This document shows, piece after piece, positions 1 to 64,000 of a stretch of 64,000 nucleotides of DNA. The stretch is taken from positions 186,001 to 250,000 of the forward strand of contig JABSSW010000017.1 in assembly GCA_018902385.1 (NCBI GenBank). The letters run 5' to 3'. Made by a program: the position numbers and the translations under genes. The stretch's first letter is position 1; each line of letters opens with the position of its first letter. Below the pieces are notes generated by a model. The model worked only from the letters and a program-made list of their open reading frames with translations. It searched no databases and was not told the DNA's origin. Source of the DNA: Physcia stellaris (taxonomy: Eukaryota > Ascomycota > Lecanoromycetes > Caliciales > Physciaceae).

Positions 1-677
1 ATAACACTCAGACATCTTTTGCTCTTCCTCCCACGAAAACCAACACCGTAAACGCCACAACCGCGACCCTAGTGGCAGCGCGCACGAGCTACTGTCCGCT
101 CACCGACGACGATATCGCCAACGGCTGGACCATCTACGATCTCCCGGACGCATGTGCAAATCTTCTCAATCCATATTGCTGGCCAGACATCAACAAACCG
201 GCCTTACCCAGTACGAACTTCCCTGCCGTCTGTACGCCCGTTCGGTCTGCAACAACTACAACAGCGCCCGCAACGAATGCCGTGCCGTCTCCGCTGGAGC
301 CTAGTACGGTTTCCAACTGTAAGAAATACTACCAGGTTTTGGATGGAGACAATTGCTACAGTATTGCCAATAACTTCAAGATCACGCTCACTCAGGTAGG
401 ATTTTTATTCTGTTACAGCGAACGAGATCTTGCTGACCATGAATCTAGTTTAATACGTACAATCCGTACGTCGGATCTGACTGCACGAGGCTCTACTTGG
501 GTTACTACGGTACTTATCTCCTTCTCTTACCCTTTTATCGATGAGAGTTTCGTGATTCGTGACATTTGTCCCACAAGCATCCGCTGTGAAGACATCCTTT
601 CTGTTCTTATCTTCTCCTACACCCTGGCCGAATCAATACTAACTGTCATACCTACCACAGTCTGCATCGGTGTTTGA
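1..677 (+). CDS. LysM-domain secreted protein, 3' end only
   Basis: The reading frame is open from the first base, so the gene starts outside the window. Exons are <1-395, 449-509 and 661-677; both introns have GT-AG ends and the joins keep frame. The C-terminal domain starts near 330 with KYYQVLDGDNCYSIA and, after splicing, gives FNTYNPYVGSDC, then a YLGYYVCIG-type ending. This is a fungal LysM module (chitin or chito-oligosaccharide binding) with its usual cysteines. Upstream lies a Thr/Ala/Pro-rich linker and a Cys-containing segment (SYCPLTDDD...). It ends directly after the LysM module, as the six-LysM gene at 3178 does. A role in binding chitin at the cell surface or in the host apoplast is a family inference; no signal peptide is visible because the 5' end is missing. 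Confidence 0.85.
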   Translation, partial: NTQTSFALPPTKTNTVNATTATLVAARTSYCPLTDDDIANGWTIYDLPDACANLLNPYCWPDINKPALPSTNFPAVCTPVRSATTTTAPATNAVPSPLEPSTVSNCKKYYQVLDGDNCYSIANNFKITLTQVGFLFCYSERDLADHESSLIRTIRTSDLTARGSTWVTTVLISFSYPFIDESFVIRDICPTSIRCEDILSVLIFSYTLAESILTVIPTTVCIGV

Positions 678-996
678 TGATGATACAATTCGAGTATTCG
701 CTAGACTGGTTGCAACGGAGTCGATTCTCCAGGCAATTGCGAGTCATGGCTTCTCAGGTTCAAATCAAGTGTATCATAGATTTCTAACAAATGTCATCAA
801 GACCCTTAGAAACAATACCAGAACCCAGAAGAGTAAGAGTATTGCTTGATCGTCCTAAATTCGAGCATAGACGCAGTTCCTCGCAACTGAAATGGTGACC
901 TATTCAGCAAGCAATTCACGTGAGAGCCGTGTCAAGCACGCTTCTGGACCAGATCTGATATGATGCCGCACTTCTCATTTATACGGATCTTAGAAA
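678..996. other. Intergenic, convergent genes
   Basis: About 320 bp between the stop of the LysM gene and the stop of the minus-strand gene. I see no ORF, RNA gene or repeat of note here. Confidence 0.6.
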
Positions 997-2045
997 TTAG
1001 GCACTTCTGACGTTCTCGAGTAACAACCCCTCACATGCGCCGCCCTGCTTGTATTCCTCTCCCAGATCCCCATCCTCCCACTCCGTGCTTTCGCGCCAGC
1101 TACCATCCAGCCAAAGCCCCCCAATGCCCGCGGCGTCCCCAGCCAACACCCTTATACTTCTCACCACCCTCCCCTGGGTATCCAGGAACATCAAAAGCGG
1201 CTTCCCAGTGTGCAGCGCGTCCTCGTCTTCCAGCACAAGCCAGCCAATGACGTAAGCCGCGTGGACGCTTGACTGAAGCACCATGGCTATATAGTCCTCC
1301 AGCTCCTGACCTTGTAAAGACGACAGGTTCTCCAGCAAGCCGGATGGAGCGCGAGAGACCCCACCTTGGGCAAAAGCCCTCAGCGCTTCCATCGATTCCC
1401 GTTGCTGCTCTTGAAGATACTCCCAATACCCTTCTTCCGGCTCCAGAAGCTCTGGAAAGACGTCGAAGACTTGTTGCCAGTTGGCGCCGAAGTCGTACAG
1501 CTCAGGGTCGTTGAAGAGTCGGTCCTCGCCGTCGACGGCAAGCTCCATATCGACGGACTCGATCAGTGATTCATGCTTCTCGTCCGAGTCTGGGGAATAG
1601 CACGTGCGGAGCCAGGCCGCGGTGATCGTACCCCGTCTTGCGGTGTCGCGCTGAGCGGGAGTGCGCCATGGCTGGAGGATGCTTGAGATTTGGGCCGCCG
1701 TGGGGCTTTCGGTTCGTGAATGATCGATGAGAGCCTGCGATGACACATCAGCTTCGGCGGGTTCGTTCACCCCGGCCGGCCGTTGAGCCAGAGCGCGTGC
1801 TCGGAAGACAGCGGCTTACAGTTCGTTCGGGACCGGCTTTGACGTATTGGCGGACCAGTTTCCTTCGCTGCTGGTCCGGGCTCTCGGAAGAGTCAGACTG
1901 CCATTGTTGCTAGTTGCTCCTTCAGTCGGATTCGTCTAGGGAGGGGGCATTGGGCGAGGCATCGACACACCAGTAGGTACTTCTCGGCAGCAAGTGAAGC
2001 CCATGGAGGATCCACGTCGTCAGAGGCTGAGCTTGAGTCACTCAT
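997..2045 (-). CDS. Unrecognised protein, 300 aa, three exons
   Basis: I do not recognise this protein. The model on the minus strand is exon 1 2045-1971, exon 2 1909-1820, exon 3 1734-997, all joined in phase 0. Introns are 61 bp (donor GTGTGT, acceptor CTAG) and 85 bp (donor GTAAGC, acceptor CGCAG). The start MSDSSSASDD was chosen because the long 3' ORF itself begins only with GTG and is preceded by a good splice acceptor. The protein is acidic, starts with a Ser/Asp-rich stretch, has a helical middle region (residues 25-60) and a C-terminal half rich in Trp, Asp and Glu, with a hydrophobic YVIGWLVLED segment. No signal peptide or clear membrane segment is seen. The last exon lies in a segment that changes from C-rich to G-rich. 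It is probably a fungal-specific cytosolic protein; function unknown. Confidence 0.7.
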
Positions 2046-2345
2046 TTGGTCGGCAGATTTTTATTCTAGTTCGACTCAGTGCTGAAAGGGTGACACTAAT
2101 TGCAGACCGTCCGGTGCGGCTGAACAGCACTGAATGAGGATTTCGGGAAACGCATTGTGAGACCCCGTATGGTAAGGAGTGCAATCCTTTCAACAAAACT
2201 TTCAACAATCCTTCCAACAGTGGTGTGAAGGAAGGCAAGCGCTCCGTCAATAATAGCACCAATAGAACGTGCGTCTGATGCATACAGCACTAGAGAAGCA
2301 CGTTTTACTAGTGGTTTCTTTCCTAAACGGACTCTTCAGCCGAAA

Positions 2346-2402
2346 TGGAACACGCTAAGGTAAGCTTCCCAAGCTTATCACCAAGCTTATTTCAACAAGC
2401 TT
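2346..2402. repeat. Cluster of four AAGCTT motifs
   Basis: Four AAGCTT hexamers occur within about 45 bp, and more copies occur near 2730 and 2770. The spacing is irregular, so this is not a clean tandem repeat. It sits at the left side of the decayed coding stretch. Confidence 0.4.
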
Positions 2403-2460
2403 CCTCTACATCAGTCTATTATATTGTTCTATACTTCCACCCCACAGTTTCACAGCCCTA

Positions 2461-3108
2461 CCTGAGGATGGGGAAATTAATCTGTTCCGCCCCCGATCCT
2501 TAACATTGGATGATCGTGCTGATCTTATCCTCACTACTAGATGATCTTCATTTACAGATAGATCTGCGGCTGTCATCATTCAGGATTGCCTCGGCATCTC
2601 CTTCATCTGAGCCCATGGGTCCAAGGAATTACCTCGACATCCATTGTGATGGCCTCCTTAAGCCTGCAGCTGTTGGGCTTGAAGGATTATTTTGACTGCC
2701 GGCTTTACATCTCTCCTGGGACCTGCATAAGCTTGCCTGCCGCGGTGGAACATTAGATGCAGGTACGAGTAAGCTTACCAGTAAGCTCTCCACATCGGAT
2801 CAGCTAGAGCCTGTAGACAGACCATCAGAATCCTTTGCCAAGACATTGACCAATTGTGCACCTGGCATATTGGGAAGGTCAGCCTCTGATCCTGACGTGG
2901 TTGGTGGAAGAGTAGCTCATCTAGCGGAAAGGCGAGGGGAAATATAATTGCCCCTATCGATCTAGTAGCAGCCGAGCTTCAGTTCGGCACCAGCAAACCG
3001 TCCGATGAAGCGGTCAGTCAAAGCTTTCTAGATGGAGCATCGCCTGAGGCTTTCAAGGGTTCATGTCTTCTTGTCACCCTAAAGCCTCTCCTGCTATTTC
3101 TCATGTAG
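2461..3108 (+). pseudogene. Decayed coding stretch, unrecognised
   Basis: Several open segments follow each other on the plus strand in different frames and look like protein: about 2461-2543 (PEDGEINLFRPRSLTLDD...), 2697-2946 (83 codons, no ATG, ending ...VAHLAERRGEI) and 2943-3108 (...IDLVAAELQFGTSKPSDEA..., stop TAG). They are separated by stops and frame changes that I could not bridge with GT-AG introns. The simplest reading is a dead gene between two live ones. No family could be recognised. An unannotated gene with unusual introns is possible but less likely. Confidence 0.35.
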
Positions 3109-3177
3109 AACATAGTCTCAGTCTCCTCGATTGGATTTCACTCGCAGAACTTTTCTAAGACCAGTTTTGCTACCAAT

Positions 3178-5432
3178 ATGTTCTCGCTGTGGTTACTCTG
3201 GTCATTTCTCGGCGCTGCCATTATATGTCATACCAGTGCCGTCGCTGGGCATCAACACTTACGCCGGCAAGACGGACCTGTACCCCCAGATACAGTCAAA
3301 GACTGTACTTACTTCTATGACTCTCAACCTGGAGACACATGTGCTTCTATTACTAGTGATTGGGGCATCACCCTACAGCAGTTTCTTACATACAACCCAT
3401 CTGTGAAACCAGATTGTTCTGGGCTCAGGGTTGGAATTGCATATTGCGTAGAAGAGAATTACGGTAATGGCCCGGTATCACCGTCGACAACATCCAGCAC
3501 GCCGCCCATTACGTCCACTCCGACGACCACAACGCCGACACCCACTGGACCCTCCCCGGTGCAGAGCGGCATTAACGCTCAGTGTACGACCCTTTCTATG
3601 CTCAAAGTTGATGTTGCTGATGGTTGGCATAGGCAAACAGTACTACAAAGTGCAGAGTGGAGACACTTGTGCTGGCATTGTGGATATATATCATACTTTT
3701 ACATTACAAAACTTGTCGGTACTTCCGTTCCTATTTCCAGCGGGATTCAATCACGCTTAGAAGCAGCAACTGACACTGTTCATACAGCTATTCATGGAAT
3801 CCCGCGGTCGGAGACGGTAAGACTCTACGCCTAAGGTCAGATCGTACCCCACTGATCACCAGTGAAGCATGTCAAACACTTCTACTTGGTTATTACGTTT
3901 GCGTCGGGATCCCTGGGACTCCCACTGCACCACCAACTACCACCAGTGCAGGAGCTACTCCAGGCCCTTCACCAACGCAGCAGGGTCTCGTCTCCACTTG
4001 TGAGACCCTCTAAAAGCCCCCACTGTATGCGCACTGAATTTTGTGGCCAGGTAAAACCTTCTACAAGGTTAAAGACGGAGATGAATGCGGGAAAATTGTC
4101 AGCTCATATGGAACGTTCTCACTTGCCGACTTCTACACTTGGAATCCTGCTATAGGAACTGTGAGTTGCGTCCCGATCATTCATTTCTCTATTTCGAACC
4201 TTTCCCAAACTCGAGCACATGAACCAGCAGCATTTACGCCGAGTTTCGGTTGATTCTCTGACCGCCAACTTTGAGAAGCAATACTGAGTTCATCACGTCT
4301 CCAGAATTGCGGATCTTTGATCAGTGGATACTACGTAAATCTCCATGGCTCCCCAGCTCAATTTTTCCCTTCGCTAAACCTCATCAGGTTTGTGTTGGTG
4401 TCCCAGGTACACCCACGACTCGGTCCTCCACCACCAGTACGAAAACATCACCCACGCCGACTGGGCCCTCCCCAACCCAATCCGGCATTATTTCGTCATG
4501 CAAGTCGACCCCAATGAGTGAGTGAAATACGCTCCGAGCACCTGTTAACCAACGTGTTCCAGGCACGAAATACTACAAGACAGTGTCTGGGGATACTTGT
4601 CAAGTCATATCGGATAAATTCGGCACATTCACCGTGGCCCAATTCCAGACATGGAATCCTGCGGTGGGACCATCATGCGCCTCATTGTTCTTGGATTATT
4701 ACTACTGTATAGCCGTACCGGGGACACCCACCACACGGTCCACCACCAGTACTACTAAAACCACCTCTACCCCTTCCGGTCCCACACCTACGCAAACCGG
4801 CATCATCTCCTCCTGCACCAAGTATTACAAGACCGTCTCCGGCGACACCTGCCAAGTCATCTCGGATCGCTTCGGCACTTTCAGCGTGGCTTCCTTCATT
4901 TCTTGGAATCCCGCCGTGAAAAGTGACTGCAGTCAGCTCTATCTGGGTTATTACTATTGTATCGCCGTACCTGGGACACCTACGACTCGCACCAGTACCA
5001 GCACAACCAAGACGACTTCCAAAACGCCGACACCAACACCCAAAGGGCCGCAGCCACAGCAACCTGGCATTGTGTCGAACTGCAACAAGTACTACTTAGT
5101 CAAGAGTGGAGACAGCTGCTATACTATCGAGCAGGCACAGCATGTATCGGCCGCGAATTTCCTCAAGTGGAACACCGGGATCAAAAGGTTGGTTTCTTCC
5201 TTTTTCTTTTCCTTTTCTTTGGCTTTCCGAGCACCATCATTTAAACATCCCGCCTTCCTTTCAAGAATTATCCGATCCGGATCTCCGAAGAAAACACAAT
5301 CTCCAAATCCTTTCAAACAACCCTTTTAAATCTCCAAGACACGCAACAAAAGCTAACATTCGAATTTCGCAAACAACCAGTGACTGCAGTAACTTATTCG
5401 TGGGGTATTACACCTGTATCGGGGTTTCCTAG
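3178..5432 (+). CDS. Secreted protein with six LysM domains
   Basis: The start MFSLWLLWSFLGAAIICHT is a signal peptide, followed by a possible Kex2-type site (LRRQ). Nine exons: 3178-3583, 3633-3714, 3788-3816, 3868-3999, 4051-4160, 4305-4334, 4388-4499, 4563-5187 and 5381-5432. They total 1578 nt (525 aa). Splicing restores six LysM modules, each with Y-x(n)-GDTC near the start, a (W)NP motif and a GYYxC(V/I)G ending. The modules are joined by Thr/Ser/Pro linkers with a repeated PGTPTT. Modules 4 and 5 are nearly identical and share a single large exon. The intron after 4499 has a GC donor (GCAAGT) and an AG ac­ceptor; using it is the only way to keep the Cys-Thr-Lys-Tyr-Tyr pattern. The second intron has a weak GTCGGT donor. 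Expected role: binding chitin or chito-oligomers outside the cell, as in fungal LysM effectors. A second LysM gene lies at the window start. Confidence 0.88.
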
Positions 5433-5921
5433 TGTGTATGCAGAAAAACAAAAGACCACACGCCCTGGACTAGAAAGCTAGCGATGGGGAGAGGACTCAG
5501 TTGTAGGACGAGCTCCACGCTCTCGTAGAAGACAGATGGGGCTACCAAGTGTCCAAAAACATATAAAACACACTGCTTTTTCAGACTCCCTTGTGATATG
5601 AGTGGGTTATTTCTGCCTGATAATACACACAATCTACATCTGAAAACCTCCCACGGATCGTGAAATCAGGAAATCCTCAATTACTTCCTTCCTGCAGTGG
5701 GCCGTTACTTCCTCCACGAAAATGCATACGCTGAATCTCCAATAATTCAACAAAAAAAGCAAGAATATGTGAGAAATTGTACAAACCTTCCGCCAGCACC
5801 TACAATCCCAACTTCCCAATTGATCCGAAACTCGTTTTATTTAGATAGATAGTTCCACCCAATTCCCTCCACCAGAGAGCTTCATCCAGAAACTATAGCC
5901 ACTAGCCTCCCTAAAAAGCCA
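5433..5921. other. Intergenic
   Basis: Nothing recognisable between the LysM gene and the doubtful gene that follows. Short ORFs on the minus strand show no protein-like features. Confidence 0.5.
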
Positions 5922-6461
5922 TGGTAGAAAGGGTTTCCCGGGATATTTACTCATTGGGAGGAGGCAAGTGAGTTTATTATCTTATATCTGGAAAGCGGAG
6001 CGGTGATTCTGTCCCTCTACTCGTGAAGTTGGACGAGATATAGAAGTTCTGTATGCGCGAAGATGTGGTTAGATAACGCGCCCAGCAAGTGCGCGTCTGG
6101 GAAGTTCAGGCACGATGTGTTGTGCAACTTTTCTTATTTGGAGTGGTAATGGTTGGTCTGCTGCATTCATTTTTTAGATTCAATGAGTATGCTGGCGACT
6201 ATGCAATGCTTGATTTCTGGCTTTGAGAGTGCGCCGGTGGATCAGATTACAAGGACCGAGATGGTGGATTTGCTGGGCGGGTTCGCCCATGGCCTATTCT
6301 GTGATGATTTTAGCATATTTTGTAAGAGGTATCGGGATGACGGTGTGCGCTTTGATGAAGAGTTGATTGGGCTTTTGGGAAATATGATGGCGATCGAAGC
6401 TTGGGTTTTAATGGGAAGTGATCGGGTAATGGCAAGCTTCAGTGGAGATATACTTGTGTGA
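5922..6461 (+). pseudogene. Possible small gene or gene fragment
   Basis: An ATG at 5922 opens a 15-codon exon (MVERVSRDIYSLGGG) with a good donor (GTGAGT). A TTTTTAG acceptor near 6170 leads into a 90-codon open frame ending at 6461 (...ITRTEMVDLLGGFAHGL..., helical and mixed charge). The phases of the two parts do not match: the in-phase join gives about 15 residues and then a stop. So either the structure is different or a frame break is present. I do not recognise a family. Confidence 0.3.
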
Positions 6462-6777
6462 TCAGGTAGCCTGCCTAGGGTAGAGAAAGACGAGCCATGG
6501 AAGAAGGAAAAGTTTCCCGCTGATTGAAGATGAAACCTTGGCAGGGGGTTCTCTAGCGGCGGCAGCTAAGGCTAGGCGGACCGTACTACACGTGCTGCTG
6601 ATATTGTGTGGAGGCCTCAGGTCGCATTATCTTCTTCAGCCAAGAAGCCAAGCCACCGGTTAAGAGAATTATCGCGAACCTGTCCTTTGTCTCCTCACAC
6701 TCCTGATAGTACTTCTCCTCCCTCTCCACAATGACCATTGATCTCGCCATCAATGTCCGCCCTCCCGCTGTGCTAAC
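6462..6777. other. Promoter region of the GT71 gene
   Basis: About 315 bp without a gene. The last 100 bp are pyrimidine-rich (CTCC repeats), typical of fungal core promoters. An out-of-frame ATG lies at 6731, 47 bp before the chosen start. Confidence 0.4.
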
Positions 6778-8273
6778 ATGCTCCTCCGCCCCTCCCCACG
6801 TCTTCTACTCTACGCCATCGCCGCCTTCCTCTTCCTCTCCATCTTCACCTTAAACCGCGGTTTCGACCCCAAGAACATCAAACCCACCATCCCCTCCACC
6901 TCCGACATCTGGTCCGAATCCAAACATGGCCCCTCGAAGCCCTCTCCCGCCATCAAAAAGTTCTGGGCCAAATGGGCTAAAATCTTCCACGAATCCCGCC
7001 CACAGGTCGCCGCCATAGCAGTAAAAGAAGTCGCCTCCACGGCCGGCTCAGACGCCGCAAACGGGGCGCGAAAACCACATAGGCAGACCCTTGGGCTTTC
7101 GAAGGAGGTTATCGACGCGCTGCACGACGCACATAAATCCCTGCTCCAAGACCGCGGTGGATTATACGGCTCCCGCTTCGGCAACCAATCCCACGAACTC
7201 TTCTCGGGCACCGGCATAGTCACCGTAGCAGGGGGTCCTCACTTCGCCTCCGCCATAATCAGCATCCGCATGCTTCGAAAAGTGACCACCTTACCAGTGC
7301 ACGTCTTCCTCGAATCGCGCACCCAATACGAGCCCGATCTCTGCAACCGCGTGCTGCGGGCTCTAAACGCAGAATGCTTCATCCTATCCGACTTCTTCGC
7401 CCCAGACAGCCCCATAAAACCAACAGCCTACCAGCTCAAAACCCTCGCGCTGCTCTTCTCCTCCTTCGAAACAATCCTGTACATCGACAGCGACAGCTTC
7501 CCCGTGCGGGACCCCTCCGAAATGCTCTCCACCGAACCATTCCTCAGCACAGGCCTCCTAACCTGGCCAGACTACTGGATCGCAACCGAAGACCCCACCT
7601 TCTACACCATCGCCGGCCTGCCCACCTTCCCCCCACCCTCCCAGCGCGCAGCACCGAAAGCGGCGAGCTCCTCCTCCGCAAATCCACACACCTGTCCAGC
7701 CTGCTGCTGGCGAGCTACTACACCATCTACGGACCCACGCACTACTACCCTCTCCTCTCGCAGGGCGCGTTGGGGGACGGCGACAAAGAAACCTTCCTCG
7801 CGGCCGCGACCGTGCTCGGGCTGCCGTCCTACAGGGTCAAAGAGCACGTCGGCACGCTGGGCTACTTTTCGCCTGAAGGCGCCTTCACGGGCGGCGCGAT
7901 GGTCCAGCATCACCCCGTTGATGACAGCGTCGTGCATAATGGCTCCGACGCCACGGCTGAGGACTCGCGGCGCTGTCGGCCGTTCTTTTTGCATGCGCAT
8001 TTCCCCACCCTAAATGCGGGAAGGGTGCTGGAGGAGGGGAGTTTGGCTGGCCCGACGGGACAGGGGAGACGGTTGTGGGGGAAGAGGGAGGATGTGGAAG
8101 CTAAGTTTGGGGGCAGGGATCTGGAGAAGGAGGTTTGGAGGGAGATGAGGGATGTGGCGTGTAGCTTGGAGACGAGGGTTAGGGATTGGAGGGGGCATGG
8201 CGGGGTTTGTACGCGCGTTAGGGAGCATTGGGCTGCGGTGTTTGAGGGGGGGTATTTGAGTGGGATTATTTAG
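6778..8273 (+). CDS. GT71-type alpha-mannosyltransferase, frame broken near 7630
   Basis: Type II Golgi glycosyltransferase of the MNN2/MNN5-like GT71 kind, expected to add alpha-linked mannose to cell-wall mannan or N-glycans. A short cytosolic N-terminus (MLLRPSPR) is followed by one membrane anchor (LLLYAIAAFLFLSIFTL), then a luminal domain with GIVTVAGGPHFASAI, the DxD-type ILYIDSDSFPVRDP near residue 235 and LLTWPDYW. After TFYTIAGLPTFP the frame breaks at a run of six C (7629-7634). The rest (STESGELLLRKS..., GDGDKETFLAAA, GTLGYF...) continues in another frame to 8273. One extra C would join the two parts into about 498 aa. No GT-AG intron can explain the shift. The 5' part is C-rich and the 3' part G-rich. 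Either the base is missing from the sequence or the gene is a recent pseudogene. Confidence 0.85.
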
Positions 8274-8372
8274 GGATGGGGGTGGGAGGGGGTGGGCGGT
8301 GGGCGGTGGGGATGGGCGATTGGGGTGGGTGGATCGAGGGTGGGTGGATTGGGGGTGGGGGGATTTTGTACA
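8274..8372 (+). repeat. G-rich tract with many GGG runs
   Basis: Just after the GT71 stop the plus strand carries a dense series of GGG-GGGGG runs (GGGTGG, GGGCGGTGGG and similar). This could form G-quadruplex DNA or RNA. It ends the G-rich half of a skew island. Confidence 0.7.
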
Positions 8373-8738
8373 AATATCCCTTGGACAAATTTGCTTGTAT
8401 TACTTTCCAAAGGGATTGGATTGGATGGGATGGTTTTTGTCCGCCTTTTTGTATAGTACGCTCATGTGTAGGTACCTCAGAATGGATATATTTGGAAACC
8501 CGGAATATATATCTGGAACAATCCACATATTTGAAGAGTCGAATACCTTACGATGCATAATAATATATACGCCCAGACTCGAAAGATATCCCAAACACCT
8601 CGCTGAAAATGCGTTGAAATCTCAGCAATTTTCACCCAAGACCGCCGTCCTCTAGATAGTCGCGCTTCCAAATGCTGCACATCCTCTTTCCCACTTCCAG
8701 AAACATCGCTAAATGCCAATCAAACGTCCCATCCCATC

Positions 8739-8858
8739 CCCCTTCCTCTCCCAACCCTCACAACCCCCTCCCCCTCCCCCTTCCCCCAACCCCTCTCTCC
8801 CCTCCCCTCTCCCCTCCCCTCTCCCCTCCCCTCTCCCCCCCCTCTCCCCTCCCCCAAA
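8739..8858 (+). repeat. Pyrimidine tract with 12-bp tandem repeat
   Basis: A nearly pure C/T tract. A 12-bp unit CTCTCCCCTCCC starts at 8795, 8807 and 8819, and a diverged copy at 8831. It lies directly downstream of the ERO1 stop codon (minus strand), so the ERO1 3' UTR would be purine/G-rich. Confidence 0.75.
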
Positions 8859-8864
8859 CAAACG

Positions 8865-10657
8865 CTACAACTCATCCTTCCCCGGAAAGCTAAAATCCCA
8901 ACTCCGCTCCTGGACCTCGAGCCCCAAAAAATAGCTCCACAGCCGACTGATCTCAACGACGCAGATGCGAAACGCCTTGGCCGGGAACGTGATCCAGCTC
9001 CTCAGGACATAGAGATACGCTCTCCAGACGAGGCGGAGCTCGCTCTTGATGGTATTTTCTTCCCGCTTGATTTTTTTTGTGGGGTCGAAATCTTCGAAGG
9101 GATCTGTGTCTGCGCTTTCTGCGGAGGAGAAGGAGGAGGAGGAGGGCGCGGCGGGGGATCGGTGGGGTGGGCATCGACGCTCGCGGGCCCAGGCGCAGGC
9201 GTAATCAGCGGATTTTGGACCGTATCGCGCTCGAGGGCCAAATCTCTCAGTCTGCCCAGCGCAGCCAAGCTATTAGACACGCGATCGAGGGTATTAACCA
9301 GCGCGACCAACTCCGTGCGTCGCAGGAGGGGATTCTCGCCATTCTTATCCTCGTCGAACTCGAAGAGGACTTTGAGCGCGGTGCCGTAGCCGACGGTCTG
9401 CAGCTTGCCCCACAGCCGGCATTTGTCGCACCCCACGCAGTCCATCAGCCGGCTCACGTTGCGGAAGCGGTTGCGGAAGTCTTCTTTCAGGCCGCCTTCC
9501 GGGCCTTGGAACATGACGCTTTCGTCGAAGATGCGGGGGCGTGCGGAAGCGGCGTCGGCCAGGGCGAGGATCTTGGACTTGGTGGCGGCGTCTTGGCGCG
9601 GGTCGCCGGAGCAGAAGGTGTAGCTGCGGAGGTAGGTGCGGAGTTTGGCGGTTGCGCGGAGGAGGAGGGCGTAGTTGAAGTAGAGGTTTGAGACGCGCTC
9701 GGGGTGGGTTGCTAGGCGGTCGATGTAGCATTGGATGTTGGGGCCCCAGGCGCCGGTGGTTTGGTTTAAGTAGTCGTTGCAGATGTGTGTGGAGATGGAG
9801 GCGTGCATGCCGCTGATGATGCGGTAGAAGACTCGTTTCTCGACACAGCTGTCGTCGAAAGTCAGGGAATTTTCGGAGGGTGAGTTGGCTTGAATGACAT
9901 TGCGGAGGTCGTTTTTGGCGTGGAAGAGACCCATCGGGTTGATTTGGGGGAGAGCGCTGTCTTCTTTTGAGAAACAATTTTCACGATAGATCGCGTCCCA
10001 AACGTCCGAACCTGCGTAACCGGTGAACCGCTCCGGGTTGTCGACGAGGGACACGTAGTCGCCTTTTGCGGTTGCCGACTCATCCTCCGGGACGCAGTAG
10101 TCACGCTCGTCACATTCGTCATCGTATTCCACGACACAGCTTTCCCCTACATTCTCTCCTAAAGTTCCTTGCAAGGGTTTCTGTGCGCCTCTTTCTTTCT
10201 GGAGCTGTCGTCCCGGGTGGGCAGCTTTCGGTCCTTCTAATTTGCTGAGTTCCTCCGCTCTCCATATCTCTGGAATGTCCTTTTCATCTTCCAGGGTATC
10301 CACTTTACATGCAATATTCCCGCATGTGCCCGTTTCGTCGTCCCATGCCTTGACAGGACATGCTTGGTCATAGAGGTTCAGGCGATAATAGGCGAAAAAG
10401 TCGGTATCTTGTGTGATTGATTTGAGTGAGGGTGAGAGGGCATTGTTGAGGCCATCGAGGGTAGAGTAAGAGGCGCAGGCGTCAGAAACAATGGATTTTG
10501 GGTCGATCTGAAGGAATCTGTTATCGCTGTCCGTCGAACATATACTTCCTTTACTCACTGCGCAGACTTCTGAGGACGCTGATCCAGCAGCACTTGCATG
10601 AGCAGATCCCCAGAGCGCGAAAATTGCTAAGTAGAATGTTCTGACGGAAGAGCGCAT
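8865..10657 (-). CDS. ero1: ERO1 endoplasmic reticulum thiol oxidase, frame broken near 9155
   Basis: FAD-dependent ER oxidase that re-oxidises protein disulfide isomerase. The start at 10657 gives a signal peptide (MRSSVRTFYLAIFALWGSAHA). The core has the conserved Cys-rich N-terminal region, FAYYRLNLYDQACPVKAW, TGYAGSDVWDAIY, GMHASISTHI and the active-site CVGCDKCRLWGK near residue 408, then GYGTALKVLF. The main ORF runs on to 9002, but with the wrong tail. In the next frame, from about 9160 down to the stop at 8865-8867, lies a typical ERO1 C-terminus (DPFEDFDPTKKIKREE, then a Trp/Phe-rich helix region) ending in GKDEL. One extra base, for example in the C-run around 9153-9157 (minus strand), joins both parts into about 597 aa. 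I could find no intron with the right phase. The KDEL end fits an ER-retained protein and supports the shifted frame. Confidence 0.92.
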
Positions 10658-11015
10658 AGTGACCAGATTTGTATGAAGGAGGTCGTAGAAATCAAGGAAA
10701 GAGAAAATAAGGTTTTAGGCTTTTTCTCTCCAGTGTTACCTCCGCATCATAAAGGAGTAGTCAAAGCAGTCAAAGCAGGGTGTGTAAAGTAAAGTGGTTG
10801 TTGTCCTCGTCGGCTATCGAATGGAAATCATACAGGAACAAAGAGATCCGCTATGCCGAGGTAAAGACTGACAAACAGTCAAAGACAAGGAGAAAGGACC
10901 CGAGCTATGTACTAGGTGTTGGCGAGAGTATGTGCACTGAAGATTAATGGATCAGCAAGCGGAAGGATGAATGATATTCAACGCCTCCGTCATTCAATGC
11001 CAAGAATAATTAATA
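10658..11015. other. ERO1 promoter region
   Basis: About 360 bp between the ERO1 start and the MITE. Purine-rich on the plus strand near 10670-10720. No gene seen. Confidence 0.4.
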
Positions 11016-11159
11016 ACCGGGGCCCGCTTCCCAAACACTCGTACCTCGGTTAGGGGCTCCACTAACATAATAATACGGCCAGACCCTGATAATATCGTTG
11101 TTTTCTTGAATATCAACGCACACAGTGCTTATTATAAAAAAGTAATCTCATAGATCGAT
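11016..11159 (+). repeat. Left terminal inverted repeat of the MITE
   Basis: 144 bp, matching 11388-11531 in reverse complement. Differences include GCTTCCCAAAC against GCCTCTCAAAC near the outer end and small changes in the A-rich inner end. Confidence 0.9.
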
Positions 11160-11387
11160 AAAACATGACGTAATTGCATATTATCAGCGATTTTATCATA
11201 CACATAGACTTGTTGATGAAATAATTATGAAATTCGTGAAACGTATTTTTGACATCGCTAAAAAGTCAACCCTAAACAACCCTAAAAATCGTTGAAACTT
11301 TCAATATTTTGCGCAATCGACAATCGTCGTGCAACGTTCTAAATTTAAAAAACAAAAAATCGTTTGTGTGAATATGAGCTATTTACA

Positions 11388-11531
11388 ATCGATCTATGAG
11401 ATTATTTTTTAATAATAAGCATTGTGTGCGTTGATATTCAAGAAAACAACGATATTATCAGGGTCTGGCCGTATTATTATGTTAGTGGAGCCCCTAACCG
11501 AGGTACGAGTGTTTGAGAGGCGGGCCCCGGT
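11388..11531 (-). repeat. Right terminal inverted repeat of the MITE
   Basis: 144 bp, reverse complement of the left arm. Its outer end CCCCGGT is followed by TA. Confidence 0.9.
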
Positions 11532-11797
11532 TAACACGTGGAGCTAAATGATTGAGGCTCTTCGGGGTTAGCCGGCGCTAGCTAGCCTCATGTCCCTGAA
11601 ATAGAATTGTAGATGTCCTCGACGTCTGAAGTCTTTTTACCGAGTCTCCTGGGTATTTACCTTGGATATACATATTTAACTTTTATTTTACCAGCGACCA
11701 TGGTCTCAAAAGCCGTATCAACTAGATAATACCTTCAGCAGGATCAAAGTGTTTCTGACTCGTGATCTCAAGATCATCTAAGGAAGGACTCCTTATA

Positions 11798-12090
11798 TTA
11801 AAATGGAACGGAGACATTGCCTTGCTCTATTAGCGTTCCATTTTCCATTCTTACAGCAGCTACTGGAGGATTGTACTGGACACTGTCTACATCATTGATA
11901 GTGTCGCTGACGAATCTGGCTAAATCGGTTGGGACGTATTCCTCTTCGAACGAAAGCCCACGAGTAAGCCTGCAGCACGCTGGCTAGCTTTTTCGAAATC
12001 ATTGGACAAGTAGATTGGCATTATGGACTTGACAACAGCATTGATGGGGATGGATTCAATAAGCGCCCCAGACCGAAGAGCTGCCTGCTT
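11798..12090 (-). pseudogene. Unrecognised gene remnant beside the MITE
   Basis: On the minus strand a protein-like open stretch (about 12075-11960: ALIESIPINAVVKSIMPIY, then SNDFEKASQRAAGLLVG) changes frame near 11960. It goes on as FEEEYVPTDLARFVSDTIND... to a TAA at 11798-11800. No start codon or clean splice sites were found. The piece looks like the C-terminal end of an enzyme-sized protein, but I do not recognise the family. The MITE lies 267 bp downstream. Confidence 0.4.
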
Positions 12091-12270
12091 CTATCTTACA
12101 TATTCTCCCCAGTCGACTATCTCGCTCTGTACCTTAAATTGCCAGACACACTATGATTCCCTAAGTTCCCTCCAGATAAAATGTCCACCATATCATTCTT
12201 ACCAATACTCTGCCCACGTGCAAGTATCCTAAGCGTGAAACGCTTCAATATGGCCGTCGCTCTCTCTCAT

Positions 12271-13427
12271 TCACTTCAGTACACATGCCCTCCCCACAGC
12301 ACTCTCATCGGTATCCATGCCCTCCTCCATAGCAATATCATTATCTGTGGCATCATCTTCCCTGTCAAACTCCTCCGCGGCCATAATCTGCTGGTGCAAA
12401 TTCACCGCTATCTCATAAAGCTCCTTCAGTAAACCCCTCTTCGGCATAAGCGTCACAGGTTTTTCCTCGGGCTTTCACTTCTCACAGGCTCCATCGTTCT
12501 CTCACTCCACTCGGAAATGTCGTGGCCGTCGATAGCCTTCGTAAGCCTAATCCGCAAAACACCAAAGATTTCCAAGCGCATTTCCAGAAGCCGCTTGATG
12601 CCGAGCAAGAGCCCGTCCCATAGCTCAAAATCTCCCTTGGAAACCTTCACTCCCGTAGCAGTGACTGCACTGAATAACTTCGTGAACTCGTCGTTCGCGT
12701 AGGCGTCAATGAACTCAGCTTCGGTAAGGCGGATCAACTGCTTCTGGCTTCTGATCAGGCTCCGGGCGACGTCGGCTTTCTTGCCGTAAAAGCCAAAGTA
12801 GGCGCAGAATTCGTAGCTCGGAACTTCGTCATCGGACACAGGCTCGGGCGTGGGTGTGGTGGACGGAACGGTGATTGGAGTCGTGGACTTGCGGATTCGA
12901 GGTTTGGGACTGCCGTCGCTGACTGCATATTTGGTGTAGGTCCGTTTCTTTGGAGACCCTGTGAAGGAGCTCGAATTCTTTCTCTTGAGCGGACTTGATT
13001 TCATCATTTTCTTGAGTTGTGGGCTAAGGCTTGATGATTTTGAGTAGCTCTAATGTTAGATACTTGAGTCAGTACTGATTGCAAGAAGACTGTGCGGCCG
13101 AGCTCGAGGGTCTTATGTAGAGCTCTCCGGAATTATGCTCCGGCTGTGTGTAGCATTCGTGATGGTCTGGTCTGGAGACAAGACTTACAAGGTGGTTTCC
13201 TTTCAGTCCACTGCCATTCCCTTTCTTAGCCTTCCTTAATGCAGCAATGGCTACACCGACGAGTGATTAGCTCTTCAGCCATCATAAGCCATTCACGGGA
13301 GTAATTCACCATCTTCAGCCCTAGGTACCTTCACATCCTCCTTGGGCCAGTAGTGTTTCTTGGGAGAAAAGGTTTTCTTGAGACCCTTGTTCTTCTTCGG
13401 GCTCGAGCGCTTCCCGATTGTAGTCAT
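12271..13427 (-). CDS. Unrecognised Lys/Ser-rich protein, four exons
   Basis: No family recognised. Minus-strand exons: 13427-13310, 13250-13189, 13049-12486 and 12423-12271 (897 nt, 298 aa). Introns are 59 bp (branch-like GCTAATC), 139 bp (donor GTAAGT) and about 62 bp (donor GTGAGA); an AG 15 bp earlier could also be the last acceptor. The long ORF at 12453-13007 alone would start at an internal Met-Met; the upstream exons fit in phase and give a better start (MTTIGKRSSPKKNKG). The N-terminal 125 residues are basic, with many SPKK/SPLKRK motifs of the kind seen in DNA-associated proteins. The following about 120 residues are helical (YEFCAYFGFYGKKADVA...). The C-terminus is acidic. A nuclear location is inferred from composition only. 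Confidence 0.65.
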
Positions 13428-13854
13428 GTTCGCATATATTCTTACGGTCCTAGTACAGTCTTCTCAAGTAATGCAGGAGGTCGATATACAAAGAAACTGT
13501 ACAATAGCAACAGCAAAGAGCTTCAGTAAATGTACCGAGATGTGCAGGTGACGGTGATAATGATGTTGGTACGAAAAGAAAAGGAAGCGCGCACAGCTGG
13601 AGCATGAAGCGAGCGGAGTTTTCGTTAGTGGGGGTGTTAAGAAAACGCGGCGACTGAAGCTCTCTTGATGTGTGTCAAAGGCTGAGGCGGTATCTCGACC
13701 CCGAATTGTAGACGACATGGAATCCACGTTGCCCTGGTGTGGAACAATAGACCTGATTGAGACGTCAAAGTGTAGTAAGATGGATACATTATTCAAGACA
13801 CACAACCCAACACTTATCCCTTTTCATCAATTTGACTCCTTTTCCTCATCCATC
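13428..13854. other. Intergenic
   Basis: About 430 bp between the stop of the F-box-like gene and the start of the Lys/Ser-rich gene (tandem, both minus). Likely promoter of the latter. No other feature seen. Confidence 0.5.
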
Positions 13855-16011
13855 CTACATGCCCTGATTGTCCGCAAACCAATCGGTTGCCTCCCACCAG
13901 CCCTTCAATTTCTCCTCTTTCGTGTCACGTGGAACATACAGTTCACCTTTTGCATTTGCCAATCGCTTTATCCATCCTTCAAACATATCCTCCGCAAGAT
14001 CGGTGACCTCGAAGGTACGGGTAAGTTTGTCGTATTTGGTTCTCTGTTGTAGTAGCGCTCAAGTCATCAGTCGCACGTGTGTATTCATCGGATCTAGTGC
14101 CTCCGACTTACCCAGTGTCGCCCGTAAAATTCTTTTGCTTGATGATACACTGTCGCTCTCGCTAAGACTTCAAGCGTAAATACCTGCAAAGTAGGAGGCC
14201 AGAGTGTCTCAGCCAGCGAGGCAACTTTTTCAGGAGTATAAAAAGTATCCAATTCGTGATATGTCTGAATTTTAAGGAAGGCGAGGGTGGGGAATGTCTT
14301 GATAACACGTAGACAGGAGGATTTCGACTAAAGACATAATATTAGTCATAATTGTTGGAATTAGCCTGTGCTATCAGGCTTTGCGTGTACGGTGCCTCGA
14401 ACCGACTTTGAAGTTGAACGACGAGAGACTTACATCATTGAGATCTTCGTGTGACATATAGAATTCAAGAGTTCTGAGACAGGAGCAGCTAGCGAGCACC
14501 TCCATATGAGCCAGTGAAGGAAACATTCCCACCGGGTGTTCTCTATCACGTGAGTCCAGTATGAAATTGATCAGAGTTGCACTGTTTCTTCGCACACACT
14601 CTATTACAGTTGACACTAAGATTCCGCACTGGTATAGCTCAAGGCGTTCAAGTGACCGTTGCTGAAGCAGGAAGTCGGAGAGGTTCGCAAACGCGTTGTT
14701 ATTGTTCCTTATGGACTGTCTGGGATATGAGACGTACAGACCTTTGAGCTGTGCTTGCTTTTTCAACAAAACAGCAAAAAATCTGTCGATATCCATCCTA
14801 GTCACGACATCAAGTTAGACTTCTTCGTCTCAACTGCGGATACGATGCAAGGGGCGTTCAATTGAGTCTTATCTGAAAGCCAGTGTCAATAGATCATGGA
14901 TTAAGGCAACACATACCCAAAGCTCAACTGTAGATTATCCAACTTGGCGCAGTCAATCTGATGCTGTATGGCTTTAGGCCCATCAAAATAGAATGGCCAA
15001 TACCGTAAAACTAGGCTGGACACACTAGGGAACGTGTGGAACTCAAATACAGAGGTCGGGGTCGTCGAATCATGATAATGATTGTAGAACATTTCCAATG
15101 AGTCTAAAACCGGAAGGCTGACTATGAGATCTTTGTATTCCATTGCTTGCTTTGGTCGAGTTCGTTCCGCTGCAGATAGAATTTATGTCAGCCGTGAATT
15201 TGCAGAAGGCTGATTAGTCCTAATATCTGTTGCCAGGATCACTCAACGTGTGTCCCTGAGTGCCTTTTGAACAGATAGATATAGAAGCAAGAGATCGTTT
15301 ACCGCGGATGCCTTCGGGAGATGGGGTAATGTCATTTCTGAATACTCACATTCGAGCAGTATCTGCAGCTCTGTAATTTTCGAGCTACCTGTCAGCAGCT
15401 TCAGATAATTGGATGCCTCTGTTGAGCCAGAGGAAACCAGTCGAAGGTTGAAACCACTTAGTCGTGGATTCATAGCCAGGGTCTCAAGTACCCTTGACGG
15501 AAGAGGATCCACCACGTTCCAGCTATCATAGTCATTACTCAAAGTCCGTGGAAGAGGATTCAGTCCAACGCACCTAAACTTTCTTAGGTTGTTACATCGA
15601 CTCAGAACATCCGAGATCAATGCGATGACACCGTCCTCATGAGGCCTGAAAGTGCCGTTCCGCACAAGGTCTGTATCTATGACATCATCTGTGACATCGA
15701 TGTCTTGCACAAACTGACATTTATGCGAGCTAGGATGGAGCGAAGCCAAGATACGTTTGCTGCGGTAAAGAAAGCAAGGCCGCAGATCGAAAACAAGCGA
15801 ACGATAAAGCTCTGGCCTAGCAGCACTATTCCACGACTTCGAGACGCGGCTTACTGAGGCAAGAGTGCCCTGCGATCCTTGAAGGGATAGCTGAACAGAG
15901 TTTTAGTAACGGTAATTCTGTTTTAATTAGTCGATGAGAGTGAAGAAGCCTTACCGCCTGGCAAATAAGGATAGCGATATCGAAAATGATGGGGTTATCC
16001 GAAGGCGCCAT
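13855..16011 (-). CDS. F-box-like protein with LRR-like region, six exons
   Basis: Minus-strand exons: 16011-15955, 15890-15350, 15169-14917, 14797-14434, 14327-14112 and 14043-13855, giving 1620 nt (539 aa). All joins keep frame, and donors include GTAAGG, GTGAGT, GTATGT and GTAAGT. The N-terminus MAPSDNPIIFDIAILICQA followed by LASVSRVSKSWNSAARPELY resembles a divergent F-box (helix, then the ...W...ARPELYRSL pattern). The middle has irregular leucine-rich stretches (CNNLRKFRCVGLNPLP, LERLELYQCG, CLRTLEFYMS), as in fungal F-box/LRR-type proteins. The last exon ends GWWEATDWFADNQGM. Possible role: substrate adaptor of an SCF ubiquitin ligase, but the F-box is weak. The long second intron (180 bp) is the least certain part. 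Confidence 0.65.
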
Positions 16012-16255
16012 TGCAACTCTGTCGAGGGTCGATAGGCTCAGGGCAAACTCACTTCGAACGGTTGGATAGTTAGGTTTCCATATATGAGAAGGTAGCAAGA
16101 TTTGGTGGTAAAAGACATACGTACTATGGCTTCCAGATTGATGAACAAGCCTTGATGGGTCACTGAGGGAACCTCATTCATAAATATTTCATAGTCGCCA
16201 ATGACACAGTCAAGTGACGTATTCCAAGGTGACGAAGACCTTATGAATATCCACC

Positions 16256-19200
16256 CTATGCGACATCAACAAAACCTCTCTTCCTCCCCTTCTCAACCAC
16301 GATGGCCTCGACCTCTCCGTCCCCCACATAGCTTCTGTTCTCGTGGTCCTTTATCCTTGATTCAATGACCTTCAGCGCTGCAAGATTAAACCCCATCAAG
16401 TCCTTCTGCTTTGATAGCACCTTCCTCAAGCATCCCCTCACATCTTCCAGCAGGACTCTAAGATCTCTACTTGCAACTATCTGTTTGTGGTGTGTCTTTA
16501 GAATGAAGAACAGAATACGGCAAGTAAGGGGTAAATTCCAGCCTTGTTCTGCCCATCTAGCTAGGAAAGTAAACAGGGCAGGGACTTGCGAGAAGGAGAG
16601 CACGAGGAGAGCATCCTGGAGGGCGGCAGCCGGAATGCGAGAAATAACCGAAAGAACGTAAGAGTCTGCGGACACGTTGTTGTGGGCTAAAAACATGGGA
16701 TTCCGAGATGGCGGGGCTAAAGCCGGATTGGTAGATTTGGCTATGTTGTACTCGCGCATCAGAGCAAGATCAGGCACACCAATTTCAAGCGCTTCGGCGA
16801 TCTTCTCACCAGCGATCAGTGTCGAGACGGTCTGTTTACCTGCGGAGACAGCTTCGGGCTTTTCCTCAGTGGGATCCTCTTCCGCCTCGAGTGACGTCGT
16901 AAGAGTATTCTCGTAGAGTTCCTCGAGCTCTTTCTCTCTTTCCTCTTCGAGGAATATCTGCTCATCCGTCTGTTGCCAAACACGGATGCTTTTGTCATGG
17001 CTGGCGCTGACAACAAATTCGCCCGTACGACTTACGGCCAGGGCCCAAATCTCGCCATGGTGGCCGTCGAGTTTTTGGATTTGTTCAAACTTGTCGCCAT
17101 CCCAGTACTTTATCAGGCGATCTTTACTAGCACTGAAAAAGTGGTGACCATTGCCATCCTGATTGTGAGGTACAAACGCCACTTGCAAAATGCTGTCTTG
17201 ATGAGCAAAGAAGGCTTTATGGCAGTCTCCAAAGTCAAGGCCCCATATCCGCACATTCTTGTCGGCTGATGAAGTCACAATCAATTTGCTGTCGTAGGAA
17301 ATGTCCATGCTCAAAACGGGAAGTTTGTGGCCGTAGAGGTTGAGGAAAAGCTTCAGAGAGTCGGTAAAGAAGACCTTGACCGTATTATCAAGAAAAGAAA
17401 GCGCGATTAGGCGCGAGTCGGGCGAGAAGCGAAGAGACAGAATGTCATCAGATACTTTCAGTGTACGAGTATGTACAAGCTTGAAGCGAGGCGTTGTTCG
17501 TTTCGTCCCTGGGATCTCTTCTTGGACAACCTCGAAATTAAAGAATTTGGCAGACTTGTCTGCACTACCAGTGGCCATGGATTTCCCGTCAGGGTGAACA
17601 TGTAGCGTCCATATTGGGCCTTCGTGCGCCTTGATGATGTCAAGAGATGTAGAAGAGGCTATGTCGAAGAGTTCGAGCTCGCCATTTCTGTTACCTACGA
17701 CCACAATTCGATCACCTGGTAGAAAAGCTGAACATAATGCATAGCCACAATCCAGCGTCCGAATACAGCTCTGGGTACGCACATTCCATATCTTCAAGCT
17801 ACCATTGCATGCCGAACCCAGCATCCTGTCATCGGAGCTCAATGTAAGAGAACGGACGTCAGCTCGATGGCCTGGCATGTCTACGGAGAATGATCGGAGA
17901 TATTCTGGTGGTCCTTCATGATCAGTCTTCTTCTCTTTCTGCTTTGTCGGTATACTGTAGATCTCTAGCTGATTATTCGTTGTAGCAACTAGAAGCTGCA
18001 ATGCCTTGTTTGCTCGGCGCCCAGCCCAGTCGACGGATCGTACCTTTCCTCCAGTTCGAACTATGACATATGGAACAATAACATCAGCTATATCGGCAGT
18101 CGCGATATCTTCCGATTTTTCGTCAGCCTCTATCACTGTAGCAAGAGTAGGATCTCGACCTGAAGCAGCGAGCTTTTCTCGTCGTCTCTTCCTCTTTCGT
18201 GCCATTGTTTTTTGCACTTCAGGCTCAGAACGGACTCTCCATAGCTCGACAGCCTTTTCCGAGCCATGAGCGGCGATATAATTGTTTGTGGGATGGAATA
18301 TTACAGTGGATGTGCGGTCTTTACCCTGACGGTAAAGTGTGCCCCTTTCGCGTAGATAGGTCTTCTCTGGGCCTTCTATGACTTCTGTGGCGGCTCGACT
18401 TAGACCTTTCATGTCGATAGCCCACACTTTGAGTTCTCCGTCATTACCGGCAGTGACACATCCTGATTGGTCAGGGGAGACGCCCATCGACCAGCATTCA
18501 CCGTTCGATTGGGCAACGTGGGTTTCGATACAATGCTGAGAGCCCAGATCCCAGATTTTAATCAAAGCATCCTTGCTTGTTGTTATGAGAAAGCCAGCAT
18601 GATTTCCAAGGTCATCAGCTTGACCATTACTGGCCACACTATCCCCGTTGATCGTCTCATCTGACATAGCATTCTCGGATTCGCTTGGCTGGAGGAAGAA
18701 CAATGCTGTAATCTGGTCCTTGTGGCCTCGTAGTTTGAAAAGCCCTGTTTCACCAACTAAGTCCCACAATATCAGGTCTGTATCCTTAGCTCCGCTAGCA
18801 AGTCGAACTCCTTGCCTATCGAATGCTAGAGTGGTAATGGCAGATCGATGTCCATTGAAGCTGATAATTACCGACGATATCCGAGCATCCCACACTCGAA
18901 TACTTCCATCACCATATCTGTATACTGCTTGTCAATGGATGTTCGGTTTGGGGACACATGCTTGGGATCCTCTCACCCTATGGCGAAGATGTCCGGATCT
19001 GCCTCACTTTGCGCGATCGTAGTGACTGCGGCAGTACATGTACTGTCTTTCCATCTGCTCAGCAATTCGCCCTTCTTCACGTCCCAGCATAGCACTTCCT
19101 CATCGGCGCCGACTATGGCTCTGCCGGCGCCGGAGGAGCGATTCGAGGCAGTTTCAGCATTCTCGTTAGGCGTCCAGACTGCATTCGAATTACCAGATGT

Positions 19201-19310
19201 GACGACGCCGAAGGTCTTTGAATGCTCGTACTTTCTAGACTTGTCAGCTTCCCAGTCCCTCGGGATATTCCGAGAAAAGGGTAACGCACTCACAGATAAG
19301 ATTTGACCAT
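16256..19310 (-). CDS. utp12: UTP12/DIP2 U3 snoRNP WD40 protein
   Basis: Component of the small-subunit processome (UTP-B subcomplex) that acts on 18S rRNA precursors in the nucleolus. Exons 19310-19294, 19234-18977 and 18917-16256 (978 aa). The first exon is only 17 nt and gives MVKSYL, matching the conserved N-terminus of the family once joined to KYEHSKTFGVV. Both introns are 59 bp. At least ten WD40-type repeats follow (SGAKDTDLILWDL, TTSKDALIKIWDL, GSACNGSLKIWNV, TSSADKNVRIWGL, SASHDKSIRVW). A basic KRKRRREK patch lies near residue 325. The C-terminal Utp12 domain contains LVLSFSQVPALFTFLARWAEQ. Length is slightly above the yeast protein. Divergent with ARPC2, with a 325-bp shared upstream region. 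Confidence 0.95.
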
Positions 19311-19635
19311 TGGGGCGGTAGCGTAGATAATGACGCTATGCTCCGAGTAGTTTTATTGAGCCAAAGCAAATTATAGACTCATCATGGCCATAAAATATCC
19401 AGCAGCAAGCAATTGCGGGCAAACAGTTTTTGCCCGCCGCTAGCTCAGCCCTACGAACTGCCGCCTAGATGCCCAGGGTACTTTACTCGTACTACACAGA
19501 TGCAGTACATATGGGTGATCAATAATGTGAATTCGTCTGCCTGTCCTGCAGCCAATAAAGCAATTGTGCAACAAATTTGGCTTTACCCAGAATGCAAAAA
19601 CAATGAACTAAGACCAAATACTCGATTGATCAAAA
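19311..19635. promoter_or_regulatory. Shared upstream region of utp12 and arpc2
   Basis: 325 bp between two divergent starts, presumably a bidirectional promoter. No specific binding site can be assigned. Confidence 0.4.
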
Positions 19636-20929
19636 ATGCTTCTCCTCGATTACCAGAATGTGCTGATCCAGTCCCTCCTCACCGAACGCTTTTCTGGGTC
19701 TCTCTACCCTTCTTATTGATACAGATCTTCACTGACGAATCAAAAGGGCGCCTCCAGTCTCAATTGACCAAGTAGTCTCTGACTTCGACGGTGTCACCTT
19801 CCACCTCTCTACTCCGGAAAGCAAATCAAAAATCCTAATCTCTATTGCCGTTAAATGTTTCAAAGAGCTGCTTCAGTACGGCGCACAGGAAGTACTCGAA
19901 AGAGAGTACGGGCCTTACATTACTGCACCAGAAGCAGGCTACGACTTCTCAGTACTGATTGACTTGCAACAATTACCGGAGGATGCTGGTACGTAGAGAT
20001 CTACTGATGCGATCAAAGATCAATCGGGTTGACGCAGAGCATGCAGAAGGACGGGAAGATCTTGTACGCCGAGTCTCGCTGCTCAAACGCAATGCCATGG
20101 CTGCCCCCTTTGAGCGAGCCTTCGACGAGTTTGCCGAAAGGCAGGAGGAGGCCGCAAAGTATACCAGTGAATCAGCACCAGAAGGAGTTGCGGAAGGAGG
20201 AGAGGTGATGGCCATACATTATAGGGACGAGGAAGCCATATATATCAAGGCTAGCCATGACAGGGTTACTGTCATATTCAGTACAATCTTCAGAGAAGAG
20301 ACGGACAGGATATTTGGGAAAGTGTTCTTGCAGGTTTGGTCTCCTGTGTGAATACTATCAGATTGGCCCGCTGAAGCCTACAGGAATTTGTCGATGCTCG
20401 AAGAAGAGCAATACAGAACGCACCCCAGGTCCTTTTCCGCAATGAACCTCCATTAGAACTCCAAGATGTACGGGGCCTGTCCAAGAGCACTAACGGCGAG
20501 ATCGGCTATGTTACATTTGGTAAGAAGATGAATACACCCCGTCGAGGTACCGTTGATTTTGATTGTGTGCAGTTCTTTTTCCAAGACACCTTACCAAGCA
20601 ACGGCGCCAAGAGACCATCTCCCATATCCAGACGTTCCGAGATTACTTCCATTATCACATCAAGGCCTCCAAGGTACGCCAGGTGGTGGACTGATTTTTG
20701 AATGATTTGATTAGCTCGGTTGCTGACTTGATGCCTCATCAGGCCTACATCCACTCGCGAATGCGAAGAAGAACAGCAGATTTCCTCCAAGGTATGTCAG
20801 ATGTCCGTTTAACCCTTACTCCTGGTAACGGAGAGGCTGACAACAGAAGTCCTTAACAGAGCAAGGCCAGAGAACGAAGAAAAAGAGAGGAAAACAGCAA
20901 GTGGCCGGACCTTCAGGGTTCAGGGATAG
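19636..20929 (+). CDS. arpc2: ARP2/3 complex subunit 2 (ARPC2/Arc35)
   Basis: Structural subunit of the actin-nucleating ARP2/3 complex. Seven exons: 19636-19697, 19747-19988, 20038-20333, 20384-20519, 20573-20673, 20743-20791 and 20847-20929 (969 nt, 322 aa). Introns are about 49-70 bp. The N-terminus [20 protein letters not shown] and the segments [53 protein letters not shown] and [15 protein letters not shown] are hallmark ARPC2 sequence. The length fits fungal members. The gene converges with sdc1, with 216 bp between the stops. Confidence 0.95.
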
Positions 20930-21145
20930 CCCAACTTCCTCATCAAAGACTTTTCATGTGTTTACTCGTCAACAAAGTGATGTTCTTCGCTACGGCACGC
21001 ATTCCCCCATTCTCCCTAATAATCATCTATTGCGCCTTGAGAGCGCAACCTTGGGTATCAACATCCAAAACTCCGACGCTATGCCAACGAGATCCACCCC
21101 CCTATTCTCTTATGGTCCCTTGTTCGCCAATTCTCTCCATCCGCT

Positions 21146-21895
21146 TCAGATGGTCCCCTCGATCTCTTTGCTTCGTTTCAAAAGATATTCTCCAAGCATT
21201 CGCAGAGGATCCTCAGGCCTTTTACTACCTATCAGTACACAGCTTCCTTAACAACATCAGAAGCCACTCACTGCTCCTTAGCTAGCATCTTCATCCCCTC
21301 CAACAGAACCCCAGTAACCTTTGTATTCAGGTAAGCTCGAGCAGGTGCCCCGTGTACAGCGGCTTTAGGTGGTATCGGTGGGGCTTCGAGCGTGCCGTTG
21401 ACGGGAGTTGCATTATTGACGGGGGTTGCATTGCGCCTTGGCATAGTGGATGATTGAGCAGGGGTTGTTGGTTGCTTTGGGATAGATCTTGTCAGCATAC
21501 AATTTCAAGATTTTGCTGGCTTAAATAGAAGAGATTCAGGAAGGCTTACAGCAGTTTCAGTCATTGATGCATCACTTTGTTGTGGTACTTCTGCATGAGC
21601 TGGGGATGCCACTCCCTTTGACATGGATCTTGTCAGTCTTTGTTCAACCATTTTCAGACACCCGGAGTCAATGGGTGAACAAGGGGATATTCACAGCAAT
21701 GTCTCTCATATATATGTCGATTTGCGCTATTGGGTCACCTGGATCTGCACCTGATTGTTGGGGCTCTGTAGGAGGCATGGGTGTTGTTTGGTCAAACTGC
21801 TTGTCGTTGACATGTGCCTCAGCTTTGGACTGAGCCTCCCCTGCCTTTTCGGCGTCTGTAACATTTGCCATGTTATCTGACAGTGATTCAGCCAT
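21146..21895 (-). CDS. sdc1: COMPASS subunit SDC1 (DPY-30 motif)
   Basis: DPY-30-type subunit of the Set1/COMPASS histone H3K4 methyltransferase. Minus-strand exons 21895-21695, 21615-21550, 21474-21272 and 21218-21146 (543 nt, 180 aa). The C-terminus reads ARAYLNTKVTGVLLEGMKML, then AKEQPEDPLRMLGEYLLKRS after the last splice: the DPY-30 dimerisation/docking motif. The first two-thirds are low-complexity (Pro, Gln, Ala, Thr), as usual in fungi, so the first two introns rest on phase and splice signals rather than homology. Introns 1 and 2 share an 18 of 21 bp match at their 3' ends (CTGACAAGATC...CAAAG), containing the branch point and acceptor. The divergent neighbour is FAN1. Confidence 0.88.
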
Positions 21896-22249
21896 TTTGA
21901 ACACTGGGTGTGCTTGACAAAAACTCTTAGCACAACTGTAGAGTACCCTTAGCTTCGAGGACCAGAGACTCGAAATTTAGCGCGCGTCAAATTTAGAGCC
22001 GCAACGCGTTATTTAACGCGTGACGTAGATCGACACTTAAATCTCCGACGTACTCGTAATGCTCAGCTAAAGTTGCGCTCGCTATGGGCTTGCTTCTACC
22101 GCTATATCAATGTTATCATGATGAGCAGATACTATATGACCTCGTTCAGCAACTGGCCTGAGCGAATGAGATGTAAGCCAATAACTGCGACGCGACCTTC
22201 AGCTCGCGCTATCCGTTAGATTTGGGCAGTCGCTGGCTGACCCTTAATC
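21896..22249. promoter_or_regulatory. Shared upstream region of sdc1 and fan1
   Basis: 354 bp between divergent starts. Several CpG-containing short motifs (ACGCGTT, ACGCGTGACG) occur around 22005-22025 and could be MCB-like sites; this is only suggestive. Confidence 0.35.
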
Positions 22250-25223
22250 ATGGTTCTTGGATCGCAGAGCCAAGCAGTCCATAATAAGATGCTTGGACGT
22301 AGGATCTCTCATCCATCCTCTACTAATTATGATGAGGAATTCAAGTCGCCGACGGCTAAGAGACTCAAGAGACTCGATAGCACGGACAGCTCTATTTCAA
22401 GAGCACTGTCTGACAACGAAGACGAGCTAGAGAGGTACACATCGCCACGCAGAGAAATACGCAGAGAAATAGCAGACTCGGAGGCGGAGAGCGACGAAAA
22501 TGAGGAGCTACCTCCAAGCGCCAGTCAACCAACAGAGCTAGAAAATTCCTTGCCTCCGATTAAGACAGACAAAGACGCCATTGCGGAATATGAAGCTTCG
22601 AGGGCTGCTGAAACAGAAGGTGACCTAGATCTACAAGGCCGGATGGGCCAAAGGAAGTGGATTAGGGGGAAGAGCTCGATCTACGTGGACGCTTTCAACC
22701 TTGCTTTGGAGACCGTGTTGGAAGATGAGTCCCATCTATTCGATGAGGCCGAAATGGCTGTCTTCGATCAGTGGAAAAAGCTGAGCTACGAAGGCCAATA
22801 CTTGTAGGTAGGCCTCTAGTTGCAATCTATCAGCAATCAACACGACATATCAAGCAAAAGGCTGAGTATGACCGTAGATACGTACGTCTGTTCCTTCGTA
22901 AGACTGCAGCATGGCACAGAATCAATCGTCTAGGGTACTACGGGGACATTGCAGACATGTCAGCAGCTGTCGAAGAGCTTTTTAAATCGCGATCGTTGCC
23001 AGCTGTAACCGCTGTTGCTCTGAATAACCCGGGAGAGATTGAGCCGCCTCAGGACGCTACTTTGGGAGAGGCTTTCACCTTCGCTGATGGCTCCGAAGAG
23101 CACATCCATACTCTTGAAGAGGCTTCATCTCTTCTAAGGCTCGACGAACTAAAGGTCATCGCGAAAGATGCCAAGATACAAGGCCAGAATAAGCGTGAGC
23201 TTCTTAAGGCTTTGAGGAAAACGAGCTCGATACAGAGCGGTTTAGGGTTTAGAAATCTAAAAAGATCAGACACCGAAGAATCGACTAAATCGGAGCCACC
23301 CCTAGATGAAAATGGAGAACCTGTAGATGAACAATCCGGCGCAAGCGTGAATCGAGATGCATACTATGTCCGCAAGATATTCGCCAATACAGGCACTTGC
23401 ATTCGACTCTCATGCGCAGCCTTCAAGCTTTTCGAACGAGTCCATTTGGTCTTCTACCGCTCAACGGAGTGGACCGAAAAGTCGCTTACAACCATCATCC
23501 TGGCCCGCATTTCCCGCCGGAATTTCCCATCTTACATCGTCTCACGTTCAGCCAACATCTTCGTATCTCGATCAGCACTGCTCGAATTCGAAGCTTCGAT
23601 CCGCACCCAGTTCCGAATCGACAACATCCTGGAATTCAACGGCACTCCTAAGAAACACGATCTCCATCTGGTCAAAGACATCTTCGAAGAGGTCTATCCT
23701 CGATGGCGCATTCTCCTAGAAGAGGAACAACGCAAAGAAGACCGTGTATACGAAAGTGGGGAAGGTGCCTATCTGCGTCGCTTTTCTCCAGCCTGGGTCT
23801 ACACGCGCATCGTTCACAAAGGTACTGCCGTCCTTGGACGATTCAAAGAGCACAAGCGGGAGCACGAGATGCTGACGGAGCTTCTTGAGCAGCATCTCTT
23901 CCATGCTGCTCGCCGTGGGGCTTGGTACCAGCGAAAAGCCTTATTAGAAGAACACTACATGTGGGCTCTTAATTCCAGTGACGGACGCACAGAGGAAGCG
24001 CAGAAGAAACATTGGAAACGCATCGCACTATGTACTTGTGATGACGGCCTTCAGGATAAGGAATGTCACGTTATCTATCACCACGACTTGCAAAAGCGGA
24101 TCATGAAATTGGAGAAACAACTCAAGATCCCGAAACGCCAGCAGCATGACTTCCTTCACGTGCGCCTCGCGAAGCCGATTGAGCGCTCTATCGAAGGCAT
24201 ACGTATCGAGAAGCCGCCAGCATTGAATCGTAGGAATAGCTCTCCCCACCCTACCGGATCTCGTCGCGGCGCCAAGACGATTTGGGTCGACGAGCACGAA
24301 GGTGGCGGGGAGTGCAGCGTTGAAGCAATGTGCCTGAGCTACTATCGAACGCAGGGCTATCGAGGATATCATAGCGAAGGGGGTATCGTCCGCACACTAT
24401 TTGGGTAAGCAAATTCATTTCCTTGATCCGGAAGCGGGCAACCCTTTTTCTTCTGAATATCCCCCTTTTCCTTCTCGCCCCATAACAGCTCCCTCCATAT
24501 CACAATGCCAAGCTTCGAGCATCCGAAACGCCATTTCTCTCAACACGAGCATTAGAAAACATGACCACATCCAAACCTTCCAAACCCCCAATTCCCCAGT
24601 CCGAGAAACCCATCCCCAGCCCCAAACCCCCTCCCCTCCAACCACCACACTCACTCGCCCCCAAAACATACCCACTAACTCCCCACCCCAGCTACCTCTT
24701 CGCCGACATCCTCTACACCTACATCCCCAACGTCTTCCAAACCCACTACCAGTCCTCGCCCCTCGACCTCTTCACCGACGCCTTCTACCCCTCCCGCCTC
24801 TCCCTAATCAACCACCGCCTAGCCCTTATCGCCAACGGCGGCGCCGAGGCCCTGCTGCTCGAAACCCACGCCCTGCACGCCGCCCAAGCGACCTGTATCG
24901 TGGGCTTGGATTGGTCCTTCGCGCTCGAGGATCTGGTGCAGGTGGTGCGCTGCTTCCGGGGCGAGGCGCTGGCGACGGTGTGTCTGGTTATGGCGCAGGA
25001 GTATCAGCAAAGGGGGGGAGGTATTCCGGATCTTTTTTTGTGGAGGGTGGGTGCGGAGGGTGAGGGGGAGGGGAAGAGGGGCGGGGAAGTGATGTTCGTG
25101 GAAGTAAAGAGCGAGAACGACAGGTTGAGCGATACGCAGAGGTTGTGGATCGATGTTCTCACGGGCGCGGGCATAAAGGTGGAATTGGCGAATGCGGTCG
25201 CTAGGGAGGTTCGGAAGCTTTGA
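22250..25223 (+). CDS. fan1: FAN1-type structure-specific nuclease (VRR-NUC)
   Basis: Homolog of Fanconi-associated nuclease 1, which acts in repair of DNA interstrand crosslinks. Exons 22250-22803, 22878-24404 and 24692-25223 (2613 nt, 870 aa). The N-terminus is acidic and disordered with a basic KRLKRL patch; no UBZ zinc finger is visible. A SAP-type motif (LRLDELKVIAKDAKIQ...) lies near residues 268-302. A helical/TPR-like middle (AWYQRKALLEEHYMW) follows. The C-terminal VRR-NUC domain has EGGIVRTLFGYLFADIL, GIPDLFLWR and the catalytic EVMFVEVKSENDRLSDTQ (PD-...-E-x-K). The second intron is long (287 bp) and contains an in-frame ATG stretch; the join was fixed by the conserved LFG-YLF sequence. 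The last exon changes from C-rich to G-rich, although the protein is normal. Confidence 0.93.
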
Positions 25224-26375
25224 ATTCTTGGTTATCTTGATCCTCGTTCGAGAAATACAGCTTTCATTCTGGCTGTATTGACGGTTCTTCGAAGGCTAGT
25301 TTAGTGATATCCCTCGCTGGCTCGTTATGGAGCAATGTCTACCTCCCATCTCCGGCGCAGGCAAAGATGGGTGTCCTGTCTATGGAGTGGAGTGGATTTA
25401 ACGCCCTACTCCTACTCCAAGGATAAGAGGCACTCCCTAACTCTCAACAATTAAAATCCCCCACACACACTGGGAACCAGAAGAATATGGCCGCTGCATG
25501 CATGCCTCCCTCTCCATCCATTCACAACCTTCCCCCTTAGATCTATCCACAAACATCAACAACCGGGCAGCCCGTAATGCAGCGTCACAGCCAATTCCCA
25601 GGAGCTGCTCTTCATATCAGCATAACCATGCTCGCGGATCAAAACCAAAACTCTGTCATAGGCAAGCCTCATCCATTTCCCCCCCCCCCCCCCAAAACTT
25701 TCTAAACTTCTCAAAACGACAAAATGATCTCTCGGTACTCAACAGTACCAGTCTCTCAAAACGCCAGTCTCTAGCAGAAACATAAATGTCCACCTAGCTA
25801 CGAGTAGTATGAGGGTGCGACACTACGCAGGCTGTAGTACTGAATCTCTGTCTGAGTGCAAAGAGTTGGGAAGGCGGCATTACTTAGCTGGTATGAGGAA
25901 AGGGGAATCTACCGGTCGATTGGCTGGAGTTTCATTGGGTATGGGTTGAACAGGGGTTCTGATGAGCGAAGAGAGAAGAGTGAATTAGGAAAGGAGGGTT
26001 GGAATATGTATGAAGTGAAAGGCACTTTTTTAGGAATGGGGCGGTGTTGGATGGGGAGATGTAAGATCGCTCGGTGCAGAGCTATGCTGGGAGCAAGTGA
26101 TGAGTCCATGGGAAGCTACATTAGCACCATGGCATCGAGCGAGCTTGATCAACGAAGTGTTCCGATTCAAGCTGCAATCCCCTCTTTCTCAAAAGACTCA
26201 CTACTGTAGTAGCATGACCCATTCGCCTCCTGTAGACTTCTAAGCCTTCCTCCCATCCATTTTCGACATGTCCATCCAAAACGACGCCTAAACACCATGG
26301 CTATGCTTCCAGACCAGGACCGAAATTGCTCCAAACACTGTGGATATACCCGTAAAAGAACCCGCGAAATGAAAA
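25224..26375. other. Intergenic between convergent genes, with a C15 run
   Basis: About 1.15 kb without a recognisable gene. It contains a run of 15 C at 25679-25693. The ORFs at 25498-25785 and 25856-26209 have no protein-like features beyond chance. Confidence 0.5.
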
Positions 26376-27863
26376 TCAAGTACCGCCCTTAGGAGCCTGC
26401 TTTTTAGCCTGCATCCTCCGAACACCAACGCCAATCGCAACCCATCGATTCTCTTTGGGGTGGTATGCCGCACGAACATCAAGCACGCACGTCGCCTTCG
26501 AGCCGACCAGCTCCACGAGCCCGGAGACCATGATGCTTCCTCGTTCGGGCGGAGCATGTGGCATCTTCCACGTCCGTATGAGCGAATGTTGGAAGACGTG
26601 GATCGCGGTACCGAAATCTTGCATTGCGCCCAGAACTCCAAGATTGTGGAGTCTTTGCTTGGACGCGGACATCTTGGAGACGTCTTCGGCGGGCGCGGCC
26701 TTGGGGGGTGGGGCTGGAGCTGGGTCGGTGTTTGTTGTTTCTTCGCCTTCGTCGATACCGGCGTGGGACTGGGAGCTTTGGTCTTCTTTACCTCTGGCTA
26801 ATTTCTGGAAATCTATCATTTGTGTGATGGAGGGGCCTGGTAATTGGGCGTCCGGTTTGATGCCTAGGAATTCCTTGGCTCGGGCTATTTGTAATGACCA
26901 AAGTGTGCTATAGCTAGACCACAGAGAGACGGCTAGAGGCTTTGGCCACAGGGCTGCTTTGAGGCGAGAAACCTGGATGGCATCAACCGGCCTTGTCGTC
27001 CAAGCGATATAGTCATCGGCTATCTCAACGCTGCTGGAGATCAGCAGATGTAGATGAACTCAACAGCGGAGGATTGCTCACCCTGATCTTTCGTATTCTG
27101 GAGGAGGACCATCTGGGAAGTCTATATCTAGCCAAAATTTTCTAGTCTCTATAGGCTGTCCGAGTTGCATTTGGAAATTCTTCATGCTGGAGATATGTCG
27201 GCCAATCAAGCCGGCAAGGTCGTCTATGCAATATCGTTAGCAGCTTCGACCTAGCACTCGGAATGGTTCTTCGTACTTTTGATGAACCTTGTCCTTTTCC
27301 GATCCTTTGAGAAGTCCACAAAGCTCTGCCACTCCGGATCTGTACCCTTGTAGAATGTCTTTGGCTTTTTGCGTGCGAACCCCAATGGTATGAACAGAGC
27401 ATCCTCGGGCATGTCTGCAGGGACTTCAACGTCTTCTTCATCTTCATTCTCGGTCTTGGCTTCCCCTGGAGTCACTATCTTGTCTTTTTCAGCATTTTCT
27501 GATACTGGAGGTATCTTTTTGTTCCTTCTTTGGGCGGCCCTTTCTTCTGCAGCCTTTTCCTCGGCCGCGGCTTTCTTCCATGGGGTATTTAATCCAGGAG
27601 AGTCTAGCACGAAGAAGTAGAAGAACGCCCAAAGAGAGGCCTGAAGGAAGACTCGTTTTGAAGACCTATCAGTTTCTTGTGAGCCTGGATTTCCGCTGGA
27701 CACTTTGAAACACCCACTGCTTCGATCGGCTCTCTTTCACGTGTACCCGCTGTATCTTGACGTCCCCATCTTGTCGGAGAACAGAAGGGCGGAAGGAGGA
27801 TCTAGTGCGAGGGCAAGTAGAGAATGTCCTCACAGTCGAGATAGCTCTGGGAGGTTTGAACAT
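26376..27863 (-). CDS. Fungal mitochondrial membrane protein, function unknown
   Basis: Minus-strand exons 27863-27718, 27665-27277, 27223-27082 and 27033-26376 (1335 nt, 444 aa). Introns are 48-53 bp and all joins keep frame. The N-terminus (MFKPPRAISTVRTFSTCPRT) is basic, Ser/Thr-rich and lacks acids, like a mitochondrial import signal. One hydrophobic segment follows (VFLQASLWAFFYFFVLDSP), then an Ala/Glu/Lys-rich coiled-coil-like stretch and an acidic region. The middle is well ordered (GTDPEWQSFVDFSKDRKR; ISSMKNFQMQLGQPIETRKF; WLDIDFPDGPPPEYERSG). The C-terminal part (FGTAIHVFQHSLIRTWKM...) might form an NTF2-like fold, but this is speculation. It resembles a conserved fungal protein type, probably of the inner membrane; no precise function can be given. 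Divergent with the Vps3844-type gene. Confidence 0.8.
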
Positions 27864-28170
27864 GGAAGCGTAGGGCTAGGCCCGCAGCCTTAGGGGCGAC
27901 AGCGAGAGAGATATACGATGTGTGGCGCTTAGGTTTCCTCTGGGGACCACAATCTGGTGTGCTATCGCGAAGTGATCTTCGGCAACATACTAGGAGAAAG
28001 AGATGTTCAGATGCAGGTCAACAAGTAAAGGTAGCACCGTTATCGAATTTCTGGCATGTGGCTTGGCACTCCGCAACTAGCGCCTTTCGCCCTACTGGGG
28101 AATCTGGCCATCGTCCATCTCCGTATCATCCAAGACGTCAGACTTTGCCCACGGTGTGATTTCACTCGTA
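27864..28170. promoter_or_regulatory. Shared upstream region of two divergent genes
   Basis: 307 bp between the starts of the mitochondrial membrane protein gene and the Vps3844-type gene. No specific motif assigned. Confidence 0.35.
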
Positions 28171-29730
28171 ATGAAATCACTTACTCGCCTTGTTTGGGCG
28201 TGTGCAGCCTTTCGAGTTCTAGCTGCTTCGCCTGAAGCTCACGTATACCTGTTTCCGGAGACTACACAACCAGACACCAAACCGCCTTCGATAAGTCCTA
28301 ACGATGCAAGACTGCTATTTGCCCAGCGGTTAGGCGTGTCGGAGTACCACAGCTTAGGAGATCTCGATGGGCCTACACTGCAGCTATTGAATTCCCATAG
28401 TGGATCACAAAGTCCATTGTTTAGCAATCAGCAGCACGATGGCCTCAGACGGTTATTGTTCGTTGTCGAAGGGGTTGAGCATCCAGAAGGTCGGCACAGA
28501 AGACTCGTCCGATTGAATGAATTGTGTGCTGATATATGTCTATGTAGAAATTATGGATCCCCGATCATGGAAGCCTGCATTTAAGATACTCGATCCGCCA
28601 TCATCTTCAGCAAATTTACAACTAATCAACGATCTGCTCCGCCAAGACGAACATCGAAGAGAAAGCGAGGTTCCATCTACTTGGGTCGATGTATGCAAGC
28701 AAGACTTTGGCAATGACGGTATCATACGTGGTGGAATTAGCGGGGGCTACAGCGTGAGCATACCTTCTTCGCCTCAGTGTACCTACGTACAGAAAAGCTA
28801 ACGAAGATCTGCTATTGCAAGTACAAGACCTCGGGATGTAAAATTGACAGCTTGCCCACGCACTTTGGCAAAGGTTGGGAAGGTCACCAGGAATTCACTT
28901 CCTCTCTCAGCGATTTCCTGCTAAAAACGAGAGCGCAAAACTATGATGAGACCATTGCAATCCAGCTCACAACACTGGAGGTTCGCTTGCGTCCAACCCC
29001 CTTACCTGAATGCCTTTGGACTAATCACACGCAGGTCTTACGGCAAAAGCAAGCGGACAAAGACACTTCCGACTTTGTCATCCACGACCTCGAGCACGTC
29101 TTGAACCAAATCGCCCAACTGACCACCTACGGATCCTCCCTCCAAGCAACCCTAGTCCTCATGCCGCCCTCCTCCAACCCCTCAAAAAGTACCCCCTCTC
29201 CCTACGGCACCTACACCCTCCCCTCGCAGCTCTCCCGCCGCGCCCAGCCCCAAACCGAAGAACCCCTCTCAGCTCTCAACCTCCCCGCCCCCGCCTCCGC
29301 CTCCTCGCACCCTTCCCCCCCAGAAACCCTCGCCACCTCAACCTCCCCCGTAACAGGCGTGCTGCCCGTGTGCCACTCAAGCCTCAAGTCCGCCTCCAGC
29401 GCAACGCACAACTGCTCCGGCCACGGGGCTCCCTACCTGAAATACCAAACCAAGTCCTCGAGCGAGAGCGACAAGATGCTCGACTGCTGGGCGTGCAAAT
29501 GCGGCACCTCGGTGTCGAAGGATAAGGACGGGAAGGTCAAGACGGTGTATTGGGGCGGCCCGGCGTGCCAGAAGAAGGATATCAGTGTGCAGTTCTGGTT
29601 GCTGGCTGCGTTGGGCGTGGGCCTTGCTGCGACGACGAGTTGGGGCGTTGGGCTGCTGTATAGTATTGGGGATGAGGAGTTGCCGAGTGTGATTGGGGCT
29701 GGGGTTGCGGGGCCGAGGGCGCAGAAGTAG
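28171..29730 (+). CDS. Vps3844-type (DUF3844) membrane protein
   Basis: Exons 28171-28489, 28548-28753, 28822-28980 and 29035-29730 (1380 nt, 459 aa). The first methionine inside the ORF gives a signal peptide (MKSLTRLVWACAAFRVLAA). A luminal domain follows, with a Ser/Pro-rich stretch. The conserved C-terminal domain contains GVLPVCHSSLKSASSATHNC, a Cys-rich WACKCGT, VYWGGPACQKKDISVQFW, one membrane helix (LLAALGVGLAATTSWGVGL) and the end GDEELPSVIGAGV. This is the Vps3844 C-terminal family (Pfam DUF3844), ER/vacuolar sorting related. The third intron (28981-29034) is 54 bp, in frame and has a perfect ACTAAT branch motif, so a retained version would also be translatable. The second acceptor could also lie at 28806. 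The 3' half is in a C-to-G skew island. Confidence 0.88.
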
Positions 29731-30260
29731 ATTTAGTTGATGGGAGGGTTGGGGAGAGTCTTGCAGAGAAGAAGAGGAAGCAAATGATGTCTCGAGGCAA
29801 GCTTGAAGAGGTGTGATGGAAGGGTGGAGGTACAGGGTATGTATACATCGTACTTAGGTACGCTAAGCTCGGGTTCAGCACTATGTATGTAGGGATGCGA
29901 GGTGTTCATAGTTCTTTTGATAAGGTACTGCGGATTCATGTATTCAACGCTTGATGTTTGCGTTATTGTGATATGATAGCTAGTATATCTTCCACGCGAG
30001 ACCATCGCGAGTCCCCATCTCATCGTTGTAAATCTCGGTGTCCCTCACTCTCATCTCATCATGTCCGTCATTATGCACGCTCGCCCTTAAGCCTCACGGA
30101 CTTGCACATATGCTCGCGCTCGCTTCTCCCGTCCACCCTCAGCTCCATCCTAACTCCAAGCCCTTACAGAGCCGATTCTTTCCCTCAGTCGCCCCCATCA
30201 CATCCCCTTCCCTTCCCTTTCCCATCCCTCCCTCTCCCCTTTCCGCTTTCCCCCACCGAC
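29731..30260. other. Intergenic between convergent genes
   Basis: 530 bp. The right half (from about 30110) is C-rich and forms the start of the next skew island. No gene seen. Confidence 0.5.
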
Positions 30261-31347
30261 TCAAGTCCCCTCACACCCCTTCAACATCTTCCTCAGCACC
30301 CCCATCAACGTCCCATTCTCCAACGCAGCCGCCACACGCTCCTTATCGCCCAACTGCTTATTCACCCCCTCAGCCGTACTATGCGTGCCCTCCTTGATCC
30401 TAACATCGACTCTGAAGCGGGACGGCAGGGCTTGTTCGAGGCGGACGCGCACGCCGAGCCCGATGACGGTTGCGAGCGAGCAGTGCGTTATCGTGGGGGT
30501 GATGTAGACTGTTAGGACTGTGATTGGCGGGGAGGCAGAGGAGGGGGAGGAGGGGGGGAAGAGGGGCGTGAGGTGGATGTCCTCGAGGTTGACGACGGAG
30601 AGGGAGCCTAGGGTTAGGGGGTGTTCGGGGTCGGTTATTGGGGCTATGAGATCTGGGGTGGGGGGTTTGTTAGCGGAGATGGGTTTTCGGAAGGGGTGGG
30701 TGGAGGGGTTGGGAAGGGGTGTTGTTGGAGGGCTGGAGCTGTCAATCGAGCCCCTTGGCCTGTGCGGGCGGTAGTCAAAGCTGGCAGTGGTCAAAGCTGG
30801 TGTCTGGTGCTGACGTATGGGCTTTGACCTCTGTTTTCTTTAACCATTGAATGTGGCCTATGACGGCTCTTCGTGATGGACAAGCTTGACACCTGGTATT
30901 GTGCTTTCAACCCCGCTTCTGTATAGCCTATCTATTCTCTTCGATCCACGGCAGCAATGAGCTAATAGGCGTAGACCATGAAGGTAGAGCCTGTCATTAT
31001 TTTCGAGATGCTGGCCAAAGGGTATCTTCGTCGCCACTATCGATGGTAGCCGTGCTCGACTTCGACACTGATTCTGACGGCCTGGACCATTCGAGAATGA
31101 GAGCACGCGACTCACCGTATATCTCTTGCTCGTCGATAGGCTCGACTATATCATCATCGTCCGAGTTCTCTTCATCCGAGGATGTCGAAGGTGTGAATGG
31201 ATCGGGCGAATATGCACTTGCGGGGACGGTGCTCGAGAACAGGCCGAGGGTACGCTGCTTTGACGAGTGAGGAGAAGTCTCCCGCCGGCGGCTTGGAAGA
31301 TCTGAGGTATTGCGAACTGTGGGGTTGGCGTTGAGTATCTCGGACAT
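30261..31347 (-). CDS. cia2: CIA2/MIP18-family iron-sulfur assembly factor
   Basis: Component of the cytosolic iron-sulfur targeting complex that hands Fe-S clusters to target proteins. Exons 31347-31116 and 30652-30261 (624 nt, 207 aa). The splice joins EEDPIDEQEIY-type sequence (here DDDIVEPIDEQEIY) to DLIAPITDPEHPLTLGSLSV, the family signature. Next come ITPTITHCSLATVIGLGVRV, with the conserved Cys, and KEGTHSTAEGVNKQLGDKER. The intron is 463 bp, far longer than others here; donor GTGAGT, acceptor CCCCAG with a CTAAC branch motif. The loop between NLEDIHL and ITVLTVY is longer than usual and Pro/Ser-rich. Exon 2 lies in a C-to-G skew island. Confidence 0.92.
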
Positions 31348-34240
31348 GTTGCCAGAACTGGTAGCACGATGTGCTCTAGTGGCTTAGAGACAAGTCTATT
31401 GTCGTCGACGGTAGCGAAATGACATGTCTGGGACTCTGTGAGTCTGTCTTTCCTTGATGGGCGAGAGATAGGTGCGCTTGCAAAGTGAATGAAACGGAAT
31501 GGAATATCAATGTTCTATTTTGGGATACCCTAATCGATAAGACTAGCGTCCGTGGCGTGGCGTTGCAAAATATCCGAGGTTCAAGTAAAATCATGTTCAA
31601 TTCCAGTTGCTCTCAACCGAGGGTTGAAAGAGGTCAGACCTGCTTTGATTGACTCGATGCGTATATGATCTTCCCTTTTGAGAATAGGAAAGTGCCGTGC
31701 ATGGACTTCGCCACGTTCCGAAGGATACAACTACCTTACTCAGGTACTGGTTTCAGTAATGGACAGATCGCTGAGATCTGCCTCCGGAGAGTTTCCACCA
31801 TATGACGCCGTTAGAGTATGGACCGTGCCGAGGAAGCACAGACGCATGATTTGCTTGATACTGCTCCTTCCATCAATTGGCTAGGAGCGGCTGGTCCCAT
31901 AGTTTTGCGACGAAGACCTGCGTTTAGCTGATGGTTGAGGTTCAGTAGCCCGCTTGTACCTGACGCTAGACATTGTCCGCAGTGCATCAAGCTACCAAAT
32001 TCGGCCCCCAAGGCTTTCTCACACCTCTTCACTCCACATTGCAGGTGTTATTAACTGGTCTTACTTTCTTTAGCATCTTTACGTTTCTGACAGTAATTTA
32101 GATGATATGCGACACCCGCTGGGCTGATTCCACATCAATATGCCACAAGGAAAAGAGGTTGACTCAGACAACTCCTCCAAAAGCGGGTGGATGAAGGAGT
32201 CCTTGGCTTGAGAGTGGAAGCCCTTTATCGTAGGCCAGATTTCCATGGACACTCCATAGTACATCGTCAGTTTTAAGTACTTACTTAGATTAATTAGTAT
32301 CTGTCGCCTTCTGCATAGTGTTGGTGGCTTACTCACAGAGGGTGTGTGGGCTGGTCAGAGGCTTGCCTTAGGCACTTTCGATGCATGTTCTTTCGATGTT
32401 CGTTGTACTTTCCAGAAGGTGTTCTCCACAGCTTACTCACGCAAAGAGGCCGCGGCAATAATTCTGATTGGTGCCTACCAGCCTGTGGATCAATGCAAGG
32501 CACTACCCTGATGTTTCTCATGTTGTCCAGGGACTATGCAAAAGTCTTGTGACTGTTTTGATACGGGTTTCTGTATGGTGCAATGTGCTCTGATAACCCT
32601 TGGCATTTGGTCTCGGTACGGACGCTTTTCGTCCGTACGATTTCCAATGACCCGAGGCTTGGACGATGATGTGCGCTCGATCAGGCAAGCAAGCAAGTTG
32701 CACATGAAGGCTGCTTCTATCGCAGACGGGATGAACATGCTTTTGTGCCTTCCGGTCGCCTGGTGGCCAATTATCGTTGGTGATACTTTCGTATGCTGAT
32801 CAATTCCGGCTAGCTGATGCTTCACAGTAGTCGCACACGGCAAGGCTAGGGAGGCGATCCATTCAAGCGCGCAGGATGGCAATCCATGGATCCATGACCC
32901 TCGTCTTGACCTGCTGGCCAGGTCGCTGATTTGCCCGTTCCATATCGCAGCTGGATCGAAGAAGGATGTGATTACTAGTGCCAAGGCATGAGGGGTCTTT
33001 GCCTTTGCAATGGTGATGTCTCTCCTGAATGGTTTTATGTGAGCCGTTACTGCCGTCATGCTTGCTTTGATATAAGAACGACGGTCCACAGCAGATGATC
33101 ACAGATGATCACATCTGCTCTGAATTTGCCGTAAGCTGAATCAGCCCCAGGCGCTTCATTTTAATTCGGGCTTGCCGTGGACCTTTGCAGCCATCTGGCC
33201 TCTCTTGGCTCTTGGACCTTTTTCGTTTTCGTGAAAGGAATGCAAAGTTTGGTATGTAGCAGAGACGCCTGATGACAGCCAAAGAGTGACGGTCTGCCTC
33301 GAGCTGCAGCTTGCCTACAAGACTAAGAGTTCCGCATCCTGCGTTGCCCTACCGTACCGCTAAGCGGTTTGGTGCAAAGCGGTCTGTCTAAAAGCAACAG
33401 CATCCCGTTAATTTAATAGAGTCCTCGCAGCGACTCTGGTTATCGATTGCGACTGAGACTGCGACCTTCTTACCCCGCGCGGAGCCAATAATCAAAAAAC
33501 GACAATCAATGCAAGTATCCACAACCGTTCTCTCGCTCGGCTCGTCCGGTTTCAAGTGTCCCAAGATTGTCATTGTCATCTTACGGCCTTTTCCTTTTGG
33601 ACCCTGCCAACAGGCTATTTAAGCAATCATCATCCTCTGATAGGCGCAGTCTGCACCCATCCCACCCATACCGCAACTGTACAGCCACCATCCTCCCACC
33701 GCCAACTTGCGCTTTTTAAATTCCTGCGCGATCCATTTGACGCAATACACCAGTGCTGCCAAAGATCGACTTGTTCATACCGCGACCTGGGAATCGTCGT
33801 TCAAATAAACAACCATCCCGCGATCCTGTCGGGATACTTCCAAAGAAAGACCTTCGTCCGACCTCTGTACCTGACTTTGTCCTTTTCAGTCTTGGATCGA
33901 TCATCATTTTAACATCTCACTGATGTTACCTTCGATCTCACTCTTGCTACGCGTCACCGTATTCCCTAGGACAGCGACCTCATAGCGACATACCACGAAC
34001 ACATTCCCGGACTCCGAGTAACCGCGAATTAGCAAACTCATCAGGTTTTGGAACAAGTCTAAAGCAGACCAGTATAGACTCATGTCTAGGACAGCTCTAA
34101 GCTTTCGGTAAAACCGCTGAACTAAAGACCAACTGTCGTCGATTTCTTATACTAGAGGACTGATACCAAAGTCCGCGCTTTCGTTAATCGGACGAAAACT
34201 CTCTGAGCCATACTGTAGCGTACGCTTCTCTCAATTGTGA
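31348..34240. other. Long gene-poor region upstream of the Zn cluster gene
   Basis: About 2.9 kb. Several ORFs of 60-200 codons exist, the longest on the minus strand (32490-33089), but it begins with a non-ATG codon and has no recognisable features. The last 600 bp before 34241 is rich in CATC/CACC pyrimidine stretches and could be a long 5' UTR or promoter, which is common for fungal regulator genes. Confidence 0.45.
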
Positions 34241-37200
34241 ATGACCACCGGCCCCGAGATTCGGCCATTGCTGCCGCAAAAATTCGCTATGCAGACTTAT
34301 TCGTTCGCGCCTCCCAATCTTGGGCTTGGCGACAACAAGAAGAGTATATGCCATTCAAAGACTACTATGGGAGAATTACGCTCACGTTTGCTAGACTACG
34401 TCTTTGTAGACGAACACAATCGCCACAAAAGGTTGAAGGGTGAGAGTCAGTCCATCCCAATATCCCCTCAACTTTGCTAATCTCTCTAGTCATGAGAGCT
34501 TGTGAAGGTTGCAGAAGGAGGAAGATCAAGTGTGATTCTGCTACCACCAATCAATGGCCCTGCGCTGCATGTGTAAGGCTCAAGCTGCATTGTGTTCCTC
34601 CAACTGTGAATTATGAGCGCACTCACTCCAACGGTGGACGTCTTACCGGACTCGAAAGTGTCCTTGACTTTGACACCTCGAATGGTAGTGGGGAAGAAGA
34701 TTATCACCCTCAGACAAGCACGCATCACTATTATGACGGTGTCCCGAATCCTCAGGATATGCAACCTTCGCACGGATCTTTCAACAACGGCATGGGAGCC
34801 TTTCATACGCCACCATATTCTGATAGAGCTCCCAGCTTGAATGACTCCTTCTATGATGACGCTGGAATGAATTTACGACCGGAGCAATCATTCCAAGAAC
34901 CCTCAAGCTATGCACAAGTCAATGGAGCAGCCGTACCAACAGGGCTAAATGGCAGCGTTTGGACTACTGAACAGTTTTCGGCTGCGGAGCTAAGCGACGT
35001 TTTAGGCGAGCTAAAGATTAATGAGAACGGCGAAGGTATGTTATCTTGAAGGGAGAGCAATCCTTTGATCCAGAAATCCCACTGACCCTTCGCAGCTCCC
35101 TACATTTCCCAGCAAAAGAAGAGCTTGGCTGAGGCACCAGCTCTAGAGGAATTTGAGGTCAAATTACCGGTTTCCGTGTCAGGCTCAGGATCAACAGTCA
35201 GAATCCCTCCTGAACTCATGCCCTCCGAGGATCAATGCATGGAATGGTTCGAAATTTTCTTCACTCATGTTCACCCCTATGTACCTGTCATTAGCAAACC
35301 GTATTTCTACCAGCAATGGCGTACAAATCGTAAGTCGATTTCGCCATTGATATTGGAGGCTATCTTTGCATGCGCAGGTCGCATATCTGATGATCCAACC
35401 CAAGGGGCTCAATGGCTCGCACTAGCATCCAGTAAGTATCTCTGGTAGTACCTTTGGAACAGGTCTCCTGACTCCCTGAACAGAGCACGAAGATTGCTTC
35501 ATGGATGTGCCGAGGTTAAGTACTATCCAGGCATTACTTCTCCTTCTCAAGGCTCGCGAGTCGGCCCCAAAACGAGGTTACTACTACAGATCGTGGATGA
35601 CCGTTAAGACGATCGTTGCCCTGGCCAAAGATCTTGACCTTCATGAGCATTACGCTGAGCATCAAGCCGGCCATGATTGCGGTTCGGATCCAACAGAGTG
35701 TCGCATCAAGACCAGGATTTGGCAAACGATCTTCGTTTGTGAAATGATGATTGGTGGACCACAAGGACGGTTTGATATGGGCGTTGCCACTGATACCGTC
35801 GACTTCGGGGTACCGAGACCTACTCCTGGCATTGCAGATGAAGATTATCAAGTGTCAAGGCAATTCACATATCTAGTCCGCATGGTCAAAAACGTGCGGA
35901 CTATGAGCGACATCTACGCGAAGATTAAGAGGCAAAAAGATTGGGGTGGCGATCCGCGGTTCGCGAATCTCGTTCCGGAGCTACAACGATGGCTCGATGA
36001 ACTTCCTCGAGATCTTCAAATAACTTTCCCCGAAGATGGCTCAGCACCGTTCCTGCCGTCACATTTCGTGGGTAACATGCACTCTTATTACCACCTTACC
36101 AACATTATGCTTCATCGTCCTCAGCTGATGGCGACTGATTCATTTACTGCGGGCGGTCAGTGGAAGCAACATATGGCGTCTTGCTATGAATCTGCCAAAA
36201 CAATGTGCAGACTACAGGAAGGCATACTTCAAGCTCATAGTATATCAGGTGTCGTCTGTATGCAGCGTGGTATCAATTTCATCATCTATGCAGTACTCAG
36301 TTGTACCATGATACATCTTGTGAGCCGGCATCTTGAACCCCAAAGCTATTTACGTTCGCTAACTCATGTCTAGGTCGCCATCACATCGCCTGATCCCGAC
36401 TTCAATAGGGATGCGAAGGACTATTTTACACGTCACATGCGTATCCTCGAAGAATGTACCTCCGCATGGCCTAGGCCTGAGATGCAGACACAGATAGATG
36501 CACTCAGAGAGGCTTTCTCGGTAGATACTAACCGACCGTTTGAGCTGAGACCTACTTTTCCTTACGGTAGCCCAGGAGGTACGCTAGGACCAAGCCCTCC
36601 ACTTGACGTAAAGTATCAAAGTCTGAGTCGCCAGACATCGCACGAAATGCCATATCACGCCCAACCTATGACCCCACCAGTATCAGCTGGACTCGAAGAC
36701 CACCGAGATCGTCAGATCGGCAATTCACCCCAATCAACAATCCTCGTCAATGGTCAGCAACAAAGCGTACCAATGACCAGCACCTCAATGTCGCATGATC
36801 AGATGAACTGGAATCCCAAAGGGATATTCGAGTAAGCCTCCTTGATTTTATGTATTAAAGCGGAATCTCTGCTGACGAATTCTCAGTCAGTGGAATAATG
36901 CTTTCGGTCCACCAGCGAGTACCATGAATACCACTACAATTCCATTGGGCCAGCCTTCTCCCCCTCTTTATACACCCTCATCCATAGCCCATGGTCAGAC
37001 GCTTCAAGATAACCTGCAGCAGTCGCAAAGCTACCCCATGCCTTCCCCGACCACCCTTGCCCCGTCAACCGTGGCAATGTCTCAGATGCAGCAGCCCATC
37101 TCGCATATGCCCGCATATGCAACTCCAAGCTTTGTAACATCCAGCATGTGGCGCGATACTGTCGCCAGCACGTTTGACCCTGGAGGAAACAAAAGACGAT

Positions 37201-37259
37201 GGGACGTGGAATCGTCCTTCCTCATGGACTCGCCCCAGTCGAACAAGCGCCCAAGATGA
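34241..37259 (+). CDS. Zn(II)2Cys6 transcription factor
   Basis: Exons 34241-34439, 34490-35035, 35096-35431, 35484-36319, 36374-36831 and 36887-37259 (2748 nt, 915 aa). Introns are 50-60 bp, each with good splice sites. The splice from exon 1 (DYVFVDEHNRHKRLK) to exon 2 (VMRACEGCRRRKIKCDS) completes the DNA-binding domain. The zinc cluster spans residues 71-101 with spacing C-x2-C-x6-C-x9-C-x2-C-x6-C. A fungal transcription factor middle homology region follows at about 290-570 (CMEWFEIFFTHVHPYVPV, YYYRSWMTVKTIVALAKDL, IWQTIFVCEMMI). The C-terminus is Gln/Pro/Ser/Met-rich, then basic (NKRRWDVES, SNKRPR). It may belong to the group of carbohydrate-use regulators that includes COL-26/BglR, but I recall this only loosely and give no symbol. 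Confidence 0.92.
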
Positions 37260-37962
37260 ACGAAGTATGAATACTTCGGCCATACGATGCTATCAACAGC
37301 TTCTGTACCATCACCATCACACTTAGCGAAATGTACTCTTACAAAAAGCGCCTCATGGATATGGCACCTACGATTGAAGATTTGAACTATGCTAATGATG
37401 TATTATGTATTTCCGGAAACTACGGCACTCGCGTTTATAATTCTTCTCCTGCAAGTCTGGGGTCATCTATTTCCATCCTTTTTGCTCGACTGAAATTCTT
37501 CATAATGGTCTTGCCGCGAATGATGCAGGTGTCATGTCGAACGAAACTCAAGGAGGGATGGACACAATAGGATTTGGAGTCTGCGGCAGGGGTCAGGAAT
37601 ACAGCTACCTGATGAGATGAGCTAATGAACGAGCATGATGTCAGGCACAATCATTCTAGTACCACCAGGCAAACTTTCAGTGATCCAATCATTCCACATA
37701 TGGTGGTGACTTATCCACATGGTGCGAACAAAGGACCCGCCGTCAGGAGTGTCCAGCTTCCAGCATCCTCGTATACTATCGACGAATGCTCCAGAGACCG
37801 GTCATGCCGAGTATTCTTTACCACAGCTGGGGATATATGCTATCTCTCTCCATGGCGAAGCCTCAAGCACACCCTTTTGTAGACACATGAAGACTTCCGC
37901 TTCCGTGAGCCCGTGGCCAAAGATCCTCTTTTTTTTATCTCAGCAACTCTTTACCCTCTGGT
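37260..37962. other. Intergenic between convergent genes
   Basis: About 700 bp, 3' flanks of the Zn cluster gene and SmG. No gene or repeat recognised. Confidence 0.5.
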
Positions 37963-38471
37963 TCACTGTCCCCGGTCTCTATCTCCACCTATCCTCTCTA
38001 GTGCTTCGAGCATGACGACTGAATTACCGCGGATGACCTGTACGTAACCCCCATGATCAGCCCTGCACCCGTAGGTTTGACGAGATTGGGTATCCTTACC
38101 ACCATGCCTATCCTCACTTTCTCGCCCCCCGCTTTCTCCTCCACCGCATCGTCGAGGACGATATTTAGGAAGACCTGTAGAGCGAAGTCAAAATTAGCAC
38201 ATATTCGTCTTCAACGGCCCAGTGCTCCATTCGACTCGTCCCACTACCCATGGATGGCGTGACCGGCGCATAAAACTCCAAAAATATTTGCGAGGGTTGT
38301 AGGACGTACATCATAGCCTCTTAGCACCCCAATGACTTTCCGGCTGCCGTTAAGCTGTACGAAAAGTCGCTTGTCGAGATACTCCACGAGCGGGAAGTTA
38401 GCATCGTATATCCGTTGGTCGGAGCGAGTGTATTGACGTACCTTTTTCAGCTCGGGCTGAGCTTGAGGCAT
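37963..38471 (-). CDS. smx2: Small nuclear ribonucleoprotein G (SmG)
   Basis: Core Sm-ring protein of spliceosomal snRNPs. Exons 38471-38442, 38381-38310, 38174-38100 and 38037-37963 (252 nt, 83 aa). The protein starts MPQAQPELKKYLDKRLFVQL and contains Sm1 (NGSRKVIGVLRGYD) and Sm2 (VIRGNSVVMLEALERI), with VFLNIVLDDAVEE between them. Three introns (60, 135 and 62 bp) in 83 codons, all in phase 0, with GTACGT/GTAAGG donors. Length is normal. Divergent with NTR2, which also acts in splicing. Confidence 0.95.
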
Positions 38472-38725
38472 CGTGAGGGAGGTGTAGCGTCGCGGTGTGG
38501 TAGGAGAGTTCTGTGGATTGTGGATTTTGAAGTTAGGTATATTTGAAGCTTTGGAAAGGGCGCTAGTGTGGTGGACCCTGAATTGGGAGATGAGAATGGG
38601 AACTTTTGCCCTTTCACTTTCGCGATTGGTCGTTACGACTACCGTTTGTATTTATACCTTGAGATGGATCAATAGCCTCGCAATTGAGCCATCCTAGAAC
38701 ATCGCCTTTTCCCCCGCGAGCCATC

Positions 38726-40141
38726 ATGCCTCCACCACCAACCTTTGCAGCGCGGCGCAAAGCCCGCAAAGTCGGACAGGATGAAGACGATTCGAGCTCT
38801 CAACCGCCCGACATGTCCAACGCAGACGCAGGTAAATAATCTCCCTATTCCCTCAATCGCAATATTCTAACTCTCATACCCAAACCCAGACGGCTGACCT
38901 CCCAATGACCCAGAACCCACACCAACCGTGATCCGCCCGCGCCCCTCAAAATCCAAACTCCGCAAACCCTTCACCCCAGGCGGAACATCCATGCTGGACG
39001 ACCCAGACAGCTCAAGCACCCCCATCTTCACGCCCAAAAATCCAACCTGAGCCGCATCGCCCTAGCCCAGAACGCAGCGCGCAAATCCCGGCTCCCGGCC
39101 CCCGATCGAACGCGCGACGACGAGCAAAGACCAAGCTACACGACCGACGCCCTCAACGAGCTGAAATCCTCCACCCCTTCCGCGCCCATCCCCTCCACCT
39201 CCGCCGACCCAGGCTCCGACGAAATAGCACTCGACCTAGCCTCCAAATTCGGCACCGACCTCGCCCTGCGCGCCGAGAACGGCATCATCCCCACCACGGC
39301 CGAGATCGCAGAGAAGAAAGCGCGCCGCAAGCGCCTCGCCGCCGAATCCTCCTACATAAGCCTCCACGGCACCGAAGACTCCGACGACGAACCCCGCGAC
39401 GACGATATCCTCGAGCGCCCAAAGCATAAATACAGCGAAACGAGACTCGTGCCCGAAGACGAGGAGATAGCAGAGGGCTTCGACGACTTCGTGAGCGACG
39501 GCGCCGTCGCGCTAGGCCGCAAGGCGCAGCGCGAGCAGAGCCGGCAGCGGAAGGCGGAGATCAGGGACTTGATCGCGGACGCTGAAGGCGAGGGGGAGAG
39601 CTCGAGCGACGATAGCGAAGCGGAGCGCACGCGCGCGTACGAAGTTGCGCAGACGAGGAAGGGACTGGAGGGACTGCGGCACCCCGACGATTCCCAGCAA
39701 CAAGAGCAGCAACAGAGACCGAGGACCCCGCCAAAGATCACGCCGTTGCCGTCGCTGCAGGGGTGTTTGGAGAAGTGGAGGGAGCGGGCGACGCTGTTGG
39801 GACGGCAGAAGGAGAGTCGACTCCGGAGGTTGGAGGAGGTGAGGAGGGAGAAGGCTGATATTGCGGGGCGGGAGGTGGAGATTCAGAGGTTGCTGAGGGA
39901 GGCGGGGGAGGTTTATGAGAGGTTGAGGGTTGAGGCTGGGGTTCTGGTGGGTGGGATTGGGGTTGATGGGCGGGGGCTGCTTGGGGATGGCGGAGGTGTT
40001 GCTGATGAAGGCAGAGCGGGCATAGGCATGGGCATGGGCATGGGCAGAGGCTTAGAGTCTTTCGGCGGAACCCCCAACACTAACAGAGCATCCCCGAGCC
40101 TGGAAAGTACGCCGCGGAGGGTGGAGGCTATGAGTCCTTAA
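38726..40141 (+). CDS. NTR2-like spliceosome disassembly factor, frame broken at 39036-39040
   Basis: Resembles the nineteen complex-related protein 2 (NTR2) family, which with Ntr1 and Prp43 takes apart the intron-lariat spliceosome. Exons 38726-38831 and 38914-40141. The N-terminus has FAARRKARKVGQDEDDSS and RPRPSKSKLRKPFTPGG. The frame then meets a stop just after TPIFTPK, at a run of five A. With one extra A it continues as SNLSRIALAQNAARKSRL, through SSYISLHG and RLVPEDEEIAEGFDDFV to a coiled-coil region (EVEIQRLLREAGEVYERL), about 444 aa in all. No intron fits between the two parts. Near 40026 a GGCATG repeat encodes Gly-Met repeats. The region runs from C-rich to G-rich. Convergent with KRE33, 189 bp apart. 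Confidence 0.8.
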
Positions 40142-40330
40142 AATTGAGCATATGTACAATGCATATCTATCAAGTGCACTATTCGCGATATCCCTTTTCC
40201 ATGTTCTGCATCATCGAGCATAGTCGATCGATCAATCTTGGCTACTACTGAGGGACGTACTTGATAAGTTGTGTGCTGACTTGCGAGAGCAACAGCATAA
40301 GAGATCTAAGATAGGGGACAGGAGGTCCAG

Positions 40331-43300
40331 CTAACCCTTCATCTTACCCTTACTCTTCCTCATCCCCATCTTCAACCTCTTCGCCTCCGGGTCTCCAATC
40401 TCCTCTTTATAGATTTCCTGCGCGGACAACTCTCCCTTCTTCCGCTTACCTTTCTCAGTCTTGAGAACGCTGACTGTGACCTCACCCCCTCTATCCGCCA
40501 CTCCCTTTCCCCCTCTGTCCCCACCATCCTTCCCCCTCCCTCCACTCCTCCCTCCCCCTTCCCCCTCACCGCCTTCTGAACCTGCCGTTCCGCCTCCTCC
40601 CACTCCTTCCCCCCAGCCTCAATCTCATACCTCTCAAGCGGCAACGCATCGATAAGCGCCCGCTGCTTCTCCTTCAACTCGCGATCCACCGCCTCGCCCC
40701 CCTCCCTAAGCTCCTCGCCCAGATCCTGTTGCAGGGGGGCTTTATACTGGTGCGTTGTGGCCGAATTCTCAGCGCCGTCCTGCTCCGCAGCTCCCACAGT
40801 CGCAGCCGTCGGCGCCGATTCCGGAATCTCAGCTCCCACGGCGCTCTCCACCAAGGAGCGGAAATGCGCGGCCACCTTGCGGACGATCTTGACGAACATG
40901 GCCAGCAGCTGGCTACTCGGCAGACCGAGCTCTTTCTCGACTTCTTCGAGGACCTTGCGCTGCAGCCCGATGGCGAGGAGGATACTGCTCTGCACGCCCG
41001 TCAAGGTCAGCGCGGGGCTGAGGCGGGAGGTGAAATAGAGGAGGGAGATGGAGGGGATCAGGTCCAGGATGACGTGGTAATCGAGCATGTTATTCGCGTA
41101 GCTATCCAGCCTCTTGAGATCAAACGGCGAGAACAGCGCGTCCAAGTCCGCCTTCGACAGAGGGAGCGCCGGGGACCCGGTATCGAGTTTCGCGCCTTGG
41201 TTCGCGGATTCGTTGATGCTGAGCGCGAGCACGCTTGGGAAGGAGCGGAATTGGAAGCTGAGGAGGCTTAAGAAGCGGCGTTGGAAATCGCGCGCGAAGG
41301 CGCCTAGCCAGGCGCTGTCGTTGCTGCCGGAGCTCAGCACGCGCAGCATCACGCAGCTGTGCTCGCCGGTGAGCTCGTTGGGGGTTTGGCGCAGGTAGAC
41401 GGGGGCGAAGAGCGCGCGTTTCCAGAATTTGTGCAGGGGCTGCGTGAGCCCGTAGCTGACGCCTAGATAGTCCAGGGGGTGGGAGCGCGCTCGGAGAGTT
41501 TGGAGAAGAGGGGTGGCATAGCGGCGATATCACGGACTTTAATATTGTCGGTCAGGAGCGTGGAGGTGCTGAGGTCGGAGTCTGTTACTCGGGGCATGCT
41601 GTCTGCTTCCGTAGTTGCTGGGGCGGAGGTCTCGGAGAGGGATGTGAATTTCCCTTCGTAGAAATCTACGAGGAGAGACAGCGCGCGGCTGCCGTAGCCC
41701 ATGTGCGTGTACTCTGGGTTTGTGGCTATACGGACGATTCGAGCGCCAGAAAGACCTGCGAAGTCTTCGTCTTGAAATTGTTGCGATACGAGCCAGGGGA
41801 TTAGGTCGCCGCCGGCGCGCTGCCCTCTGCTGAGGCTGTTCATGACGCTTTGCCGACTTATGCGACCTTCCAAGGCGACTTGGATGACGACGAGGGGTTC
41901 GGGGAGACGTGGGCTGGAGTCATCGATCGGTGGGACAAGAACGAAGAGGTGGTGCGCTGGAGCGTCGGACATGAGTTGAAGGTCGTTGGGGGAGTTTTTG
42001 TAGTGTGAGGCGACGTAGAGGGCGATCATCTGTTGGAGGAACTTTTCGGAGACGGGGTGAAATGAGAAGAGGGTGTCGCGGTTGACGTGGAGGAGTTCGC
42101 ATTTTGAGGGATGAGGACTTCCAAGGGAGAGAGCTTTTGGAGATGGGAGAGTTGCGTCGAGGCAGAGGACTTTGTTGAGCCATTTCTCGACGGAGTCGCC
42201 TTGGGCGTAACGAATTGGTTCGGAGAGGGTGATTTCTCGAAGTGTGCGGCCGCGAGCAGATGTGGGTTCTCCGTTCATCAATGACTTATCGCCTGATCGA
42301 TCGGCCACTTTCACTTCGCTGTCGCCGTTTGCTTTTGGTCCGCCTCTAGATTGATCGCGAAGTTGCTGTATTAGTTTCAGGGATAGTGATCTTCCTGTAC
42401 CCTCGTAGCCGTTGATCGTTGAAGCCATAAAAACGAGATAGGGACCCATAAGTTTCCTTACAAGTGGAAGAGGAATGGCAGCTGCTTCATCGATGACGAG
42501 AAGCTCTGCCTGACCTAGGGTGTAGGCATCTTGAGGTTGAATGTACTGTATGGTCTGCCTATGCTGCCTATGAACGTTCACACGTACGATAGCTTTGTTA
42601 AAATCAGGATTAGTAGACTGAATGATGGTGTAGTCAGCATGATCGAGATAATCGAGAGCATCGAAGCCTTTGAAGATGAATTCAAATAATGTTTTCAAGT
42701 TCTCTGGGCTAGGAGATGTGATGAAAATATTGCTATATCCGTGTGCTATAGCTGCTGCAATCGCTACACCTAGTGCTGCAGATTTACCTCTGCCTCGCGC
42801 TGCCGTCAAGGTGACAGTACTTCGGAGAGTCTTCTCCGCAATAGCATCCACGAAAGTTAAGAGTGCCTTTGCTTGATCAACCGTCTTTGCGAGCTGGACG
42901 AGTGATCCCACAGGCTGCGAGTCGGAAAGGCTTTCCTTAATACCATCAAGCTCCTTTTTGGCTTTCGACTTTCCATCTTCATCTGGATCAGGTGGCGGAA
43001 GAGGTTTTACGTTCTTCCCACCTGATATCGGCAGAACATTGAGCTCGTCATCCACAAAGAGACAGGAGTCACAGCTACCCAAAGATAGAACGAAGCGCTC
43101 GTTGAAGCGGGCGGTGACGTCGTCATGTGCCTCTGTTCGATACCTCGAATGTATATCCATTGACAGCGTGTAAAGCTGCTTCAGACTCGTCATGCCCTTT
43201 AAAAGCAATAAGACCATTCCACCACCTTCGACTGTCTCAATTGTACGCGCGAGGAGATTTGGTGTAATGGCTTCAAAGTCTTGTAATATACACATCCCAA

Positions 43301-43768
43301 AGGTGTTCCCCAGGATCTTGTCCGTCTCTTTATAGTAGACATAGCGTATACTATGCAGAGCCAGAAACAGCTCGAAAGGATCTTCTGTATTTGCCTCGCG
43401 AATGCCACGCTTTATCTCTTTCTTGATCTTGTTTTCTCTCTTCTTGCGGTGACTAGTGAAGCCTAAGAGATCCTTCTTATATGCCCATAGCACTGACTTA
43501 TTCTGTTTGATATCCACGCTCGACATGATGTAATGGAGGTGGACAATGACATCCTTGGCTCGATCGCCGACCACGATAAAGAAGCTGCGCTTCTTCTCCT
43601 ATATTGATGCGTATCAGAATTGGGGCTCGCCGACTTCACATTGAGCTTATTCCTACCTGCACTCCATTCCTGATAAGGGCAGGGATTCTCGAATCTCTAA
43701 GTTGTTGTTAGCTCAAAGAAACCTTTAGCAGCATATATGTTCAGAGCATACATTGCCTTTCGAGGCAT
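40331..43768 (-). CDS. kre33: KRE33/NAT10 RNA cytidine acetyltransferase, two frame breaks
   Basis: Nucleolar enzyme that makes N4-acetylcytidine in 18S rRNA and tRNA and is needed for 40S subunit assembly. Exons 43768-43752, 43696-43657 and 43598-40331. The start MPRKAIDSRIPALIRNGVQ is completed by two small introns (55 and 58 bp). Domains in order: N-terminal TmcA-like (VGDRAKDVIV, KSVLWAYKKDLLGFTSHRKK); helicase with Walker A (TAARGRGKSAALG, near residue 285) and VIDEAAAIPLP; GNAT acetyltransferase (IVRIATNPEYTHMGYGSRAL); C-terminal tRNA-binding region. The frame breaks after SERAPTP at a run of five G on the plus strand (41475-41479); one more base restores PLDYLGVSYGLTQPLHKFW. A second break lies in the G-run-rich part near 40500-40575, before VTVSVLKTEKGKRKKGELS. 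With two added bases the total is 1108 aa, a normal length. Confidence 0.92.
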
Positions 43769-43914
43769 TCTCCCTCCACAAGCTCTCAGGCTGCTCGCCC
43801 CGCTCCTGGGAGAATGCTACGAACTCTGTCGTTCTTGAAAGACCAATTGCGCAAATATCAAGGCCTTATTTCCACATATGTAAGGTCAGATCTGGGAGGT
43901 CGTGTAAGATATTT

Positions 43915-44490
43915 CTACTGAGCATTCAAAGATGAAGTCCGTTTGATAATCCGAGGGTTCTGGGCTAAGTATAATTCGTCCTTGAGCCTTCTCATTCTAG
44001 AGTTGCTAAAGGTAGCTTGAGATAGGTCGAAAGATTGGAGTTTCAGCGATGTACTGACTGGTATGAAGATAGAGCATTCGCACACACAATCGCCATTCGG
44101 ATTTGGATGGAAAAGTTGCTCGGGTAAAATAGCCCAATTGACTAAAGCTTGGCGCTGGCGCCGGCAAAAGTTGCAGCTCTGCAGAGCCTCCTTTAGACGT
44201 CTTCCCGTCTCATCGGTAGCATCCACCTCCTTATTTATAAGTTCCATCGCACCCCCTATCAATACCTCAATATGATGAAGCTTCCACCTCGCATGAGCTC
44301 AGATCGCCATGCATACGTCCAATGGAGTGGTTTTAAGTCACGCTAGGCTACTCCTACATACGATACGAGAAGCAGATTCCGGAAGTCTGGGATATTTCTT
44401 GATCATCTCGGTCTTCGCTAGTCTTGGATATGTTGCGTACAGTCCACGGATGCGGCCGTGTAGAGTAGTCGATGACATTGAACGCCTCAT
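43915..44490 (-). CDS. Possible small gene, 164 aa
   Basis: A two-exon model on the minus strand: 44490-44362 (MRRSMSSTTLHGRIRGLYAT...) and 44280-43915 (…AMELINKEVDATDE..., SCNFCRRQRQ, ending SSLNAQ). Donor GTATGT and acceptor GGAAG; both exons are phase 0, 495 nt in total. The second exon holds CNFCRRQRQ and GDCVCECS, which could be a small metal-binding set, but it does not match a known finger. The sequence looks protein-like in composition, yet the acceptor is poor and no family is recognised. It could also be a remnant. Confidence 0.35.
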
Positions 44491-45958
44491 ATGATAGCGT
44501 CCATCTCATATCTTCTATTTATCATTAGGATTCTACAGGATCTCTCGAGCCTTTTCTTCGAGGAGTGACTTGAGCAGTATGATTGTTTTGACGATGAAAG
44601 GACTCTAGTAGTACTACGAGGCTGAAGAATTGAAGCTGAGATACTACTCGTTGGATTCGTTCGATCTTAGTAGTACCTTCTCACTTTCCAAATCCTAACT
44701 CACACTCGTTTCTTTTCATCTTAATACAGCAACAATATACTCATATAATTGGTAGATGGGCTTATGAACCATAGCTGTTGCATACGCTCACTCAGTGTAT
44801 TGGCGACGGTACATGCACAGTGCCACTCCATGATGAAGACTAACACATCTAATTCAGGAGCACGCAAAAGGATGAGGCGATCGGGATGAACAAAACAGAT
44901 GGGTGTCTACTAGTCTTCTCGATTAGTAGATCGGCCACTCTGGAGCCGGGCTTGGGAACAAATAAGACATTCTCAATTGTGACCTTTCTGATTCTTTGTA
45001 TGGCGTTGCATCATCAGAATGATTAGACCAGGGAAAATTCCCCATGATCCTCGCCCCCACTCACAGATAATGAAGCAAATTACCCCGACGAACAAAGATC
45101 TCGCCGTATCCCTATCCTTGCTCAATATAGACCAATCGATCCAACAACACCAACAGCCTCCACACCCCCATCCCCCTGTACCTCCACTCAGGTCTCCAAA
45201 GATTCTTTCGACCATCTAACAAGACCCCAATTAAATTTTTCAACGAATGGAGCGACAGACTCCCAGACCCATAGCTAGAACAGTAAATCAAGTCTGTTTA
45301 CTTATCTCACCAAGCAGCTCTGAAAAATGGAAGATAGAATCACGTCTCCGGGGCCACGGATGAAGTAACGCTTCCAACTAAGCTCTCTCGAAACCATCAA
45401 TCGAAATACTTTAGTTTATAGATTCGCTGATAGCGGTATATTTGTTAAGTATGGAGGAGGGAAAGAGGGCGGAAGGAGGTGGGATTGGATGCTGGGCTAG
45501 AGGGAAGGGAGGAAAATGGAAATGGGGAGTAGGTGCAAGATGAGGAGAGGGAGAGGGAGGAAAGAATGCGGAAGCGAACAGGGAGTGGGTTGGGGAGGTG
45601 CTTAGGATGGAGGTATATATTTAGACTACTTTTGGGAGTGAGCGAGGAGGAGTTTGGGACCCGACCCAGGACAGGCTCTGAGGCCGGATTGATAGGCCTC
45701 TTGGCTAGATTAGTTCTCAATTAGCTTGGCAGATGCTGGATTATTCTGTAAACAGTTCGCATTAGGACACATAGTCGAGGTCACGGAGGTCATAGAGTTA
45801 GTCTGATTTCTGTATTCATGATTGCCGTTACTCTGCTTCAATGCCTCGTCCCCATTTCGTCCCAGCCCATCTCATTCCACGATCACTACCCCCAACGACT
45901 CCTCCGCCCCATACACAACATCTACCTCGACATCCCCTCCTACATCAAGATGAGTAAT
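44491..45958. other. Intergenic, with purine-rich tract at 45452-45600
   Basis: About 1.47 kb without a recognisable gene. The tract at 45452-45600 is strongly GA-rich on the plus strand. Small ORFs here have no protein-like features. Confidence 0.5.
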
Positions 45959-46709
45959 TCATAGATTAGTCTGCCACTTATGCTTCCTCTTCAAATGGTC
46001 CCTCAACTTATCCTTCCGCGGGAAGCCATTCGCGCCCTTGCGACGACAATCACGGACGGGACAGTCGAGGTCCTTGGGGCCGACCTGATGGTTTCTGGCG
46101 TGGCGATTGAGCTCGCACTGGCGGCCGAAAGTTGCCGTGCAGCCAAGGTGAGGGCAGAAGAGTCGACCATTGGCGATGGCGGTAGCACTGCTAGACGCTA
46201 CGGCGGCAGGCTGGAAGGACGTAGCTGGTGGAGGACCATAGCTGTAATCGGAGCCGATATGCTGGTAAGGGGTTGCATTATGGAAGCCATATCCAGTGAC
46301 AGGTGGATGCGTCATCCCACGGCTGTTGTTGGCATGAGTGGCCAATGCTGTGGTAGTGGACTCATAGGGGTTTGTATATCCAATGGTGGAGTGATCGTTA
46401 AATTGGTCCCCGAGGACTTGACTGGTTGACCTCTGCTCGCTCTGATAAATGCAGTCTGTGAAATCATAGGCCACAGTATGGTAAATTTCCATGTGTTTGC
46501 TGAGGCTCTGCTCATTGGAGCACAAGGTCTCACAACCGCCATGCAAGCACGGGAATGCTGCTGAAAACCTTGAACCACAGATTAGTGTAAAAACAAAAAA
46601 AAAGAACCAACCGAGCCCCAGCACCACCGCCTTGCATTCGATATGCATTAGACAGCGAGCTAGGCTCTGGCTGGGTCCGAGAGAAGTCCATGATTCGAGC
46701 GGGTATCAT
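45959..46709 (-). CDS. C2H2 zinc-finger protein
   Basis: Exons 46709-46612 and 46568-45959; intron 43 bp with CACTAATC branch motif and CAAG acceptor. The first in-frame ATG is at 46709 (MIPARIMDFSRTQ); the ATG at 46691 is an alternative. About 235 aa. Three zinc-finger-like units: CLHGGC...KHMEIYH near residue 40, CPHLGC...RHARNH near 175, and CPVRDC...DHLKRKH at the C-terminus. The last two are close together and fit a DNA-binding pair of the type found in many short fungal C2H2 proteins. The stretch between is Ser/Thr/Tyr-rich (ATPYQHIGSDYSYGPPP). Target unknown. Confidence 0.75.
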
Positions 46710-46967
46710 TGGACGCGGAGGGAGCGAGGTGATGCCAAGAAAGGGCGTACAGGAGATGGGCTGGTCCAATGAGGAAATAGCAACAACAAGGCTGCGAGAG
46801 TTCTCGAGGTCCAAAAAGTTCTCAAAGCATGTGGGCAAGACGAACTTCTTGTAAACGTTGGAGTAACCGCCCAGGCTTTCTTAGTGCGCACTGTGCAGCT
46901 TGGAAGGGCGTAGGGCGTATCCCGTGCTACTTTGAGAGCCATCATCTTCATGCATGCATGTACATTT

Positions 46968-47804
46968 TCAAAGATAGCTTCCCTTCTCGAATCTCGAACC
47001 AAAATCTCCAGCCCGCTTGACCATTTCCCTCTTCTTTGCCTCGCCTAGCTTTCCCCCTAGTGCCATGTCTTTCTCGCGGTCAAAGGCCCTCTTACTGGGA
47101 TCATCGGCTTTTTCCTTTGGGGCCTGCTTCTTATGCTCGCTGTAGAGACTTTGGCCTCTATTCTTCTCGGTGTACTCTCGAATCTTGTTGTCCGTTTCCC
47201 GTTGCTCAGCCACGTCCCTGGCACTCCTTTTGTCTTCTGGCCCTAGCTGAGCGGGCTTCTTAACACCCATGACTTCATCTTCGAGTCTCTGCCGCTTTTG
47301 CTCGGGTGTCTCTGTCCATACCGCATTTTCTGCCCCACCCTTCGATGCCGGTGCTTTAGAGCCTTTGCCAGTGTTGAATTTGCGATTGCGAAGTTTTGTA
47401 GGGTCGACCCGCGACGACCAATCATCCTGCTTTGGCGGTACTAGCATCCATTCTTCTCGCTGTGGCTTCTTGGCCGCTTCCTGTGCTGCGGCCTCATCTT
47501 CTCGTTCTTGACGTTCTCTGGCCTGGGCTTGAGCGCTGTGCGAGCCAGGAGCTGGAGGAAGAGATGGACCAAAATCTGAGTCGTCGCTGCTTGAATAATG
47601 GTCTGGCGATGGAGGTGCTGAAGGTCGTTCCGAAAGATCGGCTGGCGGTGGTGCGGGACCAATACGTCGGCGTTTCGTGGTTGAATCGGATGATGAGCTT
47701 CTAGACTCTGGGGAGAGCTGTGGTGATGGTGAATTGGGAGCCTCCTCTTCTCGCTTGCGCTTCCCTTGGAGGTGAGGCGGTAGCTGAGGTCCTACGGATA
47801 CCAT
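46968..47804 (-). CDS. GPALPP-motif / DUF3752 protein
   Basis: Single exon; start chosen at the internal ATG giving MVSVGPQLPPHLQGKRKREE, because the ORF upstream begins with GTG only. 278 aa. It has the GPxLPP motif twice (GPQLPPHL at the start, FGPSLPPAPG near residue 85) plus a GPAPPP variant. The region is rich in Ser, Asp and Lys. The C-terminal DUF3752-type region contains EEWMLVPP, RNRKFNTGKG, REKDMALGGK and GSRFEKGSYL. Members of this family are nuclear and poorly characterised; a link to splicing has been suggested for relatives. Divergent with the F-box gene at 48263. Confidence 0.85.
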   Translation of the reverse strand: MVSVGPQLPPHLQGKRKREEEAPNSPSPQLSPESRSSSSDSTTKRRRIGPAPPPADLSERPSAPPSPDHYSSSDDSDFGPSLPPAPGSHSAQAQARERQEREDEAAAQEAAKKPQREEWMLVPPKQDDWSSRVDPTKLRNRKFNTGKGSKAPASKGGAENAVWTETPEQKRQRLEDEVMGVKKPAQLGPEDKRSARDVAEQRETDNKIREYTEKNRGQSLYSEHKKQAPKEKADDPSKRAFDREKDMALGGKLGEAKKREMVKRAGDFGSRFEKGSYL

Positions 47805-48262
47805 CTCGATATATAGAGCTTCTAGACTAAGTATTTGTGGGAAGCTACCGTACTCAGTAGCTATCACTTATTGATCGAGTCGTACGAATACTTGTAGAGT
47901 AGTAGCATGGGGCAGGCTAAAGTATCGTTGGAGCTGTCAAACCCTGACGCTAAGCTGCTTTGGGTAGATGAACATTTTGAGATGATCCAGAGTTCACTTT
48001 TATTACTTTACATTCAGACTGTCCCTTGTTTCCTAGGCCGTTCAAGCCGCAAACTCCCTTACTTGCGGGTAGGCTTATAGCCAGACAATGGCGGTTGAAT
48101 GATGAAGTAAGGTAAGGTATACTCGACGTTCAAAGATTCGACCTTCTTAAGTCGAGCCACTCTAGATAAACCAATGTTCGAAAGTACTAAAAACTGCCAC
48201 TCGTACTCATAACATTTTCTCAGCCTCGAGAAGCAGAAAACCTTCCACTCAGGCTGCCAAGG
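47805..48262. promoter_or_regulatory. Shared upstream region of two divergent genes
   Basis: 458 bp between the GPALPP gene and the F-box gene. No specific site recognised. Confidence 0.35.
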
Positions 48263-49617
48263 ATGCAGAATTTACCGGCCGAAATCTTGGCTAATGTCCT
48301 GCGATTCATCGATGTTGACAGTGAGAAGCAGGTATTGCAGAATGTCAGAAGGACGTGTCATCCGGTATTATCTGAGGCTGCCGCCGTACCTCTCCTCAAG
48401 AAGGTAAAACAGTAATTGCTCCAACTATCCCCATTATTTTCAACTACGGAGATCTGAATTCTACAATATGCACTACGACTATAGTCATCTTGATAATTTC
48501 GAAGTACATGCTAGGGAAAAAGCTGACTTCCAGTCCGCAGATGAAAGTATGGCTAGAGAAAGATAGTCTGCAAAGGCTTGTGGATATCTCAGAGCATCCT
48601 CGCTACGGCAAATTTGTCATGCACCTCACGATTAGTACGCACAGGCTCAACCCATACAAATATAATGAGGAGCCTGCGTCAGGTTCCGACAATCTAATCC
48701 GCTTGCATTCCGAAAAGGAAGCAGTTGCAAGGGCAGGGGGGTTGGTGGACTATCTCGAATACCAGAAGAAATTGGAGAGAGAGGGACTGGATATCGTGCT
48801 ACTCTCCACTGCCATGCGGAAATTCCCCAAGCTGTCCACAATCATATTTGATAGTAGTTCTAGCAAGCCGGTCTCCACTCAATTTATCACGGATGGCTTT
48901 GCCCTTGATGATCCAGGACCCGAATGGCGGCGTCATGTGCTGCAGGTCGGCCTCCAGGCTCTGGTACGAGCGGAGTGTCAGCCGCGAACTATTTTGATAG
49001 ACAGAATCTCAGATGAAGGGTATTTTACACCATATTGGGCATTTCAAGATATCAGCCTTCTAATCCCCAAGGCGGGCTTGCGCTCCCTTGTCCATAATCT
49101 CAAAACCTTTTATTTCGACGGAGTTGGCGAGGACGACAGTTTGGACGAGTTTGTGTTGCATGGTGTAGCCCTTGGCCGATTTCTAGAGCACGCCTCGCAA
49201 CTCGAAGAACTCTATCTGGATATTCAGGGAGTCTGGGGTGAAGAAAACAGTCTTAGCGCGCTCACCGGACAAGGCCAACGCCGGAGACTGCGCAAACTGA
49301 CCCTGGCTCATTACGGGACAAGTATGAAAGAACTTGTAACTTGGCTACTACTGCACTCATCGTCTCTGGAGACAATCAGTTTCAGATGTTTGTGGCTCGT
49401 TAAAGGTCGATGGGACGAGTTCATGGATCTGCTAAGGGCATCACCTTGGCCCCTGTTATCATTTATCGATCTTCGGGGGGTTTTTGCTCTGGCGTCAGAT
49501 GGCGATCGGGAATACTTGGACTGGGACCACGGTTCTGCTCAGCTAGTCGACTACGTGCAAAGAGACACAGACGCTAATCCCTACCACGTCTCCTATCCGG
49601 AACGGGCTCCCCGATAG
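48263..49617 (+). CDS. F-box protein, 405 aa
   Basis: Exons 48263-48403 and 48541-49617. The first exon encodes an F-box start (MQNLPAEILANVLRFIDVDS, then QNVRRTCHPVLSEAAAVPLL). The acceptor at 48540 (CCGCAG) joins in phase to MKVWLEKDSLQRLVDISEHP, a pattern usual after the F-box in fungal F-box proteins. A 137-bp intron separates them. The rest has scattered leucine-rich segments (LEELYLDIQGVWG, RRLRKLTLAHYG, LETISFRCLWLVKGRWDEF). The repeated 'LRxLxL' style suggests a degenerate LRR scaffold for substrate binding in an SCF ligase. Target unknown; this class expands greatly in filamentous fungi. Confidence 0.78.
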
Positions 49618-51502
49618 ATTTCAATCGCACTGTAACCGACCTCGAGAAATCCTAATAGGGGTTTCCCTGGCAAGGTGTTGTGTGGTGTAGACTCATCTCT
49701 CAATCTGCTAAAACAACTACTCGAGATCTCCACTTCGCCTTTGGAAGGAAGGAAGGAACTCCGAAAATCAATACATTAGCAACAAAGTCATCGACATTGC
49801 ATACTAGCTGCGGCCTGGTTGTTTGAAAGATCTCTCTGGTCTCAAATTCAAATTATGGACTGGTATCGTGGTGCATTTTCGGTCGTAATATTTCATTGAA
49901 TAGACACCGGAGAAGGGTCATAGCCAGATTGCTGAGCTTCCTCCAGACTTCTTCTTCGGTACCTGTTACTACCCGGAGCTATCGTGCTTCCAACCAGAAA
50001 TAAACGTAGTGTGGTTTGACCGTCGAACATATGTACTTTGCCGCCGGCAAAGCATCACACTAGGCTGTTAGGTCCCAGATGTTTTAGTTCTATTGTGGAG
50101 CTCGTGAAGGTTAACCAATTTCACTGGCAGCGTCTTCGGAGATGCTGTCTTGGCGAATGCCTTTGGCTTGATATTTCGCTCGTCCTTTGTCTCGCCGGTT
50201 TTTGAAGAATGACGAGGTATACTCTACTTTTCACCGCTACACTCTTACTCACCGAATGGGAGACGCGCCCACTCAGACGCTGGCCATCACGGTTTTATAT
50301 CTCATATCTCCTGACACCCCGTTCTTAATCGAATTTAATAATACATCGAACCTCACGCGGGTATATCCTATTTCATCACACTCGGGACCAATGTGACGCT
50401 ATCGACACGTTAACGCGTCCAATATTCTGCATCCACGGAAATTAACTCTCTTGTGAGGACACTAAGACATGCAGATCTCCACCCATTGATGATTATTGAA
50501 GTAAGGGCCAACACAAAAATAGATACAGCACTCGATTTTCACCGAATAACATGTCTTGTACCCGTGTGTATAGTCAACGGTAAGCAAGGATAAAATACTG
50601 ATCGGGCGAGGCCGCGCACAAATTTCGCGGAAATAGATATATCTCCTCTGAAACTCATTCTCTCCTTTTCCTCTTCGGAGCACCCTCACCCTCGCCTCCC
50701 GAATCTAGCGACTCCCTGTTAATCGGCATGCAACAACTCCGAGATCTCGCTCTCTCCCCTCCTTCCAGCCCACCTGGACAGCCCATCCTCAGGATCCATA
50801 GCGGGAAGCTGTTTGTGACGGGAAGCTATTCGTGGCCCACCTAGACAGCCATCCATAGCGGGAAGCTGTGAACGGGGATGGGAGAAATGGGTAGTTAGAT
50901 GTAGACCTAGCACTGGACCAGAGTCTTCCATATCCCGCTGTCTGATCTTGCATAGTTCTCAAGAGAAGGGAGGAAATGGGCTTTACTTCGTCAGTGGGCT
51001 TGGGCGATATTGCGAGACCTGTGCCGTCCTCCCATTCTCATACGAGCCGCCTCAATAATAGAAACATAACCCAGTCCTCTTTACCCTCTAAAATTTCACT
51101 CCCATCCTCGTCAGTATTCTTCTGTCCTCGGAAGCTCGGTCACCAAAGCACGGTTCGATAGGAAGTCTTGGCATTTTATATCTATCCCTTTCCCTTGAAG
51201 CAACTCGTTCAACACGATGAGGTCTTGCGACGACATATCCCCCCAGCGCTAAGCTAGTTTAAGGTTTCTGGAGAGGAGCATCGGAGTTGTTAATCCAACG
51301 TCCTGTCATATAAACAAATAAAGCCATGATCTGAACAGGGGAGATCCTGAGATAAAGTGTAGGAGCAGAAAACCAAGAAGAAGAAACCCACGACAGCGAT
51401 CAGAGACCAGAGCGAGAAGAAAGCGAATCATACATCTTTCCAAAAAACCCTACAAATTCGACACAGCCGAAACCTTCCTACTCGAAAACGCAGAAACCTT
51501 CC
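49618..51502. other. Intergenic between convergent genes
   Basis: 1.9 kb with no recognisable gene. It contains a short imperfect direct duplication (50770-50878) and an ORF at 50187-50396 without protein-like features. Confidence 0.5.
50770..50878 (+). repeat. Imperfect direct duplication
   Basis: The block CCCACCTGGACAGCC ... ATCCATAGCGGGAAGCTGT is followed by a second copy, CCCACCTAGACAGCC ATCCATAGCGGGAAGCTGT. A third partial GGGAAGCTAT lies between. It looks like a local tandem duplication with a deletion in the second copy. Confidence 0.65.
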
Positions 51503-53337
51503 TCACCCCCACCCCCCCGCCTCACTCTCCCTCCTCCTCCTCTCCCTCTCCTCCCAAAACCCCTGCTCCGTCTCCTGCGGCCGATCCATATCCAGCCCCA
51601 CGGTCCACACGCTCGCCACCATCGCCACAGCCGAAAGCCCACACATAGTAACCCAAACGACCTTCAACGCATCGGCATAGCTCTGCACCAGCTGGCCCTT
51701 AGCATCGCCCCTCTCCCTCGGAAAGCCCTTAATAATCTGCACCAGCGCGGCGGCATCGCGGCTGTACTCCTCCGCGCTGGCCGCCAGGGCGGGGTAGGAC
51801 AGCAGCTTTGTCTTCATCTGGTTCTGGAAGACGGTGCCGCCGACGGCGACGCCGAGGGCCTGGCCGAAGGCGCGGAAGAAGGAGAACATGGCGACGGCGA
51901 AGGCGAGGTCTTTGTTGGACGCGGAGGCTTGGATCGCGAACGCCATGCCCGCGAAGAGCATCCCCGTTCCCAGCCCCGAGACGAGGTTGAGGAGGATCCA
52001 GGCCAGCGGTTTGGTGTGCACGTCGAGAAGGTAGAGGAGGCCTGTGCCGGCGGTGGTGAGGACCCAGCCGCTCCAGACGGCCCAGCGGTAGCGCCCGGTT
52101 TTGGAGACCAAGATGCCCACTATGACTGCTGCGGGCGCGACGGTGAAGGTTTGGGGGAAGAGGGAGACGCCGGAGAGGATGGGGGTTTCGCCTTTCACGG
52201 CTTCGTAGTAGAGTGGGAGGTAGTAGAGGAGGCACCAAAGGATCATGCCGTGGATTGTCGTGCCCAGGTAGCTGACGGCTGCGGTGCGGTTTTTGAAGAT
52301 GTTGAGTGGGATTAGGGGTTCGTGCGCGACGAATTCTTCGTAGAGGATGAAGAGGCTGAGGCCTGCTATGCCGACGATGAGGGGGACGAGTGTTCGCCAG
52401 GAGTTCCAGGCGTAGGTTACGCCGCCCCAAGTGATGGGGATTAGGAAGCTAGTTGTTGAGCCGATGAAAAGAACGGAGCCAGCCCAATCGACACGCCGTA
52501 GCTGGGAGGTTAAGTTACTGGGTTTGAAATTTAATTTTAGAAAGAGAGGGACGAAGACAAACGCGACGCCGATGATTGGAAGATTGATGTAGAAGATCCA
52601 GCGCTACATGTTGCGTCAGCTAACCCGGTGGTCACATGGTGTGGGAAAGCATACCCAAGAGACTTTTTGAGCAAGAACTCCACCAACGACGGGCCCGGTC
52701 ACTGATCCCAACGACCACGTACCACTAATTACACCAAACCATTTGCCTCGAAGCCTCAATGGAACCAGGTCTGTGACTACAATCTCGGTCAAAGCGATAA
52801 GACCGCCGCCGCCCACACCTTGGAGCGAGCGACCAACAAGCAACAATGTAAATCCATTTGCTACAGCCGCAACAACTGCACCCGCCAGAAAGAGTAGCAA
52901 TGCAATCAAAATCATCGGCTTTCGTCCGAATATGTGGGAAAAGGAGGCAAAGCTAGGCTGAAAGATAGTGGAACATAGCAAGAAAGAGGTTCCAGACCAG
53001 AAGGCTTCGATGGCAGTGCCATTTAGCTTCTCAGAGATGATCTAGATGTATACATACATGAGATTTTACCCTTAAAGAAGAGTTGGAATAGACTCACTGG
53101 TAGCGCAACGGACAATGAGGTGCCATCCAGTGCTACTGCCATAGTAATTACGGCCAACGTAAGAAAGGCAAGGTAAAGCCGCAGAGAAGGCTTGAAACTC
53201 GCCGGCGGAGGTTCCCTAAATTCTGCCCTAAGCTCGCGCTCGATCTCATCGTCATGGAGACTGCTGATGCCTGTGCTCGTTGACATTGATCGAGGCGCTA
53301 GGCCTATAGCTTGACTGTTCGGTCTAATTGGCATCAT
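51503..53337 (-). CDS. MFS transporter, 14-helix DHA2 / TRI12-like type
   Basis: Exons 53337-53098, 53041-52655 and 52603-51503 (1728 nt, 575 aa); introns 56 and 51 bp, all phase 0. The start MMPIRPNSQAIG is the first ATG; a later ATG (MSTSTGISS) is possible. A charged cytosolic N-terminus precedes the first helix (LYLAFLTLAVITMAVALDGTS). The motifs FGRKPMILIALLLFLAG and LLLVGRSLQGVGGGGLIAL, and LGSVTGPVVGGVLAQKVSWRW after splicing, are typical of fungal drug:H+ antiporters with 14 membrane segments. More helices follow to residue about 540 and a charged tail (ERERRRRE). Substrate unknown: a toxin, drug or siderophore exporter are all possible. No biosynthetic gene cluster is next to it. The 3' third is in a skew island. 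Confidence 0.9.
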
Positions 53338-54230
53338 CTTGACAATCTGACAGTCCCAGCAAGACTCCCACAAATTGATTAGAAGTACGAAGTAGTAGGA
53401 ACGCTCAGCAGGGGTATCGAGTAACCGAAAAGGGGGAAAGATGGGCTACGCGTAGAACAAAGAAAATTCTGATCGAAGTATCTCAGCGCACCACAAACAA
53501 AGAGAACATTTGAGACCTTGTAATTTGCCGGAAACATTGTGAGAAACTTTGCAAACAGAAAAAAGTAGAGGATACTTCATCCGATCTTTAATTGCAGGCT
53601 GGCTCAGGTCAAAGTAGGAGAGATCGAGTCTTTCCTTTGCCTATACTTCCAAGATCGGGTCCAACAGACATGTACATGTTCTAGCTAGCCGCAACACAAT
53701 TCACCACGTGAGAGTAGGTTAGGAATAGTACGGTCCGCGATCCAAATTTATAGAAGGCATGGATAAGTAGGAAGCGAGCAGTCGCTGGCCTAGCTATGAA
53801 TCAGGCAAGAGTTACCACCGCTGTCTCATGAAAAGCAGTGCCTAGTAGCTCAATATTCTATGCGAGGATGCCGTGTCAGGATCTATCGCAGCTTGGGATA
53901 TGCTCTTATGATTTGATCGAGAGTTGAAAATAGAGCACCGACGCTCCTGCTGGAGTCGGGCCACGCTCCCACCCTTGGGTAGACTCGATGTTGCCGAGAA
54001 GGAAGAATTTCCAAGCCTGGTGAGAGCTGTCTCACCATCGTAGGTCCACAAAGTCGGCAGGGAAAGGATACAAGCAATCAACGGTCGAAGGCGGCGAAGA
54101 TCGCAAGTGACAATCATGGAAGGTCGAAGGTAAAGCACGCTAAACTAAACGCGTGACGCGCGTAAAAGCATCCTTTAGTGCTTCCGCGTGCATCTCTTCC
54201 TTTGAATTCTAAGGCTTTGCGCTGTTCGCC
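53338..54230. other. Intergenic between divergent genes
   Basis: About 890 bp upstream of the MFS gene and LCL3. The ORF on the minus strand at 53842-54138 has no supporting features. Likely regulatory. Confidence 0.45.
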
Positions 54231-55073
54231 ATGCGATGGCCTCCCTGGTCGTCTAACCAATCTGACGACGAGAAAGACAATGTCAAATGGACAGAGACGC
54301 TCAATGCGACCAATTGGTCGCACTACAAAGATCCTCGAAATATTGCTCCTGTGATCGTCTTAACGGGAACTTGCCTTTTCTCAGCCCACATCTACCGCTC
54401 TTATCTACGGCGTATCCCTCAAGCAGTCAGCATCCGACCTAGCTTCTGGCGACGGAGGAGTCTGTTTGGAAAAGTGACCAGTGTCGGAGATGGAGACAAT
54501 TTCAGAATCTTCCATACTCCAGGAGGGCGCTTAGCTGGTTGGGGATGGCTACCATGGCGTATGGTTCCCACCAAAAGAGAGATGCTGAAGGATAAGACAG
54601 TAAGTCGGCCAGCATATCGGGACCTCCTGTGGGGTTCGAGGCTCCTGATCCTTACTTAGGTCCACATTCGTCTTGCCGGAGTTGACGCACCAGAGTTAGC
54701 TCATTTCGGTCGACCTTCGCAACCATATTCTCAAGAGGCTATCGACTGGCTCACCTCCTACGTACTCCATCGCCGCGTTCGTGCGTATGTATATAAGAAG
54801 GATCAATATGATCGAGCAGTTGCTACAGTGTATGTAAGGAAATGGTTACTACGGAGGGACGTTGGTCTGCAGATGCTGCGCAAAGGCCTAGCAACGGTCT
54901 ATGAGGCGAAGACTGGCGCAGAATTTGGGGATCTGGAAGATAAGTACAGGAAAGCGGAGCGCTGGGCTAAGCTCAAGCGAAAGGGCATGTGGGCCGGGAA
55001 GAAGCAGGACTACGAAAGTCCAGGTCAATACAAGGCCCGGATGAAGGTGGTTGAGGGGGAGCAGAAGAAATAG
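54231..55073 (+). CDS. lcl3: LCL3 membrane-bound staphylococcal-nuclease-like endonuclease
   Basis: Exons 54231-54599 and 54660-55073 (783 nt, 260 aa); intron 60 bp, donor GTAAGT. The N-terminus is short and acidic, then one membrane helix ([18 protein letters not shown]). The thermonuclease-like domain has [38 protein letters not shown] (after the splice), [22 protein letters not shown] and [10 protein letters not shown]. The calcium/catalytic pattern D-G-D, R-L-x-G-V-D-A-P-E and the downstream arginine are present. The family is mitochondrial in yeast; its role is not well known. Length is normal. Confidence 0.93.
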
Positions 55074-55484
55074 ACAGACCTCGTTACGCCAATTAATGAC
55101 TGTGCAAGATCTCTCATTGTATCGAAACGCATGTTAATCTTGTGATCTGATCTCTGCTGTGCACGGTACCTCCATATAATTGAGGTAACGAGCCAACAGA
55201 TTTGACTCATAATGAACATCTTATCATTAGATGGGTAGCAACTGGAAAGCTCGAATTAGGATGATCATTTGGTGAATTGAGACTAGCGCCAGGTACCAAA
55301 GATTTGCCCCACCAGGCTCCCCCAATTTTAGAGTAAGGCAAGCCTCAACTGACACGCAAACCACCCAAGAATCCCTTTTTCTACTCTTTAGCTTCCCTAG
55401 GCTCCCGCCCTGCAAAACTAAATACATTCCGAGAAATCAGAGTTCTCCATCTCGCATTCTAACTGATTCTACACTTCATACACG
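55074..55484. promoter_or_regulatory. Upstream region of sec9
   Basis: 411 bp between LCL3 and SEC9. No gene; the last 70 bp contains CT-rich pieces. Confidence 0.35.
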
Positions 55485-57000
55485 ATGGGTAAATTCGGCT
55501 TCGGGAAAAAGAGTGAGGGGGACGACGACTCGATCAAGTCCAGCCTATTCTCCCGCTCAAAGAATAAATCGCCCAATCCCTCCACCAATCCTTATGCTCA
55601 ACCTTCCGGGCCCGCCTCAGCAGCAGACCCTTACAATCAAGCAAAATTCGACAGCTACAGCAAACCATCAAGTCCCTCTGCCGTCAACGGTCTTCCAGCA
55701 GGCCCCAAAGGAGGGAACATCCCGGCGAATCGGGGCGGATATGGCGATGATGGCAGCTCATTCACTACGGACTCTAAGAGCGCCGGTAATGCTAGTCAAT
55801 ATGGCAGCGGAGGCTACGGATCAGATCGCTATGGTACACAGAATGGGTATGGCGCTGACAGGTATGGGGGGACATCAGAACAAGAGCCTAGAGGCTCAAG
55901 ATATGGCCCAGGGGGTTACGGAGGACTTGGATCAACGCCCGACACCGCATCAGTGACCTCCAGTAGAGACGCTCTCGGGTCATCGAATAAAGCAAAGGAT
56001 GCAAACGGACAGGATCCTCCTCCTTACGGTGCAAATAATGGTGGCTACTCTGGCAGTTCGGGTGCTCTCGGAGAAGGATCTGGGTCAGGAGGTTATGGTG
56101 GAGGGTCCTCATATGAAGCATACGGAGCTGAAAGACAGCTAACGGCAGAAGAGGAGGAGGAGGAGGATGTGCAGGCCACAAAGCAAGAAATCCGCTTCAT
56201 TAAACAGTCAGACGTTGCATCGACGCAAAATGCATTACGCGCCGCTGCAATGGCAGAGGAGACTGCGAGAGGTACTTTGGCTCGAATTGGTGCACAGGGC
56301 GAGCGTATTCACAACACCGAGAAGAATCTGGATCTGACAGCGGTAAGCTTACCTATGACTTTCTAACCATACTAATTCCAACAAAACATTAGAACCACAA
56401 TAGGATGGCTGAAGAGAAAGCGAAAGAATTAAAGCGGCTTAATGGAAGCATGTTCGCCATACATCCATCAAATCCATTCACAGCACAGAAGCGACGCGAG
56501 CAACGAGATGCCGAAGTTATGGATAGGCATAGGCTTGAGAGGGACCAACGAGAGGCCACTCGGAAAGAGGCATATTCATCCGACCATCGGATACAACATA
56601 CGTTCAAAGAAATGACACTGACCGACTCTCAACGGGATGCTAACAAGAAGTCAAGCCTAGCCGAGAGAGCAAAGTAAGTTTGCTACTTTTGCACCTGGCA
56701 GTTACTAAATAGAAATTAGATACCAGTTCGAAGCTGACGACGAGGATGACGAGATGGAGAACGAGATTGATGCAAACATCGATGCTCTTAGCGGCGCTGC
56801 GTCAAGATTGAATAACTTGGCTAAGGTCACCGGTCAAGAGCTTGATGAACAGAATCGACACTTGAGAAGGTTAAACGAAAAGGTATGCTTGCGAACCGCA
56901 ATTTGGGATGGTTTCCATGCGGATACTAACAGGTTTACAGAGCACAACTGTCGATGATCAAATCGCTATGAATAGAGCGAGATTAGATCGATTCAAGTAA
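55485..57000 (+). CDS. sec9: SEC9, SNAP-25-family t-SNARE
   Basis: Plasma-membrane SNARE for exocytosis, partner of Sso1/2 and Snc1/2. Exons 55485-56342, 56393-56673, 56720-56882 and 56941-57000 (1362 nt, 453 aa), introns 46-58 bp. The long N-terminal region is low-complexity, rich in Gly, Ser and Tyr (GYGGLGS, DRYGT). The first SNARE motif begins near KQEIRFIKQSDVASTQNALR and spans the first intron (…NLDLTA / NHNRMAEEKAKELKRLN). The second SNARE motif is MENEIDANIDALSGAASRLN... to DDQIAMNRARLDRFK. As in other fungi there is no palmitoylated Cys cluster visible between the motifs. The first intron has two good branch motifs (TTCTAACC, TACTAATT). Confidence 0.94.
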
Positions 57001-59987
57001 GCGGCCAGTGAGCCCCAAGCACGTCACCCAAGACGGTGATGGTAGTTGTCAAGGGTCTGGTTATTGTGAGATAGATCATGACAATGTACGTGTAATGTTT
57101 AGCGTGTTACTGAGAGTGATGAATGGCATGGGATGGGTGAGAGACCGCTAGCAGGCTGCTTCACCAACAAATCGTGAGCTTCAACCCTATCGGACTCGTT
57201 CTTTTGCCTGGTGCGGTCTTTCAATCTTCAGAGCTGTCCCGATAGACACGCCTACTCGTACCTAAGGTACTTTGAGATAAGTATTAGATATGCTTGCTCT
57301 ACATTTTCTAGGGTTGGATCATTGTTGTTGTCGTCTTGAACCCTAGTCGACTTCTGTCGTCAGCTGTTACATCGATTTGATGCTGGGTTCCAAGGTCTTC
57401 AGGCCTCTTCGCTATTTGCAGGACCAAGCTGACATCGTATCCTGCCAAGATCACTTTTAGTTCCATGCTCAGGCGAACATACTCCTGGATGCTACCTATA
57501 GAAAGGAGCCTTACGATATGAGAGATCGACATGCTTCTAATCACGGCTACACGAGGTTGGTCAACATCTTCCACAATCATGCAATACAATCCTAGTTATC
57601 TCAGTGCACAGGAAGTCAAAATACTACATCAGGTACCTCTGCTCTATATTTGAACATAAGCATAGAAGATCTTCATCAATAAATCCCTCGCCCAGCGCCG
57701 GATCTTTATCCTTGATTCCGAAGGTTCCTCCGCATCCCACAGCCGATCGCTTGATGCTATCTATGGATTTCGCCACCGTCACATCTCCCGAGCGATCATG
57801 CTTACTTGGACCTCATAGGGACGTTTGGATTGCCGAAGAGGCGTGTGGCAGAGCCAAGCCCTTCTATATGTGGCATGCACCTTACAATTCGCCGACACCA
57901 ATAGTCACCAAACCTGTGGCCGGCATCCGATCTGACAGGTATTCCTACCTAGGCCGAACCATTGGGTCCGTTCGCATCATCAGGACGCAACACCTCTGAA
58001 GGTGCATCTGCTGATGGCGATCTTTTCCGCAAACTTCACTCACCGCACCCTCGAGGTCTGGACTGTTCATGTTCTCAATCGAGCGGAACCCCAGTCCGAA
58101 GGCTTGCTCTGACATGGACTACACCATTTGGCATCCAATGACATTCCCCGCTTCTTTGCTGGAGTCCATCATTTGGAGTTCCATCAAATGACGACACTTT
58201 CAAATCACCCGTCGTGGGGGAGCCAATCGATTTACCCGCTTCGGCGGCGCATGTCAAAGTGTCTCAGCTTGTGCGATGTACAATGACGTCGAAGTAGGAG
58301 TGTGCTAGGCACTTGATTGCGCGGGGTCGACCTTTACCGAGCGCCACCAATGCAGGTATGTGGTCCCTGGCCGGCTTGGCGTTTGATGGGAAGACGCGGG
58401 AGATAAGCGTCGTCATTGCATCTCGTTACGTCGACGCTTTCCATTCGATACTCAATCTCCTTGGATTCGCACCATGCAAGCCTCACCCGCTAGGAGCAGT
58501 AGGAGTGCAAAAAGAGGGCTGCATCCTGACGCCTTACCGGTATCAAATCATCCGCGGATGCTGTTACACGGAAGAGGAAAGTCCGGAGTGGAAACTGGAA
58601 AGGTCCTGGGATTATTCTTGCTGCGTGCTCCTAGCAATCAATGAATGAGCTATCCAACTGATAGTCACAAGCTATCATGACTGTTTTCTTTTAGAGGAAT
58701 TCGAGAAGCTCAAGCCTGATATGTCGTCTACCGAGTTCCTAAGCCGTCTATTGAGATAGGATACAACCGACACTAGGAACCTATTCGTGGACAGCCACTG
58801 ATAATAATCTGTGGAAGTATCTACTTCTACAACTTCAATATTGCTATTTACGGCAAATCGCCACCTTGTTCCAGGAGTTTGGAAGCAGGTGGTGGAGCAA
58901 GCGAAGTCAACAGCCTAGAACTCGTGCATCGCTTGATAGGCGGTCTTCATGCATGTTTTTGGGCGCTCGTGCGGTGTTCATAGACCCAGCACAACGGTGG
59001 CTGGCTGTGAGCTTGGCCGGAAGCAGAAATTTTGCTCTTCGAGTCTTCTGGCAACCAAGTGGTCGTCCCAAGCCTCAAATCGGACATTTGCATCCTAGCG
59101 TCAGTATTGAGCATCCAGTCATAATAATCCAATGGAGAATCTGTATTTAGATGTCTGGTAACACCTTGCGGTATTTCAATTAGGAGGAGCTATCAACTCC
59201 TAACGATGATACAGTGGTTGTGAAGTTATGCACATCGGAGTTGCAGCTTGTGTACAGCCACGGCAAAAGGCCCAAGCAGCGAGTGGAATAGGAGTGGACG
59301 AAGCGAACCCCTGAAGTTGCAGTCGGTGGGATACCAGTCCCAGCACACCACCAGTTGAACCTGCGACAAGGCGTGATCCCCAAGAGCGTTAAATCGTTAA
59401 GCGGGGCCGGCACACATCGAGCAGATGGCTTTTGGTGGCTTGCTGCTAGCGGCATCGACCAGGCTGCTTCGGCTCTAGCGCCAATCACACCCATTCCTCG
59501 GCAAACTGACGTCGTATCTGGCCCTGGCAGCAAATCAAAGTGGACTCTCGACTCCTTTAGCGCGTGGATTTGGGCGCAATGTTGCAAGCCATTGACAATG
59601 GTGGACGATAGGCCTGTCATCCTGAACCTCTCAATCCACTCTCGGACGGTTATGTAAAGACACCTTTCCCCCTTTCATTGCGGATCTCAATCTTCATCCG
59701 AATCCCACTGTTTCTACGCTGATCCTTCCACCATCAAATCATCCTTTGTTCCGCTCTTCAGGACGCTGTACAACATCACTCACGATCAACTGTCAACTTC
59801 CTTTGAATGCATCTGCAGCGTTGTCGTTAATTCAGCATCACTTACATACTCCTCAATCCTCATTTGCCGCAACCAATCTTCGACTCTGCATTCATCGCAT
59901 TCGACTGCCTTAGGGGATCGCCGATCTATCCACAATTGAAACTCCGTTCCTGAATATCTTTCATCTCTTTGTCGGTCTCATTTCACC
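57001..59987. other. Long gene-poor region upstream of flbC
   Basis: Nearly 3 kb without a recognisable gene. ORFs at 57604-57999, 58313-58648 and overlapping opposite ones at 59180-59657 have no known motifs. The last 330 bp (59660-59987) is C/T-rich with many short CATC and TTCATC motifs, probably the 5' UTR and core promoter of flbC. Large upstream regions are common for developmental regulators. Confidence 0.5.
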
Positions 59988-61105
59988 ATGACCATGACCT
60001 TGGATCCTCAAAGTCGCCACATCGGCGGAATGCACTACGACCACATGCCATATCCGGGTGCTCCTAGTCCTCACTTTACCAATCCATGGGCCGGCACAAC
60101 GGCGGCACCTTCAACATCCCAACTGTTTCCAACTTCTCTTGGCTCTAGCCACTCCAGCTACGAGGCACTTCCCAAGCAGCAGGCTGCGAGGACAAGCAAC
60201 GTCTCTATGGCTTCTCATTCGCCTCAAAGCGCAACATCAATGGCACCTGCCTCTGGTTATTCTCACACCGCCTACTCTCAACCCGAGCTTCTCAACCTCG
60301 CGCAGCAAGATTTACTGCACGCGCCCCGGTCAATGTATGAGCAAGCATATTCGAGCAGTACATCGCCGCCATACGCACCCACCTCAGCACCGTTCCTTGG
60401 CTCTTTCGGGACTTTACCGCAGCCGTCGACAGATGGGCAGAGGAGGTTGTCACACACGTAAGCAAATTTGTGGGATTCTTTATGTCGGCGCTGGACTAAT
60501 TTCATTACAGAAGTACATCTTCAGGCTCCACACACTCAGATGCTTTCGACGCACTTGATGCCGGACGAAACATGGTTGCGCTAAGTCAGGATCTCACAAC
60601 ACCGCGCAACATCTATGGTCGAGAAAGGCAGTCGTCGGCCGAATCATATGGGTTCCCGTCGTCGCATTCATCTCATTCTTCCATATCTGACGCAAGCACT
60701 GGCTATACATCATACTATGGCTCCGTGGCATCATCCGTCTCAGGCTACAGCTCACAGTCGGAAATGGATTGTCCATCGCGAACATTACCGCGACCAGGGA
60801 CCTTGATTGGAGCCAATGGTCTCCCTGCGCCTCAGTCGATGATGGGTCAATTCAACTCCAAGATGTCTTCAAGCACACAAAAGAAACACAAATGCAAGGT
60901 GTGCGACAAGCGATTTACGCGACCAAGCTCCCTACAAACACACATGTATAGCCACACAGGCGAGAAACCATACGCTTGCGAAGTTGAAGGTTGCGGTCGC
61001 CATTTTTCCGTCGTCTCCAACCTTCGACGACATCGCAAGGTTCATAAGGGCGATCGCATGTCTGATCCTGGATCGCCTGAGGGATCCTGGATATCTGAAA
61101 AGTAA
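59988..61105 (+). CDS. flbC: FlbC-type C2H2 transcription factor
   Basis: Exons 59988-60457 and 60511-61105 (1065 nt, 354 aa); intron 53 bp with GGACTAATT branch motif. The first 280 residues are Ser/Pro/Thr/Gln-rich and disordered ([20 protein letters not shown]). Near the C-terminus lie two adjacent C2H2 fingers: [20 protein letters not shown] with H, linker TGEKPY, then [20 protein letters not shown] with a final H. This finger pair and its position at the end match FlbC of Aspergillus, an activator of conidiation genes. Role here is by homology; a lookalike with the same fingers is possible. Long upstream region as expected for a developmental regulator. Confidence 0.85.
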
Positions 61106-62592
61106 CATTACTGGCATCCGGCATATCTCGTTACCTAGCAGGAGATACCCATTACAGTTCTGCATGTCTGTTCCAGTATGTGCTATGACTAGACGCATAC
61201 GGTTGAATGGATTTCCAAGTGCATACGCACTCGGCGCGGAACATTTTGTACTACTACATGTGTAATTCTCAGTCGCTACACTATCGAGTCGAATGGCCGT
61301 TGAATAGGCCTTTAGCAGGGTGTTGGTAGGAGTTTTGGCACTTGGCATAAGATATTGGTCTTTGTTGTACATTACATATATACCCACATTCGCTTCGCAG
61401 CGACAATCTACATAGCCATTTACATGTTCACAGCCTTACTGCTATCATCGATTCATTATTCTGCGGCTTTTCTCATCGTTTTCCATGGTGCACATTAGCA
61501 TTTGCTCTAGAGCCATGCCAGCGAGAAGCGATGGCGTACCCCTGCAGAAGCCCACTTCCCACCGACGTCACAGGCCAGCGTTTCAGCTCGGGACCCCAAA
61601 TCCTCATGGCGTATGTGGCTTGCACTAGCCTGCTCGCCAGCTGTCCTTTGCCGAAAGCGCGGGCTCCAACCAAATGTTCGCAAACTGCGTCATCCGCACG
61701 AGCAACAGATTCTTTCAATCTTCCCACCTGTCATTGATGTGAGGCCCACGATACGTGGGACGAAAGAAACCAAGTTCCGATCGCGCATAAGCGAATGGAT
61801 GGAAGTCACTCAACCCTTGGATCACGGATCCTGGGAGAGGTGAGAACGAAGCAGGCTCTTGGTACGAGTACTCGAGTCGTGATGGCAGGTTATTATTACC
61901 GGGCAACCACACCCCTCCTCCAAATACCAAATCCCATCGAAGCGCCATCATCATTCGTGCGCCTCTCCCATTCCACGAATGAGGGGACCCCCCTCTCCCC
62001 CCAAATCAACCGGCTTTCCTGGATCGCTTACCCCCATGCAGAAGGTTACAGTACCTTGAGCGCCGACCGAGGCCGTTTCATCTCGGACACGGCTGCGTCT
62101 GAAACGTGTCAGCATGACTGTACTTTTGGCCGGCTTGTTAGATGAAGAAGTCGGTCTGGAGAGGTGGTCAGCGGAGGGTCGGAGAGGCTCGGGTGACGCG
62201 CGGCTGATTTATGGTCTTGTGAGGCTTTATTGTAGGACTGGTAAGCTCTGTGAGGCGAGGTTGTTGGAGGGAGGTTGGGTGGGAAGGAGAGGTTGGTGAG
62301 CGGCTCTGCTGACTGACGGGTTGTAGGAGTTGTGAATGGTGGATTCGACGTCACATCTGTCAACAATCTGCGTCAAGTATACCTCTTTAACCCAGTACAA
62401 GAATGATTTTCTAGCGTGAGGAGCAACGGCCTGCGGATAAACCTTATTCCGGGACAGTCTATTCCGTATTCAGCCTAAGAATCCTGAGATACGACGAAAA
62501 TCTTGAAAAGATTTCCAAATCAACTGCCTGATTATCATACAATTTACCATACAAATTGAGCAGCTGAATCAGAGATTGCTCAAAATTTGATA
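61106..62592. other. Gene-poor region downstream of flbC
   Basis: About 1.5 kb. ORFs of 60-150 codons overlap on both strands (60932-61387, 61473-61843, 61795-62145) with no recognisable motifs. I see no gene that I can support. Confidence 0.45.
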
Positions 62593-62812
62593 ACGCTGTC
62601 ACGTTGATCTCGTAACACGCTGTCCCGTTGAATCAAGCCTCGTAATTGACCTCGTAACACGCTGTCCCGTTGAATTGCAAGTCTCGTAGTATATACGCTG
62701 TCCCGTTGAATTGCAAGCTTCGTAATTGACCTCGTAACACGCTGTCCCGTTGAATTGCAAGCCTCGTAGTATATACGCTGTCCCGTTGAATTGCAAGCCT
62801 CGAAACAGTAAT
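62593..62812 (+). repeat. Minisatellite with alternating spacers
   Basis: Six copies of a core ACGCTGTCCCGTTGAAT (the first diverged) start at 62593, 62617, 62659, 62695, 62739 and 62775. Most are followed by TGCAAGCCTCGTA. The spacer alternates between an ATTGACCTCGTAAC type and a GTATAT type. So the last copies form an 80-bp dimer unit (36 + 44 bp). An apparent ORF on the minus strand (62580-62936) is a translation of this repeat. Confidence 0.88.
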
Positions 62813-62914
62813 GACGATATGCGACATGCGACATTCGACGAGCTAAAAACGACGCTAAAAGGAGGAGCGCTAAAAAGAATTCTTGTAGAAGATATACAGT
62901 ATATTGTATATCAT

Positions 62915-62970
62915 ATTGTATGGTATGCCATGCCATGCCATGTCATGACATGATATGATATGATATGATC
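62915..62970 (+). repeat. Pentanucleotide microsatellite
   Basis: Imperfect 5-bp repeats change from ATGCC units to ATGTC/ATGAC and then ATGAT units (GCCATGCCATGCC ... ATATGATATGATATGATC). Just after the minisatellite. Confidence 0.8.
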
Positions 62971-64000
62971 TAGAGGGTGAGAATGCTGATCCCATCAAGA
63001 GTCAATTGGGAATTGCTTGAACGAAACGCTCGATTTTTGCGATTTGAACGTAATTGTGTGTATATTCGAACGCAAAATCATCAATGCTTCAACGTACAAT
63101 CGTGAATTGTCAATGTGATGTTCCGTACAACAGAGCGGTGGTGGTGGTGACAGGGCGGCCAGATGGTGGTGGCGAAAGTGGTGATATTTGACAGCCCTAA
63201 CCCTACGATAAAGCGCTGTTGCAGTTTGCAGGCGTTTACCTTGTTCTTCTTCTAAAAGTGGATTCGATTGAAGTACTCCCGAAGTGATCAAGCTGCATAC
63301 TGTCAAGAATTATCTTGACCTGGGCTAGTCAACAATGGTCTCGCCATTAGGACATGACAATGAGTCAAAGAAATGCTGATGGGCGTTCACGACCAAGGCA
63401 CGGCTCTGCTCAGTAGGACAAGTACATCTCTCATTCATTGTATTCTCTCCTTTTCTTTCCCGTATCTAGCCTCTTGTCCGGGTCATGCTACCCCAAAATT
63501 GAGAACCCCATATTATCCACAAGAGATAGCTCTTGTATCTCGTATCTCTTGGCCCGGTCTTGGGCTTCCCATTAAGACTCCGTCCGCCAATAGGTAGCGG
63601 CTCTCCCTGGTTGTTTCGGGTGCGTCGTGACCGGGTCTCGACAAACAGGCCGATTCACTCAACGCTGTAGCACATGAAGGACATTAAGACCAGACTATAC
63701 GGTGGAACAGCCAGCTATTGGGCCCTGGGCCGCGCATCGATATAACGTGGATTGAGACGAAGTATGCTAATCGAGGGTTACAGCACCGGAAGGAGATATG
63801 CGCATCGCAATGATCCTACGAGTGTAGAAAGACCCTCTTCACAAGCAGAATCAGGCTTCTATGGTATTTTGTCGTCATAGCGCATCATATTGCGGTAGAC
63901 ACCCCCAATGACGAACGGCAGCTCTATCTCAATCGGAAGTCTTCGTCAGGATCATCTGGGTAGTAAGCATGGGATAGTGTCCGCTTGTCGTCTTTCCTAC
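62971..64000. other. Gene-poor end of the window
   Basis: About 1 kb with no recognisable gene or RNA. Short ORFs only. Confidence 0.45.

Follow-up and report, generated by a model that had tools for sequence, protein, structure and literature searches.

GC-rich C-to-G compositional dipoles at convergent gene 3′ ends in the lichen fungus Physcia stellaris

We examined 314 kb of the genome of the lichen fungus Physcia stellaris, including a 64-kb stretch (the window) in which nine GC-rich islands had been predicted to run from C-rich to G-rich on the plus strand. All nine islands have this composition. Their GC content is 0.59–0.64, compared with 0.488 in the rest of the window (53,544 bases, counted without the islands, the fade to 42200 or the short gaps 8370–8740, 29740–30110 and 40110–40340). 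The first half of every island is C-rich (skew −0.21 to −0.65) and the second half G-rich (+0.07 to +0.61), and the seven hand counts behind the prediction were all exact (e.g., C39 G1 in 40501–40560). The islands, the strand of the gene that each covers and the position of the switch are as follows.

1020..1750, minus strand: 3′ part of ORF 1000–1815, without a Pfam match; switch at 1445, 448 bases before the stop
6780..8370, plus strand: Mannosyl_trans3 gene, ORFs 6742–8010 and 7137–8270, probably one gene joined via an intron; switch at 8011, ∼262 bases before the stop
8740..9850, minus strand: 3′ end of ERO1, ORF 9005–10714, whose last exon probably lies within ORF 8868–9269, itself without a Pfam match; switch at 9026, ∼161 bases before the stop of ORF 8868–9269
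24480..25220, plus strand: VRR_NUC exon 24486–25220 of a FAN1-like gene, to which the upstream FAN1_TPR ORF probably also belongs; switch at 24894, 329 bases before the stop
29090..29740, plus strand: 3′ end of a Vps3844 gene, ORF 28741–29727; switch at 29460, 270 bases before the stop
30110..30740, minus strand: most of a MIP18-family ORF, 30264–30839, named by its homologues; switch at 30413, 152 bases before the stop
38880..40110, plus strand: NTR2 ORF 38909–40138; switch at 39455, 686 bases before the stop
40340..41500, fading to ∼42200, minus strand: 3′ end of a NAT10-type gene, ORFs 41466–43598 and 40375–41529; switch at 40969, 597 bases before the stop
51490..52430, minus strand: 3′ end of an MFS transporter gene, ORF 51506–52603; switch at 51786, 283 bases before the stop

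Pfam matches or close homologues set the strand of the gene for eight of the nine islands, and likewise for five strong ends in contig C1. A repeat element was rejected for the one island searched, as 29161–29730 matches the assembly once, at itself. An Rfam search of the window for structured RNA families gave no match at the gathering score.

The polarity of the switches was assessed with a matched filter of two 250-base arms, using a threshold of 0.08 and a GC content above 57%. This filter found 27 C-to-G and no G-to-C switches; nine of the 27 lie in the window, 15 in the 200 kb of contig C1 and three in five other 10-kb pieces. Relaxing the GC threshold to >55% yielded 40 C-to-G against 4 G-to-C. 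Without the GC condition the excess in the window was modest, 29 versus 21 at 0.08 and 19 versus 12 at 0.12, while ten dinucleotide shuffles of the window gave on average 7.2 and 6.3 at the lower threshold and 0.2 and 0.2 at the higher. The G-to-C peaks of the window at 0.12 have a GC content of 0.45–0.52, and several of them lie between neighbouring islands. In strong dipoles the GC maximum falls near the switch, and the two arms are equal in strength (0.211 and 0.216).

When ORFs were aligned on their stop codons, the sense strand was C-rich from about −900 to −350 and then G-rich from −300 to about +200. The sense strands of plus and minus genes thus both end G-rich, as predicted, and they do so beyond the window as well; over the final 100 bases, 139 ORF ends have a skew of +0.17. 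The median position of the switch in 27 strong cases is 288 bases upstream of the stop, with the search for the dipole centre confined to −600..−101 and 3 of the 27 centres at those limits. Strong ends were chosen by their own skew, which sharpens their profile. Of the 40 C-to-G peaks with GC >55%, 29 sit 100–450 bases upstream of an ORF stop. With positions drawn at random within ORFs (300 trials) this number averaged 13.8 and never exceeded 23, and positions drawn anywhere gave a mean of 6.4 and a maximum of 14. Moving the anchors upstream left strong dipoles at 4/101 (1500 bases) and 4/99 (2500 bases) positions. Moving them downstream by the same distances, where the facing gene is reached, gave 24/102 and 11/99. 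A gene-wide gradient alone was ruled out, as the distance from the stop is unchanged in 16 ORFs of at least 500 aa. Within the window, NTR2 (686) and the NAT10-type gene (597) have stop distances above the typical value.

The original prediction had tied the islands to convergent junctions, and this link extends beyond the window. Neighbour classes (convergent, tandem, divergent) were taken from ORFs rather than transcripts. Among the 139 stop-aligned ends, the 46 convergent ones pass from a skew of −0.23 to +0.25 with GC rising to 0.578, and the 35 tandem ones from −0.10 to +0.10. The dipole score is 0.101 at 45 convergent and 0.038 at 73 tandem ends (p 1.8e-4), and 0.004 at 22 positions inside long ORFs. 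Strong dipoles numbered 27 in 104 ends, with 23/50 at convergent and 3/47 at tandem ends (p 8e-6); controls gave 1 for the mirror pattern and 0–1 for shuffles. Outside the convergent class, strong ends were also seen at 3/32 same-strand ORFs less than 300 bases apart and at 1/7 ORFs at the end of a piece. After removal of ends with a doubtful strand, strong dipoles remained at 15/33 convergent, 0/29 tandem and 2/26 close same-strand ends (p 2.6e-6 for convergent against the other two together). ORFs of at least 350 aa show the same preference (8/20 convergent versus 2/28 same-strand ends, p 0.01). The dipoles thus depend on neighbour orientation, as given by the ORF models. Of 24 convergent junctions, 10 are without a strong dipole and 7 have one on one side only. 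The predicted excess of C-to-G switches at gene 3′ ends, a test set beforehand, was present across the 314 kb.

The two sides of a convergent junction are correlated in GC content. At 18 convergent junctions the GC contents of the two flanks covary (rho 0.62, p 0.006), and at 16 divergent (rho −0.16) and 38 tandem junctions (rho 0.19) they do not. Only at convergent junctions does flank GC also follow that of the spacer (rho 0.57, p 0.013). For convergent junctions rho is 0.82 when one AT-rich outlier is included and 0.76 when it is dropped (n = 23); the ten junctions where both ORFs have at least 230 aa give 0.60 (p 0.07). No covariation across convergent junctions was found for skew amplitude (rho 0.28, p 0.18, n = 24; −0.07, n = 22).

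Codon choice was expected to follow the island, and indeed all three codon positions take part in the shift, as do fourfold sites. At the fourfold sites of 52 unselected convergent ends, the C:G shares are 0.279:0.198 upstream, 0.406:0.187 within the C arm and 0.242:0.351 over the final 150 bases. In the arms of strong ends the fourfold C and G shares are near mirror images. The skew continues past the stop: in the first 100 bases it is +0.26 for 24 strong ends and +0.15 for convergent ends, and in the next 100 bases it is +0.11 for both. As all codon positions and the 3′ flank are involved, the force acts on DNA or RNA, not on protein, and a protein-driven composition was rejected since fourfold and 3′ flank sites shift too. 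CpG methylation was also rejected: the two arms of strong ends have CpG observed/expected ratios of 1.01 and 0.94 and weak ends 0.96–0.97, all close to 1.

Taken together, each island is a compositional dipole anchored at the 3′ end of a gene. On the sense strand, ∼450 C-rich bases lead to a switch ∼290 bases before the stop, followed by ∼450 G-rich bases that run into the 3′ flank. To the causes put forward with the original prediction, among them biased conversion, an R-loop terminator and a replication-linked bias, we prefer a strand-asymmetric bias linked to 3′ ends. Our tentative reading, which we hold at slightly less than even confidence, is that the dipoles record a long-lasting strand-asymmetric bias of mutation or repair that would accompany the end phase of transcription and be strongest where two genes converge. 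Polymerases slowed or meeting head-on, R-loops and an exposed sense strand form a candidate route, and codon choice and the tolerant parts of proteins would follow the bias. On this reading transcription or its repair would be the agent and the origin would be mutational rather than selected; a GC-raising component would act across the junction in addition. Exposure of the sense strand leaves the C-rich arm unexplained. A signal in the sequence that depends on neighbour orientation links genome layout to mutation or repair, and the convergent and tandem ends of one genome offer a case and a control for the origin of fungal gene-end skews. It also calls for caution, as this bias, rather than selection on the protein, may have shaped C-terminal composition and codon use close to convergent ends.

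Selection could instead maintain G-rich sense 3′ ends that form R-loops or G-quadruplexes, or avoid C, and so aid a clean polymerase stop at facing genes; we consider this unlikely. The preference for convergent ends and the extension of G-richness into the 3′ flank agree with it, a loose G4 pattern is present in 12 of the 14 ends examined, and avoidance of C at 3′ ends has been proposed (PMC3315797). Beyond base composition, however, a selected R-loop or G-quadruplex terminator found no support. Runs of GGG/CCC were not above synonymous shuffles (z −0.06 and −0.10, s.e. ∼0.3; 14 of 21 qualifying ends), and folding was only slightly stronger than in 12 shuffles each of 14 ends (mean z −0.82, s.e. 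0.45), with three ends at z −2.7 to −4.3. Selection for G-runs or foldback was rejected on these grounds. The C-rich, GC-rich upstream arm is left unexplained by selection. Strong ends also have a shifted amino-acid content, with glycine over the last 300 bases at 12.4% against 5.9% in weak ends, and this resembles a cost.

About as unlikely, or marginally more so, is GC-biased gene conversion with hotspots at convergent gene ends, which would raise GC and leave the skew secondary. The GC peak at the switch and the GC covariation, confined to convergent junctions and their spacers, speak for it, but the latter loses strength in the ten junctions with longer ORFs. In Zymoseptoria the conversion bias is described as very weak or absent in a published study (PMC5844332), which also counts against it. 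More directly, a process that favours G and C alike is strand-blind and cannot give a C-rich arm followed by a G-rich one; with opposite skews at fourfold sites, conversion without strand preference fails as the sole cause. The loss of C in the G arm is a weak argument against gene conversion: at fourfold sites of unselected ends it is modest (0.285 to 0.243, p 0.001) and occurs at tandem as well as convergent ends (p 0.04 in each class), while in ends picked as strong it is larger (0.287 to 0.181).

A further reading, in our view rather improbable, is that head-on transcription sets a point ∼290 bases before the stop in each facing gene, at which a bidirectional DNA transaction restarts repeatedly. 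Such a transaction, be it break repair or replication restart, would leave in the genome a C-rich and a G-rich arm that mirror each other, together with a peak of GC. If this were true, gene orientation alone would set a mutational landscape able to reshape protein ends.

A switch from C to G on one strand is the polarity expected at a replication origin, a point that PMC3315797 also gives as background. Each island could then be a replication initiation site, or the repeated start of some other bidirectional DNA transaction, with the arms as mirror-image records. We regard this as more doubtful still. The polarity fits, as do the equal arms and their near-mirror fourfold shares, but nine islands in 64 kb, with pairs less than 1.6 kb apart, are too dense by general knowledge, the arms are just ∼450 bases long, and in each gene the position of the site follows the stop codon, not the spacer.

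It is scarcely credible that the pattern is a by-product of chance, codon preference, a repeat family or ORFs called on the wrong strand: GC-rich islands do open shadow frames, the signal is palindromic and 13 of 30 strong ends have an antisense frame that equals or outscores the chosen ORF on a weak amino-acid score, but fourfold sites and the 3′ flank are involved, the island searched is single-copy, shuffles and the mirror control are near zero, the strand is fixed for most window islands and five C1 ends, and the convergent preference is kept in ORFs of at least 350 aa and grows once doubtful ends are removed. Two of the 13 ends with a rivalling antisense frame have their strand fixed by Pfam.

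Mammalian CpG-island promoters with GC skew also pass from C-rich to G-rich on the sense strand within a GC-rich island. The dipoles share this switch, but they lie at coding 3′ ends and their CpG ratios, given above, are near 1. Among the matches listed, with subscription journals thinly covered, the nearest published work is that of McLean and Tirosh (2011), and PMC555766 for start sites. In the former, fungal genes are C-biased at their 5′ ends; as in the dipoles, they are G-biased at their 3′ ends, with fourfold sites, other codon positions, the 3′ flank and amino-acid use affected (PMC3315797). A general gene-end skew is already in print; new, relative to the matches listed, are the discrete GC-rich islands with a set distance from switch to stop and the strong convergent preference. 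The pattern looks like a known bias of fungal base composition in a form that is sharper and depends on gene orientation. In the same source the skew is negatively correlated with GC, whereas our dipole score, a different measure, rises with GC (rho +0.53, 138 ends). PMC555766 likewise ties a local GC strand bias to a gene end but concerns start sites; here, starts are only weakly C-biased, with a skew of −0.08 to −0.11 in the first 200 bases from the predicted start codons of 25 ORFs with a divergent neighbour.

To determine how general the skew islands are, we analyzed 314 kb of the 44.0 Mb assembly, comprising the window (bases 186001–250000 of contig JABSSW010000017.1), 200 kb of a second contig, C1, and five 10-kb pieces. 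The NTR2 ORF of the window has a Physcia stellaris protein match (98% over 90%), and an ORF on C1 matches RNA exonuclease 3 of this lichen-forming fungus (100% over 91%). All nine islands of the original prediction were GC-rich and carried a switch from C-rich to G-rich, and its seven hand counts of C and G per 60 bp were exact on recount. Using a symmetric filter with a threshold of 0.08, 27 C-to-G vs 0 G-to-C switches were found in the 314 kb at GC >57%. At GC >55% the counts were 40 vs 4. Among the latter 40, 29 lie 100–450 bases upstream of an ORF stop, where random positions in ORFs gave a mean of 13.8. When the GC filter was removed the excess in the window was small (29 vs 21), because G-to-C turns sit in AT-richer DNA, partly between adjacent islands. 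Near a zinc-finger-like ORF (window 45001–46200) strong C-to-G switches are seen at ordinary GC (45325, GC 0.47; 46057, GC 0.55), thus skew switches occur also without a GC-rich island.

For eight of the nine window islands, Pfam and homologue searches fixed the gene strand:

6780–8370, plus strand, Mannosyl_trans3
8740–9850, minus strand, ERO1
29090–29740, plus strand, Vps3844
30110–30740, minus strand, MIP18 family
38880–40110, plus strand, NTR2
40340–41500, minus strand, NAT10
24480–25220, plus strand, VRR_NUC/FAN1
51490–52430, minus strand, MFS transporter

The ORF of the ninth island gave no Pfam match. In each island gene the sense strand runs from C-rich to G-rich towards the stop, as originally described. 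On C1, 75 ORFs are contained in a single sequence piece each and 13 more straddle two pieces; the Pfam scan covered 55 of the 75, and 28 of these had a match. In one region of C1 (about 658–671 kb; L021:8323 to L023:1278) the ORFs encode SAT, ketoacyl synthase, PP-binding and thioesterase domains along with an AflR-type regulator, making it a likely polyketide synthase (PKS) cluster.

In a profile of 139 ends aligned at the ORF stop, the sense strand has a GC skew of about -0.13 to -0.15 between -800 and -400 and of +0.17 over the last 100 bases. Skew at the 46 convergent ends (facing neighbour within 3 kb) climbs from -0.23 to +0.25, and GC there reaches 0.578. The 35 tandem ends span about -0.10 to +0.10 in skew, and the remaining 58 ends have an intermediate profile. 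The distance of the bump to the stop was unchanged in 16 ORFs of at least 500 aa. We then counted strong dipoles, i.e., a C-rich arm followed by a G-rich arm on the sense strand, at 104 ends, excluding same-strand ORFs <300 bases apart as possible exons of one gene. With classes resting on ORFs rather than transcripts, 27 ends were strong: 23/50 convergent, 3/47 tandem and 1/7 at piece ends (Fisher p 8e-6). The mirror pattern was strong at one end, and ten shuffles gave 0 or 1 apiece. Control anchors 1500 or 2500 bases upstream yielded four strong dipoles each; those 1500 downstream yielded 24/102, as expected since the facing gene carries its own dipole there. For ORFs of at least 250, 300 and 350 aa, 16/32, 10/23 and 8/20 convergent ends were strong vs 4/47, 3/31 and 2/28 in the tandem class, here pooled with the close same-strand ends (p 5e-5, 0.008 and 0.01, respectively).

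Shadow frames are open in the GC-rich islands and the signal is palindromic, so an ORF chosen on the wrong strand would have its stop at the opposite end. Of 30 strong ends, 13 have an antisense frame that does at least as well as the chosen ORF by a weak amino-acid score, and Pfam fixes the strand of two of these. With all such doubtful ends removed, strong or not, 15/33 convergent, 0/29 tandem and 2/26 close same-strand ends were strong. Across 24 convergent junctions, strong dipoles were found on both sides in 7, on one side in 7 and on neither in 10. Both genes are identified at four junctions. Vps3844/MIP18 is strong at both ends. Mannosyl_trans3/ERO1 and NTR2/NAT10 have an island on each side and are strong on one side only, as scored within a limited search range and from ORF stops (8013 and 9001) instead of inferred gene ends. 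At PKS thioesterase/fructosamine kinase the dipole is at the thioesterase only. On C1, two facing ORF ends at about 619200–623030 (L017–L018) have a GC of 0.26–0.27, far under the rest, and possibly belong to a mutated repeat region.

The dipole centre of the 27 strong ends has a median of -288 relative to the stop (quartiles -332 and -195; search range -600 to -101, with three centres at those limits). The two arms average 0.211 and 0.216 in strength, and skew peaks at -0.39 left and +0.50 right of a switch that the choice of best split makes look somewhat sharper. Immediately before and after the switch GC is about 0.62 and 0.59, respectively; it drops to 0.55 at 400–300 bases before and to 0.52 at 300–400 after it. 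The 24 strong ends examined at fourfold sites had been picked by skew; their C share at these sites increases from 0.29 to 0.51 in the C arm, while in the G arm the G share goes up from 0.20 to 0.49 and C drops to 0.18. For unselected ends, fourfold C:G far upstream, within the C arm and over the final 150 bases was 0.279:0.198, 0.406:0.187 and 0.242:0.351 (52 convergent) and 0.289:0.191, 0.299:0.183 and 0.250:0.215 (48 tandem). Codon positions 1 and 2 are also shifted.

These data are best fitted by a bias in mutation or repair that is linked to transcription-unit ends and becomes stronger with convergence, the C-rich arm being the part it explains least. Flank GC covaries across convergent junctions only (rho 0.62, n = 18; divergent -0.16, n = 16; tandem 0.19, n = 38), so something is common to both sides; skew amplitude showed no covariation across convergent junctions. 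The reading as a selected terminator is weakened: in the 14 ends compared with synonymous shuffles, out of 21 that qualified, G-runs were not in excess and folding was only slightly so. Gene conversion, described as very weak or absent in its GC-biased form in Zymoseptoria (PMC5844332), is insufficient alone, as it favours G and C alike and the opposite skews of the two arms require a force that distinguishes strands.

Fungal genes have been described as C-biased at the 5′ and G-biased at the 3′ end, with mutational and adaptive proposals (McLean and Tirosh, PMC3315797); the words “convergent” and “tandem” are absent from the main text of that paper. To this skew Physcia stellaris adds discrete GC-rich islands, a preferred switch position and a preference for convergent ends.

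Relatives were compared by protein only, near and far being split by rank among the best 120 matches. RNA exonuclease 3 is more G-coded over its final 50 residues in the 17 best matches than in the other 103 listed (mean 0.49 vs 0.21; p 7e-10, uncorrected for shared ancestry). NTR2 showed the same trend, weaker and non-significant (6 vs 114 of the best 120, p 0.10). Among the matches listed for MIP18 there was no G-coded trend at the conserved C-terminus; the island there must sit in synonymous sites. Homologues of MIP18 and NTR2 (window 30264–30839 and 38909–40138) have adjacent locus tags, on contigs of equal length, in other lichens, e.g., Gyalolechia gomerana and Xanthoria mediterranea, which suggests that this gene order is conserved.

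Two plus-strand ORFs in the window (3109–3831 and 4526–5326) encode repeated YY-x-V-x-SGDTC-type motifs, which by eye we take to resemble LysM repeats. The translation of a minus-strand ORF at 62583–62942 has recurring CNSTGQR and IQRDSV-type units, likely reflecting a tandem repeat in the DNA.
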